A stretch of 64,000 nucleotides of DNA from Paracyclopina nana (lineage: Eukaryota; Arthropoda; Copepoda; Cyclopoida; Cyclopettidae): assembly GCA_019096065.1 (NCBI GenBank), contig JAGUCH010000006.1, positions 3,554,001 through 3,618,000 of the forward strand, written 5' to 3'. The notes beneath the pieces were generated by a model. The model was not told where the DNA came from, did no database searches, and saw nothing but the letters and a program-made list of their open reading frames with translations. The position numbers were made by a program, and so were the translations under genes. Shown in pieces: positions 1 to 64,000 of this stretch; position 1 is the first letter of the stretch; every line of letters begins with the position of its first letter.

Positions 1-1713
1 GTGTTTGGTCATCCCTTGCTGATGTGCATGAGCCTGATTTATCTATACGTGATGTTCATGGTCATCCTGGGGGGCAATTTTGGCCTCTCATAAAAACTGC
101 AGCGATTTTCGAACAGGGTACCAATAATAATTGCTAATACGCGCACCAGTTCATCTTGAAGTGCATTTCATAACAATGCTGTGGCATATCACAATAATTA
201 TGGAAGGGCCCTTTTGATTATCCTCATTTATAATTTTGGTGGGGAAAAAAGTGCCTAACGGACTCAACTTTCTTGTCACGTTTTTTGGGGGTCAGTCAGC
301 CCATAAGAGCTACAGGAGCATTAAAGCTGCAATTTTGTTCAAGATTAACTCAACTGATCCATTTTTCCTGATTGGCCTGGAGGAATTTTACTACTGCTTC
401 TGTCCAAGGCACTACAACAAGTCTTGCAGTAATGATTGGAAAAAGTGATTTTGATCAACTCTTATCCACATCATTTATCTCATGTTCAAACTAGTTGCAG
501 CTACGGCTATTTGGAGAAGTTCTTCTAAAGAGCATTTTCGTGTGGGCCACCACTCTCAACCGAGTCTTTGCAAAGATATGCGTGACGGATTGCGAAAAAA
601 GTTTGATTTGCAATTTTGCATCCTGTTTCACCAATTGGATTCGGGTCTTCAAAAGTCGTAAGTGATTCTTAAAATACGCATTAGCAGCATAAGGTTGCGC
701 GAGTCATCTAATCACATTGTTCCGCGCCATTTGGTAAACAAACAACAACAGCAACGCGAAGGCGCGCATTAGCAACATTAGCTAAATGATTTTTTGAAGC
801 GCAACAAACAACGATTCATCAAGAGAACACCAACCCCATAATCAAGAGAGAAGCTTTCTCAAAATCTCGTCCCACTGCTGCAGCCTGGATAATAATGATG
901 CCAAAGTGAACTTTTGTTGACCTGGCTAAATAAACGTTGTTGTTTTTCGTGGGGGAGGAGGAAGTAGCATTAATTTCAGCAGACATTCTCAAAAATAGTA
1001 AGTAAATGGGATTTTTAAGATAGAAAATTATGTAAGCTTGGCCTACATTTCCAAGATTCTCTCGTGATGATATTGTATGCTAATGCAAGCATTCCATGTT
1101 ATTAATTTTTGTGCTGAAAATGCTGATGTTCGTGATGAGAAAGGCCCATCAACACTAAATGTTCTCGCTGCTCATAAATGATAATGGAGCATCATGATGT
1201 TGTCTTTTGACCCCTCAAGTGAACTCCAGAGGAAAAAAATCACGCCCACAGAATGCAAAGAGAGTGGAAGAAGAAGTGCATCATCAACAACGCGTTTCAA
1301 AGCTTTTAACTTGCAGAACAACGAGAGATGCTTTGAGAATCATCAGACAAAAAATGGCCGATTTTGATTTATATCAACTCTTAGTGTTGACTTTTGGCTT
1401 CCATCAATGAAACATGTTCTGGTGTTTATAGAAATCCATGTGGGATATAAAGATCGGACATTTATTTCCAGTTTTTGTGGCTGAAAAAGTGCAAAATATG
1501 TGGCGGCGGCAGATGTGACTCGTTTGGATCGATTATTCAGGATGAAAATGATAATAAAAATGGGGTTGAAGCAAAACGTCTGGAATTGATACATTTATAA
1601 AAGTGTACTTGTCAAAAATCACAGCAAAACACTACTTAAGATCGATACAGTAAGGGGTGCATCATAACAGGATGAATTTTCAATGTATTCTTGGTAGGGT
1701 GTTTTTTGGCAGC
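1..1713. other. Interval without recognisable gene
   Basis: No open frame here shows a domain, signal peptide or credible splice structure. The longest frames are under 90 codons and have arbitrary composition. The stretch lies downstream of the minus-strand ephrin A gene, so its right end probably holds that gene's 3' UTR. I could not find a canonical AATAAA for it. Confidence 0.6.
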
Positions 1714-2526
1714 TCAAAGAAAATTGTTGCAGTAAAATACAGATAGAAGTAGGAGGAGAAAAGTATTGGCCTCAGAACCGAGGCTGGAGGCTGAATAATG
1801 CATCCTCGAGGCTTCTTGCTTGATGACTTCGTTTTCAAACTTTCTCTGCTTACTCTGAAAGTCTCTCACCACTTTTTTGGCACTCTCCAGCGTATTTTCA
1901 TCCAAGCCTTGAGCACTCTCCACCACAGGGTAATATTTATTCTTTTCATCAAACATCATGGACGATGGTGGTGGCATTTCAGGCTTTCCTGTGGTTCTCG
2001 GCTCGTTCACCTTATGGTGGATCTCGTTGTTTTCTGCCACCTTGAAAATGACTTTCATATTGTGCGTGGAGCATCTTCCACCATTTTTGCGGTGCAGGTC
2101 ATCAGGTCTGGAAGTGGTGATAAAGTAGTAGTCTCTGCCTGGATGGAATTCCAGGCCTCCAGGGGTGGGCGTGAAAGACCTGAAGGTGATGGTAAAGTAC
2201 AGCAGTTGGCTGGGGTCGGTGCACGTAGCCACAACGCGAGACGAAGGGTTGGTCACCATGCAGGAGTCGTATTCTTCCTTGGATACGTTGTAAATGATGT
2301 ACTTCTCATCCTCTTCTTCACTGGGGCAAATGAAGTTGGCTTGGTCGTACTCCCACTGCGTGTTGCCAACGTTCACATCGATGACGTTGTCAGTGTTGTC
2401 GATCCTGAAGATCGGATTGTTTTTGTTCCAATGGACGATATGCACTTTTTTCGAGCTGGCAGCCAGCCTACTGGAGCAGCCAATTAAAATGAAAATCCAG
2501 ACTTTCCACGAGCTCCCCGTCATCAT
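1714..2526 (-). CDS. Ephrin: Ephrin A, GPI-anchored Eph receptor ligand
   Basis: The 270-residue ORF encodes an ephrin, a cell-surface ligand of Eph receptor tyrosine kinases used in contact-dependent axon guidance and tissue boundaries. A signal peptide covers about residues 1-24. It is followed by the ephrin receptor-binding domain (about 28-165), with the opening VHIVHWN, the four conserved cysteines (in NFICP, YDSCM, VATCT and GGRCSTHNM) and the receptor-contact loop FTPTPGGLEFHPG. A hydrophilic linker of about 80 residues ends in a hydrophobic tail (LLLLLSVFY) with no cytoplasmic domain, as expected of a GPI signal. The start is the first of two tandem ATGs, just after a likely 3' splice site at 2547/2548 (pyrimidine tract then CAG). 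This would join a non-coding first exon ending at 3198. The linker differs from those of ephrins B and D. Family assignment is firm; GPI anchoring is inferred. Confidence 0.93.
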   Translation of the reverse strand: MMTGSSWKVWIFILIGCSSRLAASSKKVHIVHWNKNNPIFRIDNTDNVIDVNVGNTQWEYDQANFICPSEEEDEKYIIYNVSKEEYDSCMVTNPSSRVVATCTDPSQLLYFTITFRSFTPTPGGLEFHPGRDYYFITTSRPDDLHRKNGGRCSTHNMKVIFKVAENNEIHHKVNEPRTTGKPEMPPPSSMMFDEKNKYYPVVESAQGLDENTLESAKKVVRDFQSKQRKFENEVIKQEASRMHYSASSLGSEANTFLLLLLSVFYCNNFL

Positions 2527-3197
2527 GTGTGCTTCAAGCTGCTGCTGCTGAAACGAGAAAGCAATAATTTTTTGGTGTGTAATTGACAGAAGTTCTATCG
2601 CAGCACAAAGTATTTTCCCCTAGGAATGCTGTTCAGCCGAAAATGATGATCACACAGAGAAACTTCTGTTCGGTTTTGAAAGGAGAAGTCTGACAGACAG
2701 GAATAGTCAAAAGATGCCTATCTTTTGCTCGGTAGTAAATATTCCTTGTTGAGAATGACACGTTTCCTTGACAAGTGAATTGGTGGCACTCCAAGAAATT
2801 GACTGACACTGTGAGCTTCAGCCCAGAAGCATCCATCTACATGCTTGTACTATACAGCAGTACGGTTGAAAAATGGATCGCCAAGAAATTCCATTGAAAA
2901 TGCAACTACATCCACCCATTTTCGCTTAATGGCTGGAGATTTATGCGTTCCGCGATGACACAAATGTGTGTGTGACTTTAATCCATTAGATTCGCGTTGA
3001 TTTCTGAATTATTGATCTCCACTAAAAGCCATGAGCATTTTTTGCGCCAGAAATCGATGATATGTGGTACTAAAGCTCGCAGCCACCCAAACAATGCATA
3101 AATTATGCCAGGTTGGCCATAAAAAAATATGCTCTCTATTTACTCTATTTTGAAATGAGTCAATTATAAGGCATGAAAAAAAAAATCTGCTGCTTAC

Positions 3198-3440
3198 CTC
3201 AATTAAGTTTTAGCGGGGCTCATGATGCTAATAAAGATAGGCTGGCGTAGGTATGTGCTCCTGGTGGGCAATCTGCGACACAACTAGCGTAGTGAGCTTT
3301 TCCAACGCGAGCATCGCTTACATCAGGAAGTTCGTCGCGGCGACAGCCAGCAACGCTAACGTTGCGTGCGTGCTCCAAGTGGCAACGCACCGTTGCATTT
3401 TCACTTCTACCACACAGGGCCAACTTCGAGTGCTCGAAAA
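3198..3440 (-). promoter_or_regulatory. Probable 5' UTR exon and promoter region of ephrin A
   Basis: On the minus strand a good splice donor (GAG then GTAAGCAGC) ends an exon at 3198. The next good acceptor downstream is at 2547/2548, directly before the ephrin A start codon, giving an intron of about 650 bp. The region from about 3240 to 3440 is visibly richer in CpG than its surroundings, as expected of a first exon or promoter. The 5' end is not defined by sequence alone. Confidence 0.45.
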
Positions 3441-6400
3441 TGGTCCCCATTCATGAAACCCAAATATAATGCTGAAACCCCACTCGTCATTCCAACGCTA
3501 AATACGCAAGTAATTATTTTTATAACTATTCCTCTTTTAGGGGCATTTCCCCAGAGTGGATTCGCTGCAGCAATCCATTATGGTCGGGATCGGATTGCGA
3601 CGACCCCTTTTTTATGGGATCGAAAGTTTTGAAAGCGGCCACTACAGTCTAGTAATCGAAGCATGACTAACTCAGAGGGTTTTGCACGGTTTAACAGCAA
3701 AGTAAGCGCCGCGCGCTTCTACTGGCAAAGAAAATCGCAAGATAGCGATCAGGACATCCGAAGAAAACTCAAGTTTGGCACGTGGATCGAGTGAATATTT
3801 CAGGGAATTTGCGGCTCGCCTTTTTAGCGCCGAACAAAGGTACTCAAAGTGCACTTATGCACGGTTAAAAATTGATAAGCCTTTGCTCAATGGAACACAA
3901 AGAGCAGAGGAGCTGCTTTTGACGCATATATTCTTATTACCCATCGCTCCCAGAGTGCATTCTTTTGATGCACGTTAAAAAGTTGAAGCAGAACTTGAAC
4001 TTTCCCTCTCTAGTGCACAGCTATGTATGTAACTTTTTAATTGAATTTTCTCCTCACTCTCCCAGGAAACTTACGATTATTGGCAATTATGCTCCCAGCA
4101 ATACATGCTGCTGTTTAAAAAGCTTTTGTATAATGAGACTGTCTTTTTCCCACCTCGCCCAAAATAGGATCTCGCTCGTAATTAAAATGTCGCGCAAAAC
4201 GACGAACGTCGGGCATTTGTGTATTTTTCGGGTTTGGCCCCCTGATGAAAAGATGACGCCACCCGCAATTCCCACATGACGACCCCCAAGGATGACAATC
4301 CTTCGAAAAACTTTTGCTTACCTATGTTTGAATAACTAGGGCAGGTGCAAATTGCTTTCGCGAGTTCCCACTGTGCAACGAATAATTGGACTACAAGATC
4401 AAGATCTCCGATGTCGGAATGTTTATTTTCCAAGAATATTATTATTATTATTCCAAAACGTTGGCGGTGGGAAAAAATGGAGGGTAGTTCGACAATTAAC
4501 ATCCTCAAGGTCCATGTGTATACTACAGTACAGTACAACTGCGGTTTGTACCGATCAAGTTTCCCAACTTTGATCTCGAATTGCAAGCAACCTCAAAAAC
4601 TTTGACTCTGTTGCACCTGCCTTTAGCAGCTCTACATTTCCTAGTAGAAACTTGGACGTGACTGCCAACATTGTTAGCAAAGGATAATAGCTGATCCATT
4701 TGTTGCCTTTACATCTTATCTGAAAAGCCTCAAATGAAACAATTTTAGCTTCAAGATGTGTTTTCATCAACATGTCACTTGAGCCTCGTGTAGAAACTGA
4801 AGAAATTACGGTCGTGCGGTTACATTAACGCGGTCAGATTCGGAATTCCGGAATGAGGTCTGAGAGTAACAAATAGTCATTTTAATGAGTCTATTTGGGG
4901 AGGGTGAAGTAACTGGCTGCTCCCCCGCAAAATGTCCATCGTTCAACACCCGATGAGGCCAAAGTAAAAGCTTTTTAAAAAATGGCCCCAGAAAATTTCA
5001 TGCATCAAGGACTGGAAATCTTTGTTGAATATTTGCATGCTATGAGCAAAAAATGATTGCTCTCCTCGGTTGGGCAATTTTCCCTGACCTGGAGCATTTC
5101 TGGGCCGTTTGAGCTCATAACTTCAAATGCTATCCTGATTAGCTCTCACACCTACAAAATGGAAGTAGACCACCCTGGAAAAGGCTTAGGAAACTCATTT
5201 TGTGTCATTACTTTTCTTGTCGCCTGACTTTTAGTGGAAACCGTCACCCACATAATCCTTTTACAGCATATTGCATGGGCTGAAGCGGTTCAAAAACTCA
5301 CTTTTCGAACGTGATTTTTTTACCAGCCCCACACTTGACAAGAGTTAAGACAGATATTTGAGCTTGCACATTCATCATCGTTATGAGCTGTAATACAAAT
5401 CCTTGGAGTCCAATTATGCATTTTTTTTTTCAACATCACCCCCAAAAGGAGTTCGTTCACATGCACATTTCGACTTAATGATGAAGCCAAGCTAACTAGC
5501 GAGCTTTGCTGTTTTTCCAAGATTAGCTAGGAAGTGAAAGATTCGATTACAGGCATTGACAAATCTGAGAAAACCGACTTACCACTGCACTGCAAAAATA
5601 TGAAGAAGCTGGGGAGAAGAAAATCGGGGAAAATAGCTGAAGTCTTCATCATTTTCGAAAGGTCACTTTTAAGACTCCTCGGATTATCATCTACTTTCCA
5701 TCTGACCATCAAAGAGATGTGGACTCTCAAAGGCATTGTGGTGGGTTTTGCCCTCAAAATGAGAATCCAACCAAGCAAAGACAAAAGTTTCCACATCAGA
5801 TAACGAAATCGGGTTGATGCTTTTGATCTGATTAGTTTGGCTTTGCGCTGTCAATCTCCCATTTTCTCTCTTATTTGAAGCTGAATAAGCATATTTCTTC
5901 GATGGCCCAAAAGTCGACGAGATCTCATAAATATTGCTTTAATTGCACTAAATTCAGCTCTAAAAAGTGTCAGGCTGTCAGCTTATACATTTAGATTTTT
6001 GTTACGTACTTATTAGAACAAATGTTTACAGAAAAAGCCAAAGAAAAGCAGTAGCAAAAGATTAGGATCTGGTAACGATGTTTATTGTTTTTTTACGGCA
6101 ATTTTTATTTTTGTTCGAATTTGTTTTGATTTCTTGCAAAAATTCGCCAAATCGATTCGGCGTTTGTTTATCTTTACTATATCATAATTTTCATTACATT
6201 CGTTGCTTGATTCAAAAGCAAAAACTATCAATGGCTTTGAAAAAGAAGAAATTGATGAAAAACATAACTATGGAGGCTTGCGAGTGAAAAGCCAAATAAC
6301 GTGGGTTTCTGTGTGAAACAGGAAAAGAAGCTAGTTTTGAAGTGAGCTGCTAACTGACCTAATCACGTTTTATTTTTCCTAACCTCTTCTATTCTCAGGG

Positions 6401-9400
6401 ATCGACTTTATTTTTGAAATTCCCGCTGAGAGCCGTCCAACTCTGAGTTTCTCAGCAAGACTCCAAAGTTCGCAGGTGTGAGCTGTGAGCTCGCGCACGC
6501 GGCAAAGTCTTTAAAGTTTGGCTGCTCGGCTCCGATGTTATTCAAGGAAATGCTCCAGCTCAAGACCTATGAACTCAGGTAAGCATTGCAGTACTACTTT
6601 TGAAAACGAAGGAGTTATTGCCATTCCATGGGCGTTTTTCACGCACTGTACCGAAGAATGTTGTTGTTCCATGAATCACATTACAAGGGGTATGCATGAC
6701 ATTGCAATTGGCCGGGATGATAAAATAGTTTCATTAACCGCGGAGAAATTCCATTGAAGAAGCCCTCGGGCTGCCCCCTGGCACCTGCTGCCAAGCTGAG
6801 AGGTTTTTAAAACAAACCCTATAAATTCCCATCATACTTCAGACATTTAATAATCTGGAATCTGCTAATTAAAAAAGAGATTGTTTTGACCTGTACCTTG
6901 GGCCTTGAGATGCCTTTTGCATTTCATAACACGAGCGACTTTGCGGACGGTGATGAACATGTTCAAGGCCAAAACTTGCATTAATTGAAGCCTAATATCT
7001 TGCTGAAGATAGCTGTGTACTTTAGTTCCCTGGCCTGTCAAGTCGCCCCCTTTTTTTGGTCACCTACTGTCCGGATGATCTTTTTGTTCTATTAAATTAT
7101 CCAACTGAATCTAAAGACTTTTTTTCTCCCCTCAGCAATCCTGCCTCTTCTTTATGGCCTTGCTTTGTGATAAGACCGTCAACTCTTGTGGCGAGGGGGA
7201 AAAAAGTTTCTGTATCAAATCAAAGAGACACATTGATCGAATTAGGCCGTGGCTTACACATGCAAAAAGCCTTTTAAAAACCCACCTCGATTCGTCATAG
7301 TTGTTTATGATTTGAGCCGAAATTCTGGTCACAGCATGATGCCACATTTTTGCATGCCAGTCAAACTTTTCTTAACTTTGAAAAACAACCCTTCTCCTCT
7401 TCAAGTAGGTTTCCATGGAACAAAACAGCATTTGCAGCTTGTCAATAGCCTCTTTTTCTTATCTGTGTTTGCATTTTGCACTAGTAGTGGTACAAATTAC
7501 CAGATTGCCATCTCTTTGCCACCTTAAACATGTTGGCTCATATCTGATATGTCATCACTCTCCACAGTGAACTGAGTAATGAAATTGGCAGCGTGGCCAA
7601 CTTCCTTAATTCAAATTGCAAAAAAAAATCATAAGCATAATGTGCATTTCACATGTTTATTTGAGCATCACAGTGCTGGAATTTGCTCATGGGCTGTTAT
7701 CAAAGCTGCTGCGGATTTGGCTATTAAAATAGCATTTTTCCAAATTACCTTCAGACACATTGATAATGGGTGTTATTCAGCGTGTGTCAGCCAAATTGAC
7801 GTTCAATTGAAGCAGCAGCAGCTGCTGCTGCAGTTAGTCAACACGAGTCAAAAATTGATTTTCAATTGACCTTGTTTTGGTGCTATAGAAAATTGATTTT
7901 TCTCTCGTGTGCTGTAAAACGAAGAAATCGGATTGATCTTTTTCAGATGCTGCTGTTGTAGTAGCATCATAAAATCAGTAGCCAATTTGCTTTTACAGCT
8001 CAGGGACCCTGAAATGAGGTGATATGCAGGTGCTGCCAGGTGCATGCTTAAAATAGGAAATTTCCCCAGTCCACAACTAGATTACCTTGAATTTCCACCC
8101 TGTTTTATTGCATTTTCAGCAATGGGCAAATCCATTTCCAATTCAGGAAGCATCAGCAGCAGTTATTTTGTTAGTTATTTTGTTTAAGGTCACCCCACGC
8201 TCAATTTCCCCCCGCTCGACAAGACATTACTCAAGAACATGGATACGTATGTATGTTTTCCAGTCTCTAATTAGAAATATTCTGTGTGCAGTCTCCGAAA
8301 GGTCAACAACTCCAGAATTGAATGAATTCGCTCTTTCATATTAGGGTTGACGTGAATGTGCTGCTCTGCTCCCTATCAAACTGGAAATCGACGTCTCGAA
8401 ATGCAGAGAATTCACGTCGTCTTCCATAACGGGGACACAAACCCAAGTTGGTGCTGCTGCTGCGGTCAAAAAATCCACTCGGGAATTGGGCAATCAGTTA
8501 TGCCCCAATTGACATCGATGTGTTTCCGATTGCCGAAAATTGATGGATCGATCGGAACTACTCCCTTGTCAGTCAAAAGTCAAAGAAATCCTCAATCAAG
8601 GAATTAGCTCTGTAAAACAGAGACTGGAGGCACTTTTGACAGGCAAGGTCAATAATCGCGGTGAAATTTACCAATAGGGCATTTTTGACTAATTTTATCC
8701 ATGTACTCGCTCCACCTCCTCCCAATTAGACTAATTTTACAAGAATTTCACGCTTGTCTTTCAAGTTTGCTCTCGATCCACTTTTTGACACCAGAACCAC
8801 CGTTGATTTGGGTCTATTGAAGAATCTTCCCAAGATGGGAGATTCGAGCTTGGAAATACCTCTAACAAACCAGAACAATGCTGGTCTTCTGAGACCGACT
8901 TGTCTGACATCATTAATCATGGCAATTAGTTCACTACACTCTTGTCATTGTTTGCCTGCAGGTTATGAAGGAACAAGCAGATTCCTATTTCAGCATAATA
9001 TGCTGCAACAACACCGGCAGCACAATAGGTCATTTGTCCCCTAAAATATGACTCGTTACACACAAGTCATAATTACATTTGACCAATTCCACTTGAGCTA
9101 ATGACCCTTATACTGTAATAACTTGTTTCACAGTATATAAAGCAACAAAGCTTCATTATTTGTTGGTGGATCCATATCTTTTTTCTGCATGAGTCACCTT
9201 TTTGCTGCTGCTGCATTTTTGCTTCTCGTTTTCCCATCGTTGTGTGTGTGAGTGTAGAGGAAAAGCTCTCCAGGAGGTTCCTTTATGCTTCAGCTTTTTC
9301 CCTGATTGGCTCGTATTATAGTAGCAGTCTGGAAATCATGTTGCCACCAGCCATGTAGTTTTGAAAAACAGCCTGAAAGTGGACATGATCAAAGTGGACT

Positions 9401-9657
9401 ATTTTGGGAGCTGCGTCGACCATCATTTGTCAAATTGTGAACTGAACCAAAAGCCCCTTTTGATGATATCTTTTTGCCATTATCAGACTTTGGAAACTTG
9501 AGCTCGTGTCCATTATATCTGGCACCGCTCAAAAAAGTGGGAGTGCTTCTACTTCTGCTCTCTCACAGTTGCCAAAAAAATAACGGCGATGATCACTAAG
9601 CTGTTATCATTTGATAATCGACGAAAGAGAATTGGCTGTGGGATGCAGTTGCAATCG
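3441..9657. other. Gene-poor interval between ephrins A and B
   Basis: About 6.2 kb between divergently oriented ephrin genes with no convincing coding region. Frames of 60-100 codons occur on both strands but show no family resemblance. One (5527-5796, minus) starts with a signal-peptide-like segment and is discussed separately. A perfect 20-bp palindrome of AGC/GCT triplets lies at 7812-7831. The position suggests ephrin regulatory DNA, but this is inference. Confidence 0.55.
7812..7831. repeat. Palindromic CAG/CTG triplet repeat
   Basis: The 20 bases GCAGCAGCAGCTGCTGCTGC read identically on both strands. This is a short head-to-head triplet microsatellite outside any recognised gene. Confidence 0.85.
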
Positions 9658-9679
9658 ATTTTGACCAATTGGTCAAAAT
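9658..9679. promoter_or_regulatory. Perfect 22-bp palindrome upstream of ephrin B
   Basis: The 22 bases are fully self-complementary, centred on CCAATTGG with TTTTGA/TCAAAA arms. The palindrome ends 26 bp before a TATAAAAA at 9706-9713, about 430 bp upstream of the ephrin B start codon. Its size and position would fit a dimeric transcription-factor site, but no family can be named from the sequence. Confidence 0.4.
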
Positions 9680-9705
9680 TCCCATTAGTCAATCGCAGCA
9701 TGATG

Positions 9706-9713
9706 TATAAAAA
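9706..9713 (+). promoter_or_regulatory. TATA-like element upstream of ephrin B
   Basis: TATAAAAA followed by about 280 bp that reads as a plausible 5' UTR exon ending at a GT donor at 9991 (CCAG then GTACGA). An acceptor (TTCATAG) follows at 10049, giving a 59-bp intron, and the ephrin B ATG is at 10113. A second TATA-like string (TATATAAAG) near 9134 is an alternative. Inferred from spacing only. Confidence 0.35.
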
Positions 9714-10112
9714 TTGCCTGGATAATCAACGGCCAAGTCCAGGTGCCACAATGATAGGAAACTGATGTGGTGTCATGCAGAGCATCGCGTCATTACTCAT
9801 CTCACCCCCATATTCTACGAAAACGCTGACCAAAGGAGCCATTTACCCCCTGTGCAGACTCGTTTGATAGTTCGGGCATTTCTCGAGAGATGGCACCACG
9901 AGGCGGAGACACTCAATACTGATCAGCGAGACGCGCGGGGGTGGATCAGCAAATTGCCAACTCTCTCAACCCTCGACTGTCACCAACCAGGTACGAAGCG
10001 CCCCATTTTCCGTATTGACCACAAGAGTCTAGCGTCTCACGGTTCATAGGTCAGTTCGTCTCAGACAACGGTCAGCTTCAGACGCACACATTTCTCCACT
10101 GAAAAAAAAAAG

Positions 10113-10964
10113 ATGTCAGTGATCGTCTACAGTATCTTCTTTGCCATTTTGATGGCAGCCAACTTTGTGGAAGCCAAAAGGGTTCACTACATCCATTGGA
10201 ACAAGGCCAACCCCATGTTCAGGCAAGACAACAGTGACCACATCATGGATGTCAATGCTGGCAACTTGCCATGGGAGTACGACCAAGTCAACATCATATG
10301 CCCAGTTTCCAAGCCAGGCGTTAAGTTCCCTGAAAGGCATGTCATCTACAGCGTAAGCCGTGAGGAGTACGATTCGTGTCGCATCACCAACCCAAAGCCC
10401 AAAATTGTTGCTGTATGCAGCCAGCCTCATCAACTGCTGTATTTCACCATCACTTTCCGCTCTTTTACCCCCACGCCTGGAGGCCTTGAGTTTTTCCCTG
10501 GCCGCGACTACTATTTTATCTCAACCTCTTCGCGAGAGGATCTTCATCGGAGAGTTGGTGGAGGCTGTGCCACTCACAATATGAAGATGATCTTCCGAGT
10601 GGCTGACAATGGCCGAGTTCACCCGTCTTCCAACTCAATTTTTGGGGAGGAGATTCCAACCACTACGACAACTACGACAACCACAACGACTGAAGAACCG
10701 AAGATTATCAGATTTAATTCCAAAGTTCCCTACTCAAGGAATGAGTACATTTACTACTACCACCCACGCGATCTTATAGAGGACAACAGCATTGATTCGC
10801 TCAACAGGGTTGAACAAGAGGAAGATATCTACTACAATGCCATGTTGAGATCCAGCAATGTCGATAAAGAGGCACTCCGCTACACCAGCAGCGGAGAGAA
10901 GCTAGTGCACACTTCTGTGGTATGGTCTCTTTTGGCAGCAATTTTGCTCAAAGTGCTCGTCTAA
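10113..10964 (+). CDS. Ephrin: Ephrin B, GPI-anchored Eph receptor ligand with Thr-rich linker
   Basis: This intronless 283-residue ephrin has a signal peptide at about 1-21, then KRVHYIHWNKANPMF opening the receptor-binding domain, which runs to about residue 165. The four domain cysteines are present (NIICP, YDSCR, VAVCS, GGGCATHNM), as is the contact loop FTPTPGGLEFFPG. An uninterrupted run of eleven threonines follows, then a linker carrying NSKVP, YIYYYHPRDLIE and KEALRYTSS, which recurs almost unchanged in ephrin D. A short hydrophobic end (WSLLAAILLKVLV) with no cytoplasmic tail implies GPI anchoring. The ATG follows an A-rich leader and begins a clean signal peptide. It is the closest relative of ephrin D among the four copies here, so B and D are probably the youngest duplicate pair, although they lie 15 kb apart in opposite orientation. 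Confidence 0.94.
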   Translation: MSVIVYSIFFAILMAANFVEAKRVHYIHWNKANPMFRQDNSDHIMDVNAGNLPWEYDQVNIICPVSKPGVKFPERHVIYSVSREEYDSCRITNPKPKIVAVCSQPHQLLYFTITFRSFTPTPGGLEFFPGRDYYFISTSSREDLHRRVGGGCATHNMKMIFRVADNGRVHPSSNSIFGEEIPTTTTTTTTTTTEEPKIIRFNSKVPYSRNEYIYYYHPRDLIEDNSIDSLNRVEQEEDIYYNAMLRSSNVDKEALRYTSSGEKLVHTSVVWSLLAAILLKVLV

Positions 10965-11149
10965 AATAGACGTGAAAACCAGCCATGAAGAACAGTTCCA
11001 TTCTGCCAAGAAACCCAGGAGTAGCTTAAGCAATGCTGTGATGCCTCAGATGATTTATTTTTTACCTATAAATATCAAATTTATAGTTTACATTTGCAAT
11101 ATCATTCCTTCTGTTTTTGTGGTGCTCAATAAGTACCTTAAATTAATCC

Positions 11150-11155
11150 AATAAA
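11150..11155 (+). terminator. Polyadenylation signal of ephrin B
   Basis: A canonical AATAAA about 185 bp after the ephrin B stop codon, in AT-rich DNA, consistent with the 3' end of that transcript. Confidence 0.65.
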
Positions 11156-11159
11156 GCAC

Positions 11160-14100
11160 AAAAAGCTATCATTACTCAATCTCGCCTGGTTTTTTTGCTC
11201 CACTCTCCATAATTCACGTCTCGGCTCTTAGACAAAGGGAGCCCTTGGAAAAAGAGGTGTAATGTTGCCAGATCCAAAATTGGTGCCACAAATGGACCTC
11301 AGACTAATGTGGAAGGAGTTGTCTCAGTCTCGATAAAAAATCTCACAGATGGGTTTTAACTACAACATGAAAGCGGCTTCGATTGTTGAGCTCATTGCTA
11401 CGAAGGAGTATCAAAATGTTGATCAGTTGGAAAAAAAGTTATGGCGCCCCAAGGTGCTAAAGCACCTCTCTTTTTTTGGACCTCATCCGGGCTATTATCA
11501 GCCTCTCTCCAAAGTCATTTGCTTATCTGCTTAAGGAATGTGATACGGAGCCCCACAAATTGTTCAATTTTGCTATCTCGAAACTTTGCCACACCACGAC
11601 GAAAAACTTCATGACCTAAATACTTTAAACCACAGCCTAGTATGTTGCCTGGGAAAGCTTGGTAAGCAAGCATGCGAGAAAAATCGGCCGTTTTTTGCTT
11701 CAATTTTGCCCAAAAAAGGGTCGCGCGCTGTGGGTTCGTCAAACTGCCAAATGTAATTATGTTTTTGCTGGAGAATTATCGAAATAGTGGGGGACTTTTT
11801 TGGCAGCAGAGAGGCACGCCCCCTCTTTTTGGAATTCACCTTTTTTGCATCCATTTCCTTGAAAGCAATGTGTTGATGATTGGCCTCACTCAATCAAAAA
11901 GCTATTTCATGTTCCAGGGTTCAACAGGGCGTGAATTAAATGCCAAAAATGTCCCTTTATGCTCGCGGTTTTTGGCGATGCTCCACCCGAGCTTAAAAGA
12001 ATGAAGTCATTTTTGGCTGCTGTTGGTGGCTGCTTAAGCAGAGTTATGTGCGAAAAGAATGGGATGGACGTACCCCACCTTCAATAAGTACTTTTGATGT
12101 GGTCAAAGATAGCAAACTTATTTATGACGCACATACCAACAAAATCGTTCAGCTCTTCTCTTTTCTGAATTGTTTGCACTCTGATGAATGAATGTATAGG
12201 ATGTTAAGTAACCTTAGACCAAAGGCAAACTTTTCCTAAGTAGGAAATGTCAACATTTTTGCCAACAGGGGAGAAAAGAGGTGACAAGTGGCCAATTTGC
12301 TATCCTATAGGGTTTCACTTCGTACGAAGAAAAGTGGTGAATTTTCATAGCCGATTTTAGGATCCAACAGCAATCATAAGGTCCCGATCATAATAAGGGG
12401 GGCTGAAAAAACATCTGCATCTACTGCCGAGCCAGTCAGCTTTGATGTCAAAAAGTAATGACAGGGTTAAAAATACAAGGGAGGCAGATGGCGCTAAAAA
12501 TCAACATGGCAATCTTTGTGTCGTGTGCCAATTCCGGTGGTCCAATAATGCAAAGAAACGCGATGGAAATTGAAAAATTCACCCCTTTTCTAACAGATTC
12601 CTCCTTTGTTGGGTGGCCGACGCGTAGCCTCTGCATCAGCTGACCCACTGTGCTGACCGGCGTGCCGGTCACTTCCCCAGCAGCGCAGCCCGCCCTGTCA
12701 TTAAGATAAACACTCCTTTGGGAGCAAAACCACAACAATGTAGTCACACCCTCGAACCAACAAAAGTTTGATTTACTGCGGCTACTTTTGCCAACTTTTT
12801 CTAAATATCAAATTGGGCGACTTTAAAATGGCGAAAAAAGCACGGCTTTTAGTGGCTTGACACCGAATCTGAGATGTTGAAGCCGCCGGTCAAGAAATCA
12901 CAGCGCTCAATTTGAGCTCAAAAGAATTTAACTGTGATCCGCCCAGCATGAGTCCAAAAACTACAAAAATCGGCGAACATTCGTACCGGAGTTAAGAAAA
13001 GTTACCGCCAATGAACAATCGGCTCTGCAGGACATCTTCTGCAAAAGTCACAAACCCTTTATGTGTTTTGCTAGGGAACGAATTATTTGCGCCAACACAT
13101 AATAACGCGACGCGCTTTATGTGCGCGCGCGCGGCCTTTGTCAGCCTTGTATTCTTATCATTGTATGTATTGATCGACTCGAGTTCATTTTTCTACGCTC
13201 TATTTGATCTTTGGTCGGGATACTTTGTGATTTGTAACAATAAAGAAAGCATTATGCTCTGGGCACGCACTCTTGCATTTGAGCGTGAAGGGCTATTCAA
13301 AAATAGCATACTATGCCAGGGATTTGAACCAGGAGAATTCCTTCATGATATTGCCCTCTTTGTCTTGCTTTTCTTCTTTTTATGTAGACGGTGTGCTCGG
13401 GAAAAAATAAAAAATCCTAGAAAAGGTTTTAATGCGTGGACTTTAAAAGTTTGACTTTAGCTACGCTTTGATGGGGCGAAACGCGCGGCCTCAATTAGGA
13501 ATAATTTGATATTTCCTCGGCAGATGAGGCTGGAAATTCTTGTCAAAATATCCGGACGTTATTATGATGATTCCTACATATTCCACTCGTAGTGAGAGCT
13601 AATAAAAGTTGAATCAAAGCTGTTTACTTCATGCAAAAATCGCATATTTTCCCGTGACTAATTGGCCTCAATTCGAGGGTTCGTCTTCAATAGCTCGGCA
13701 TGACCTCAGAAAACAATATTTTTCTTCCAGTCGAGTATTTCACAAAGCGACTTTTTCGGCAACAGTTCATTGGAAGTCGTGCCGCGAAAATCTTTTGTCA
13801 ACCTTGTCCAGTCCATTGTCACTCAAATTATTGGAGGATTGACTCTCTTTTGGGCACACTGGCCCCCATTGTGGATTCCCAGGATTTGGACCCCAGCGCC
13901 GCAGTTATACAACGTTACAAATGGAAATCAACAATTTACAATCAACTTTTACTTTTTGGCAATTTTATAGCGCAACATGATGTTTTGCAATCCATCCCTG
14001 GGAAAATAATTCATAGTAGATGGCAAAAAAAAATCCTCAAAGAGGATATCATTTGTAATGTGAGGCCAGCAATCTACTTTTTTTCATGACGAGAGATACA

Positions 14101-14486
14101 ATTTTGGATGCAATATGGCCACCACCAAAACCCAGACCTCTAGCTGAGTAAAAAAAAAGGAAGGGAGCCCCTGGAACTGGAACATAAATTCCCAATAGTC
14201 TATAGAGATCGAGCACTTTTTGGGACTATTGATGCGTTATGGATTCGTCTGATGCTGGCCTGAGCTCGAGAGCCATAAAGAATGGCATTAAAATCAGCAG
14301 CTGAAGTCTTTGCAGAGCAGCTAGGAGAGCTGTTGAGGCTAAAGTCATGCAGCATGTGTGCGCCAACAGCGCCCATTTGGACCCTTCAGGGGGCCGCAAG
14401 CCCACTGTGCTATGTGAGCAGTCTAGTCGACTTTGAGCAGCATACTTAGCAACATGTGAAGCGCCATTCAGCACCAAAAATAGAAA
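11160..14486. other. Interval between ephrins B and C without recognisable gene
   Basis: No supported gene. The longest frame (13011-13454, plus, 147 codons) has arbitrary composition with hydrophobic patches, no signal peptide at its start and no splice partners. I regard it as fortuitous. The two ephrins are tandem here, so this DNA is both the 3' flank of B and the 5' flank of C. Confidence 0.55.
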
Positions 14487-15155
14487 ATGTGGCTTATCCT
14501 TCTACACTACTGGGCAGTGGTGCTCTTTTGTGCATCATCCTTCAGCAGTGCGCGAGCAGAGAAAGTCCATTTCGTGCACTGGAACTCGACTAATCCCATG
14601 TTTTACAACAGCATCAGCCCTGTGATTGAAGTCACCACGTCTGCGGACCATTGGAATTACGAGCAGGCCAATATCATTTGTCCATTTTATGACAAAAGTG
14701 TGCCCAAGTCCTTGACTGAACAATACGTCGTCTACAACGTGACAAGAGAGGAGTTTTTCAAGTGTAGCATTGGCGAACAGCAGCAGCAGAAAATTGTGGC
14801 CCTCTGCAACACTCCATATAGGCCCAATTTCTTCACGCTGACATTCAGGTCGTTTTCACCCACCCCAGGAGCTTTCGAATTCCACCCTGGACAAGAGTAC
14901 TACTTCATCTCAACTCGGCCAGGATCTGATCAGTGTAGCCACCCTCCCATCAGGCTCATTTTTCGGATCAAAAATCGCCTGTCAACTGAGGAGCAAGATG
15001 ACATTGCTGATAACAGTGTGACTCACAATAAAGAGCACGAAGTCTTCATTGGCAGTCCGAGGGAGATGCCAATTATGTACGACTCTGGAGCCCAGACGCA
15101 GAAGCTTTCAATAATCCTGCTTTTAACAGTACCTTATTACATATGTCTTCATTAA
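14487..15155 (+). CDS. Ephrin: Ephrin C, divergent short ephrin
   Basis: A 222-residue intronless ephrin, the shortest and most diverged copy. A signal peptide occupies about 1-24, and EKVHFVHWNSTNPMF opens the receptor-binding domain. The first three cysteines are in place (NIICP, FFKCS, VALCN), and the loop FSPTPGAFEFHPG replaces the GG-LEF of the other copies. The segment before the fourth cysteine is shortened: DQCSHPPIRLIF stands where the others have the longer DLHRR-GG-C-THNMK region. A linker of only about 50 residues leads to a hydrophobic end (LSIILLLTVPYYICLH). The stop is followed by a polyadenylation signal at 15203. The frame and fold residues are intact, so it reads as a functional, fast-evolving paralogue rather than a pseudogene. 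Confidence 0.9.
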   Translation: MWLILLHYWAVVLFCASSFSSARAEKVHFVHWNSTNPMFYNSISPVIEVTTSADHWNYEQANIICPFYDKSVPKSLTEQYVVYNVTREEFFKCSIGEQQQQKIVALCNTPYRPNFFTLTFRSFSPTPGAFEFHPGQEYYFISTRPGSDQCSHPPIRLIFRIKNRLSTEEQDDIADNSVTHNKEHEVFIGSPREMPIMYDSGAQTQKLSIILLLTVPYYICLH

Positions 15156-15202
15156 TGTAGGCGTGCACTCAATGTTGACACATGGTAAATTCATACAGAG
15201 AA

Positions 15203-15208
15203 AATAAA
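15203..15208 (+). terminator. Polyadenylation signal of ephrin C
   Basis: AATAAA about 48 bp after the ephrin C stop codon. Confidence 0.65.
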
Positions 15209-15209
15209 C

Positions 15210-18200
15210 CAGCAATTTTTAATCATACTTCAAAGAATTCTTGGACTGTTTTCTCGTTATCAGGTGATCGGTACAGGCTCCAAAGTTTCGAGTCATTCGT
15301 CATTGTCTAGTAAGCTGATCGATATCTCCGGATCCAACTAATAATCAAGCCACAACGGCAGCAACCCGTTTAATGTATCCACTGGCTGCTGCACGGTTAA
15401 CGAACCTAATAATAAGCGCTTATTTTGCTACGTAGCGCATACATAGGTAATGTAGCCAAAGGCATGTTGATTGATTATCGCTTGATGTTTTCGAAAAACA
15501 ATTTCCAAGCGAGGAAAATAAGTACTATGAAGCTCAGCATGAAGTGAACGTGCTCTTGTTTCCAAGACCCCCGCCCAACAACCCTTTAGAATAGAGGAGT
15601 GATTTTCGAATTCCAAATTCAAAAGTACCTTGTTGCGGCTTGATTAATGAAGCTATAAATGGCTGATCTTTCTCTTGATAACTGTGCATGGACGTCTGAG
15701 TGCTATTATATAAAGAAACTGGAACTTTGAGACTCAATTCATAGACGGTTAATTTGTCTTGATCAAATGGTATATGTATCTGAGATTCTGCTGTTTTTTT
15801 AAGTGAGCCAATATAAAATGTCGTTATAGGGGCAAAGCCATTTTTGGACCTCCTATCAAATTTGGCAAGAGGAATGGCCCTTTTCTGATGAATAGTATTC
15901 CAAAAGCTGTTTTCGTTCAAACATCGCTGGCAATTTGTTTAAAACTCTTCTTTGTGTACTATTCTTTTGAGTGTGGTTGAAAAAATTTGTGGGGCATTTC
16001 GCTGCGGAAAAACCTTGAACGGTTGCACAGTTGGAGATCAACCAGGCAATTTTTTTCCACCCCAAAAAGCTGATTTTCTCAGCTGCTGAATGACTTCCAC
16101 CATCCAAAAATAGATTTTCCCTCCTGATAAAGTTTCCAAGAAAAATTAGAAGCCGTAAATCAGTGCCTGATTTTCAGACCCTCCACCTCGATCTCGTCTT
16201 GATTATCATTATCATCATGATCAGGATGATCATGTAAAAGTTAAAGACTAACGCAAAAAATGATGGATTGATGAAATGCTGGAATGCGAAGCAAAGACCT
16301 CCCAAAATGAAATGGATCAAGCATTTTATGCCAAGAAAACCAGTCAGACATTCGCGTCAATCATTTGGAAAAAACATCAAAATAATGGATGTTGGCAGGC
16401 AGAAATTACATTGCTCGAAATCGACAAAAATACAAAGAAATACAAGAAATTCAAAATTATCTAAGTCAAGTCAGTGCGCAATTTAATTGAAGCACACGCA
16501 ACCTTCAATGATGACAACAATCAACAAAAAATGCCCAAAACAGCTGATTCATAGTGGAGACTTTTGAAAAAGTGCATTTTTACTGTTAACTATTTGATTG
16601 ATGCTCACATTCTCGCCGCGTGAAGCTGGCAAAGCTGCTACATTCCTATATTTGAAGACGCATGAATGTCAAAGCCTCGCATGTCCGCCATCCATTTTTA
16701 GGGCTAACCCACATTATTCATAAAGAGTTGAGAATGCGAGCTAGCTGCGAGGGCAAAAGTCTTTAAAGGAGAAAACGATGCTAGATAGCTACAGGCAATT
16801 TCTCATGTCAGCCGAAAGGAGTAAAATGGCGGGAGCAAAAAAAGCCCGACGTCTGAGGAAAACTTTGATTTGTCACCTTTAAAACTTTCAGACTAGTTTT
16901 TAGGGCGCAAAAACTAGCACTGTTATTCTTAAGTAGCAGAGTACATGCCTTTGTGGCTATTTTTCATTTTTTGACCCAAATTCTAACGAAAAAATTCCAA
17001 CGACATTGATTTATTACATGTGACCTCCTATCCTGAGCTAACAAAGTAAAAATGAGGAAAATATGGGCTGGCGTCGATCGAATAAAGTGTCAGATATAAA
17101 ATATCCCTTTCCGGATAATTTTGGACAGATGCTGAAGCCATCAGCACCTTTATTATCAATGCAAGACCAGTTTATTTATTTGAGTAATTGAATCTGCCAC
17201 ACCACATGTTCAGGATACATTTGCGGCCATTTTGGGATCTAATTTGAGTTATTTGACCATATGCAGATAAATTGACTTCTCGCCACCACAGTCAGCTTAA
17301 TGTATTGATTTTTTTCTTGGTAGTCTAGACTCAAACTTGGTTCCAGATGCTGAACGTTTTTGCAATTGCTAGGATTTCTAACATGTAATCAAGTACGAGT
17401 CGAACACTCAAGCTCCATAAAAAACTCAGTCTACTAATGAAATGGAATTTCCTTACCCTATTCAACAATTACAGCTGGAGCTCAAAATTCTAACTTTTTT
17501 ACTTGGGATTTCAGAATTGGAAAAATATCGTGGTAAAAATTAAAGCCTTTTATTGTTTTTTAGAGATTTCCCCCCATGTGCAAAATTCGTAGTCCTGTGG
17601 TCATGTCTGTCATTTTGAGTTCGTTTTTAGTTCGCCAGAAGACATTTGTCTTCTCCCCTGAAGACCCTCCTGTGCAATTTTTTTAACTCATGCCTGTGAT
17701 TACAAGTCGTTCACGAGAGAATGACAATTACCCCTCATCTTTCATTTAATCACCATGAGTGTCACTCTGTATTTTAATGAAATACATCCGGTCCGCCACA
17801 GCTAAAAAGTCTACCATTATCAAATAAAATGGATTAGGCGAAAATGTCGCTCGTCAGCTGTCAAATAGAGCCACACAGCGACTCTTTTTTATGGCTTTTC
17901 GTGGGTTGAACATCGCACTTTTTAATAAGCACCGTCTCGCTGAATTGGTAATTAGAGCATTAGACGGGAGTTTGATCTAATTCATATTCATAATACATTA
18001 AAATGGCAGCATGAAGCCAAGCTGCCAAATATGCAGAGCTAAGTGACATTTCCGAAAACCTCCGCGCATTTTTTGCTTCTATGCCAACATAGCTGGTGAA
18101 TTAATTAGCAGGAAATTCCCTGGTATGCCCTAAAATTATGCACCCGGTTGATGTGCTCGTTCCCTGCATTCGGCCTCGCAATAAACAAAAACTGCATTTC

Positions 18201-21200
18201 TCAACCAGAAACATCTCTCTATGCTTTGTGAATTTCAAAAATGGAAAATGGTATATGCCAGCTGTTTTTCACCTGGAAACCAGTAATGACAAGCTAAATA
18301 AACAGATTTTGGGCTCAACACTCTTGAGGTTTCAACCCTTGTCTGCCTTTTGAGTGTCCTCTCTTGCTGTTGAAGAGAGAGAGACACCCCAAAAGCCACC
18401 CTGTTATTGTAATGGTTTTCTAGCATAGGAGAACATACATAACTTTTTGAACAGCTCTCAACTGTTGAATACAACTCAATGAGCTCTGATGGGTTCTTCA
18501 GCGTGAAAAATTGCCCCACCAACTACTTTTTGCTGTGAATTGAATTTATTTGGTTTTCTAGCCAGCTAGACCACATATGGCTCAGAATGTAAGCAGTTGT
18601 CCTACTTTTTCCAAACCAACATCAATGTTCTCCGTAATTAAGGCCGCCTATTTGGAGAACACAAAAAATGCCCATTTTGCAGATTCCTATCTTTGGTTTG
18701 TGGTTGAGGCTTTTTACATTAGAAAATGGGCGTTTTTCGTTTTACACTAACCAAAAATGCCTTGTTACATTACACTATGCAGCAAATATCTTCATTACAA
18801 GATCAACTGTCAGGTGAAGATGTTGTTGGCTAAAAAGAGCATAAAGGGGACTTTTTATGCTTATTCTTTGGTGGAAAATGCGTGAGAATTGACCAGAAGA
18901 CAACGACGTTTTTTGGCCCCCAGCTGAGTTTGACTTTCAGATAAAGCAGCTCCTCCAGAGGATCCTGAGCTTGTGACCATTTTGTTTTAGTTCCCAATAA
19001 AAAGAGAGCATTTTGTTCTAAAGGGGAGAATGACTGACAGAGGGGCAACCTTAAAAAAAGAGACCGGTCAAAAGTTACTACAATTACTGCAAGCTCCTCC
19101 AACCGATCATCATCATTTGTAGTACCATAGCTCAAAGAATGTTGTAATACCTGAAGCTCAACAGAAGATTTATGCGCATAATGTTCTCTACCAGAAGATC
19201 CATATGTTGCTGCTATTATTGATGAAGTTTGGCCAACCAAGCCATCTCATCTTACCTGATGCCTGTGTTCCCATTCATTGCCAAGCAGAGTTCTGAGAAA
19301 ATGAGTGACTGACAACAATTATGAGTATCTACCTACATTAGCCTCAGGTCATTTAGCAGCATCTCATGGCATGATATCATGTCTAAGCCTACTGCATCAA
19401 CTAGAGCTCAGACTCTAACAAAAAATTATAATATTTTATTTTTAGCCCATTAAAGACATTGAGCTACACCTTTTTGATCCGTAGCCAAGTTTTCAGATAA
19501 CTTTTGGCACTTGAGCCTTTCAGTTTTAGCCTTTAGGCTTCATTTTCTCAAGTTAGCTCAAGTTAGGCTCATCTCACATCATCAGGCTTCTTTTTGATAA
19601 GGTGATCAGAAATTGCGTGACTACGTTTTCATCCCCCAGTTCTTCTCAGTTGGGGGCTTTTCTATCTTAATTTTTTCCGTAGGAAAGCATGCAGTACTGC
19701 ACAAGAGATGATGCTTTTTTGCTTTGGCGTGTGCTTAATGGCTTCATAAATTATGTCTCAGAGCATCATGAGAAAAAATCCAATTCAGCATTTGTTTATG
19801 ATTCAAGAATTCATTCCCAGAGCTTTAGCTGTAGAGTACGTAGTAGAATTTTTTAATTGGACCACAAACCGGGGAAACCGCAACTTTTGTTGACACCTGG
19901 CTATTTTATGGCACTTATGGCTCAATTTTAGTTTCCATGTCAAGTCCTCGTAAAATTGGTTAAAAAGATCTGCATCTGCATGATGAGTTGTAGCATCACA
20001 GTGAGCATCAGATGGAAAAAATACCCCTTATTTGTTAGCTCAATTACAGAGGTTTTGCAAGTAATTTGGGAGTAAATGTGCTTGAGCCCGTTTTCCCTAA
20101 GTGCAAATTCCCCCATCTCCATGCAATAAAGAGTAAAAGTTTTGCTACTTGTCTTGGCTGTGTGGAAGAGGTTTTTTATCACTTGTTGCCTCCAGAATTG
20201 AATGGCCTGAATTAGATGCTGTAAAGTTTATGACAAGCCAATTCACCCACTTTTAAGCTGCTAGCATCAGCTACTGCAAGCTAAGTTTAGCAAATGAATT
20301 TTCCACTTCAATTATAATTTGCATGAGATTTCTCTCATATTTTCACCTTGACCATGGCCAGGCCCTACCCACCCATTTTGCACACACACACAAGTCAAAT
20401 TACACACAGTCCAGACACTTTTGCATGCCAATTTTGAGCACGCAATCACAAGTCCAAAATCTTGGAGCCATTTGGTATGTGTACATGGTAATTATTGTAT
20501 GCCTTTAAAAATCATCTCCAACAAGTCAAGAGGTCGAGAAAAAAATACCACAACGCTTTACAGCCTTGCAAAAGTGACTCGGCCCATTAGTGGAAAAAAG
20601 GCAAAGTTTTCTGGCTTTTTGCAAAATTAACGAGATGAGTTTCTCAGCATGAGTTGGAACTTTTGAGATTTGTTGGAAAAGAAGAAGTCTCTCCTCAGCA
20701 AGAAATGGTAGGTGGGGTGACCATATAGTGAAGAACTTGGAAAAACAGCTCACCATGATGCAAGTGCTCTTTTAGCCAAAAGCAACACCTGTAATTACCG
20801 CTCGTTTGCGCCCCAGCTTTTCTCTCTAGATTATTGTTCTGGCCATCTCAACTCTGCTCTGCCATTTTCTCACATTTTGACACTGAACCAATTAACATTA
20901 ACTGACTTTTTTGCTGCTTTCCCGGGCAGGGACTACATTATTTCTGCCCAAAGTGCAGCACTTATTTCTTGCCTTTTATTATGTCACTCAAGCTTGGCCC
21001 CGAGGTTCTCTCATCACTTGGGGGCAGCTGATGTCCAAGAAAACTAATAGTCCAGATACTGTACATTGTGGCTGACCAGATGTGAGCAAAATTCTATTAA
21101 CACTCTTTGGTAATTTTACACTCTGGAAATGGTCAAAGTCAAGAGCAGAAATAGGAGACTCTCGGCGCCTTTAGCTCCTGGAATAAGATTGTAAAATTGG

Positions 21201-22207
21201 GGTGGAAAAAAAGCTTTAATTGCCTGTGTAGTACAGCCTTGTAAACAAAAGCCATAATTAGGAATGGGATTGGACCCACGCCGATCCAGCACAACAACAA
21301 AGGCAAAGCAAAACAACCCGAACTGCAGCAGCTGCGGCCACGTGTGCTGAAGCATACATAAATATGGAAAAAGCCATGAAAAGGCATCAGCAATGAAGTT
21401 GCTGTGAATAAAAGGTTTCGAGCTATAATTCACATGGTGAAACAAGCCATTTATGGTTCATTTGAGCCACGACCCAGACGTAAAAGTCTGTGCATGAAAT
21501 TGAACACACCCAACTTCAGCTCTCCTCCCTGAGCCAAACCACCATGGATTTTGAAGTGCCATGGAAAATTCTTGCGCTGGCTGGTATACAGCCAGTAATC
21601 TGCATATTATTGCCAAACTGTGTAAATCGTAATGTGCCGTGACATTCAAACTCACATCTGTTCGACTCCAATCATAAATTCAATGATGCTGTGAGCACTG
21701 GTAACATGAGACTGCTCAAAATGGCATCCAGACTCCTCTGCTCAAAAATGATGAAATTTCTTCTTCGCTCTGCCGCAGAAGAAAAAGGGTCACTGCTCAA
21801 GGTTAACGAACCACAATTCCAAAGGATCAGCTTTCACACATTGAAAAAAATTCCTTTATACCAAGAAGTGACCACTACATACCATCGCAATTATGATTTC
21901 TCTAAGTAATGTAATTTATCTTATAAATGGCTAGATTTTAATATCAAAGCTAGAAATGATCAGGAAATTTGCAAAGGAAAATTTCAACTTCCTCTCACGC
22001 GGTGATTAACATATGTTTTCATTGAATGGGGAATGTGGCAATGTAGGCGGCAAAAATCTTGTCGCAAAGGCTGAATTTGGTCAAGTGGAACGGGAAAAGA
22101 TGAGAGTATTTCCCGACGAAGATACGTGTCTCTTGAGAAAGTAGCTCGCAAGTATGATCTCTTTGGCTGATTCTTCCAACTCAATCATCAGACTGACATT
22201 TTAATTT
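15210..22207. other. 7-kb interval without recognisable gene
   Basis: The largest gene-free stretch of the ephrin region. On the minus strand near 19253 and 19150 there are good donor-like strings (CAG then GTAAGA; CAG then GTATTA) within an open frame (18830-19240). No protein family is recognisable and no consistent exon chain can be built, so no gene is called. The DNA is AT-rich, with no inverted-repeat element found by eye. Confidence 0.5.
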
Positions 22208-24922
22208 TCAATCTTCCTCATCTGGAATGACTCCTACAGCTCTCAGGAATTCTCTCTTTTCCTCTTCGGAGGCCGAAGGCTCTGGTTTTCTCAAGGCTCC
22301 AGGAATGACAAAAAGGCCGCGCCTTTCTACGATTTTGTTGTAGGATACGAAGGAGAACATATTCAGGTAATATCTGGTGCCTTTCGTGACTGGCATGTTG
22401 CGAGCAAAATGAGTCAGCCTGTTGGGAGCCACGAGCACGTGGCCTATGGGCGGATCTGGCACGATGGGGCAGTCTTGAGTGAGATATTTAAAGCCCCCAC
22501 CTTCGTAGTCCTCATTAAGCGCCATGAACATTTTCAGCTCATAAGAGAGCTCCTTTTCAACATATGCCATTGGAGGGTCATTTGCCTTTTCCTCCATGAT
22601 GTGAAATCTCCCACCTAGGAGCTCTTCAAAGCCCTGATAGGCATTGAATAGTCGTTGGAGAATGTAATATCTCATAATTTGACGCCACTGCCTCTCAAAG
22701 CCAAGTTTATGCAAGTCCAAAAATTGAGGGAAATTTTCAGGTTCCTGCTGGCTGGTTGGTAAAAGTTGTTCACTTTTCTTGAATTCTTCTGGGTGACCTT
22801 GTCTGGCTTCTTCTAGCACGTCACGTGCAAACAAAGGGGTGAAAAATTTCATGTAGTACACATTTGGGCAGGCTGTGGTCTTGATGGTGTTACGAATCAG
22901 CTCCTTTGCATCCAGAGGAATTTTCTGGTACTTTTCGTTGCTAGTACCAAAACATTTTATGAGATCAGGGTCTATATACCTTCTTTGCCACAAGTCATGA
23001 TTCTCGTAGAATCTACCCAGTTCTGGATGAAGTTTCAGGCTTTTGGGTATTTTGTCAGCATTCACGATTTGTCCGTACCTTTTGTCCGCAAGTATTTTGG
23101 GAACGTATCCACTTTTCCTTAGTCTGCTGGTGAAAAAGGTATCTTCGGAAACTCCGTGCTTTTTGGCACTGTCTTCCCATGCAAAGTCATTCAAGATTTT
23201 CGTCTTGATCAAGTATGCATCTCGTAGTTGCAAAGCTTGGTAAATGCCAGGCTTATCCAGGTCCAAAATCCTCCTTTCGATGTGGTCAAATACGGTGAGA
23301 TTCTCCCGTTTGGCCTTCAGGTGCTCGTCCAATAAAAGGGCAAATTCTTCTTCTGAGGGGAAAAAATTCACGTTCAAGCTCTTCAACTCAAAGTCATCTC
23401 TGTTCTTTCGGAAAGCATCCATCCATCTTTTAAGAAAAGTGGCATAGGAAATGGCAGTAGGTGCAACGTTGAAATTTTGCAGCCGAATCAGTCCCAAATA
23501 ATTTTCCGTCTTTTCTGGCTCAAGGATTGCACGATCAACCGTCATGATGAGGAAAGGATCAGTGTAAGTTCCAGTGATGTTCCAGCCTCTGTCGAAGGGA
23601 TTCACGTATACTGGAACGGAGCCATCTGGATACGTTTCAAGCAGAGGAGCCATCACATTTTGATCTTGTGCAACTAAATTTTTCAAGACATCTTTGTCTT
23701 CCAGATGGGCCGTTGATCTGATCAGAAAGGTGAATGTTGAGTTTTGACCCATTTTTAGAGCTTCGTTGATGGACTCGACAATGGAGGCTTTTTCAAAGTA
23801 TTCTCCTTTGACTTGTGAGATTAGTTCCAGCTTTTTCTTGTTCCTGCCAACAATGGCCATGGTCAGTGAATCTTTGGGGTAATCGATTTTATAGATCTTA
23901 TTGAAGAACTCCTCGGTGAATAGAGAGGGGTCATCCACAACAGCCACAAGATGAACCAGTGATGGACGTTTTTCCTCTGCGACGACTTTTTTTGCTTCAA
24001 CTTGCCTAATCAAGATGTTAGACAATGGGATAAAACTGTCGGGTAGAATGTCATCATAGACAAAAACAGGTCGAATGTCACTTGTCTTCTCATAAATAAA
24101 CGTTTGGAGACCACCTGAAAAAAAGGCCGATCCATTGGCATCTTTATGACACTTTGACACAACTGAACTCAACTCACCATCTTCGTAGACGAAATGCTTA
24201 GAATCGTCGAGCTGTGCAAAAACGTCTTCAGGCATCTCACGTGCAAAAACTGGATTTTCCGCAGACTTGACACTGTCTAGCTCAAAGATTGCATTGATTG
24301 GCTTATCTGCGTGCTCTCTGAGAACGGTTTTCGCGAGCTGGATGTCAATGATCGCCATGGGTCCATTTTGGCCTTTTTTGATGAGTAATGGAGTTGGATG
24401 CTCGCGTAAGAGGTTCAACATGGGAACTCGTTCACTGTTGATTAAAACTGATGAATGGTTGAAGAGGACCACATAAGAAGAATCAGACTTGATTTCGTCT
24501 AATTTCTTCATCCATTGTTCAGTACACGATATTTCAAGTGGAGAGCAGCCAAGAGACTTAAATAAATATGCAAACTCATGATTGCAGTCGTTGTTCAAGA
24601 ATAATGCCTTATTGTGTATCATACCTTTCGTGGCCACCCAAATGCAGCGCAATTTTCTCTCAACAGTGCCATTGCATCTTCAGAAGAAGAGCCATATGTG
24701 TAAAGAATTACATCTGAAAGCAATTAGCTATTTAGCTGTGCTTCATAAAAGTTGCGTTATACGAGCCGCGCGTTGAAATCACCAGACAGGGCGAATGTGC
24801 TTACTATTATATGCCTTTGGGCGATGAGATGTCTTCTTTTTCTTCTTTTTTGCACCCACCGCATTGCATAAAATGCATAACACTATCAAACACAAGAGCA
24901 AAACTGATCGTTTTCTCCCCAT
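22208..24922 (-). CDS. Lysyl hydroxylase-like (PLOD family) protein, probably catalytically degenerate
   Basis: Three exons: 24805-24922, 24625-24713 and 22208-24556, joined in frame through 91-bp and 68-bp GT..AG introns, giving 851 residues. Exon 1 encodes a signal peptide (MGRKRSVLLLCLIVLCILC) followed by a lysine run, so the protein enters the ER. The order matches procollagen-lysine 2-oxoglutarate 5-dioxygenases: a degenerate N-terminal glycosyltransferase-like region, a second one (about 270-430, with DYPKDSL), and a C-terminal Fe(II)/2-oxoglutarate domain with DYEGGGFKYL, then RLTHFARNMPVTKGTRY. The distal iron His (about 785) and the 2-oxoglutarate Arg (about 797) remain. The position of the family's HxD pair reads K-E-L (about 737-739). 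The sugar-donor acidic motif of the N-terminal domain is also not visible. The chain is longer than the usual 700-760. Membership is secure; lack of hydroxylase activity is inferred. Confidence 0.85.
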
Positions 24923-26243
24923 TTTTATCAGCTGACTGACAACAGGCTACAGTTGAGGAATCTGCTGAGTAACAGCGACGGCATCATGCTTGAGAAGCAA
25001 CTAATTTACCTGAGAGACACTCTGAACTGATCAGCTGCTTCTTAGCAAAAGATTGCAAAATTAGCGAGATTAGTCTGCGTGCGTTTGCATTTTAGGACTA
25101 AAAATAATGGCAGATTTCCTTTGTCTCCCAAAATCAGATAACCCCCCTACACATTTTAGCCAATGTTCACGAGTCAACTTTTATCCTCTTTTAGAAAATT
25201 CCTGCAAATCCCGATTCCCACAAAAGTCGAGGTGTTTGTGGCGCAGCATGAGGCCCTATTCAAAAATAAAACGAACCGACTGGAATCATCGATTTGATAC
25301 TCTCCCTGTTGTGTGTGGCTCAGTCTCAAACCCCTTTGTGTTAGGCAATGCCAACACAATGTGCTCGTGTTCATTCATTTCGGCGATAATTCCAAAAATA
25401 CCACGCGAGCAGCTAGCGCGTTTATTAGCACAACAACCATGTATAATCTCTTGTTGGACAAGATGCATTCCATGGCAATATTTATAGTGGACAATAAAAG
25501 AAAATAGAAAGTAGTGTAAGTTTTTGGCTTTTATGCATTATGACACCCCAAGTTAGGGCATGTGAATTCGAAACACCCGACCCGGCATTTCTCCTCCTGC
25601 GGAGTCATATCGAATTGTTGCAAAGTGGAACCATCAACTTCTAAATGTGAGATAAGGAAGGAGAGAGTGTGTAAAAGGCTTCTTTTTATCTTGGTGAGCA
25701 AAAGTTGCCCTATAAATATTCGGGTACTTGTATCACCCGCCCATTTCTCTCACTTCTTGGAGATCGTTTCAAATTTCTTCACGCAGCATAGCTAGCTAGC
25801 AACTCGGATGAAAATGAAGGCAGGAGACTCATGCTAAAAAGCTCGAGAGTGGCCATAAACATATTCCAGTGCTGTAGTAATTGCGGCTCCAAAGTGAGCG
25901 ACCCAAAAGTGCTGTTGTTTAGCATTTTAAAAGAGACCCAAATAGATTTTTCGCACCATAAATCCAGTCGCAGCCAATTGACAGAGAAATGCAAATAGCA
26001 GCCTAGTCAAAGCTTCGATCGTTTGAAGAGGTATGCAAGAAGAAACCACAATTGAGAGCAAATTGGCAATAATGCTTTTAAATGGACCTGTCACGACTTT
26101 TCAAGTGCTTCTTGTCACGGAAATATTGGCAGCTACCAGCGCTGAGTAGGTATAGGATGAATGATAAATCGGATACATATTCTTATACTAGCTGGTAAAA
26201 ACGTGAATGTAAGATCAAGGTTCTTTGCAATTGGAATCAATAA
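24923..26243. other. Interval between PLOD-like gene and ephrin D
   Basis: No recognisable gene. It contains the promoter side of the PLOD-like gene and, at its right end, the 3' flank of ephrin D. Both genes are read on the minus strand. Confidence 0.55.
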
Positions 26244-26249
26244 TTTATT
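26244..26249 (-). terminator. Probable polyadenylation signal of ephrin D
   Basis: AATAAA on the minus strand about 150 bp after the ephrin D stop codon. Confidence 0.5.
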
Positions 26250-26397
26250 ATGATATAGTGGCTGACATGTGGCTATGCAAAAATGCTAAATGGTAGAAAG
26301 TAGCAGGAAGTATCACAGCAATTTTGAAATAGTACAAAGAGATCTTCTTCTTAGGTGGTTTTTTGAGCAGGAGGAATGATTTGCGTGCAGAGCAGCA

Positions 26398-27261
26398 TTA
26401 AGCTAAAACGATCAGCAAAAGTGCAACTGCAACTCCAAGGCCTGACGACGAGCTGACAAGTGATCTGGATGAAGAAGAGGAAGTGTATCGGAGTGCCTCT
26501 TTCTTCCACACATCATTGTCATGCGGCCTATACCGATGTCCTCCTTTCTGTGGGCTGAGACTGTTATTTTCCAATTCGATGAGGTCCCGTGGGTGATAAT
26601 AATAGATGTAATCGCCACGATGATTCGGGACTTTGCTATTGAACTGAACGATTGGTTTGGGCGTTGTGGACGTGGACGTGGTGGTGATGGAGGTGAAGTG
26701 TGCCCCTGACACCTCGTTGGACGACAAATCCCCTCGGGGTGCGTTGATCTGCGAGTGATCCATTCGGTTGTCCGACACCTTGAAGATCATCTTCATATTG
26801 TGAGTGGAGCAGCCTCCGCCAACTCTTCGATGAAGATCCTCCGGCGATGAGGTTGAAATGAAGTAATAGTCTTGGCCTGGATGAAACTCGAGGCCTCCCG
26901 GAGTGGGCGAGAATGAGCGGAATGTGATGGTGAAATACAGCAATTGATGCGGCTTGCTGCACACAGCAACAATTCTGGGCTTTGGGTTGGTGATGCGACA
27001 AGAATCAAACTCTTCGCGGCTGACACTGTAGATGACATGCCCCTCCGGCTGCTTCACGTCTGGCTTTGACACGGGGCAAATGATGTTGACTTGGTCGTAT
27101 TCCCATGGCAAGTTGCCCGAGTTGACATCGACAATGTGGTCAGTGTTGTCCAATCTGAACATGGGGTTGGCCCTGTTCCAGTGGATGTAGTGGATTTTTC
27201 TGGCACTAGCACAGTTGAAAATAAAGGCGCCAAGCAAAACCAAGCACTTGAGGAGATCCAT
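26398..27261 (-). CDS. Ephrin: Ephrin D, GPI-anchored Eph receptor ligand
   Basis: An ephrin of 287 residues starting at the ATG at 27261, which opens a signal peptide (MDLLKCLVLLGAFIFNCASA). The frame is open further upstream, but that part precedes a splice acceptor-like site at 27372 and looks like 5' UTR plus intron. The receptor-binding domain begins RKIHYIHWNRANPMF and carries all four cysteines (NIICP, FDSCR, VAVCS, GGGCSTHNM) and the loop FSPTPGGLEFHPG. The linker has a Thr/Ser-rich piece, then NSKVP, YIYYYHPRDLIE and KEALRYTSS as in ephrin B, a serine-rich stretch and a hydrophobic end (LGVAVALLLIVLA) typical of a GPI signal. The similarity to ephrin B, including the linker, marks the two as recent duplicates. 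Function as an Eph ligand is known for the family. Confidence 0.94.
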   Translation of the reverse strand: MDLLKCLVLLGAFIFNCASARKIHYIHWNRANPMFRLDNTDHIVDVNSGNLPWEYDQVNIICPVSKPDVKQPEGHVIYSVSREEFDSCRITNPKPRIVAVCSKPHQLLYFTITFRSFSPTPGGLEFHPGQDYYFISTSSPEDLHRRVGGGCSTHNMKMIFKVSDNRMDHSQINAPRGDLSSNEVSGAHFTSITTTSTSTTPKPIVQFNSKVPNHRGDYIYYYHPRDLIELENNSLSPQKGGHRYRPHDNDVWKKEALRYTSSSSSRSLVSSSSGLGVAVALLLIVLA

Positions 27262-27371
27262 GGTGTGTGCGTAGCAGCTAGCAGAGCATAACTCAAGTCT
27301 TAATGTTTTTGGCTTGTAGATGAGATGCCGGAGTCCCCGCTGAGGCTTTTCCTCTGTAGCTGGTATGACGG

Positions 27372-27600
27372 CCTGCAAAGGTGGAAAGGCAACATCTATC
27401 AATGTCTGTCGTTGGCACTCTGCCACTTAATCATGGCGAATTTCATAACGCGATATCATCAATTCAAATTCAATTCTTACCTGATAGCGGATGATAGTAT
27501 AGAGTGTGTAGCTGTGGTCACTTTGCGTTAGCTATGGTTATGTTGCCGGTGCGAGCGTCTGTGAACGACTGATGCGAGTGTCCCGGTTCACGTCCACTTT
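27372..27600 (-). promoter_or_regulatory. 5' UTR intron and first exon of ephrin D
   Basis: On the minus strand an exon ends at 27481 with a strong donor (ATCAG then GTAAGAATTG). An acceptor (CTTTGCAG) at 27373 lies 112 bp before the ephrin D ATG. The implied intron is 27373-27480 (108 bp), so the transcript likely starts near or above 27590. Ephrins A and B show the same layout of a non-coding exon followed by an intronless coding exon. Confidence 0.5.
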
Positions 27601-30600
27601 ATTGTGCACTTGGACCGCGGTCCACGTACAACAACTGAGCATAGCAGCAGGAGGGAATCACCGCGGCTGCTTTTCCACTCCCGCTCAAGCACCAACCACT
27701 CGATTTCTTGATCAATTCCTTCAAGCTCTGCCTTCTTGAGCAAGGCACAAAAAAGCCCCTGTTTCATGCAGGATTTGCTAATATTTTGACTTGAGAGTTG
27801 TTGGGTGGCCATGATGGAGGGTCTTTTTAGCTGCACCTCTTGAGGACACCCTGGTGAGAGTCATTGTCTCTTTTGCGAGGACTGGCTATTGGAATGTAGT
27901 AGAGTCAATTTTTGGGAGTTAAATTGTTGTCCCATGGAATGCACCAAAGCTGGGGGAGGAGAGCTGGAAAAGTTACAGAAGATTGACAGAAAAATTGAAA
28001 ACTCCGTTTATTCTGCTGAGCCATCGTTGGCGCATGTTCTAATTGTTGATTTTTCGCCGCCGCCACCACCACCCTTTGAAACTTTGCCGTCATTAAAGTC
28101 AAACGCGGAGGAGACGAGTTTGGATTCCAATGGCGATTTGATTGAGGATTTATAGCTAACCCAATTTGAGCGCGCGTTTATTCTCCAATTTATCATCGCT
28201 GCTAGCTCCCTCAAATGGCCATTTTACGATTTTTTTTTTGCCGTTCACCAATGTCAACGAGGGTCAGACTAATTGCTACCCCTTTATACAAGAAAATTCT
28301 TGACAAGATATGCCAGGAAAATTCCGTGTTCCCCACAAAAAGGTTAGCGGGCAGCAATTTTTGGTGGCAAAGGTGCTTAGCTCGTCTGCTTGTTGAAAAG
28401 CAGTGTAGAATCTGCTTGACGGGTAACTGATGTGTTTTTGAGTCATTTTTTGCTGCTTGGTATTCGTGTTGCTGATATGTTGATGGGGGTGCAACAAATC
28501 GTCAGGGGAACCCATGGGGTCAAAAGTATAACTCTGATCCTCAAGGGGTGCCTCCATTTGAAATGCAACAATTTCAGGAGTCGTGTAAGTTATGTGGTGT
28601 TGCTTCTACCTCAAATCGAAGAAACCTGCTGAAAAAATGGTAATGAAGTCAGGAATTTCGATGGCCAAAACAGATATCGTGCTGATCACACAAGGGTGTC
28701 CGAATTGCAAGTAGCCCCCCTCCAAGGACTTGATGAAAAACTTGTGCCCTGGACCTCATCACAGCTCACCACCACCGACCGATATCGGCCACTTGTTGAC
28801 ATGACAGACTACCATTTTGCCAAGAGACTTTGATAAGCTTTTTTGCCTCTTTTTTCTCTTGTCTCGAAGCCTTCAAAATGAGGATAAAGACCAATTTGCC
28901 ATTTTATTTCTATTTCGTATGGGAATTTTGGGTAAAATGTCCTGTCGTAAAACTGGCTGTTTCATTAATCGACGCTAATAGCTGATGCGCAAAAAGTCCA
29001 TAAATCAGTTGATATCAAGGAATGTTTCTTTGGCTCGTCGTTGGTGGCCCACCGACGTTTAATAGTAATAATAATCCCTTTTCAATTGATTATGGCAAAA
29101 GCTGCGCGCGCGATCTTCCAGCGATCAAGATGAGAGGGAACACACACGTGCTACAATGAAATAGATTGATGTTTCGTCAAAATCACCAATAATTTGGGAT
29201 CTGTGTGCTCCGCCATTGCAACAAAACTTTATGGCTTAAGCTTGCTCTGGAATGCGAGCACTTTCTTACTGGGTGTATCTGTAATATTTAATTACATTGA
29301 AAAAGATCCTCTGTAATCGTTTCAAAATAGTGAGGAAATTGGGCCATATAAATTAGCATCAGATTAAAATCACGTGTTCCACTTTTCAACCCTTTTCCAC
29401 CCTGTGAGAAATACATCCATACTAGTGATTTTGCAAGGCAACTCCAAGCTGCAATTTATTCTGTTGCTGAGATCAGTATCTGAGCAATAGATGCTGTAAA
29501 CAGTAATTTTCAGATATCTGAAGAAGTTAAGGTGCATTATCCCCCCCAATTTCTGAGTGCTAGACGACAAGTCTCGGCATTGTTGTCCAATCCTCCCCAA
29601 AGGGCTAAATTCCACCATTGAATGGCAAGAATTTTATTTTGTGGTGTCAGCACATTTCAATCGTCGTGGGAACTTTAATTAGGTGCAAGCTGAGAGATCG
29701 AGAGAGGTGCATTCTTGGCTGAATTGCTAATTGCCTCATTTTGGGACCTTATTGTAAAGTGACCACGTGCAATAAGTCAGCATGTTTCTTCAATTCACTC
29801 TCCTCGGCCATCCAAAGAATTCGAGGTTTAAATTGAATTCGACGTCCAACTGCGCTAAAAAGTGGAGTAACAACCATCATTCTTGCCATACTTGAGAAAA
29901 TGACTTTGCTAATTGCAACCACAAAGCTCCTTGACCTTCCCAGGCAAAACCCAGTTTTTTTGCCTTTTTTCACTCCAATTGATCCATCAGTGGCAGTGAT
30001 AATGTTGTGATTTTTCAGTACAACGAGAATTACAAATTGGCACAAGATTTCTTCAATGCACAAAAGGCTGGGCAACAATGGTGGGCGTGGACATTTTTTT
30101 CGACCCCAAAAGAGTGACAATTGGCAAATTATGAGGAGGGGTGCGACACACCCTGCTTACTTTTGTGCCATGTTGATCAAATATTGCTGATGTACGATTT
30201 TCCCATGATTTTCGAAATCATGAAATCGCGGTGAACATTCACCCCCTTTTTGCACCAGCAGCTCATTAGTGCGATAATCCTTTGGGTATTATGCTGCAGT
30301 TTTTCTTTAGGGAAAATCATTAGCCCCGGCCATTGTTCCAAAATGAGGGATATTGCAAAAACCAGAGCGTTAATCACTGCTGGATATCTGCAGCACACAA
30401 AACCTCAATAAATTCGGTAATTTTTATAATGGCCGCGCGCTAAATTGCAATTAGCTCACTTTCCAAAAATATCAGTAGAATTATTCACAAATGGATTTCC
30501 CGAACGACCGGACATGCATACATTGTGAAATGCTTGAAAATTAGCTTGATTTGTCAGGAATTCGCACCCTTCAATCGAGAGCTGATTGAGCCCTATTTTT

Positions 30601-32853
30601 AGCCTTAAAATTTGTTTTGTCATCTGCGCGCAATTTTCCGGTGTTGTGCGAACAAGCACCAAACTGGCAAAGTAAACAAAATAACCAGAAACTGAGGTGT
30701 CAGCAGGTGCACACCTGCTTGTAGCTGACCTCAACGGCGCTTTTTAATTTTTTACCCCACCAGGAGCAGCTAGACCTCGGAGAATCAATAAGTGCTTAAA
30801 TCCCCATTATTCATCGTTTGACAAGCTGCTGTGGTAATTTTGGGAAAAATCACTTATTTTTGGGCAGGGAAGGAAAACCGCAAAAATATGGCTGCTCGAA
30901 TCCCCTGTAAATAAGTTCCCAAATAATGATCACTTTTGAATTTATAAGATCGTGAGAATATCAGAGATATCCAATTCATTGTCAAAATGAGTGTTCACAC
31001 ATTGATGATGATCAGGTTGAGGTGCTACTTACTTGTCACATCTAATAAGATAGCAATGCACTGATATGGGAAATTGCCGGGAGGAAATCATTCCAATGGA
31101 AATTATGTCTTTGCCCCAATCATAACCATTAAGGATTTGGCTGTCTGAATATCCGGACTGGTACTTGAGTGCCCCTCCCCTCGAGACTGCAGACTCGTCA
31201 AATGACAGATAGCTGTGGAGGAACCCTGATATTAAAGTACACGGTACTACAAGCTGTACTACAACTACTACTATTTGCCTTCAAGGGTGATCTACTAGTA
31301 GTAGTACTCATTGCAAATTGCAGACCGGTCTTCCTTTTTGTGACTCCCACCTTTCAATTTTGACCATATCCACAAAACAAGACGGGATTTGACACCTACA
31401 ATTAGCAGCCACGGCCTCGGCCTTGGCCAGAACAACCATAACGATCTTCATTGCAATTGAGGTGGCCCCTCCGAGATTTATCGTCGTGAAAGTGCTCATT
31501 TTCCAATGAAGCTTTTTTTTCATTTTAGCCCCCAGCTAGATATATAGGGGAAAAATACGAATCTTCGTTTTATATGAAAATAGCTGGTTTTAAATCAGAT
31601 TTACGGCCGTGGTAATTGATGATGTAAGTCGTATGATTGCTCAGAAATCAATGGGAAATTATGGAAATATGCGGCTAATTTGAATTTGATAGGGGAACTC
31701 GCTAATTGGGAGGAATTTTTATTGCTCGCACACGATTAACGATATGCAAAGGATGGATCGTTATCGTTGTTCCGGACGATAAACGCTCTGCAATCGTAGC
31801 TGGAGCATTACTACATTTTGGCCTACAATTAGTGAATTTGGGAGTTTGTTTTCGCCGTACGCCAGACTGTGCTCTGATGATGTCTCCTTCGTCTCCGGTC
31901 TCTTGACCACCCGAAAATCAAACACTTTTTCACACTCACCCCAATTTGGGTGTCAGGTTTTCTACCACTGCACCGGAAGAAAACAGACACAGCAGAGAAA
32001 GGGCTTCTAATTTCGGGGCCAAAAATGCCACCACCTGCAACAGCTCAAATATTGGCCCAGTTTTGCGGCAAAAAAGGGTTGTTTTGTAGCCATCGAGAAG
32101 CAGTAGTAGTAGTGAAACTAATATAAAGATACAGACGTCAGATAAGCGGCTGTAAAGCAGGGGATAACAACTTGTTTGCCTACGATTCAGAGAATATAAG
32201 GATGAAACTCCTAATTGAACATGCACTTAACCTGTTTTATTTGCATTCTTCGGCATTGCTCCACTACGCACTCTAGCTAATTCGACCCTTTAATGCTTCT
32301 AGCTTCCAATTAGTGGCTATTTACAGAGTACATATGCGATTTGTCTGGCTTTTTGCCCCCTTTCCAAATTGAGGGTTTGGCATGGAGTAGAAAAACACGA
32401 GATTATGGCAAATTGATTGTTTTTGCATTTAAAAAATTACCCATCTTTTTGTCAGTATTTGCTAATGGATTTTCAATTGTGGGTTCGCGTCCAGCTTTTA
32501 ATCATAATAATATAGCAGAGCTTGAAAAATGCAGACAGGTTAAATATACAGCTGTCGACGCAGTTTGATTTTTTCCCAAGCTTTTTCAGCTCTTTTTTGA
32601 CACAATTTAGCAGTTTTTACATTGATTCGAGATTGTGTGGGTGTCCAAGTTTTGGGTCATTTGTCATGATGGCGACTTCTGATAGGCCAACTTAAAGACA
32701 GATAATTTTGCACACTACCGCAAATTAGCTGTAATGTCGCGACATGACATTTCAGCCAACATTATACACAGCCAGTTTCTGAGTAAAAATGAATGTCAAT
32801 GCCATCATCATCATATTCTTGGTTATTGCACATGTTGCATCATTCGAGCAGAG
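27601..32853. other. 5-kb interval without recognisable gene
   Basis: No convincing coding region. Frames of 60-125 codons exist on both strands with no family features. Short TAC/GTA triplet tracts, partly in inverted arrangement, lie at about 31250-31305. Confidence 0.5.
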
Positions 32854-33806
32854 ATGGCCGAAGGGAAAGGTCGATTTATTTGCTTATTCGTGATTATAAA
32901 TGTGACGTTTATGGGCCATCATGGGTGCGAGTGTTTCAACCTTTTTGGAGATGCAGACGGAGAATATGGCTCAAAATTCAAGTGTTACTCGACATACGAG
33001 CTCGTTGAAGTCACCACTTACGACACGCATTATGATGAGGTAAAATGTCTCATTTTAACTTTTGAAGGCTTGACAATTGATCGACGTAGCTCGGCAAAAA
33101 GCCCGGAAAGTTTTAATTGATATTCTGGCCTTTTTTGCAGCGATGCTACCATCACTACGACAAAAAGTGCCACACTGACTACGACGTGAGCTACGATGTC
33201 AGGTACGAAAAAGAGTGTCACACCTCGCATCATCCGGAATGCCGAAAAACCCAACACACGGTCTATGTCGAAAAGTGTGACCATGGCTCGGAGCAAAAGT
33301 GCGAAATTGTCTATGACACCATCGAGGAGGAGAAATGTAATACCATTTACGATACCAAATGCCATACCACATACGACACCGTCTACGAAACTGTGGCTGA
33401 GAAAGAATGCAAGCCAGGATATGGAGGATATACGAGGAAGGAGGATTGTCATGATGTGCCAAAGCAGGTGCCAAGACAAGTGCCCAAACAGCAGTGCCAG
33501 CAGATTCCGCAGCAAGAGTGTCACCCAGTGCCCAAAAAGGTTCCGAGACAAGAGTGCCATCAAGTTCCGAAGAATCATTGCAGGCAGATTCCGCAATCCG
33601 TGCCAAAGGAAGAGTGCATCCAGGTTCCTCAGCAGAAATGTCGTGAATATCCCATCAAGACTCCCAAGCATATTCCACGCAAAGAGTGCCAAACAATTCC
33701 GCGGAAGCATTGCGAAAAAATACCAAAGAAGATTCCTCGGAAAATCCTCAAGCATGTTCCACGCTATTACTGCGAAAGCAAAAAAGGCCTGGAAAAATTA
33801 TTCTGA
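32854..33806 (+). CDS. Secreted Cys-rich protein with Val/Ile-Pro tetrapeptide repeats
   Basis: Two exons, 32854-33039 and 33141-33806, joined in frame across a 101-bp intron (GAG then GTAAAA; TTTTTTGCAG), giving 283 residues. The N-terminus has a hydrophobic signal-like segment (FICLFVIINVTFMG). The first half of the mature chain has Cys-, His- and Tyr-rich units such as KCHTTYDTVYE and KCNTIYDT. The second half (about 170-275) is highly regular, with steps of four residues ending in Val-Pro or Ile-Pro and a cysteine opening every second or third step, as in CQQIPQQE, CHPVPKKVPRQE and CHQVPKNH. It is basic in the last third. I do not recognise a named family. A structural, disulfide-linked extracellular or cuticle-associated role is inferred from composition. 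The long open frame on the opposite strand is a by-product of this repeat. Confidence 0.8.
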
Positions 33807-33868
33807 ATTTAGCCAAGATATTATTTATCCCAACTTATATATATTTTTGATTATTGCAAATGAGCTAC

Positions 33869-33874
33869 AATAAA
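33869..33874 (+). terminator. Polyadenylation signal of the Cys/Pro repeat gene
   Basis: AATAAA about 63 bp after the stop codon. Confidence 0.65.
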
Positions 33875-36800
33875 CGTAGGAATTATTTTAAATGGAGTCT
33901 CGCAACCTTTCTACAACTACACTTGAGAAGTTTAGCTTAACAAAGGCCAAAAATATGTCTCACTTGGGACAACATTTGTCAGCAAGGTTGACGTCACGTT
34001 TTTGGGCCCATTTCAACAACAGTTTTTTTCCAGCTGTTTGTTGTTTTGTTGCAAAAAAATTCCTTTCACGAGAAAATTACGACATGCAACACCTTTCAGG
34101 CGAATCTTTGACACAAGAGGAAAACTTTTGTTCAGATTTGACACTTTTCATTTTTCATGCTATTATGACTCTCAAAGCCTAGTCCTAAAAAATAACCAAC
34201 ACTTTGCTTTTGGACTGCAGATGCATCAAATCATACTTTTTCAAAAATCGTTCATCAACTTCAACTTTCTGTTATTATGCAGAAGTTGTGTAGAAAGCAG
34301 CTCAGCTTCCTCACTTAAATCGTCAGTCTGAAAGACTCACCTTGACAAGAAGCACGTGTTCTTTTACGAGAACAAAATAAAAGAGAAGGTAAGTGTCACA
34401 TAGCATAAAGCATGACAAATCTCGTAAAACAGACATTTTTGTCAGTGTTTCAACTTGGCAAGGCCCTTTTAGCTGGGCCACACCGAAAAACCATTTTGCA
34501 AGTTCAACGCTCTCCCCTGCTGAGTCCTCAAGAATATTGCTAAGCCATTTTGCATAGAAAAATGAATGAAGTCATCATGAATGAATGCAGAGCTGACAGA
34601 TATCTTTCCAAATGCAGAGTTGATTTTTGTAATGGCTATAGGCACATTTGTGTGCAAATTCTTTCAAGTACAAAGCAATGAACCACCATGTAGTTCGCGG
34701 CCAGCGTTGAGCACCAAATTAGGGCTATTTGATGGCCGTGTACACATTATCAAATCTGTTTTATTGCCCGCTTTTTATGGCTTTCTGCGACTCATCCTTT
34801 CTTCTGAGCCATATTTCTCTCTCGCTGGCGCGATGCAATTGTTTAGCTTGCAGATCACATTTTTAGATAGATTTTTAAGGATTGAAACTTTTACATTTTG
34901 GCCATGTGCAATTTCAGGGTTGATGGGCCTTGCTGTCACTGTGGGGTAAACACCTCTGAAAATACACCATCCCCCAAAACACCAACACTCGAAATTCGCA
35001 CTGATTTTAAAATGGACACAAAATACAAATTCGATTACTTTACAAAAATATATTTGTTGAAAGGTGTCACTAACGTGCGAATCGGTTAATGTTTCAAAAA
35101 CACGAAAAGATTTTAAAATTGAAGGCTTTGTAAATAAAACAAAGGCATGGTAATAATAACTCATCTGGTGCTTTTGAGGGCAGTTACACAAAAGCTAAAA
35201 GCTACAGGTAAGTGGGGTTGTAAAAAGCAGTTCGAATCTGGTATAATCAAGACACACAACCGCAAAATAGACTAATTGCGTGACCTTTCCCAACTGTTTC
35301 TTAGCCCCTATCCATGCATTTATAGCTATTACCAAGTGTTACAACGTTCTTTCCTCTTGACACAATTGCTGCATGACTCAACTTTTAAGTAGGAGTTTCT
35401 CAGAAGCACTAAATCCAAATTGGGAATTTTCATATACGATCCACATACATTCACTTTTGCTTTAAATACTTCGTTAGGAATGCACTAACCCTCTTTCAAC
35501 AATTTTTTATTCATTTGAACCATTTAAAATGTAAAATGGCATTATCCCGACTGAAAATATAATCTACCTAGCTTCAAGAGAAAAAACGAGAGAATTGAGT
35601 GTTCACTCATGTTTTCTGATCTCTGTATGTAGCACGCCTTCGCTTGTGGTGAAGCCATTTTAGGCCTTCTGAGCACAGCGTGGTAAAAAGAGCCAAAAAA
35701 AGCCCAAATCGCCAATATACAAAAATTCCTTCAAGTCAGTATGAAAGATGAAAAAATATAGAAATTAAAATTGTTTTGTAGGCCTTCAGTGAAAAAGGCC
35801 CCAGTGTGGTATGTCAGGGCGCTCAAGACCCTTAAAGAAGTGATCGAGACCTGGATGAGAATCCGCGATCTTGCCAGACAGTTTGTCGGCAACCAACAAG
35901 CTGCTCGAATGCAGTTCTAAAAGTGATTTCAACGAAGAATGGACTTGCATCATCAAAGTCCACCACCACCCAACAACTGGGGAGAAATGAGCATAGTAAA
36001 TGAGTAAGTGGAACTTGAGGGCGTTCACCTCACTGTTAAAATGTAGACAAGTTTCTCGATTGTGATCGCTAAAGGCAACTTACCTTATTTCTGAAAAGAA
36101 GCTAGGGAATTTTTTTTTGGTCAGTATCTGAAAGTGTGGTTCTTGAGAGTTTGAGGACTGAGGATGTAAGCCATAATGCAATCAAGTGGTGTGAGGTAAT
36201 TTGCATTGACAAATATCCGCGATAGGCCTACACAAGGCAATTTTTTGGCCATGCACTTCAAGTCAGGCCGCAAAAATGCCATCAGCAAAGTTGTTGCATT
36301 TGAGACATCAGGAAGAAACAAATTATGTAGTATATGATGCAAGCACCAACAACAAACAAAAACAAGCACATGAACATAGTACATTATGCAGACTTTTTTA
36401 AAGACCTTTTTCGCATCTGATTTCGACCTTTCAACGGCGAAGACCAAATATGGCCGGATGATCATGAATTGAGTCATATATTCATGCTTTCCAAGAAAGA
36501 CTCGACTTTGGATGAATGCTGAAAAGTCGTGCAAGTGCCCATGCGTTTCGTGGGTGGTGGTGCAGCATTTTCATACTATATGGGCATAAAGGCTGCAAAA
36601 AAATTAATGTAACATGTTAAAGGCCATGACCAAAGTTTCGCACAGAGATCTGCTAAAAGTCCGCCCACCTTTTTTAGAGTCATTTATCAAGTAATAGACA
36701 CTGCATGCTTTATATGTATATGTCACCATATAGCTTGATGGCCTTGGAAAATTGACAAAATGCAAGCCTTCCTCTATAAGCTTGAATATGCTATATGGTA

Positions 36801-36915
36801 ATCATTCGCCACTTGTGCAACTCAGGAAATTGAAGCTATTTTGCACTCAAGTCAAGTGCAATAGGAAACACCTGTGAAATCTATTCTTAAAGGATTCGCT
36901 TTTTGTTTTTTTCAG
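33875..36915. other. Interval without firmly supported gene
   Basis: No gene called. A minus-strand frame at 36121-36534 has two hydrophobic segments vaguely like the last helices of a GPCR, but it has no companion exons. The remainder is AT-rich with no recognisable feature. Confidence 0.5.
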
Positions 36916-38497
36916 GAGGGCAGCAAAAAATGAAATGATGGCTATCACTGTCCTTGAGGTCATGTTAGGCCTAATCTTTCTTATCGGAGGAGCGTTGAAT
37001 TGCATTTTGGTCGCAGTTTTTACCAGACGAAGAGGATTTCGATTGCATCTCAGCAATAGGTAACATGGATAAATAAATTCCTCATCATATATATAGTAGC
37101 ATGATTTATTTCAGCTTCATATAATCAAACCGAGATAAATGACTTTGATCCAAACGAGTTTCATAATTTAACTCTAGAGGCCCAAAAAAGGCTCTACATG
37201 ATAAGCATTATATATATCTGGCTAACAATGCTAATTAGGCTAAAAACAACCATTACTAAATAGTCTACCCCTTTTTTGCAGGTTTTTGATGAATCTGGTG
37301 TTGGCAAATTTACTTGCCTGCTTCGTCCTCATTCCATTAGTTCTGGTGGATGTCATGTATCTGCACGTGGAGGATGTGAAAATTGGCGGATTTTGCTCCG
37401 CTCTGAAGGCCGTGGCAACCTTGACATCCACAGGCTCGATTCTAGCTCAACTTTTAATTGGCTTTGATCAACACTTGGCCGTTTTGCATCCACTCCACTA
37501 CCACAGACTCATCAACGAATCCAAGTGCAAATTACTCTGCATTGCCACTTGGATCATCAGCATCTCTATGGCCATTCTCGCCAGCTTTGACCCATCCAAC
37601 AGCAGCGAATTTTCCGGCCTTTTCCAGGCGTGCCAAGGCCAAGAAATTTCCAACTACCAATATGTCATGACCCTGGTGATTATTAGTGCAACGTTTGTGC
37701 TTCCAGTTCTCATGCTTGTGGTGATGTATTTGCGAATTTTCATGGCTGCCAGAGACAATTCGATCAGAACGCGTCGAAACTCATCGTGCTCAATGACTTT
37801 TGAAGGCGTCAGCGTGAAAAATGGGCAAAACTATGTCAACAACAACAAGTATTTGAGTGTAAGCAATACGAACATTGCAAGGCATCCCAGTACAACTGCA
37901 GGAGCAAATGGGTCCAATTTGCTGGCAATTACTTCCAGTTTGAGAGCTTCCATGAGGACGAAATTAACTTATGCCAGTAACTTGCTGCTCTACAGTGAAG
38001 AAGGAAAAGCTGCCAAAGTGACCATTTTTGTGCTGCTCTCCATTGCCATTTGTTGGCTGCCATATTTCAGTGTTGCCATCATGGAGATGTTCCACCCTCA
38101 AATGCCTCAATGGATTCACCATTTGGGCCTGATTTGTGGCCTGTCCAACACTATCTTTTCACCCATTCTGTATGCTTATAGGTCCATTAGAATCAGAAGA
38201 GATGTCAGAAAAGTCTTTGGCCTTGGTTTCAAGTCCAAGGCTGGTGGCCATAAGTTGAGAAAGGCCAATGTTGAAAAGGCCAAAGCCTGCAGACTGAAAA
38301 GTCTAAGCTGCCCGCAACTCCTGATTTCAAGTGTGAATGACAATGAGACAAACAGCAAGAGCTTGTTTCATAGCCAATTCAGTTGCTCTCCAGTCCTCGA
38401 AGAGAAACCTATGTTGAGCACTGAAAATTCCCTGGCATTACCACCAAAATTGACTGCAGTATCACAACTTCATAGCCACTCTGATGTTGAGCTGTAG
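36916..38497 (+). CDS. Orphan class A (rhodopsin-like) G protein-coupled receptor
   Basis: Two visible coding exons, 36916-37059 and 37282-38497, join in frame within LSNRFLMNLVLANLLA (helix 2). Seven hydrophobic segments are present. Helix 1 is in the first exon. Helix 3 ends in FDQHLAVLHPLHYH, where the family DRY motif is replaced by D-Q-H. A third intracellular loop of about 90 residues, rich in Ser/Asn, precedes helix 6 with ICWLPYFSVAIM (CWxP intact). Helix 7 has SNTIFSPILYAY, a variant of NPxxY with Ser for Asn. The cytoplasmic tail has about 85 residues. The first visible exon starts at an acceptor (TTTTTTTCAG) in a phase needing an upstream exon, although ATGATG lies 22-27 bases inside. 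The extracellular N-terminus may therefore be missing from this model. The ligand cannot be told; a few features recall orphan receptors such as GPR22 or GPR161, weakly. Confidence 0.82.
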
Positions 38498-38922
38498 CGC
38501 TAAAGCTTGATTCCAGTATTAGTAATTCTAACCAAATAACACATTTATGAAATGCAAATACACATTTTTCTAATCAAAGGTCGATGATTTCCTCGTTCAA
38601 GGCAACAACTTGCTAGGTGTACTGCAAAGTAGTCGTCTCTCTTACACTCATTTAATGGTGCCATTCATCTTTTGATGCAGACTCTTGATGATTGATGTGC
38701 TAGCGTGACTGCGGGCCGTGATGAAAAAATTGCATTCAATTACTTGCTGAAGTTTGCCTATTAAAAATTGAGGCCTGAAAACTCTCGGCAATAGCCCCAG
38801 TTACTTCTTTCGCCTGATGTAACGTAACTCTTCATGATTTAAATTGCTCAAAAGCGGCTTTTTTGGTACTTTTTTGGCCATTTCATAAAACAAAAACAAA
38901 TCAAAGCTACCATGGATCTTGT

Positions 38923-39290
38923 CAGGGTGACCAGTAGTGGCTATTTATTGCCAAAGTGGCTATTTTTGACCCACGTGTGACTACGGAAAAGGCCGAATAG
39001 CCATAGCCATTTATGGCTATTTTTGATAAGCCCGAAAAATTTATATTTTAACTTTTATCTTTTACCACCAAAAAAAAGAGATAAAAATCATTATTTCATT
39101 CTTGATTTCAGCAACAATAATTTCAAAAATTGGATCCATACTTATTATCATTACCATGAAAACTCCTAAAAATGTTGCTATTTTTTTTGGCAATTTGTGG
39201 CTATTTAGAGTCTTTTTTCTGAGATAGCCAAAAGTGGCTATTTTAGGGAGAAATCTGGCTACAACCCGCTCAACTTTTCTGGTTACCCTG
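38923..39290. mobile_element. Non-autonomous hAT-type transposon (MITE), 368 bp
   Basis: The ends are CAGGGTGACCAG and CTGGTTACCCTG, inverted repeats with one mismatch in twelve. They are flanked by an identical 8-bp duplication, GATCTTGT, at 38915-38922 and 39291-39298. An 8-bp duplication with CAGGG-type termini is typical of the hAT superfamily. There is no transposase frame inside. The interior repeats the string GTGGCTATTT and its complement several times. The intact duplication and ends suggest a fairly recent insertion, between the GPCR and RCC1/BTB genes. Confidence 0.88.
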
Positions 39291-39457
39291 GATCTTGTCG
39301 AGACTTGAAGTTGAATCACTTGAAGTTCATTGGCGATGTTAGCGCAATTTTAAGGAATCTTCTATCTTCCAACAATTTTTAAGTGTAAAGTTATTTTAAT
39401 AACTTAAGCTGATTCGGGATTTTTACAAGCTCTTGACAAGCCATTATTGACGCGAAA

Positions 39458-41108
39458 ATGCCTAGCTACCAGGAATTGAAGAACTGGGCCATTTTTGAAG
39501 AACTCGAGGAAAACTTTTTGATCAAAATCAAGCTTGCTTGGATACCAGATCAGAATGAAGCCTTTGTGGTTACCACGGATGATGATGTGTTTGCCATTGG
39601 GTCTAACATAAATGGATGCCATGGAGTTGGCAATTCGACACCTTCACCAAAGCCACAAAAAGTGGAGGCGCTTTGCAAGAAAAAAGTCATTGATTTTGCT
39701 TCCAATGAGGACTTTGTAGAGGCTCCTATTTTGCTTGCTCGCACTGCCAATGGTGACGTATTTGTATGGGGTAAAAGTCTCAAAAAAGGTCAGTTACTCT
39801 CATCGGTTCCAGCCATGATTCGAAAGTCCTTTCGTGGAAAGGTTGTTTCCATTGCTTGTGGAGGTTACTTTGGGTATGTTATTATAAGGTGACATCTGAT
39901 TAATTTCCATTAAATCAAATTCTCCATTTAGCATGGCGTTGACTGACAAAGGATTCATCTATTTAATTGGCAGAGACAAAGTTACGGAAATTTCCATTTC
40001 AAGCGGCACAAACATGATTAATTTTCTGAGAAAATATCCCCTGTCCTCTGCTGTTCAAGTTGCTTGTGGACTTAGCTTTACCATCATTGTTCTGAATTGC
40101 GGACAAATCTTCAGTTGGGGACGTAATCGCAAAGGCCAACTCGGCCTTGGCCATCGCCAAAACGAAACAAATGAGCCGTGCCATGTGACTGCTTTAGAAG
40201 AGCATTTCATCACTAAAGTCGCCTGCGGAAGGTATTATGCGCTTGCCTTGACTAGCAGAGGTCACTTGTTCGCGTGGGGAGAAAATTGTGATGGTCAATT
40301 GGGAATCGGATCTTTGGAAGATGCTGACGCTCCTCAGAAGATTGGCACGCGCATTGGAGTAGTCTCAGACATTGCCGTCTCTCTTACGGCGAACACATCC
40401 TTGGCAGTCAGTGACTTGACTCAAATTTGCTACGTATGGGGAATATGCCAAAGCAATCGCCTTTGGGAGCCTTTAGAAATTCCAATTGGGGACATGCACT
40501 ATATATTCAATTTTTACCTCGACTGTTACCCCTACACTTTCGAAGTTTCATCTCAGCCTGCATCTTTGAGGGATACCTACAGGGCTGCATTCGACAGTAA
40601 TGAGAATACGGATGTCACCTTTGTCGTCGAAGGCCAAGAATTGCATGCGCACAAATCGGTGCTGATGATTCGCAGCGAGTATTTCAAAGCATTTCTAAAG
40701 GAGTCCTGGGTAGAACCTGGCAAGCCAATTGAAATCAAGCAGTATTCTTACGAAATCTTCAAGTCTTACTTGCGTTACATTTACAATAATGATGTGGATT
40801 TGGAAAAAACTGGAGAGCTAGTTGAGCTTATGGACCTGGCTAAATCTAATCTGGACTCGGAGTTGCTGAGAAAATGCGAGAGCCTCTTGACTGAGCGCAT
40901 CAAAGTGAGGAACGCTGCTGCGTTGTATACAATGGGAGTTAAGTACAATGCCAAGAAGCTTGAGGAACTTAGTTTCCTATTCTGCATCGACAACATCACT
41001 GAAGTGATCAAAACGGATGCATTTTCCAAAATGGACAAAGACGCCTGTCTCGCCATGATTTCCAAAGCAGGAGAAAAAGGACTGTTCAAGTCTATTGGAG
41101 CTAAATGA
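39458..41108 (+). CDS. RCC1 and BTB domain protein (RCBTB-like)
   Basis: Two exons, 39458-39873 and 39932-41108, separated by a 58-bp intron and joined at CGGYFG-MALTDKG, give 530 residues, almost the length of human RCBTB1. The N-terminal two-thirds hold RCC1-type beta-propeller repeats: GDVFVWGKSLKKGQ, GQIFSWGRNRKGQLGLGH and GHLFAWGENCDGQLGIGS are clear, and the first and last blades are eroded. A BTB domain follows at about 363-460 (NTDVTFVVEGQELHAHKSVL, then RSEYFKAFLKESW), then a helical BACK-like tail. Such proteins are thought to be adaptors for cullin-3 ubiquitin ligases or to act in chromatin and ciliary functions; which applies here is unknown. The start ATG lies near the 5' edge of the first recognisable repeat. 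The hAT element ends 168 bp upstream, so it may be near or within this gene's promoter. Confidence 0.9.
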
Positions 41109-41540
41109 CGTAATACTCATTTGTTCTCTTTATACTCCAGAGCTTGAATCTAATCTTGTCAATGTTCATGCCATTTCAGTAGTATGTTGTGATAAAGCTG
41201 AATACATATTTTCGAATAAGTTTGAAAACAAAAACAGAAGCGCTTTCTTAGGGCAATTTTGAAAAAGAAATGGTCATCACTATGTAGTTCCAGGCTTTAT
41301 TAAGACGAAAAATGGTTCGGGAAATGTGCCTTAGTTAACTTAGTTTAAGAATGGTCAACTTTCAGTGTTAAATTTGGAGTTTTTACGTAAATGTTGCGTC
41401 TTTACCTGCAGGCTTGCTCTTTTTTTCGATTCGCCTTCGCCGCTCACTTAAAGTTAGTAAACAAATCGCACTTTGACGCCAATATTTTTCTCGTGAAATC
41501 GCTGTGGGAAAGTGTTGCATTACTTGATGCCAGAGTTTAA
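41109..41540. other. Short intergenic interval (RCC1/BTB to TADA3)
   Basis: About 430 bp between two plus-strand genes. It must hold the 3' UTR of the first and the promoter of the second. No clear AATAAA or TATA motif was seen. Confidence 0.5.
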
Positions 41541-43121
41541 ATGCGAATTGTTCGGTATCTATCACAGCTGGTGGATACTTACGGGCCTTACATTCCGTTC
41601 ATAGGCTCATCTCCACCGTCAGAATCGGCCATAAATTCAAACAGCTCAACCATGAAGCACAAAAAGTCAAACAACTCCTCGTTTGCCTCTTCGCCGCCCA
41701 AAGGCAAGGGTAAAGGCAAAGACAAGTCTGCCACCTTGGGAAATTCTGGTGAAACAGTTGATCTGAAAGATTTGCCGATCCGGCTGCCCGAATTCGCCAA
41801 TGGCGACCATGCCAAATTTGTTCCGCGATACACTGCTGTGTTGAAACGATCAGAGCAAGATGGCATTGGCATGGAGGACATTGACACCCTCCAAATGGAG
41901 CTTGAGGCCATGCTCTCCTCTGCTGTCGTACGCAAAATGACTCTCAAAGAGGAAGTTCAAGTTTTGAGCGAAGCTGAAAAGTACAAAGGATCTGGAAAAT
42001 TGAACAAAAGGGTAATTACTCGAATGTACTTGCTAAATTCATTAGGATCTCAATTTTGATTTTCATTCCAGGGACCTTCATCTCCTGGCAAAAGAGGTGT
42101 TCCTCCTGGCAAAGATGGCCGATCGGCCAAAAAGCTGAAACTGATTGGGGGCAAGCCTGGCTCTAGTGAACCCAGTAAAATTGTTGGCATGCTCAAGCTG
42201 AAATCGGACAACAGCACCCCAGCATTTGACCCTCTACAAAACGAACAGATTCGCCCTGTGGCTGAAGCTGCCAAACCAGTACTGCCCAAAAACGAGACTC
42301 CTAACAGATTTTGGGCTTTCGTGGAGCCATATTGTGCCCCCATTACGCAAGACGACATAAAGCTGCTAGAAGACCTGATCAAAGGACACGGTGATCTTTC
42401 AGAGTACTACAAAACACCCAAGCTTGGCCAGCATTACACGCTCAAGTGGGCTAAGGAGGACTTGGAAAGCGAAAGGTTACGCGGGGCAGGAGATGCAAGC
42501 GTGTCTAGCGAAGGCAAAACTTTGGACGAAGCTGGCAGCCTTTTGAAAAAAGCTGAAGCGTCTACCTCAGATGACATTTCACCTTTTGGCGAGTTGACTC
42601 AAAGACTAGTCGCTGGCCTTTTAGAGGAGAATGCCATTAGCAGCGCTGACGTGGAGGAAAACACAAAGAAAGGATCGGGTGGCGAATCGTCCGACACCGA
42701 AAATGCAACGAAAGGCCAGCTCATTAAATCTCTGAATATCACTAACGCTGAAAACCTCGAAGCCCGCGTTCGCAAGGAGCTTGAGGAGCAGGGAATCCTG
42801 GATGCCAATGATGCGGATGCTGCACCTGAGAGCAACGACGAGATCCTGGAAGAGCTAGTGCGGTGTCAGAACGAACTGAAAGCTGTTTCTGCTCACAACG
42901 TCATGCAATTGAAGCGATTGCTCAAAGCTGCCAAGGAGGAAATGGCAAGGCAGGAAATAAGGAATAAGCTTCAAGCCGCAGATAATGAGGTGATGGAAGC
43001 CTATCGTAAAATCTCAGCTGCGAGGTCCAAGAAGAAGCCACCGACTAAGAAGGAGCGCGACCAAGCGTGGAAAGCATTGAAGGAGCGAGAAGTCATTTTG
43101 ACTCAGTTGGAATCTATTTAG
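41541..43121 (+). CDS. TADA3: Transcriptional adapter 3 (ADA3), SAGA/ATAC HAT module subunit
   Basis: Two exons, 41541-42011 and 42072-43121 (60-bp intron), give 506 residues against about 430 in human. ADA3 links ADA2 and GCN5 in the histone acetyltransferase module of SAGA and ATAC. Conserved blocks in order: FVPRYTAVLKRSEQDGIG with DIDTLQMELEAMLSS near the N-terminus; NETPNRFWAFVEPYCAPIT in the middle; SPFGELTQRLVAGLLEENAIS; and the helical C-terminus LKAVSAHN, ADNEVMEAYRKI, PTKKERDQAWKALKERE. The extra length is a basic low-complexity linker and a longer N-terminus. The first ATG (41541) may be upstream of the true start; another ATG at 41652 begins MKHKKSNNSS. Either keeps all conserved parts. 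The stop is only about 110 bp from the convergent MUTYH stop. Confidence 0.94.
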
Positions 43122-43232
43122 GTCGTTTTGCGAAAAAGTCCTGTATCTTGGGCTGATTTGGCTCGCTCATTGCCTGACGTCGTCGTTTTTCTGGTATCTA
43201 AGTTAAAATTGATGTGTTTCATTTTACCATAG

Positions 43233-44468
43233 TTATTGTAGCATGTAAATGAATACCTTAGATTTCTTGTTGTAGACTGAAAATACTTTTTTCATTGCCG
43301 TAGAAATGGCGCTAGTCTCAATCCCCTCATCGGTTAGCCATTCAATCTTTTGAAAATTGTCCGGTTTCCTTATTACGTCCACATTGTCAATATTGGCAGA
43401 CCATACAACATATGTTTGGCTGATGTGAGAAAACTGATGAGCAACCTCGCCATGACTTTTGAAACCAGTCATTCCATCACATTGGAATTCCTCTCTTAAT
43501 TTGGCATCAACATAATCGGCATCAATCTTTGCTTTTTCGTCATCAATAGCAGCAGAGGGGAATTCGAGCAAGTTGGCAAGCAAGCCAGTTTTTGGACGTT
43601 GAAATAGGCAAAACGAGGATGATTTTTCATGATATAAAATGCACACCAGCGTCACCCTTTCAGTGACTTTGGTTTTCTTTTCCTTGCGGGGATAGCTTAG
43701 AATACCTTGGTTATCAATGCCATTCGGTAAGCAGAGTTTGCATGAGGGCAAATCTTCAATATCAGAGTTCTTAAAAGCCAAGCAGTTTTTCTTGACTGGA
43801 CATTTCGAGCACTCGGGTTGTTTGGGCGTGCAAACCAGAGCTCCAAGCTCCATAAGAGCTTGATTAAAGTCACCAGGGCGATCATGATCCACAATAGAAT
43901 TGGCATTTTCCCAAAAGGAGGCAATAGCAGCATTGCCAGTGACATCAGCTCCAATTTTTCTCATCCTTGATAGCACGCGAATAACATTGCCATCAACAAG
44001 TCCAACTTTTTGGTTGAATGCAATGGAAGCAATGGCTGCGGCTGTGTACTTTCCCACTCCGGGCAGAATTTTTTCCAACTTTTCTGCACTTTGAGGCAAC
44101 TGCCCTTGATGGTCCTGCACAATTTTCTGTGCCCCTTCCCACAACCTTTTTGCTCTTGAATAGTAGCCTAGTCCAGACCATGCTTGATTGACTTCTTCCA
44201 GCGAGGCCTCGGCCAGCGTTTGCATGGTGGGCCATTTTTTCATCCACTTTTCATAATACTCAATCACGGTATTGACCTGAGTTTGCTGCAGCATAATTTC
44301 AGACACCCACACAGCGTATCCCCTTTTGTTGGGATCTTGCTCGGTGAGAGCAATCGATCGCCAAGGGAGAGTCCTATGCGTCTTGTCATACCAACCGAGC
44401 AAACTTTTCTGAATTTCAGGCAACTTTTCCCTGGCAAAGAAATGGGACGGACAAGCAGCGTCAGTCAT
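43233..44468 (-). CDS. MUTYH: Adenine DNA glycosylase (MutY homologue)
   Basis: An intronless 411-residue enzyme that removes adenine mispaired with 8-oxoguanine in base excision repair. The catalytic Glu lies in SEIMLQQTQV (residue 57). The helix-hairpin-helix is LPGVGKYTAAAIASIAF, followed by the catalytic Asp in VGLVDGNVIRVLSR (159). The four iron-sulfur cysteines are C213, C220, C223 and C229 (spacing C-x6-C-x2-C-x5-C). A MutT-like C-terminal domain for 8-oxoguanine recognition starts near 265 and includes QFSHISQTYVVW. There is no obvious PCNA-binding or mitochondrial extension, and the protein is shorter than human MUTYH. It lies 130 bp downstream of RSF1 on the same strand and convergent with TADA3. 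Drosophila lacks this gene, so its presence narrows the host. Confidence 0.95.
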   Translation of the reverse strand: MTDAACPSHFFAREKLPEIQKSLLGWYDKTHRTLPWRSIALTEQDPNKRGYAVWVSEIMLQQTQVNTVIEYYEKWMKKWPTMQTLAEASLEEVNQAWSGLGYYSRAKRLWEGAQKIVQDHQGQLPQSAEKLEKILPGVGKYTAAAIASIAFNQKVGLVDGNVIRVLSRMRKIGADVTGNAAIASFWENANSIVDHDRPGDFNQALMELGALVCTPKQPECSKCPVKKNCLAFKNSDIEDLPSCKLCLPNGIDNQGILSYPRKEKKTKVTERVTLVCILYHEKSSSFCLFQRPKTGLLANLLEFPSAAIDDEKAKIDADYVDAKLREEFQCDGMTGFKSHGEVAHQFSHISQTYVVWSANIDNVDVIRKPDNFQKIEWLTDEGIETSAISTAMKKVFSVYNKKSKVFIYMLQ

Positions 44469-44600
44469 TGTCTATAACAAAAAGAGAAAGAAATTTTCAT
44501 TCATCTTTAAAAATAGTAGTTGTATAATACTTGGTTGTTTACACACACGCACTGCATAAGTTGTTTGATAATAATTAATTCTAATAATAATTATGGTTCA

Positions 44601-47600
44601 TTAGTCATCGTCATCGTCAAAAAATCTTCCTTCCTCTTCATCCTCAAGCGGAATTTTAAGTGCAACGCCACGCGTTTGCCTGTCCACTTCGCCATCTTTG
44701 GCCATGTGGCGTTTTTTGCGACTTTTCGTCTCAAAGTCCGAGTCTTCACTAGGATCCGACTCATCTTCGTCAGAGTCAGCCAAAAACTTGTCACGTTTTC
44801 GCTTCTTGGGCTTCTTGGCTTTGCTGCCCACAGCCGAGGTGGCTTTCCGTTTAGTGTTGCCTTTGGCCTTCTTCTTGGCGGCCGATTTCTTGCGTTTGCC
44901 AAAAGACTCATCGGACTCGGTTTCCGAGTCCCATGACTCATCACGATTGGTTCTGGACTTTTTCTTACTCGTTGACTTGCTCACCTCCTCCTCAGAGTCG
45001 GAGCCATCGATGACAAAATTATCATCGTACAACACTTTGCGACTGCGACGACTTCGGCGTGGTGCGTACTCGCTGTCATCGTCGGAATCTGAATCGGAGC
45101 CTCCCCTCCGTTTCTTTTTCTTCTTTTTGTTTTTGTGATGATGATTTTTGGTGCTTCGGGCCAAGGGAATGTCGTCTTCCTCCTCTTCAGAGTTGATTTC
45201 ATCCTCCTCAAGCTCCTCGGATTCATCAAGAATTGCGGAAGCCTCTGACTCGGAGATCTTGAAATCGGACCCAGAGTCTCCGTCGTCATCATCAGAAACT
45301 CCAATGTCACTGAGCTTTTTGCGTTTTTTACCACCACCCCGTTTCTTGTTGACGGGCTCGTTTGTGATATTTATGGCCATTTTGAGGGGCTTTGGGACTT
45401 TGTCATCTCCATCAGAGCCTTCCTCCTCTTCTTCCTCCTCTTTGTTGGCTTTGATGATATTCTCCATATCTTTGCCCTTGCCTTGGCCGCTGCGAACTCC
45501 GTGCTCGTTGTCATCACCTTCCGCATGATTGGCATCCTCATCTTCCTCCTCTTCCTCTTCATAATCTTCATCCTTGGTAGATGCGTTGCCAATATTTTTG
45601 CCAACTCCACGCACGGGTTCAACTTCTTCCCCGAGCGCAGATTTGATCATATCGTCATACTCTTTCAGGTTGTATTTCACGTTACGAGCTGCTCGCCTGC
45701 GAGTGCCAAATCCTTGGTCAGATTCCGCAGTGCTAGAGCTGGAAGAACTTGAAGAGCTGGAGGACTCTTCTGAGCTTGACCCAGTAAAGTCATCGTCATC
45801 ATCACTGCGAATCCTCCGCGGCCTCTTTTTCTTAGAAGCTCTAGGAGCAGAGGTCTCTTTTTTGGGTATAATGTTATTGAGTGACTTGGACACGAAGGCT
45901 AGTCTTTCGCGCCGCTTGATTTCGGCCTCTTTTGTCTTGTAGAGAGCCTCGTATTCCTGCAGGTTGGCTGCCAGTTTTTCGAGGAGAGTGGCATGCTGGC
46001 AATCAGGGCAAAACCAGTCACCCTCTGGAATGACCATCAGGGATGGCCTCAGACAAGATGCATGCCAGCCATCATCACATTTATCGCATAGTAGGATCCA
46101 CTCAGGATGGTCAGATTTGTCGCACTTTTTGCATGCGAATTCGTCCTCCTCGTCCTCAGGCTCGGAGACTTCCTCAGGTTGCGGCTTATCCTGAAAAGAT
46201 GAAATGAATGAATAAATATAATAGAGCATATTTAATAAATTAGTTACCTTGGGCTGTCGACCTCGCTTCCGTTTTGCTCCTTTTGTTGCAGTTCGAGCAT
46301 GCTTGATGGGCTGAAATTCACCCTCAGGTACATCGGACTCGCACGAGAATTCGTGGTCAGACCGAAAAATTGCATCAGCCTCATCATCGAGGTCGTAGTG
46401 GTCGTCGATTTCTTCCTCACCAAAGCCATCATCGTCCTCATCAGAACCAGAGGAGAACTTGGCAAATTCCCGCAGAATTTCCTCTCCGCGCTTTCGCTTC
46501 TTCTTCTTCCTCCTTTTCTTTCGCTTTTTCTGCTCCCCGTCTTTGCCCTGATAGTCATCGTCGTCATCTTCATCGCTGGTGTTGGCATACTTCCGCCTTT
46601 GCTTGCGCTTCTCCAGCATTTGTTTGTACTCGTATTCTCTACCCAAGGCCCGATATTTTTCCAGCCTACGTTGCTCTCGCTCAGCTTGCTTCTTTTTGCG
46701 CGCACTATACTCTTCAAGGGCTTGCTCTTCCTCGCGTTGACGCCTTTCAGTTTCCTTGATCCGCAAAGCTGCCACCCGACTACTTGTCCTCCTTGACATC
46801 GACCTGGCCAACTCATGGTCCTCGTCCACTTTTTTCTGAGGTTTACGGTCACCTGATGACTTGGCTGGACGGCCTCGGCCTCGGCCTCGACTTGGCTGAC
46901 CGCTGCTCCTTGATGTGGACTCTTCGGAGGAGGATCCGGAACCGTCCGAGTCATCGCCACTTTTTTCTTCCTCATCAGAGTTTTCTTTAGAGGCTACTTG
47001 AGGGCGACCCCGACCTCGCCCACGACCTGAAGCATTGCCACCACCTCTACCCCGGCCTCGCCCACGACCACGACCACTGGTCTTTCCTTTCCCCTTCTCG
47101 GAATTGTCCGATTCCTCCTCCTCCTCCCCAGAGTTCTCCTCATTTTCATCCTCTTCTTCACTTTTATCTTCCTCTTTTTCATCATCTTTATCTTCCTTGT
47201 TGTCGCTGGTTTTGTCACTTGTTTTACTGTCCTTTTCTGCCTTCTGAACACCGTTTGTTTCGGCTTCTCCATTTCCCAATTGATTGTTAGCATCGCAGAG
47301 TCGGCCATAACCACGACCACAAATAAACATACTTTCCTCGATGATGGCTTCAGAAACACCCTCTTCATTTTCAGCCCCGTTTCCCTGGCCTTCAATGACC
47401 TTGACTGGCTCAGCTATGGCCTCCCCCACAATGGGAGATGACTCACTTTTGGCCTTTTTCTGTTCATGATCTTTTTCATCTTCTTCCCTTGGCCTTTTGT
47501 TGCTGGAGTCTGGAGTGCAAAATGAGGCAATGCTAAAGTTGGAAACTTCCTTGGGCTTTGATGGAGCTATGAGGTCAGCCACGCCGAAGCTGGCCTTTGG

Positions 47601-49195
47601 AGATTTGGTAGCAATAGGGGCTTTTTGCAACCCTTCAGGCTGCTTGACTGGTTCACTTTTATCAGATGGAACTCCGTCCATATTTTCAGATGATTTACTT
47701 GAACCGGCCTCCTTTGCTTCAGACTCTTGGGGTTGCTCCTCTGGTTTTGATTCAGCGTCATCCTTGATTTTATCGGCAACTTCCATAGGCTCAGGATTGC
47801 CACTACTAGATTTCGATGGCTCTTCTGAAGGAGTTTTATCAACATTAGCTTCTTTTTCAGATTCGTCAGTTGTGGGATTTTCTGAGCTTTTTGAAGCACC
47901 AGAATCGGGATTTTCTTCTTTCTCTCTTTCTGTTTCAGTGTCAGTTACTCCATCTTTCTCAGGAATGCCTTTCTCGGTTTCAAGCTTGGTGCTTTCATCT
48001 TGCTCACGAGTTTCTTTCTCGATATTCAACTCATCTTCCTTTTGGGCTTCACTTTCAGTTTTAGGCGCTGCTTCCTCTTTTTCTCGAGGAACTTCATTCT
48101 CAGCTGCAGGCTCAACTTTCTTATCATCCCCAGTTGCTTCACTTTCAGCCTCTGCTTCATGCACCTGAGCTTCATTTTCAGTTTTGTCCTCAGCCTCCCG
48201 GCTAGAAGGTTCATTTTCTGTTTTCGGCTCAGCTTCTTGCTCAAGATCTTCACTTTCATGCTTATTTTTAGCAGGGCTTTCAACTTCTTGCTCTTCGCCA
48301 TTCACTTCCATCTTTGTGGGTGAATCTTCCCGGCTAGGAACCTTACTGGATTGAGCGCTTATTTTGAATTTGCTTGTAGCTGTCGATGACTCGTCGTCAC
48401 TGCAGTTAACACTTGTGGCATTGCTCTCTGGAACTGGGCCAGTGTCTCTGATAATGTCCTTGTAATCCTGCATGGAATCCTCCTCATCTTCAATGGCGTC
48501 AGCCTTGTCAATTGTTTGCTGATCCTCCTGAACAAAAGTGGGACCGGATTGAAGCTGATTCAGGAGTTTAACCAAGTCATCCTTGGTTTGAGCCACCAAT
48601 TCCCAAGTTTCTTCCTCTGGATCATCCTTGTACACTCTCAAACTTGCCTCAGGATCCACCTGGTACCAGTACAGGTTTCCAAGCTTGTCTCGACCCAGAG
48701 GCTCGCAACGAAGCTCGTCAGCTGGCTTGGTGTTGATTTCTGTCTTGAACTTGAGATTTCCATCAAATTGAGCTTCCAAGAGGTTTTTCAACAGTCTTAA
48801 TTTCAAGCTTGGTTTTGCCCTTTTGTAACCGAATCGCTCCAACTCCCAACCATCGGTGGAAGAGTAGGTATGCGCAAATTTCGCCAAAGCTCGCTCCCAC
48901 TTGTCAATTGACACTGTTTTCTTCAGCTTGCGAAGTAATTTCACTTGGAACATGATGAGCTCTTCTTTCACTTCATTTGTGTCTTCGATCAAATCCTAGA
49001 ATAAAGATTTTAGCAACGGCCAACCATGATCAAAAATATAAATCTTACCTGAAGTCTTCCAATGGATGGGCAAAGGACCCCACAAATGGAGCCGAATCGG
49101 TCGATGAAGGCGCAAATCACGGCGAAATTGGGGTCGGAAGTGCACTTTTCCTTGACAGAGACCTCGGCCTCGGTTTTGACCTCGGCAGCCGCCAT
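44601..49195 (-). CDS. RSF1: Remodeling and spacing factor 1 (PHD-finger chromatin remodeller subunit)
   Basis: Three exons, 49049-49195, 46248-48995 and 44601-46190, joined across 53-bp and 57-bp introns, give 1,494 residues (human about 1,440). RSF1 pairs with the ISWI ATPase SNF2H to space nucleosomes. Exon 1 encodes PNFAVICAFIDRFG, and exon 2 continues with WERALAKFAHTYSSTDGWELERFGY, then EAQFDGNLKFK and PLGRDKLGNLYWYQVD, the family's N-terminal DDT/WHIM-type region. A very acidic, repetitive middle follows, with Gly-Arg tracts at about 640-720. The PHD finger (about 984-1031: CKKC, CDKCDDGWH, CPDC) sits directly after the second intron. The Ser/Glu/Lys-rich tail is disordered and ends in acidic residues. 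The 57-bp intron is a multiple of three and lacks stops, so unspliced RNA also reads through. Confidence 0.94.
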
Positions 49196-49691
49196 TTTTT
49201 AGATTGAATCAAAGGCTGGTAAGGTCACAAATTGGTGTCTGAAAAGGACATTCTTGCCAAACTTTCCAATGTTTTTTCTTTCGTTTAGCAGACGCCGAAA
49301 GCGTTTGACGAGGGATCGAAAATTAGACTCGGTGTCAATAATAATGAGAGTGAACAACTGCATTTTGTCTTAATTTGCCAAATGGTTGAAGAGATTCCGT
49401 AAAATTTCAAATATTTATTAGCGTATAACTTCTAGTTTACCTTATTACGAATGACTTCATCTTCTATATATCAATTCGAGAAATAAAAAAATCAGCCATA
49501 CAAAAGTCAGTTTGGTACCTGCATTCTGTTCCCTCCTTGCCGGCTCCACCAATTCAATGGAGGTTCACAGGGTTTTCATGAGGCAGCCTCAAAGAGACCA
49601 AATGCATCATATAAATGCCAAAATTTAGGTGTACTCTAAAATCTCGAGAGTAAAGAAAAGCAAAAAAATTATGTGGTACTTTTAAAATTGC
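49196..49691. other. RSF1 upstream region
   Basis: About 500 bp upstream of the RSF1 ATG with no coding feature, presumably its 5' UTR and promoter. It ends at the target-site duplication of the first small transposon. Confidence 0.5.
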
Positions 49692-49699
49692 GCTGAAAC

Positions 49700-49734
49700 C
49701 AGAGACTTAGATTATATAGTAATCTAAGTCTCTG
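49700..49734. mobile_element. 35-bp micro-transposon consisting only of inverted repeats
   Basis: Two perfect 15-bp arms (CAGAGACTTAGATTA and its complement) flank a 5-bp centre, TATAG. On both sides lies the same 8-bp sequence, GCTGAAAC (49692-49699 and 49735-49742), a target-site duplication. The first ten bases of the ends equal those of the 434-bp element that starts 67 bp further on. It therefore appears to be a minimal deletion derivative of the same hAT-like family. Confidence 0.82.
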
Positions 49735-49801
49735 GCTGAAACTGTTGCAATCTAGAGCTTTAGACCTGAAGTGATTCTCGAGTTTGCAGTTCTGTTTAAA
49801 G

Positions 49802-50235
49802 CAGAGACTTATATAGAAAGAGAAGTGCTACTTCTTGCATTCTCACTGCACGCGAGCGCGCTCCAAGTGCTACAAGTGATTTTGAAAACGTTTGGGTCAG
49901 CTGTTCTAATAAAATAGTCAGTGGGCTGTATTGATCCAGAAAGGAAAACGCCAACTGGCACCTCTGTTTTACAACTTTTAATTCCTAATTGTTGGGGAAA
50001 TATTTATAAAAGACAAAAGATAGCCCTAGCAAAATTGAACAGCTCGTAAAATACGACTATTTTGGCTAAGTGGACTCATTTAGGAGTTATTAGCAACCAA
50101 AAGTCTGCCCCGGCCCAAGTTCAGGCAGCCGCGACCAATATTCCATTGTAGTCTCTTTTGGAGCGTGCAGCAGATCTGCAAACGCACCCCCATAAGCCTC
50201 GCCCAGTAGCACTTCTCTTGTTATATAAGTCTCTG
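49802..50235. mobile_element. 434-bp non-autonomous hAT-like transposon (MITE)
   Basis: Both ends begin CAGAGACTTATATA and remain inverted copies for about 29 bp with two mismatches, including AAGAGAAGTGCTA. The identical 8-bp sequence GTTTAAAG flanks it at 49794-49801 and 50236-50243. There is no transposase frame inside. The 8-bp duplication and CAGAG termini fit hAT. It lies between the divergent RSF1 and p53 genes. Confidence 0.88.
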
Positions 50236-50243
50236 GTTTAAAG

Positions 50244-51230
50244 TATGAAGGGAAAATATGTTGAAGAGAATAGCTTTTTGATAGAAATTATTTAGCTGCT
50301 GCCTGCTAGCTAATCAAATAAGATTTGATCAGATTATGACCTTGTCTTCTTTCACAAATAAGCATTTAATAGATATCTTCTTGGCTTCTTTTTATCGACT
50401 TTTGACTTTTAGCGTCTTCAGTACTTTATTGAACTAACGCTTATTTCTTTAACGTTTTGATCTTTTTCTAGCCTGCTGAGTGGTGCAGTCCAGTGCTGGT
50501 TGATGCAGTCCGTTGAAGCTTGGTGCAATATTATGACACAACGCTTTTCTGAACTTTTTCATTTTTTTCATAAGAGAAACTAACTACCAAAATTGCTTAA
50601 CTATCTCATCTCCCAATTTAGTTGGAGCAAAATCGAGAGCTGTCATCTTAACGGCAATTAGTAATTAACGATTCGCGCCACATTTTTAAAACGCCCAGGT
50701 GACTGACTCATTTTAGTCATTAACCGATTTGCTGGGACTGGGAGCCAGCGAGCTGCGATACGTACACAATTCAGGATCAAACACGAATTTTTCTTGGCCT
50801 TGAGCCGAGCTTCTTTTTCTAAGGCAGAATAACAAATCATTCAACGTCTGCGTCACAAAACCCTGATGAACAAATAATCTAGACTCTTTTGTTCAGTCAG
50901 CTCACCAATTTTAGCCATCATTTTGAATTCGGTTTTCATGTTATGAAACACTTAGAAATTGCTAAAATTCAGTTAGCTGAATTAGGTTCGGTTTCACGCT
51001 CGGTCCTTGATCGTTCGAGAATCTGAATTTTTCTGATTGTCCAGGACAGAAAATCTGTGTGACAGCAGCGACAGCTAACAACAAACAGGTTGGGATTTAA
51101 AACAACAGATCGTTTGGCCTCCGGTCAGTTTTGCAGTCGTTCAAAGGTCAGTGTAATTTGCAACTCGCAATTAGTAACATGTAAGAGCGAACGTGAAAAA
51201 AATTCCGTCAAATTAGCACAGATCACAACA
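50244..51230. other. p53 upstream region
   Basis: About 1 kb with no independent gene. It presumably contains the p53 promoter and 5' UTR. A longer frame from 51090 continues into p53, but its extra residues look like translated leader. Confidence 0.5.
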
Positions 51231-53216
51231 ATGGATAACTTTTCCAGGATTTACGGTCACCACCAGTATTTCCAACCTCCCGGGGCGTACAGCATGGCCC
51301 AAAACGACCCCCAGCCTTCGACCTCGACGGCCTTGCCACGAAACCAGACCACGGAGTCGTCTTCGCAGCCTTTATTGAGCGAGGCGGATTACGCGCTGTT
51401 AGCCAAGCAACTGGGGACGCAGTTCGGAGGAAATGCTTCCCAGAACAACAGGTGAGAGATGAGAATTCGTGTCTGAGCTTGAAAAATGAGAGTAAGAGAG
51501 TTGCTCCTCCCTATGTGATATAACTGCCAAGTGCCAATGCGTAAGCTGACTTTACATGTTCATTCTTGAATATTGCAACTCTGCAAGTTCCAACTACCAG
51601 CACCAACCTTCGACTAAATTCAGAATTCAGTCAATTCTAGCAGTCCTTGATTTCGGACTTATTTCTGAACTCATACAATTTCGATTTAAGCCATGATAAC
51701 TAAACAAGACATTAAGAAAGAGTAAGTTTTAGTCTCAAATCCTTTTTGCATTACCTTTAGCTTCTATGTTCACGCAGAAAACGCCTGGAAACATTACTTT
51801 TTTCTCATGAATTCTTAACATTATTTTTATTGTTCGTCTTAGTGTGCTCAATACTCCAACTCCCAGCCAGCATGAGCTCTGGGGAAACATCATGGACAGA
51901 GCTGACACCTTAGAGCAAAATCCTGTTTGCGTCGATCCCAACTCCATGAGCATGGTAAAAATGGAGAAAAGCAGCGATGCATCAGTGCCAGTAATGGTGG
52001 CCCATCAGCCCATTACCCAAGAAAATGTGTGGGACAACCAGCAGATCGAGTTTCTCCTTGAGCCCATGATATCAGAAGGGTTCAATTATGGTACCGTTGT
52101 TAGCGGAGGTCCAACCTCAACCAACGTTTGCTACAACAACGATTTTCCTGGAGATCTTCAGTTCGAAGTAAAATTCGAGCACATGAGCAATTGTGGCAAA
52201 AACAAACACTGGATCGTGAGTTTATAGCAAAAAAAACAAATAATCAGTCGACCACGAGTTTTCAATGACTACTTTTCAGTACTCGGAGAAAGTGTCGAAG
52301 CTCTTCATTGACATGGATAAGTTTGTCATGGCCAATTTCCATGTGGGCACAGAGCCTCCCAGCCATTTGTACATCAGAGCACTGCCCATCTATGCCCTCG
52401 CTGGATTCTACAACGAACCAGTGAAACGATGCCCGAATCATTCAGCCGAAAGTGACCCAACTAACAAAGATACCTTCGCTGACAAACGCGAACACCTTAT
52501 AAGAGCTCAATCGGAATTCGCCATGTACGAAGAAGACCCGCAAAGCAAAAGACTTTCAGTGATGATCCCTGTGCAAACACAAGCTGGATCTTCGAGTTTT
52601 TCAGTGCCTATCAAGTTCATGTGCCTTGGCTCTGACGTAGGAGGAATTAACCGGTAACGCGTACATTTTCTTTATCCTTAATGTTGGCTTAAACGGATTT
52701 CTTGCAGAAAACCTGTAAAAGTGATATTTACTCTTGAGTGCGGTGAAGGTAACGTGATTGGTCGTCAATCAGTAGATGTTCGCATATGCTCGTGTCCCAA
52801 GCGCGACTGCATTAGCGAAGAGCGACGATTTGACAAAGAAGCCTCCGAAAAAAGTTCGGACAAGACGAAGCTTTTGAATGCTGCTGACAACCTTTGCAGG
52901 GCCAATTCCTCTTTGGTTCTGGTGGAGCCTCCGACAAAAAAGAAAAGTTCTCATATCGAAGAAATGATTTTGGTACCTGTGGCCAAAGCTGATTTTGCAA
53001 TGGTCAACAAGATTGCCGAAGCTTTAGTCGTTACGCGACATCCCGATAAAGCAGAAGAGATAAGTTCGCAAAGAAGAAGGCTTCTGCGAGTGTAAGGCTT
53101 AGATTTTCATTTACCTATTTTTCTGCCAATTTAGTAATTTTATTTCGTTCAGGAACAACTCTTGCTTTGCTGCCCCAGCCAAAAAGCCCAAATTGGAGAA
53201 CCCCAACAATCCTTGA
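51231..53216 (+). CDS. p53: p53 family transcription factor with an altered zinc site
   Basis: Five exons (51231-51451, 51843-52215, 52280-52653, 52708-53091, 53153-53216) give 471 residues. It is a DNA-binding tumour-suppressor family protein that drives damage-response transcription. An acidic N-terminus contains an activation-like SQHELWGNIMD. The DNA-binding domain (about 177-365) shows PIYALAGF, KRCPNHS, HLIRAQ, FMCLGSDVGGINRKP and VRICSCPKRD. Zinc ligands C249, H252 and C313 are present, but the fourth position is Asp317, not Cys. DNA contacts R323, R348 and R355 (human R248, R273, R280) are kept; C357 replaces human R282. A tetramerisation segment is at about 407-431 (EMILVPVAKADFAMVNKIAEALVV). 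The last exon adds a basic PAKKPKLEN tail. There is no SAM domain, so it is p53-like rather than p63/p73-like in layout. Confidence 0.93.
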
Positions 53217-53269
53217 CCAGGAGTATTTTTGCATTATGAAAATAGAAATGACATATTGAATTCTATGAA

Positions 53270-53275
53270 AATAAA
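53270..53275 (+). terminator. Polyadenylation signal of p53
   Basis: AATAAA about 54 bp after the p53 stop codon. Confidence 0.6.
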
Positions 53276-54301
53276 AATAATAATACAGGAAGGACATTTT
53301 TTTGGCAATCCAGGCTTTATTTCTTGTTAACTCATCATAGTATATGAACCCGAAACAGAATTATGAACATCTCACGAGACGAACAACATAGATGATTGAC
53401 AACGTTACAGGATTGCTGCATAGAAATGGCTGGTTTAGCATCAATCTTCTTTCTTGAACGCAATGATTTTTTTATTATTTTGATGGAGTGATGGGCCTCA
53501 AAAAAAAGGGTAGAAAATTGACATGTATCTCAACTTTGAATCAAGAGTTGGGTGGTCATTGGATGCTCTTAGAGCAGCAGCACGAAGCAAAAAAGTTTGA
53601 TTACTTAAAAAAAACTTGCTTTTGGTCAAAAAAGCAGGTCTGTGAATATTAGGAGGGTGGAAAATTATTAAAATGCCATTACTGTTTATTTTCATCATTA
53701 ATTCGTTTGTAATGAGAGATCCTGCATTTAATAATATCAAACACGGCCGTGCACTCGTTTAGCCATGTTCACATAGACGAACAGTTGTGTGTGTGTGTGT
53801 GAAGTAGTAGCAATTAAATGGAAAATATGAGCTCGTTCATGTCTATAGTATATCATAGAGAATAATAGCTTATAGTGTTATTATTAATATTATCATTTAC
53901 GAAACCGGATATTTACTGCAGAACAGAGTTCTTTTTTAGGAGGGCTGGGCTATAGCAGAATTTAGTTAGGCACTCGATAATTCATAATGAATGAAAATTC
54001 GCAGTCAAGCTACTTTTCTACACATAATCATATTTTTTGTTGCGTGTGAGTTACTTTGGATTAACTTTTGAGACATCTAAATGTTATTATTGTAGTACGC
54101 AAGTGCTTGGGCTGTTTTCTCAAAAAAAAGTAACTTGAAATTTTCATCATCATCACAACTATTCTGAAAAAAGGCTATGCTACTCATGATACAAGTGTCG
54201 TGGTGGATGAAGCTAATATTTCATATGATATGCTTCAAAAACAAGCACATAAGCTGATTCTTTTTTCAGAGGTCTTGGTTGTTGTTGACGAGAGTACCTT
54301 T
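53276..54301. other. Interval between convergent p53 and the disordered-protein gene
   Basis: About 1 kb without a gene. It contains a (TG)n microsatellite at about 53785-53802 and AT-rich DNA that must include the 3' UTR of the minus-strand neighbour. Confidence 0.55.
53785..53802. repeat. TG dinucleotide microsatellite
   Basis: A run of TGTGTG in the 3' flank between two convergent genes. Confidence 0.75.
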
Positions 54302-57267
54302 CTAGAAGTAGTAGTTTTGAGCCTTTCCTTGCCTCAGCTCTCGCTCGACTTTTTTCCACTCTTTGGCCACGAACTGAACAACTTGGGCATAATGGGGGAT
54401 TTTCACAGCATCTTCGACTTTATAAAAATTATTGTTGTTGTTGACAAGATCCGTATCTATTCCGGATTCCGGAGTAGTAATGTTATTGTTGTTGTTTCGG
54501 TGGTTGTGAACCAAAGACTGGCCAAAGCTGACAATGGCCTCGTCGTCGTGGTCGAGCTGATTTTTAGCTTTGAGAAAATCGAGAACGTTGACCTCGAAGC
54601 CAAATTCAACAACTTCGCACACTTCTTCTTCGACGACTTTTCTGCTGCTGTTGTATTGGTTGTTGTTGTTGTTCATTATGACAACGGCTGGAATGTCTTT
54701 ATCATCTTCATCGATGTCACAGCAGTTCAGGACTTCGTTTTCTGACATGGTAGTATGAGGAGGAGTGAGATCTCCAGCATTGCTGCTCACGCCGCTGCTG
54801 CAGAATAAAAAGCAATTTCGATCAGTCCAATATTTAGCTCACAATGATCAAATGACAATATCGAATAGTTACAAAAGCATTTAGCCTGCTATGTCCTTTC
54901 AAAACTAGTGAAACAAATCTTTGTATCCTACAGTTGCATATCATGTTTGCATGCCTATGCTACAACTCACGTGTCACAAATCGGAGTGTAACCTATATCA
55001 TGCACAGATTAACGCAGCCACTATACTACACCAGTGGCTAAAGTAGATAATGCAAAAGATTATAATCATAGGCACCTGTTAGTCATGTTTGCAAGGATGG
55101 GTGCTTGTGCAGCAATATCTGGCAGTCCTGTTGTGCATTGTTGGTTCATCATCTTTTGTCTGACTACAGTGACATCGGGTGGCGGTTTCTGATCATCACT
55201 AGCATCTATCACAGCCGAATTGGAGGATGAGGACGAACTGGTTAAATCACTACAAGCCTTGTTGTTGATGTTGCCGCTGATGGGCTTGGCCACCCATGTG
55301 ATTACGGAAGTGGGCTCAGCGGGCGCCTCACCCGCTGACATGAGAGGCGGAAAGTCAACTGAAAGGTCCAACTGGTCCTTGGCCTCTTGAAGGTCGCGCT
55401 CAGAGGCTACCGAGCTCGCGGTGCTCTTCATCGTATCAAAAGACCCTGAAGGCTGCAAGGCTGCTTTGCGGCGAAGATTATAGCCCCTATGGTGAATAAA
55501 AAAGCAATTGAATAAATTATTGAAGGCAAGTAAGGGAACACGTGGTACTTTTGAGCTGGTCGCGAGGTTGCCCAAGCTGAAGATGAGGCAGTAGATGAGG
55601 CTGACGAAGATGACGAGTAGTTATGCCCTGAATCGTCCTTGGCCTTGATTATGATTGGCGGGGCCTTGACAGCAGCCTTATGTTTTCGCTTAACTTTCAC
55701 TGGCGTGAACAGCTCCTCATTGGAACGGCTCATTTGCCGTCTGAGGTCAATAGTGTCACTTTTCACACTGAGCTGTTCAGGTTGTTGCTGGTTGTCAGCC
55801 ACTGGTTGCAAAAGCTGCTGCTGCTGCTCTTCTTCACGGGGTTGCTCTTCTTCGTCATCGTCATCTCCTTCAGTTGCACTGGACTCCTCCTTGGACTCTT
55901 TCTTCTTGCCACCGCTGCGTTTGCGCTCCGCCTTGACCTTTTTCAGCTTGTTTCCGCCGTTGGAGGACTCCTTGTTGGAGTTATTCTGAAAAGTGCATCG
56001 CAATCAATTTCAAGTGACGCTGCTTATTACGAATCCAGACAGCGAAAAAAGCTAAGCCAGACATTGAGTCCAATCTGAATTGAAATAATTTTGAATGCAT
56101 TTTACCTCTCCCAGTTGCTTGAGGACGCTGTCTATGTCGTATGTTTCCGAATGCTCGATTTTGATCACATTTTTGACGTTCTTCACTTCGGCCCTGCGTT
56201 TTTTCGCGTCTCTGCGCGCTTTTTGCTTCTCAAGTTCGCCAGCCTCCGATGAGGAGCTTTTGTTGCTGCTTTGCGTGGCAGGAATGGAGGACGACGAAGT
56301 GATGGAAAGGTTGCCTGAAGAAGTGAGCTGAATAGGAGGTTTTCTCTTCTCGTTGATGCTGAAGTAGTTGATCTTGTCACCGGGATGGATGCTATAGGTC
56401 AGGTCCTTTTGATTTTGGGCCTGCTCAATGGATTCAATTTCCTCTTTGTCCATCCTGTAACAGCACAAGACATATATATTTTTCCTCCGCAATGACAAAA
56501 AAAGAGAGGACAGAGGCTCGCTCAGTCGTGACCAAGTGACAAAAAATTCATGGCTATGACAGGAAATGGCAGCAATTAAGCAATCAGCCATACATAATCC
56601 AAGCCAATTTCTACTCTTCAATTTTCCATTATGGCAAAAAAGATTAGTATTACGACTTTTATGCTTGTGGTAACGCATATTTTGCCTAGTTCTTGTATTT
56701 TAGTTATAAGAGTAATTTAGATGTCATTAGCAAACAGCAAGGCAGGAGTAGAGAAAAAAGTCAATTAGTATTTCTTACTTGTTTCCAGCTGAAAGTCTCG
56801 CAGGAAAATGAGTGGAAAGCAACTTGTCAACACAATTCAGGTAGTCTGAAGAGAAATACTGCTCGTCATATCAGCTGATCTATGCCCAGCAATGACTGAT
56901 AAATTCGTTGTTTTGGGGGCGTTTTTGTGGCATGTATTTTGGGATTTTAGAAATTGTGTAAACAATGGGAAAAAAGATTAATCATTTTTCTCTTGTTAAA
57001 ATTCTATGAAAGATAAATAAAACTTTACAGCCAACACAGACGGAAAAGGCCATTAAGGCCATCGATAAAACAGGCTGATATTATAACTAGCACCTGGCAC
57101 ACAACAATAGTTTTCTAGCCCAAATGTGGCCAGAATATGCAGAAATTAGATATTCTTGATCCTACATAGGAGACATGACAAAAACCGGTTTAACTCAGGC
57201 TGTCGAGCTAACGCCAGCTGAGGTGAAGAATGGGAAAAAAACTGATCATTATTACTTACCTCATCAT
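54302..57267 (-). CDS. Unrecognised disordered nuclear-type protein (five exons)
   Basis: Exons 57260-57267 (ATGATGAG), 56106-56454, 55549-55985, 55076-55486 and 54302-54797 join in frame to about 566 residues. The first is supported by a strong donor (GATGAG then GTAAGT) and an in-frame stop just before the ATG. Without it, translation would start at the ATG at 56453. Most of the chain is low-complexity: Ser-, Asn- and Gln-rich, with basic clusters (KARRDAKKRRAEVK, KLKKVKAERKRSGGKKK) suggestive of nuclear localisation. More ordered short segments are YSIHPGDKINYFSINEKRKPPIQ (first part), YDIDSVLKQLGE, and a C-terminal block with PHYAQVVQFVAKEWKKVERE. These look like conserved short motifs, but I cannot place them in a family. 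It is convergent with p53 and divergent from BCKDK. Confidence 0.75.
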
Positions 57268-57720
57268 TCAATCGAATGTCGAAATTATTCATCCACCGTG
57301 CGGAAGCAAAATGCAATTAATCCAGATTATTCAGTCACGACGGGGCCAGGCAAAAAAGTGATGACACCACCCCGAAACGCCTAAAGTCGATAAACTGAAC
57401 GAAGGGTGAACAATGCGTGTCTCTGTCGACGATAATGGCGTCGGAGAAAAGGTCGTCGATGAAAAGTTCACTGGAAGGCCAACGAGTCGGGTGAAGGCCG
57501 ACCACAACTGAGACAGGCACCGAAATTGGGGTTGACAGCCTCGGCCGGGGAATGTGAAGGCAATTCTTGGGCAAAATGGCGCGTGGCGATGGCCGAGGAT
57601 GATTTCCGTAGGTTTACAATCCTCTGTCCTTCGCTAAAGGCCTCGAAAATTGTACGTGGCGATCAAAGGCGGTGCTGACTGAGGTTACTACTGACTGTAC
57701 TGTTCGAACGCGGCGAGTTC
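57268..57720 (-). promoter_or_regulatory. CpG-rich promoter / 5' UTR of the disordered-protein gene
   Basis: This stretch upstream of the first coding exon is clearly richer in CpG and GC than its flanks. It reads into the donor at 57259/57260 without an open frame joined to the coding sequence. It most likely holds the transcription start on the minus strand. Confidence 0.45.
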
Positions 57721-59917
57721 GGAAAACGCTCGAGTTTGTTGTTATGAGCTTGCGTTTTCACGAACAAACTAGGGTTGGCGGAATATAAAAATATTCCGTG
57801 GATGACTCATGCACATTTTCAAGGATGATGAATATGTACATATATATTTTTTCTGTATAGCTAAGATTTGCTAATTTGACTTAGTTGCGTAAAATGAAAA
57901 ATTGAGAGCCAATCCCTTTTCATTTGCTTTTTAAGTTAATGGGGCATTTTTCTCTAATTTTTAGCAACGTATGCCTAAATAAATTATCGCGCTAAATTAC
58001 GATATCTTCTGTATTTGATGACTGTCTGGGAATGAACTTCAATGCTACATATTTTAATTTTCAAAATCATAAAAGTGAACTTTTGTTACTGGCTTCTAAT
58101 TTGAGTGCGTGAGGAAATCATCTTTAAATTAAGATTAATAGGAAGTATTTCCAAACTTGTATTTTCAGCAGATAAGTAATTTGGCGACTTGAAGAGATGC
58201 AGAGGAAAAATCCGGTTTAGTACCTGCCCTATTAGATAGTAAAAGAGGCAGAGGCGCCTGAAAAAAGTGCGCACGTTTGTGTGTTCCAGATGGGCTCGGC
58301 TAGTCTCGCTAGAGGATTGGCTAGGAGCCGCACGTGATCAGAGTGCGAGCAGATGATCAAGGCCGCAGGAAGGCAGTGTGGGCCGTTCAAAGGCCGTTCT
58401 CATCTGTTCGCCTTAAAAAGCAAAACATGTCTTCAAAGTGGAAAAACTACATTTCATACGCAATGATCACGCTCCTTATTCAACTTTTTTCACTGCAGAA
58501 AACTGCTTTTTATGCATTTTTTCTCTTTCAGCGAGCAAATTTTTGTGGCTCTATTTCAAGCTACTGAAATTCATCGCAGCAAAGCACATCCAAGATGGAC
58601 TCAAGTAAATAAGTTTTTTTTCATCAAGTATAAACTAAAGTCACAAATAGCATGCTTAAAAAATTGGTCAGAAACATGGGCTTGTCTTTCCTTTTGCCAT
58701 CAAATCGTCCTTTTCGAGATATTACTAAAAAAAACAGTCTGTGAGCACAGCAAATGGACAGGCCCATGATCCCCACACTACAGATAGAGAGTCTTTCCTT
58801 TGTACTTTGAAATGAGGAAAAAATGCAGCAAATGTCTTGATTTATGGGATCCGTCATGCATCAAAGCCTGAAATAGTACTTTAGTAGCTTATAGCTGTAT
58901 GACTCATAGCAGAAAAACCATGTTCAGGTTTTTTGCAAGTTGCCTGTATACACAAATAGGTATACAGTAGATGCTATCTTAACAAAGCCCATTATTCCAT
59001 TTGACTTGGGGGGGAACAAAAGTGATTTTTTCCCCATTGAAGGAGAAGGTGCCAAGATGCTGAATAATATTGGCCTGAATGCCTTTGCCACGTGACGTCA
59101 AGCTCTTCTGCAGTTTCTATGCGACTTTAGCAATTTCAGACGAGACATGAAAAAAGTACACGTAGAGAAATTGCAAAGGCAGCGGCTATTATTAGAAAGG
59201 CCGATGCACTGTAGAACCAAACAAGAATCACCTAAAAAATGTACCAAAAAGGAAAAAAGCACCACAAGTCTTTAAGCGTGACTAAAAAGGATCAACTAGA
59301 TCTTATGCTTGGTTTGCTTAAAAGCTGCGAGAGAATTTTTGAAAAAAAGTTATAGATTTTATGGCTAGCATTTTCGCGTCCAGCATGTGAACGTTCTGGT
59401 TTCCCCAGCGTGCTCGTATGTACTCCTACTGAGGCTGTTGCCAAGTTGCTTTCTAAAGTCCATAGAAGTTCACGCGATGGCCTGGTGTATATTGCCATCA
59501 GCTGCCATTTTTTCCCTGCTGAGAGAACTCAGAACTGGGATAGCGTAGCTTCATTTGCAAACAGCATTTGGTGCCTCGCAGAAGCCATGACACTGAAATA
59601 TCTGAGTTAACCAGTCCACAATTAAACCTGAAACCAGTAAGTTATTATAAGTATGAGCACTTTGCCGCAGGTCTTTGACCCCTTCTTTGTCATACAACTT
59701 TCACAAAATTCCATGGCATAAAAGAATAGTAGGTCACATCAATAAAAAAGCAGCATGGCTTAACCAGTCATAAAAAAGTGGTTTCAAGCCGGGGGCGGTG
59801 CATAGGGACAAAATCATCATCATGCCACATTGTAATAATTGGTCACGGTTCACTGAAGGTGCAATGAATTTGCATTAATTTATTTTTCCAGAGCCAAAAA
59901 CCATTTGAAGATAAAAG
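57721..59917. other. Interval upstream of BCKDK
   Basis: About 2.2 kb between divergent genes with no convincing coding region. A CACGTGACGTCA string occurs at 59089-59100 (E-box overlapping a CRE). The remainder is AT-rich. Confidence 0.5.
59089..59100. promoter_or_regulatory. Overlapping E-box and CRE
   Basis: CACGTGACGTCA combines a palindromic E-box (CACGTG, bHLH-Zip factors) and a full CRE (TGACGTCA, CREB/ATF factors) sharing the bases TG. It lies about 820 bp upstream of the BCKDK ATG. The motif is exact; a role is inferred. Confidence 0.35.
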
Positions 59918-61712
59918 ATGGCTCAAAATTTGGCCTCAACCATTTGTCGAATTGCCACCAGTTCGCGTGCCACTCCATCCCCTTTGAGGGTTTTGGCAGC
60001 ACGAGCCCACCATAATGACTCACATCGATCTCAATCTCACCACCATCATCATCATGATCATCAGGAGAAAATCAACTCCAAAAGTAACAGTGGCAGCACC
60101 AGTAAAAGGTGGTTGACATACAACCACACTTCGAAGCCAACGCCTGATTCGATGCGAGAGAGAAACCGAACGGTGACTTCGTACTACAACCAGACCGCTA
60201 TAGATGATGCTTGCAGGCAGAATTCAGTCAGATTGACACCTTCGACCATTATGTATGCTGGAAGAAGTCCGGATGGTCATCACATCATGCGAAGTGCTCA
60301 GTACCTTCACAGGTACGATATAATGGATATGATTGGCCAATTTTGCAATTTACTCTTTTTCTGCTGCAATGACAACTTTTATATGTCTGCCTGATGATCA
60401 TAATTAGCATACTAATCAAGTACTGTTTTTCTGCACAGGGAGCTGCCCATCCGGATTTCGCATCGGATCAATGGATTTCGCAACTTGCCATTCATCGTGG
60501 GGTGCAACCCCACGATTTTGGCAGTCCACGAGCTGTATATCAGGTCATTTCATATTTTGAACGACTTCCCAGAAATTCAAACAGCCGCAGACGAGGAAAG
60601 CTTCAGCAATGTGTTGCGTGAGCTTCTGGACGACCATAAGGACGTTGTGTCCCAACTTGCAGCAGGATTCAAAGAATGCAGAAAACACATCAAGGTAAAT
60701 TATGCTTGCATTTTTTATCAAATTGCTTCATGGCTTTATTTCATAGGATGAAGGCCTTGTGCGAAAGTATCTGGATCGCAACTTGACTTCCAGATTAGGA
60801 ATGCGAATGCTTGCCACTCATCATCTCCAAATGAAAGAGAAAAACGTAAGAATTCTCCTGTGTGACCTACTAGACAAAGGCAGATTTTACTGGTAAAATC
60901 CGGCCTTCCTTTTTCCCTGTAGCTTTCCTTTTTTACAACCTCCCATTAAAAGCAGCACAAAAAGGCTGATTCGTGCAACATGCCAATATTGCAGTTTTAA
61001 AAATGTATCCGCTCAGCAGGAAACTTTGATGAGCTGTTTTTCATTTTCTAGGACGATCACGTGGGAATCATCAATATATCTATGAGCCTGAAGAAGGTCG
61101 TGGATCGATGGGCGACTTTTGTGCAGCAAATCACAGAGGACAAGTACGGACACACGCCTGAAATTCGCATCTCCGGTCACGTCAATGCCAAATTCCCGTA
61201 CATTGAGATGCCTCTGGATTACATTCTGCCGGAGCTGTTCAAAAATGCTGTCAGAGCCACCATTGAAGCTCATCCTGGATCTAGGGGGAAAAATCTACCT
61301 CCAATCTATGTCACTTTGGCCAATAATCCTGTGGATTTCATCATCAAAATATCCGATCGTGGAGGTGGTATTCCCCATGATAGGTACAAATATTTTAATC
61401 CTAACTAAATGGAAAAAAAGGCGTAAAATTGATACTTATCACAGGGTGAAGCAGGTGATGCAGTACAACTTTTCAACAGCAGAGGAGAGCACAGAAACAC
61501 GAATGGATGGAGATATTTTCGGCAATATCATGGAGGAGTGCAACCGGACGACAAGTGGACCAATGCATGGCTACGGATTTGGACTGCCCACGTCCAGAGC
61601 TTACGCAGAATATCTGGGAGGATCATTGAACATTTCCTCCATGCAGGGATTGGGCACTGATGTTTACCTCAGGCTGAGGCAATTCAACTCAGATGCACCC
61701 TTTCGGATATAA
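59918..61712 (+). CDS. BCKDK: Branched-chain alpha-ketoacid dehydrogenase kinase, mitochondrial
   Basis: Five exons (59918-60312, 60439-60694, 60747-60845, 61052-61383, 61445-61712) give 449 residues (human 412). The kinase phosphorylates and inactivates the E1 subunit of the branched-chain ketoacid dehydrogenase in the mitochondrial matrix. The N-terminus is basic and Ser/Ala-rich like a transit peptide, followed by an unusual His-rich stretch (six His plus DH) absent from the human enzyme. Then come [11 protein letters not shown] and [18 protein letters not shown], which favour BCKDK over [22 protein letters not shown]; and the GHKL ATP site: N-box [15 protein letters not shown]1 DRGGGIP and G2 [20 protein letters not shown]. 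It ends FRI like the vertebrate protein. All catalytic boxes are intact. Confidence 0.95.
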
Positions 61713-61989
61713 GATCAATGCAATGCAAAAAGTATTTCTCGAAATGTTTCTAAACACCAAATTCCACTTAAAAGTGCTCTGATACTACATAGACACCTTA
61801 TTTATGAATTTCGTTTCAGTGTGATAAAGTAGAAATACAAATGTGTTTTTTGGCCAAGAACTATCAGTACGTAGTGGTTATAAATAGCTGAAGGGTAATT
61901 GGGTTGCAATTGGAATTTTTACCTGGGACCAAATATGGTCAAAACAACTTGGTCAGTTAGGAATTGTGACCCTTCTTCGAAATAACAAA

Positions 61990-63216
61990 ATGATGATCAC
62001 CTTCTTTTTGGTGGTTCCAATAATTTTTGCTCGGGCACAAGATTACGCTTCAAATCCAATCTTCAAGTACGTGAGTTACCAACCGGCTGTGACAGAGTAT
62101 GCAAATACTTATTTACCCTTGGGAAAAGCAAGGCAAAGTCCTCAAGTGTGGTGGGACCATCACTCGTTCTTACCTAAAGAACTGGAAGAGCGGCAATTCT
62201 ATCCCGGCAAAGATTTGCAGGAATTGTTCAAGATCGGTCTTGGACCAAGACGAAAACGCAGAGATTCACCTGCTAGCCAAAGAACCTTTGATACTGCCAA
62301 CAAAATAGTGCAAAAGACCATTCAACAGTTGATGGACATGCCTCTATTTTGCTGGAAAATCTATGTGAATTGTGCGGTCTTTCCCAAGCACGTCTGCTGC
62401 CCTGTCATGTACAAAAAGAAGCCAAAGCCGAAAAAGAAGAAAAGCAATTTAAAGCTCTCCAAACGAGAAGTAGATCCTCTCTTTGGTGTACCAATAGTAC
62501 CTCAAAAACGAAATGATATAGAAGATCCAGAAAACACCAAACATTACCAGGAATGGAGGCCATATTCACCATACTACATTGGCCTTCCAGGATATGAGAA
62601 ACGTGAGATTTTCACAATTCCCATAATTTCTTGAGCTAATCTTTGCTTTTTTCCAGCACCTCCTATAGTTGTGAAGAGATGCTTGACCACTGATTTATCT
62701 GCTTGCCATGCTAACCCGAAAAATCCATGCTGCAGCAAATACTTGATCAATCGGTTTTTTCCAATTGGACCATATGTGCAGCCAACCCTGGTTGAAAATT
62801 GGGTGTCTGCATTGTTTGAGTTCTCTGGGCAAAATCCAGTGGCTTTCACCTGGATCAAGACTGTGACAATTGTGACAGTTGTTTCGCTTTTGACCATCCT
62901 TTGGGGCCTTTTGGGAGCATACTTGGGCGTGATTGATACCAAAAACGTGAAAGATGAAATGGCCAACAGATCTGATCATGTGGAAAGCATTGTTTTTAAT
63001 TCTCTTGCCAAGGGAGAAAATTGGCTGGAGAAACTGCAAGATTATGTGGAGAAGCATCAAACGCTAAAAGATGTTCATTCATTTATGTGCTGCATTACCA
63101 ATAGGAATGACCTCAAATGTGCTTCAGTGAAAAGCAGCAAAATGAAGAAAAAGCTATCAGCGTCAAAGCTCGGCTGCTTGGCTGAGCTGATGTACAAAGT
63201 GGACTTGGACACTTAA
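61990..63216 (+). CDS. Secreted or membrane protein with duplicated Cys motif and dibasic sites
   Basis: Two exons, 61990-62602 and 62657-63216 (54-bp intron), give 390 residues. A signal peptide (MMITFFLVVPIIFARA) starts at the tandem ATGs. Residues 87-91 are RRKRR, a furin-type cleavage site. Further Lys-rich and dibasic sites flank a lysine-rich spacer (about 141-165). A cysteine signature appears twice: C121-x6-C128-x7-C136-C137 and C213-x7-C221-x7-C229-C230. A single transmembrane-like segment lies at about 271-296 (TIVTVVSLLTILWGLLGAYL), followed by a tail of about 95 residues with more cysteines. I do not recognise the family. The pattern suggests a processed type I membrane precursor with two related disulfide modules, but a precursor for secreted peptides cannot be excluded. 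Confidence 0.78.
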
Positions 63217-63307
63217 AAACTCATGACAATGATGATACTGTAAGCATCTTTGGTTTATTTTTGCGTACAATACAAGCTCGGTAGGATAATTGAAATTGAG
63301 GAAATAT

Positions 63308-64000
63308 TTACATATCAGTGACAATAGTTGGCGGAAGAGGCTTTCTGCTTTTAGGCTCATTGGGATCAAACAGCTTTGACTTGACTCCATTTTTGACTTC
63401 TTTATTGGAAGCTGCTGCTGCAATTGGAGGAGCAATTGATTTGGGAGTGTTGAGAACTTGAGGTTCTTCATCTTCAGCATTGCCTTGAAAATACTGAATT
63501 AATGGCTCAGTCAAGGATCTTCGGATTTTGTCTAGTTTTTCCTTGACTGGTGAGATCCTGGAGGATCTCGAGGTCACTACTGCAGCCTCAGAAAATGGCT
63601 GGACCTCAGCTACCGGCCTCCCAGTTGGAGTCTGGTCCACTTTGGAAGCTGTGCTTTTTGGCTCCTCATTTGGATTTGGTGGGGAATTTGAACTGCTGCT
63701 GGACATTGACAATCTGGATAATGGCAAGATCTGGGTTGAAATCCCCTCATTAGATGATTCTTTATTTGTGCTGTGCTTTTGAGGGGTGTTTGGAAGCTCA
63801 AAAACTTTCATATCTTCCTCATTGATTATCGTGATTTCGCCTAAAAACATTTCTGGAGTTTCAATTTGTTCATAATTAGAAAATAAGGAAATACTGTACT
63901 ACCTTCAAGAATGGTTTCATTCCTGGAGTTTGGCACTGCAATTGGCCCAACTGATGCAGCTTTTTGAGGCTCAAAATCAGATGCATTCGAGGGCTTCCTG
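63308..64000 (-). CDS. 3' part of an unrecognised Ser/Pro-rich protein (runs off window)
   Basis: Two exons are visible. The last, 63308-63852, encodes about 181 residues and the stop. The preceding exon runs from 63903 beyond the window edge, joined in frame across a 50-bp intron (GAAG then GTAGTA; ACTCCAG). The sequence is mostly disordered, rich in Ser, Pro, Lys and Glu, with one ordered-looking segment, SPVKEKLDKIRRSLTEPLIQYFQG, that could be an amphipathic helix or a docking motif. No domain or family is recognised. The 3' end lies about 90 bp from the convergent plus-strand gene's stop. The N-terminal part is outside the window. Confidence 0.7.

Follow-up and report, generated by a model that had tools for sequence, protein, structure and literature searches.

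The genome of Paracyclopina nana contains a real and old expansion of the ephrin family, which is not an assembly error. Ephrins are signals exchanged at cell contacts, which guide growing nerves and maintain the separation of tissues. Eight ephrin genes (E1 to E8) lie within 90 kb of a single contig, a ninth (E0) lies 1.8 Mb from this cluster, and one Eph receptor gene was found in the same genome. Judging from the sequences, local multiplication of an intronless founder probably produced ligands that have one Eph in common and are set apart by their expression and tether. The window, a stretch of 64 kb at C6:3554001-3618000 (contig C6), belongs to an assembly of 91.95 Mb in 10 contigs, in which TTAGG repeats are present and a search for COX1 gave no match, so that the mitochondrion is seemingly missing from the assembly. 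The insect odorant receptor family 7tm_6 likewise had no match, but none occurred in any control genome either, and the absence carries no weight.

The window contains four complete ephrin ORFs, copies A to D, arranged on the minus, plus, plus and minus strands, each consisting of one single open frame, and all four passed the cut-off of 25 bits for the Pfam Ephrin domain (PF00812). The original prediction was confirmed as to the four ORFs, their coordinates and strands, and their intronless coding regions. Its copy number of four is correct for the window but not for the genome, which has eight copies in the cluster and one elsewhere, and the figure of four was an effect of the window edge. 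A six-frame search of the genome gave nine PF00812 matches, all nine above the cut-off, all on contig C6 and with no internal stops, and the divergent copy C, used as query, recovered the same nine loci from 10 candidates. The genome search was carried out exon by exon, and its counts are lower bounds. The nine ephrin genes are as follows:

E0, minus strand, two inferred coding exons at C6:1701810-1701653 and 1699846-1698949
E1, plus strand, C6:3490679-3491569
E2, plus strand, C6:3507242-3508054
E3, minus strand, C6:3525515-3526390
E4, plus strand, C6:3543227-3544090
E5A (copy A), minus strand, C6:3555714-3556526 (window 1714..2526), 270 aa, Pfam Ephrin 125.9 bits at residues 25-163
E6B (copy B), plus strand, C6:3564113-3564964 (window 10113..10964), 283 aa, Pfam Ephrin 125.3 bits
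E7C (copy C), plus strand, C6:3568487-3569155 (window 14487..15155), 222 aa, Pfam Ephrin 100.7 bits, profile positions 2-118 of 140
E8D (copy D), minus strand, C6:3580398-3581261 (window 26398..27261), 287 aa counted from the ATG, Pfam Ephrin 126.4 bits

E5A illustrates the layout of these proteins, with a hydrophobic N-terminus, a receptor-binding domain, a stalk and a hydrophobic C-terminus. The frame of copy D can also be called from a GTG upstream of the ATG in the ORF listing. A separate non-coding first exon, which had been suggested for A, B and D, was not established, as acceptor-like sites within 140 bases of the ATG were only weakly above the control. An upstream acceptor tract score of at least 8 was reached by 5 of the 8 cluster copies and by 1844 of 5084 control windows, a score of at least 9 by 3 of 8 and 889 of 5155, and a score of at least 10 by 2 of 8 and 232 of 5065; the top scores were 9 for A, 8 for B and 10 for D.

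The four cluster genes outside the window are found upstream, at distances of up to 64 kb from it, and neighbouring copies follow one another in series on the one contig, separated by 3.5 to 17.5 kb. The cluster is loose and not a clean tandem array, and genes unrelated to ephrins are interspersed, namely a TLC-domain gene in the E2-E3 interval, transposon-like ORFs in the E3-E4 interval, and a PLOD-like gene that separates C from D. Gene order was not significantly related to relatedness, either for all eight genes (5695 of 20000 permutations as extreme) or without E7C (1596 of 20000). The interval between E2 and E3 also holds a direct repeat of 232 bases, 100% identical, at C6:3511897-3512128 and 3515602-3515833, 3.7 kb apart. 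In the interval between E3 and E4, the locus C6:3530145-3533279 (minus strand) carries adjacent long ORFs of 653 and 391 aa without a Pfam match, which look like a transposon.

The divergence between the copies bears on whether uncollapsed haplotypes have inflated the count, a suspicion previously raised for B and D. The coding DNA is 84.0% identical between B and D, 83.1% between E3 and E4, and about 66 to 75% in the remaining pairs where they could be aligned, so that 16% of the aligned positions differ in the first pair and 17% in the second. Similarity at the DNA level is confined to the coding regions. The 2-kb flanks of the cluster copies did not contain the near-identical DNA expected of haplotigs: among 38 between-copy matches, one was the same physical DNA, common to B and C as neighbours, while the remaining 37 had lengths of 14-27 bases (E 0.004 to 0.65), which is nothing above chance. 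Synonymous divergence (dS) was 0.855 for E3/E4 and 0.844 for B/D, and was greater than 1 or saturated in the other 34 of 36 pairs. No evidence was found in favour of a haplotype artefact, and, with eight copies in series on a single contig, unrelated flanks and a dS of about 0.85, its probability is negligible. The same dS values (0.84-0.86 in the two closest pairs, higher or saturated in the rest) show that the expansion is not recent. The predicted local duplication with inversion was borne out as an expansion in both orientations within one region, but not in its size, which is nine rather than four. Moreover, dN was 0.072 between B and D, and the dN/dS ratios of 0.122 for E3/E4 and 0.085 for E6B/E8D point to genes that are probably maintained by selection.

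The intron of E0 offers a view of how the cluster may have begun. This predicted intron, placed from the reading frames and GT-AG, has 1806 bases, is in phase 2 and lies at NP-AT|A-FRID, and all eight cluster genes lack it and read through that point. Codon 43 of human EFNB1 is presumably the K of NPKF. Intron 1 of EFNB1 follows c.128, as the c.128+5 variant has been placed in this intron, 5 bases behind exon 1 (PMC6886535), and this corresponds to phase 2. The E0 intron seems to occupy this same position, and, provided that the residue assumed above is correct, it would be ancestral and the founder of the cluster would have lost it. The loss of an intron relative to the parent, as looked for in retrogenes, is found here (one inferred coding intron in E0, none in the cluster genes), and introns seem to be few in this genome. 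A founder made by retroposition and one made by simple intron loss would both be compatible with these structures; a poly-A tract or target-site duplication left by retroposition would by now be eroded, as the flanks of the copies have nothing above chance in common. On the predicted gene structures, intronless coding is ordinary in this genome, as the MUTYH-like and PLOD-like genes are single frames and the Eph gene apparently has one coding intron, and the informative point would be the absence of the E0 intron from all eight cluster genes. Where introns are so scarce, the ephrin intron could have been lost more than once.

The two comparison genes both lie in the window. The MUTYH-like gene (43233-44468, minus strand) encodes HhH-GPD and NUDIX_4 domains within a single frame of 411 aa. 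The PLOD-like gene in the interval between C and D (22208-24652, minus strand) is intronless, encodes 814 aa and is related to the procollagen lysyl hydroxylase LH3 (E 3.3e-18). The H-x-D within the PHHDS of LH3 provides iron ligands; in the alignment, the PLOD-like protein lacks H-x-D at this position, and it had no Pfam match at 0.001, and may be a dead enzyme. In addition, an ORF at window 33117-33806 (plus strand) has many repeated short units of the ECHQVPKN type that contain cysteine and proline.

Phylogenetic trees were less informative on the founder, and the placement of E0 is model-dependent in a poorly resolved tree. Only E3+E4 and B+D were well supported, and, without E7C, also A with B+D (92/62). 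In the best LG+G4 tree, E1-E8 formed one group and E0 stood next to the outgroup; the FLU+G4 tree drew E0 into the cluster, where it grouped with E2 and E7C (84/40), and the node separating E0 in the tree without E7C had a support of only 42.6/51. The free and constrained LG+G4 trees had the same topology, so the AU value of 0.485 discriminates nothing. Because the trees place E0 inconsistently, a single founder is suggested mainly by linkage and by the missing intron. A different history would have several ephrins already present in an early arthropod or ecdysozoan, with the cluster inherited and all but one copy lost in insects. The large synonymous distances, greater than 1 or saturated in 34 of 36 pairs, agree with such an ancestral set, which is nevertheless clearly unlikely, as the eight copies still lie within 90 kb and all lack the E0 intron, and only one ephrin has been described in Drosophila (PMC2405795, PMC6040699), although neither point is decisive. 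A search for other arthropod ephrins with a profile of the nine sequences confirmed none (85 pattern matches in genome contigs, 59 in viral contigs).

The receptor-binding domains are well conserved. Within the cluster, the seven copies besides E7C are 62-87% identical in this domain, with the highest value between B and its closest relative D (87%); E0 shares 56-62% with these seven, and human ephrin-B2 shares 27-39% with all nine. The cysteines C38, C67, C80 and C130, which in ephrins form two disulfides, are invariant in all nine copies. The G-H loop is the part of the ephrin that enters the receptor. In the nine copies it reads FRSF[ST]P[TS]PG[GA][LMF]EF, aligned with FQEFSPNLWGLEF of ephrin-B2, and the mean pairwise identity of these 13 residues was 0.88 versus 0.58 for the remaining domain; only 2 of 128 windows of 13 columns, the loop included, were as conserved. 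In a PDB search, E1 matched 24 distinct ephrin sequences (ephrin-B1, B2, B3, A1, A2 and A5), and ephrin-B1 and B2 (65.7 and 62.9 bits) came ahead of ephrin-A1 (58.9), which fits the B-type domain described for invertebrate ephrins irrespective of their anchor (PMC6993872, PMC2405795).

The regions behind the binding domain have largely diverged, with an identity of 9-30% in 35 of 36 pairs and 49% in the exception, B/D. A motif of the type K-x-EA-S/L, picked after inspection of the alignment, occurs near the C-terminus of five of the nine copies, including E0; when the tail of each copy was shuffled 2000 times, it appeared in 6 to 75 of the shuffles. Despite their divergence, the tails may therefore be homologous. 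The N-termini are hydrophobic by eye, and in all nine copies the most hydrophobic 15-mer ends at a distance of 0-14 residues from the C-terminus. Such a C-terminus may direct the attachment of a GPI anchor, which is uncertain in E0, E1, E2, E3, E4 and E6B, where a charged residue lies by eye within or behind the hydrophobic tail; only E5A, E7C and E8D are free of one. The ephrin of Manduca sexta is GPI-linked, and a GPI anchor would therefore not be new in arthropods.

The nearly identical binding loops might also mean that the genes are redundant copies that only raise dosage, with no division of labour. This is very improbable, since the upstream DNA of the copies has nothing above chance in common and the stalks differ as greatly as described, and retention over saturated synonymous distances would suggest distinct roles.

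The original prediction had proposed to count the Eph receptor genes of the same genome, and one was found. The genome search gave one Ephrin_lbd match, at C4:6891503, a count that is a lower bound. A single coding intron seems to interrupt the gene: a first open frame of 787 residues runs from the ligand-binding domain into the kinase, and a second of 268 residues holds the remaining kinase and the SAM domain, and Pfam searches on the pieces found all three domains. With the kinase-SAM piece as query, 35 matches were obtained (143 of 169 candidates scored), and none but the Eph gene itself reached past query residue 181; its score was 611 bits, that of the next best match 150. The expansion thus concerns the ligands and, as far as these searches show, not the receptor. 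With a single Eph found and a G-H loop that hardly varies among the nine copies, new positional codes in the form of new binding specificities are not favoured, and combinatorial recognition by many receptors in the vertebrate style does not seem to be available here.

Copy C appears as the fast-evolving exception. Its binding domain is 42-47% identical to those of the other eight, versus 56-87% among those eight; its branch is the longest of the nine (1.13 substitutions per site), the loop before the last cysteine is shortened by a deletion of seven residues, and the stalk is short. An AlphaFold model of E7C from a four-row alignment was of low confidence (mean pLDDT 42.4) and is uninformative. 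The sequence features of E7C would suit a scenario in which part of the cluster, above all E7C, has become independent of Eph and now acts with another receptor, for which EFN-4 of C. elegans, described as acting with LAD-2/L1CAM, is a precedent (PMC12533845). E7C has, however, kept the four cysteines, and its G-H loop FRSFSPTPGAFEF is close to FRSFSPSPGALEF of E0. A change of partner is rather unlikely, and it would be compatible with the main explanation for the other copies; E7C would be the best candidate for it among them.

The preferred explanation can be summarized as follows. A founder without the E0-type intron would have given rise, by old local duplications and inversions, to the 90-kb cluster of eight open genes, and their products would combine a conserved binding domain with a stalk that changes fast and a hydrophobic C-terminus, which perhaps directs a GPI anchor. 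All copies except possibly C would most likely act on the single Eph through cell contact, as ligands that are graded or tissue-specific and differ in the place, time and amount in which they are made and in their tether, not in their fit to Eph. The ephrins would differ in the cells that display them or in their levels, and the single Eph would read the strength and place of contact. A fuller version, in which one receptor and nine ligands form a system with constant binding, with position information in the placement and tether of the ephrins and with E7C free for a different partner, is put forward tentatively and with some doubt.

Nine ephrins and the one Eph found provide a natural test of what the diversity of Eph ligands is for, specificity of binding or placement and dose. 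Expansions of ephrins are themselves known, and nine ligands to one receptor in an arthropod is a new instance with an unusually large ratio. Among the papers listed in literature searches on arthropod ephrins, no title or abstract mentioned an ephrin cluster in an arthropod. Arthropod ephrins have been described with a transmembrane region (PMC6993872, PMC2405795, PMC6040699), and one candidate ephrin and one candidate Eph have been described in the cricket. The Ephrin of Drosophila is likewise an arthropod ephrin with one Eph receptor (PMC6040699), but there is only one such gene, and three transmembrane segments have been described for its product (PMC6993872), whereas the nine genes here encode a hydrophobic stretch at or near the end. 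In Ciona intestinalis, an ephrin cluster also arose by local duplication, but the animal is a tunicate and its ephrins are of class A and fewer, with four GPI ephrins described (PMC6993872). Cnidarians also show a lineage-specific expansion of ephrin ligands, but their ephrins carry a transmembrane region and their Eph receptors were duplicated as well (PMC6485061). The nematode C. elegans has been described with four ephrins and the sole Eph receptor VAB-1 (PMC2405795, PMC12533845, PMC6993872), and there, too, several ephrins stand against one Eph, with GPI anchors and with EFN-4 acting without Eph. In contrast to those four, the ephrins here number nine, eight of them clustered and without the E0 intron, and the parallel with the four-to-one system of C. 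elegans makes separate ligand-only expansions comparable.
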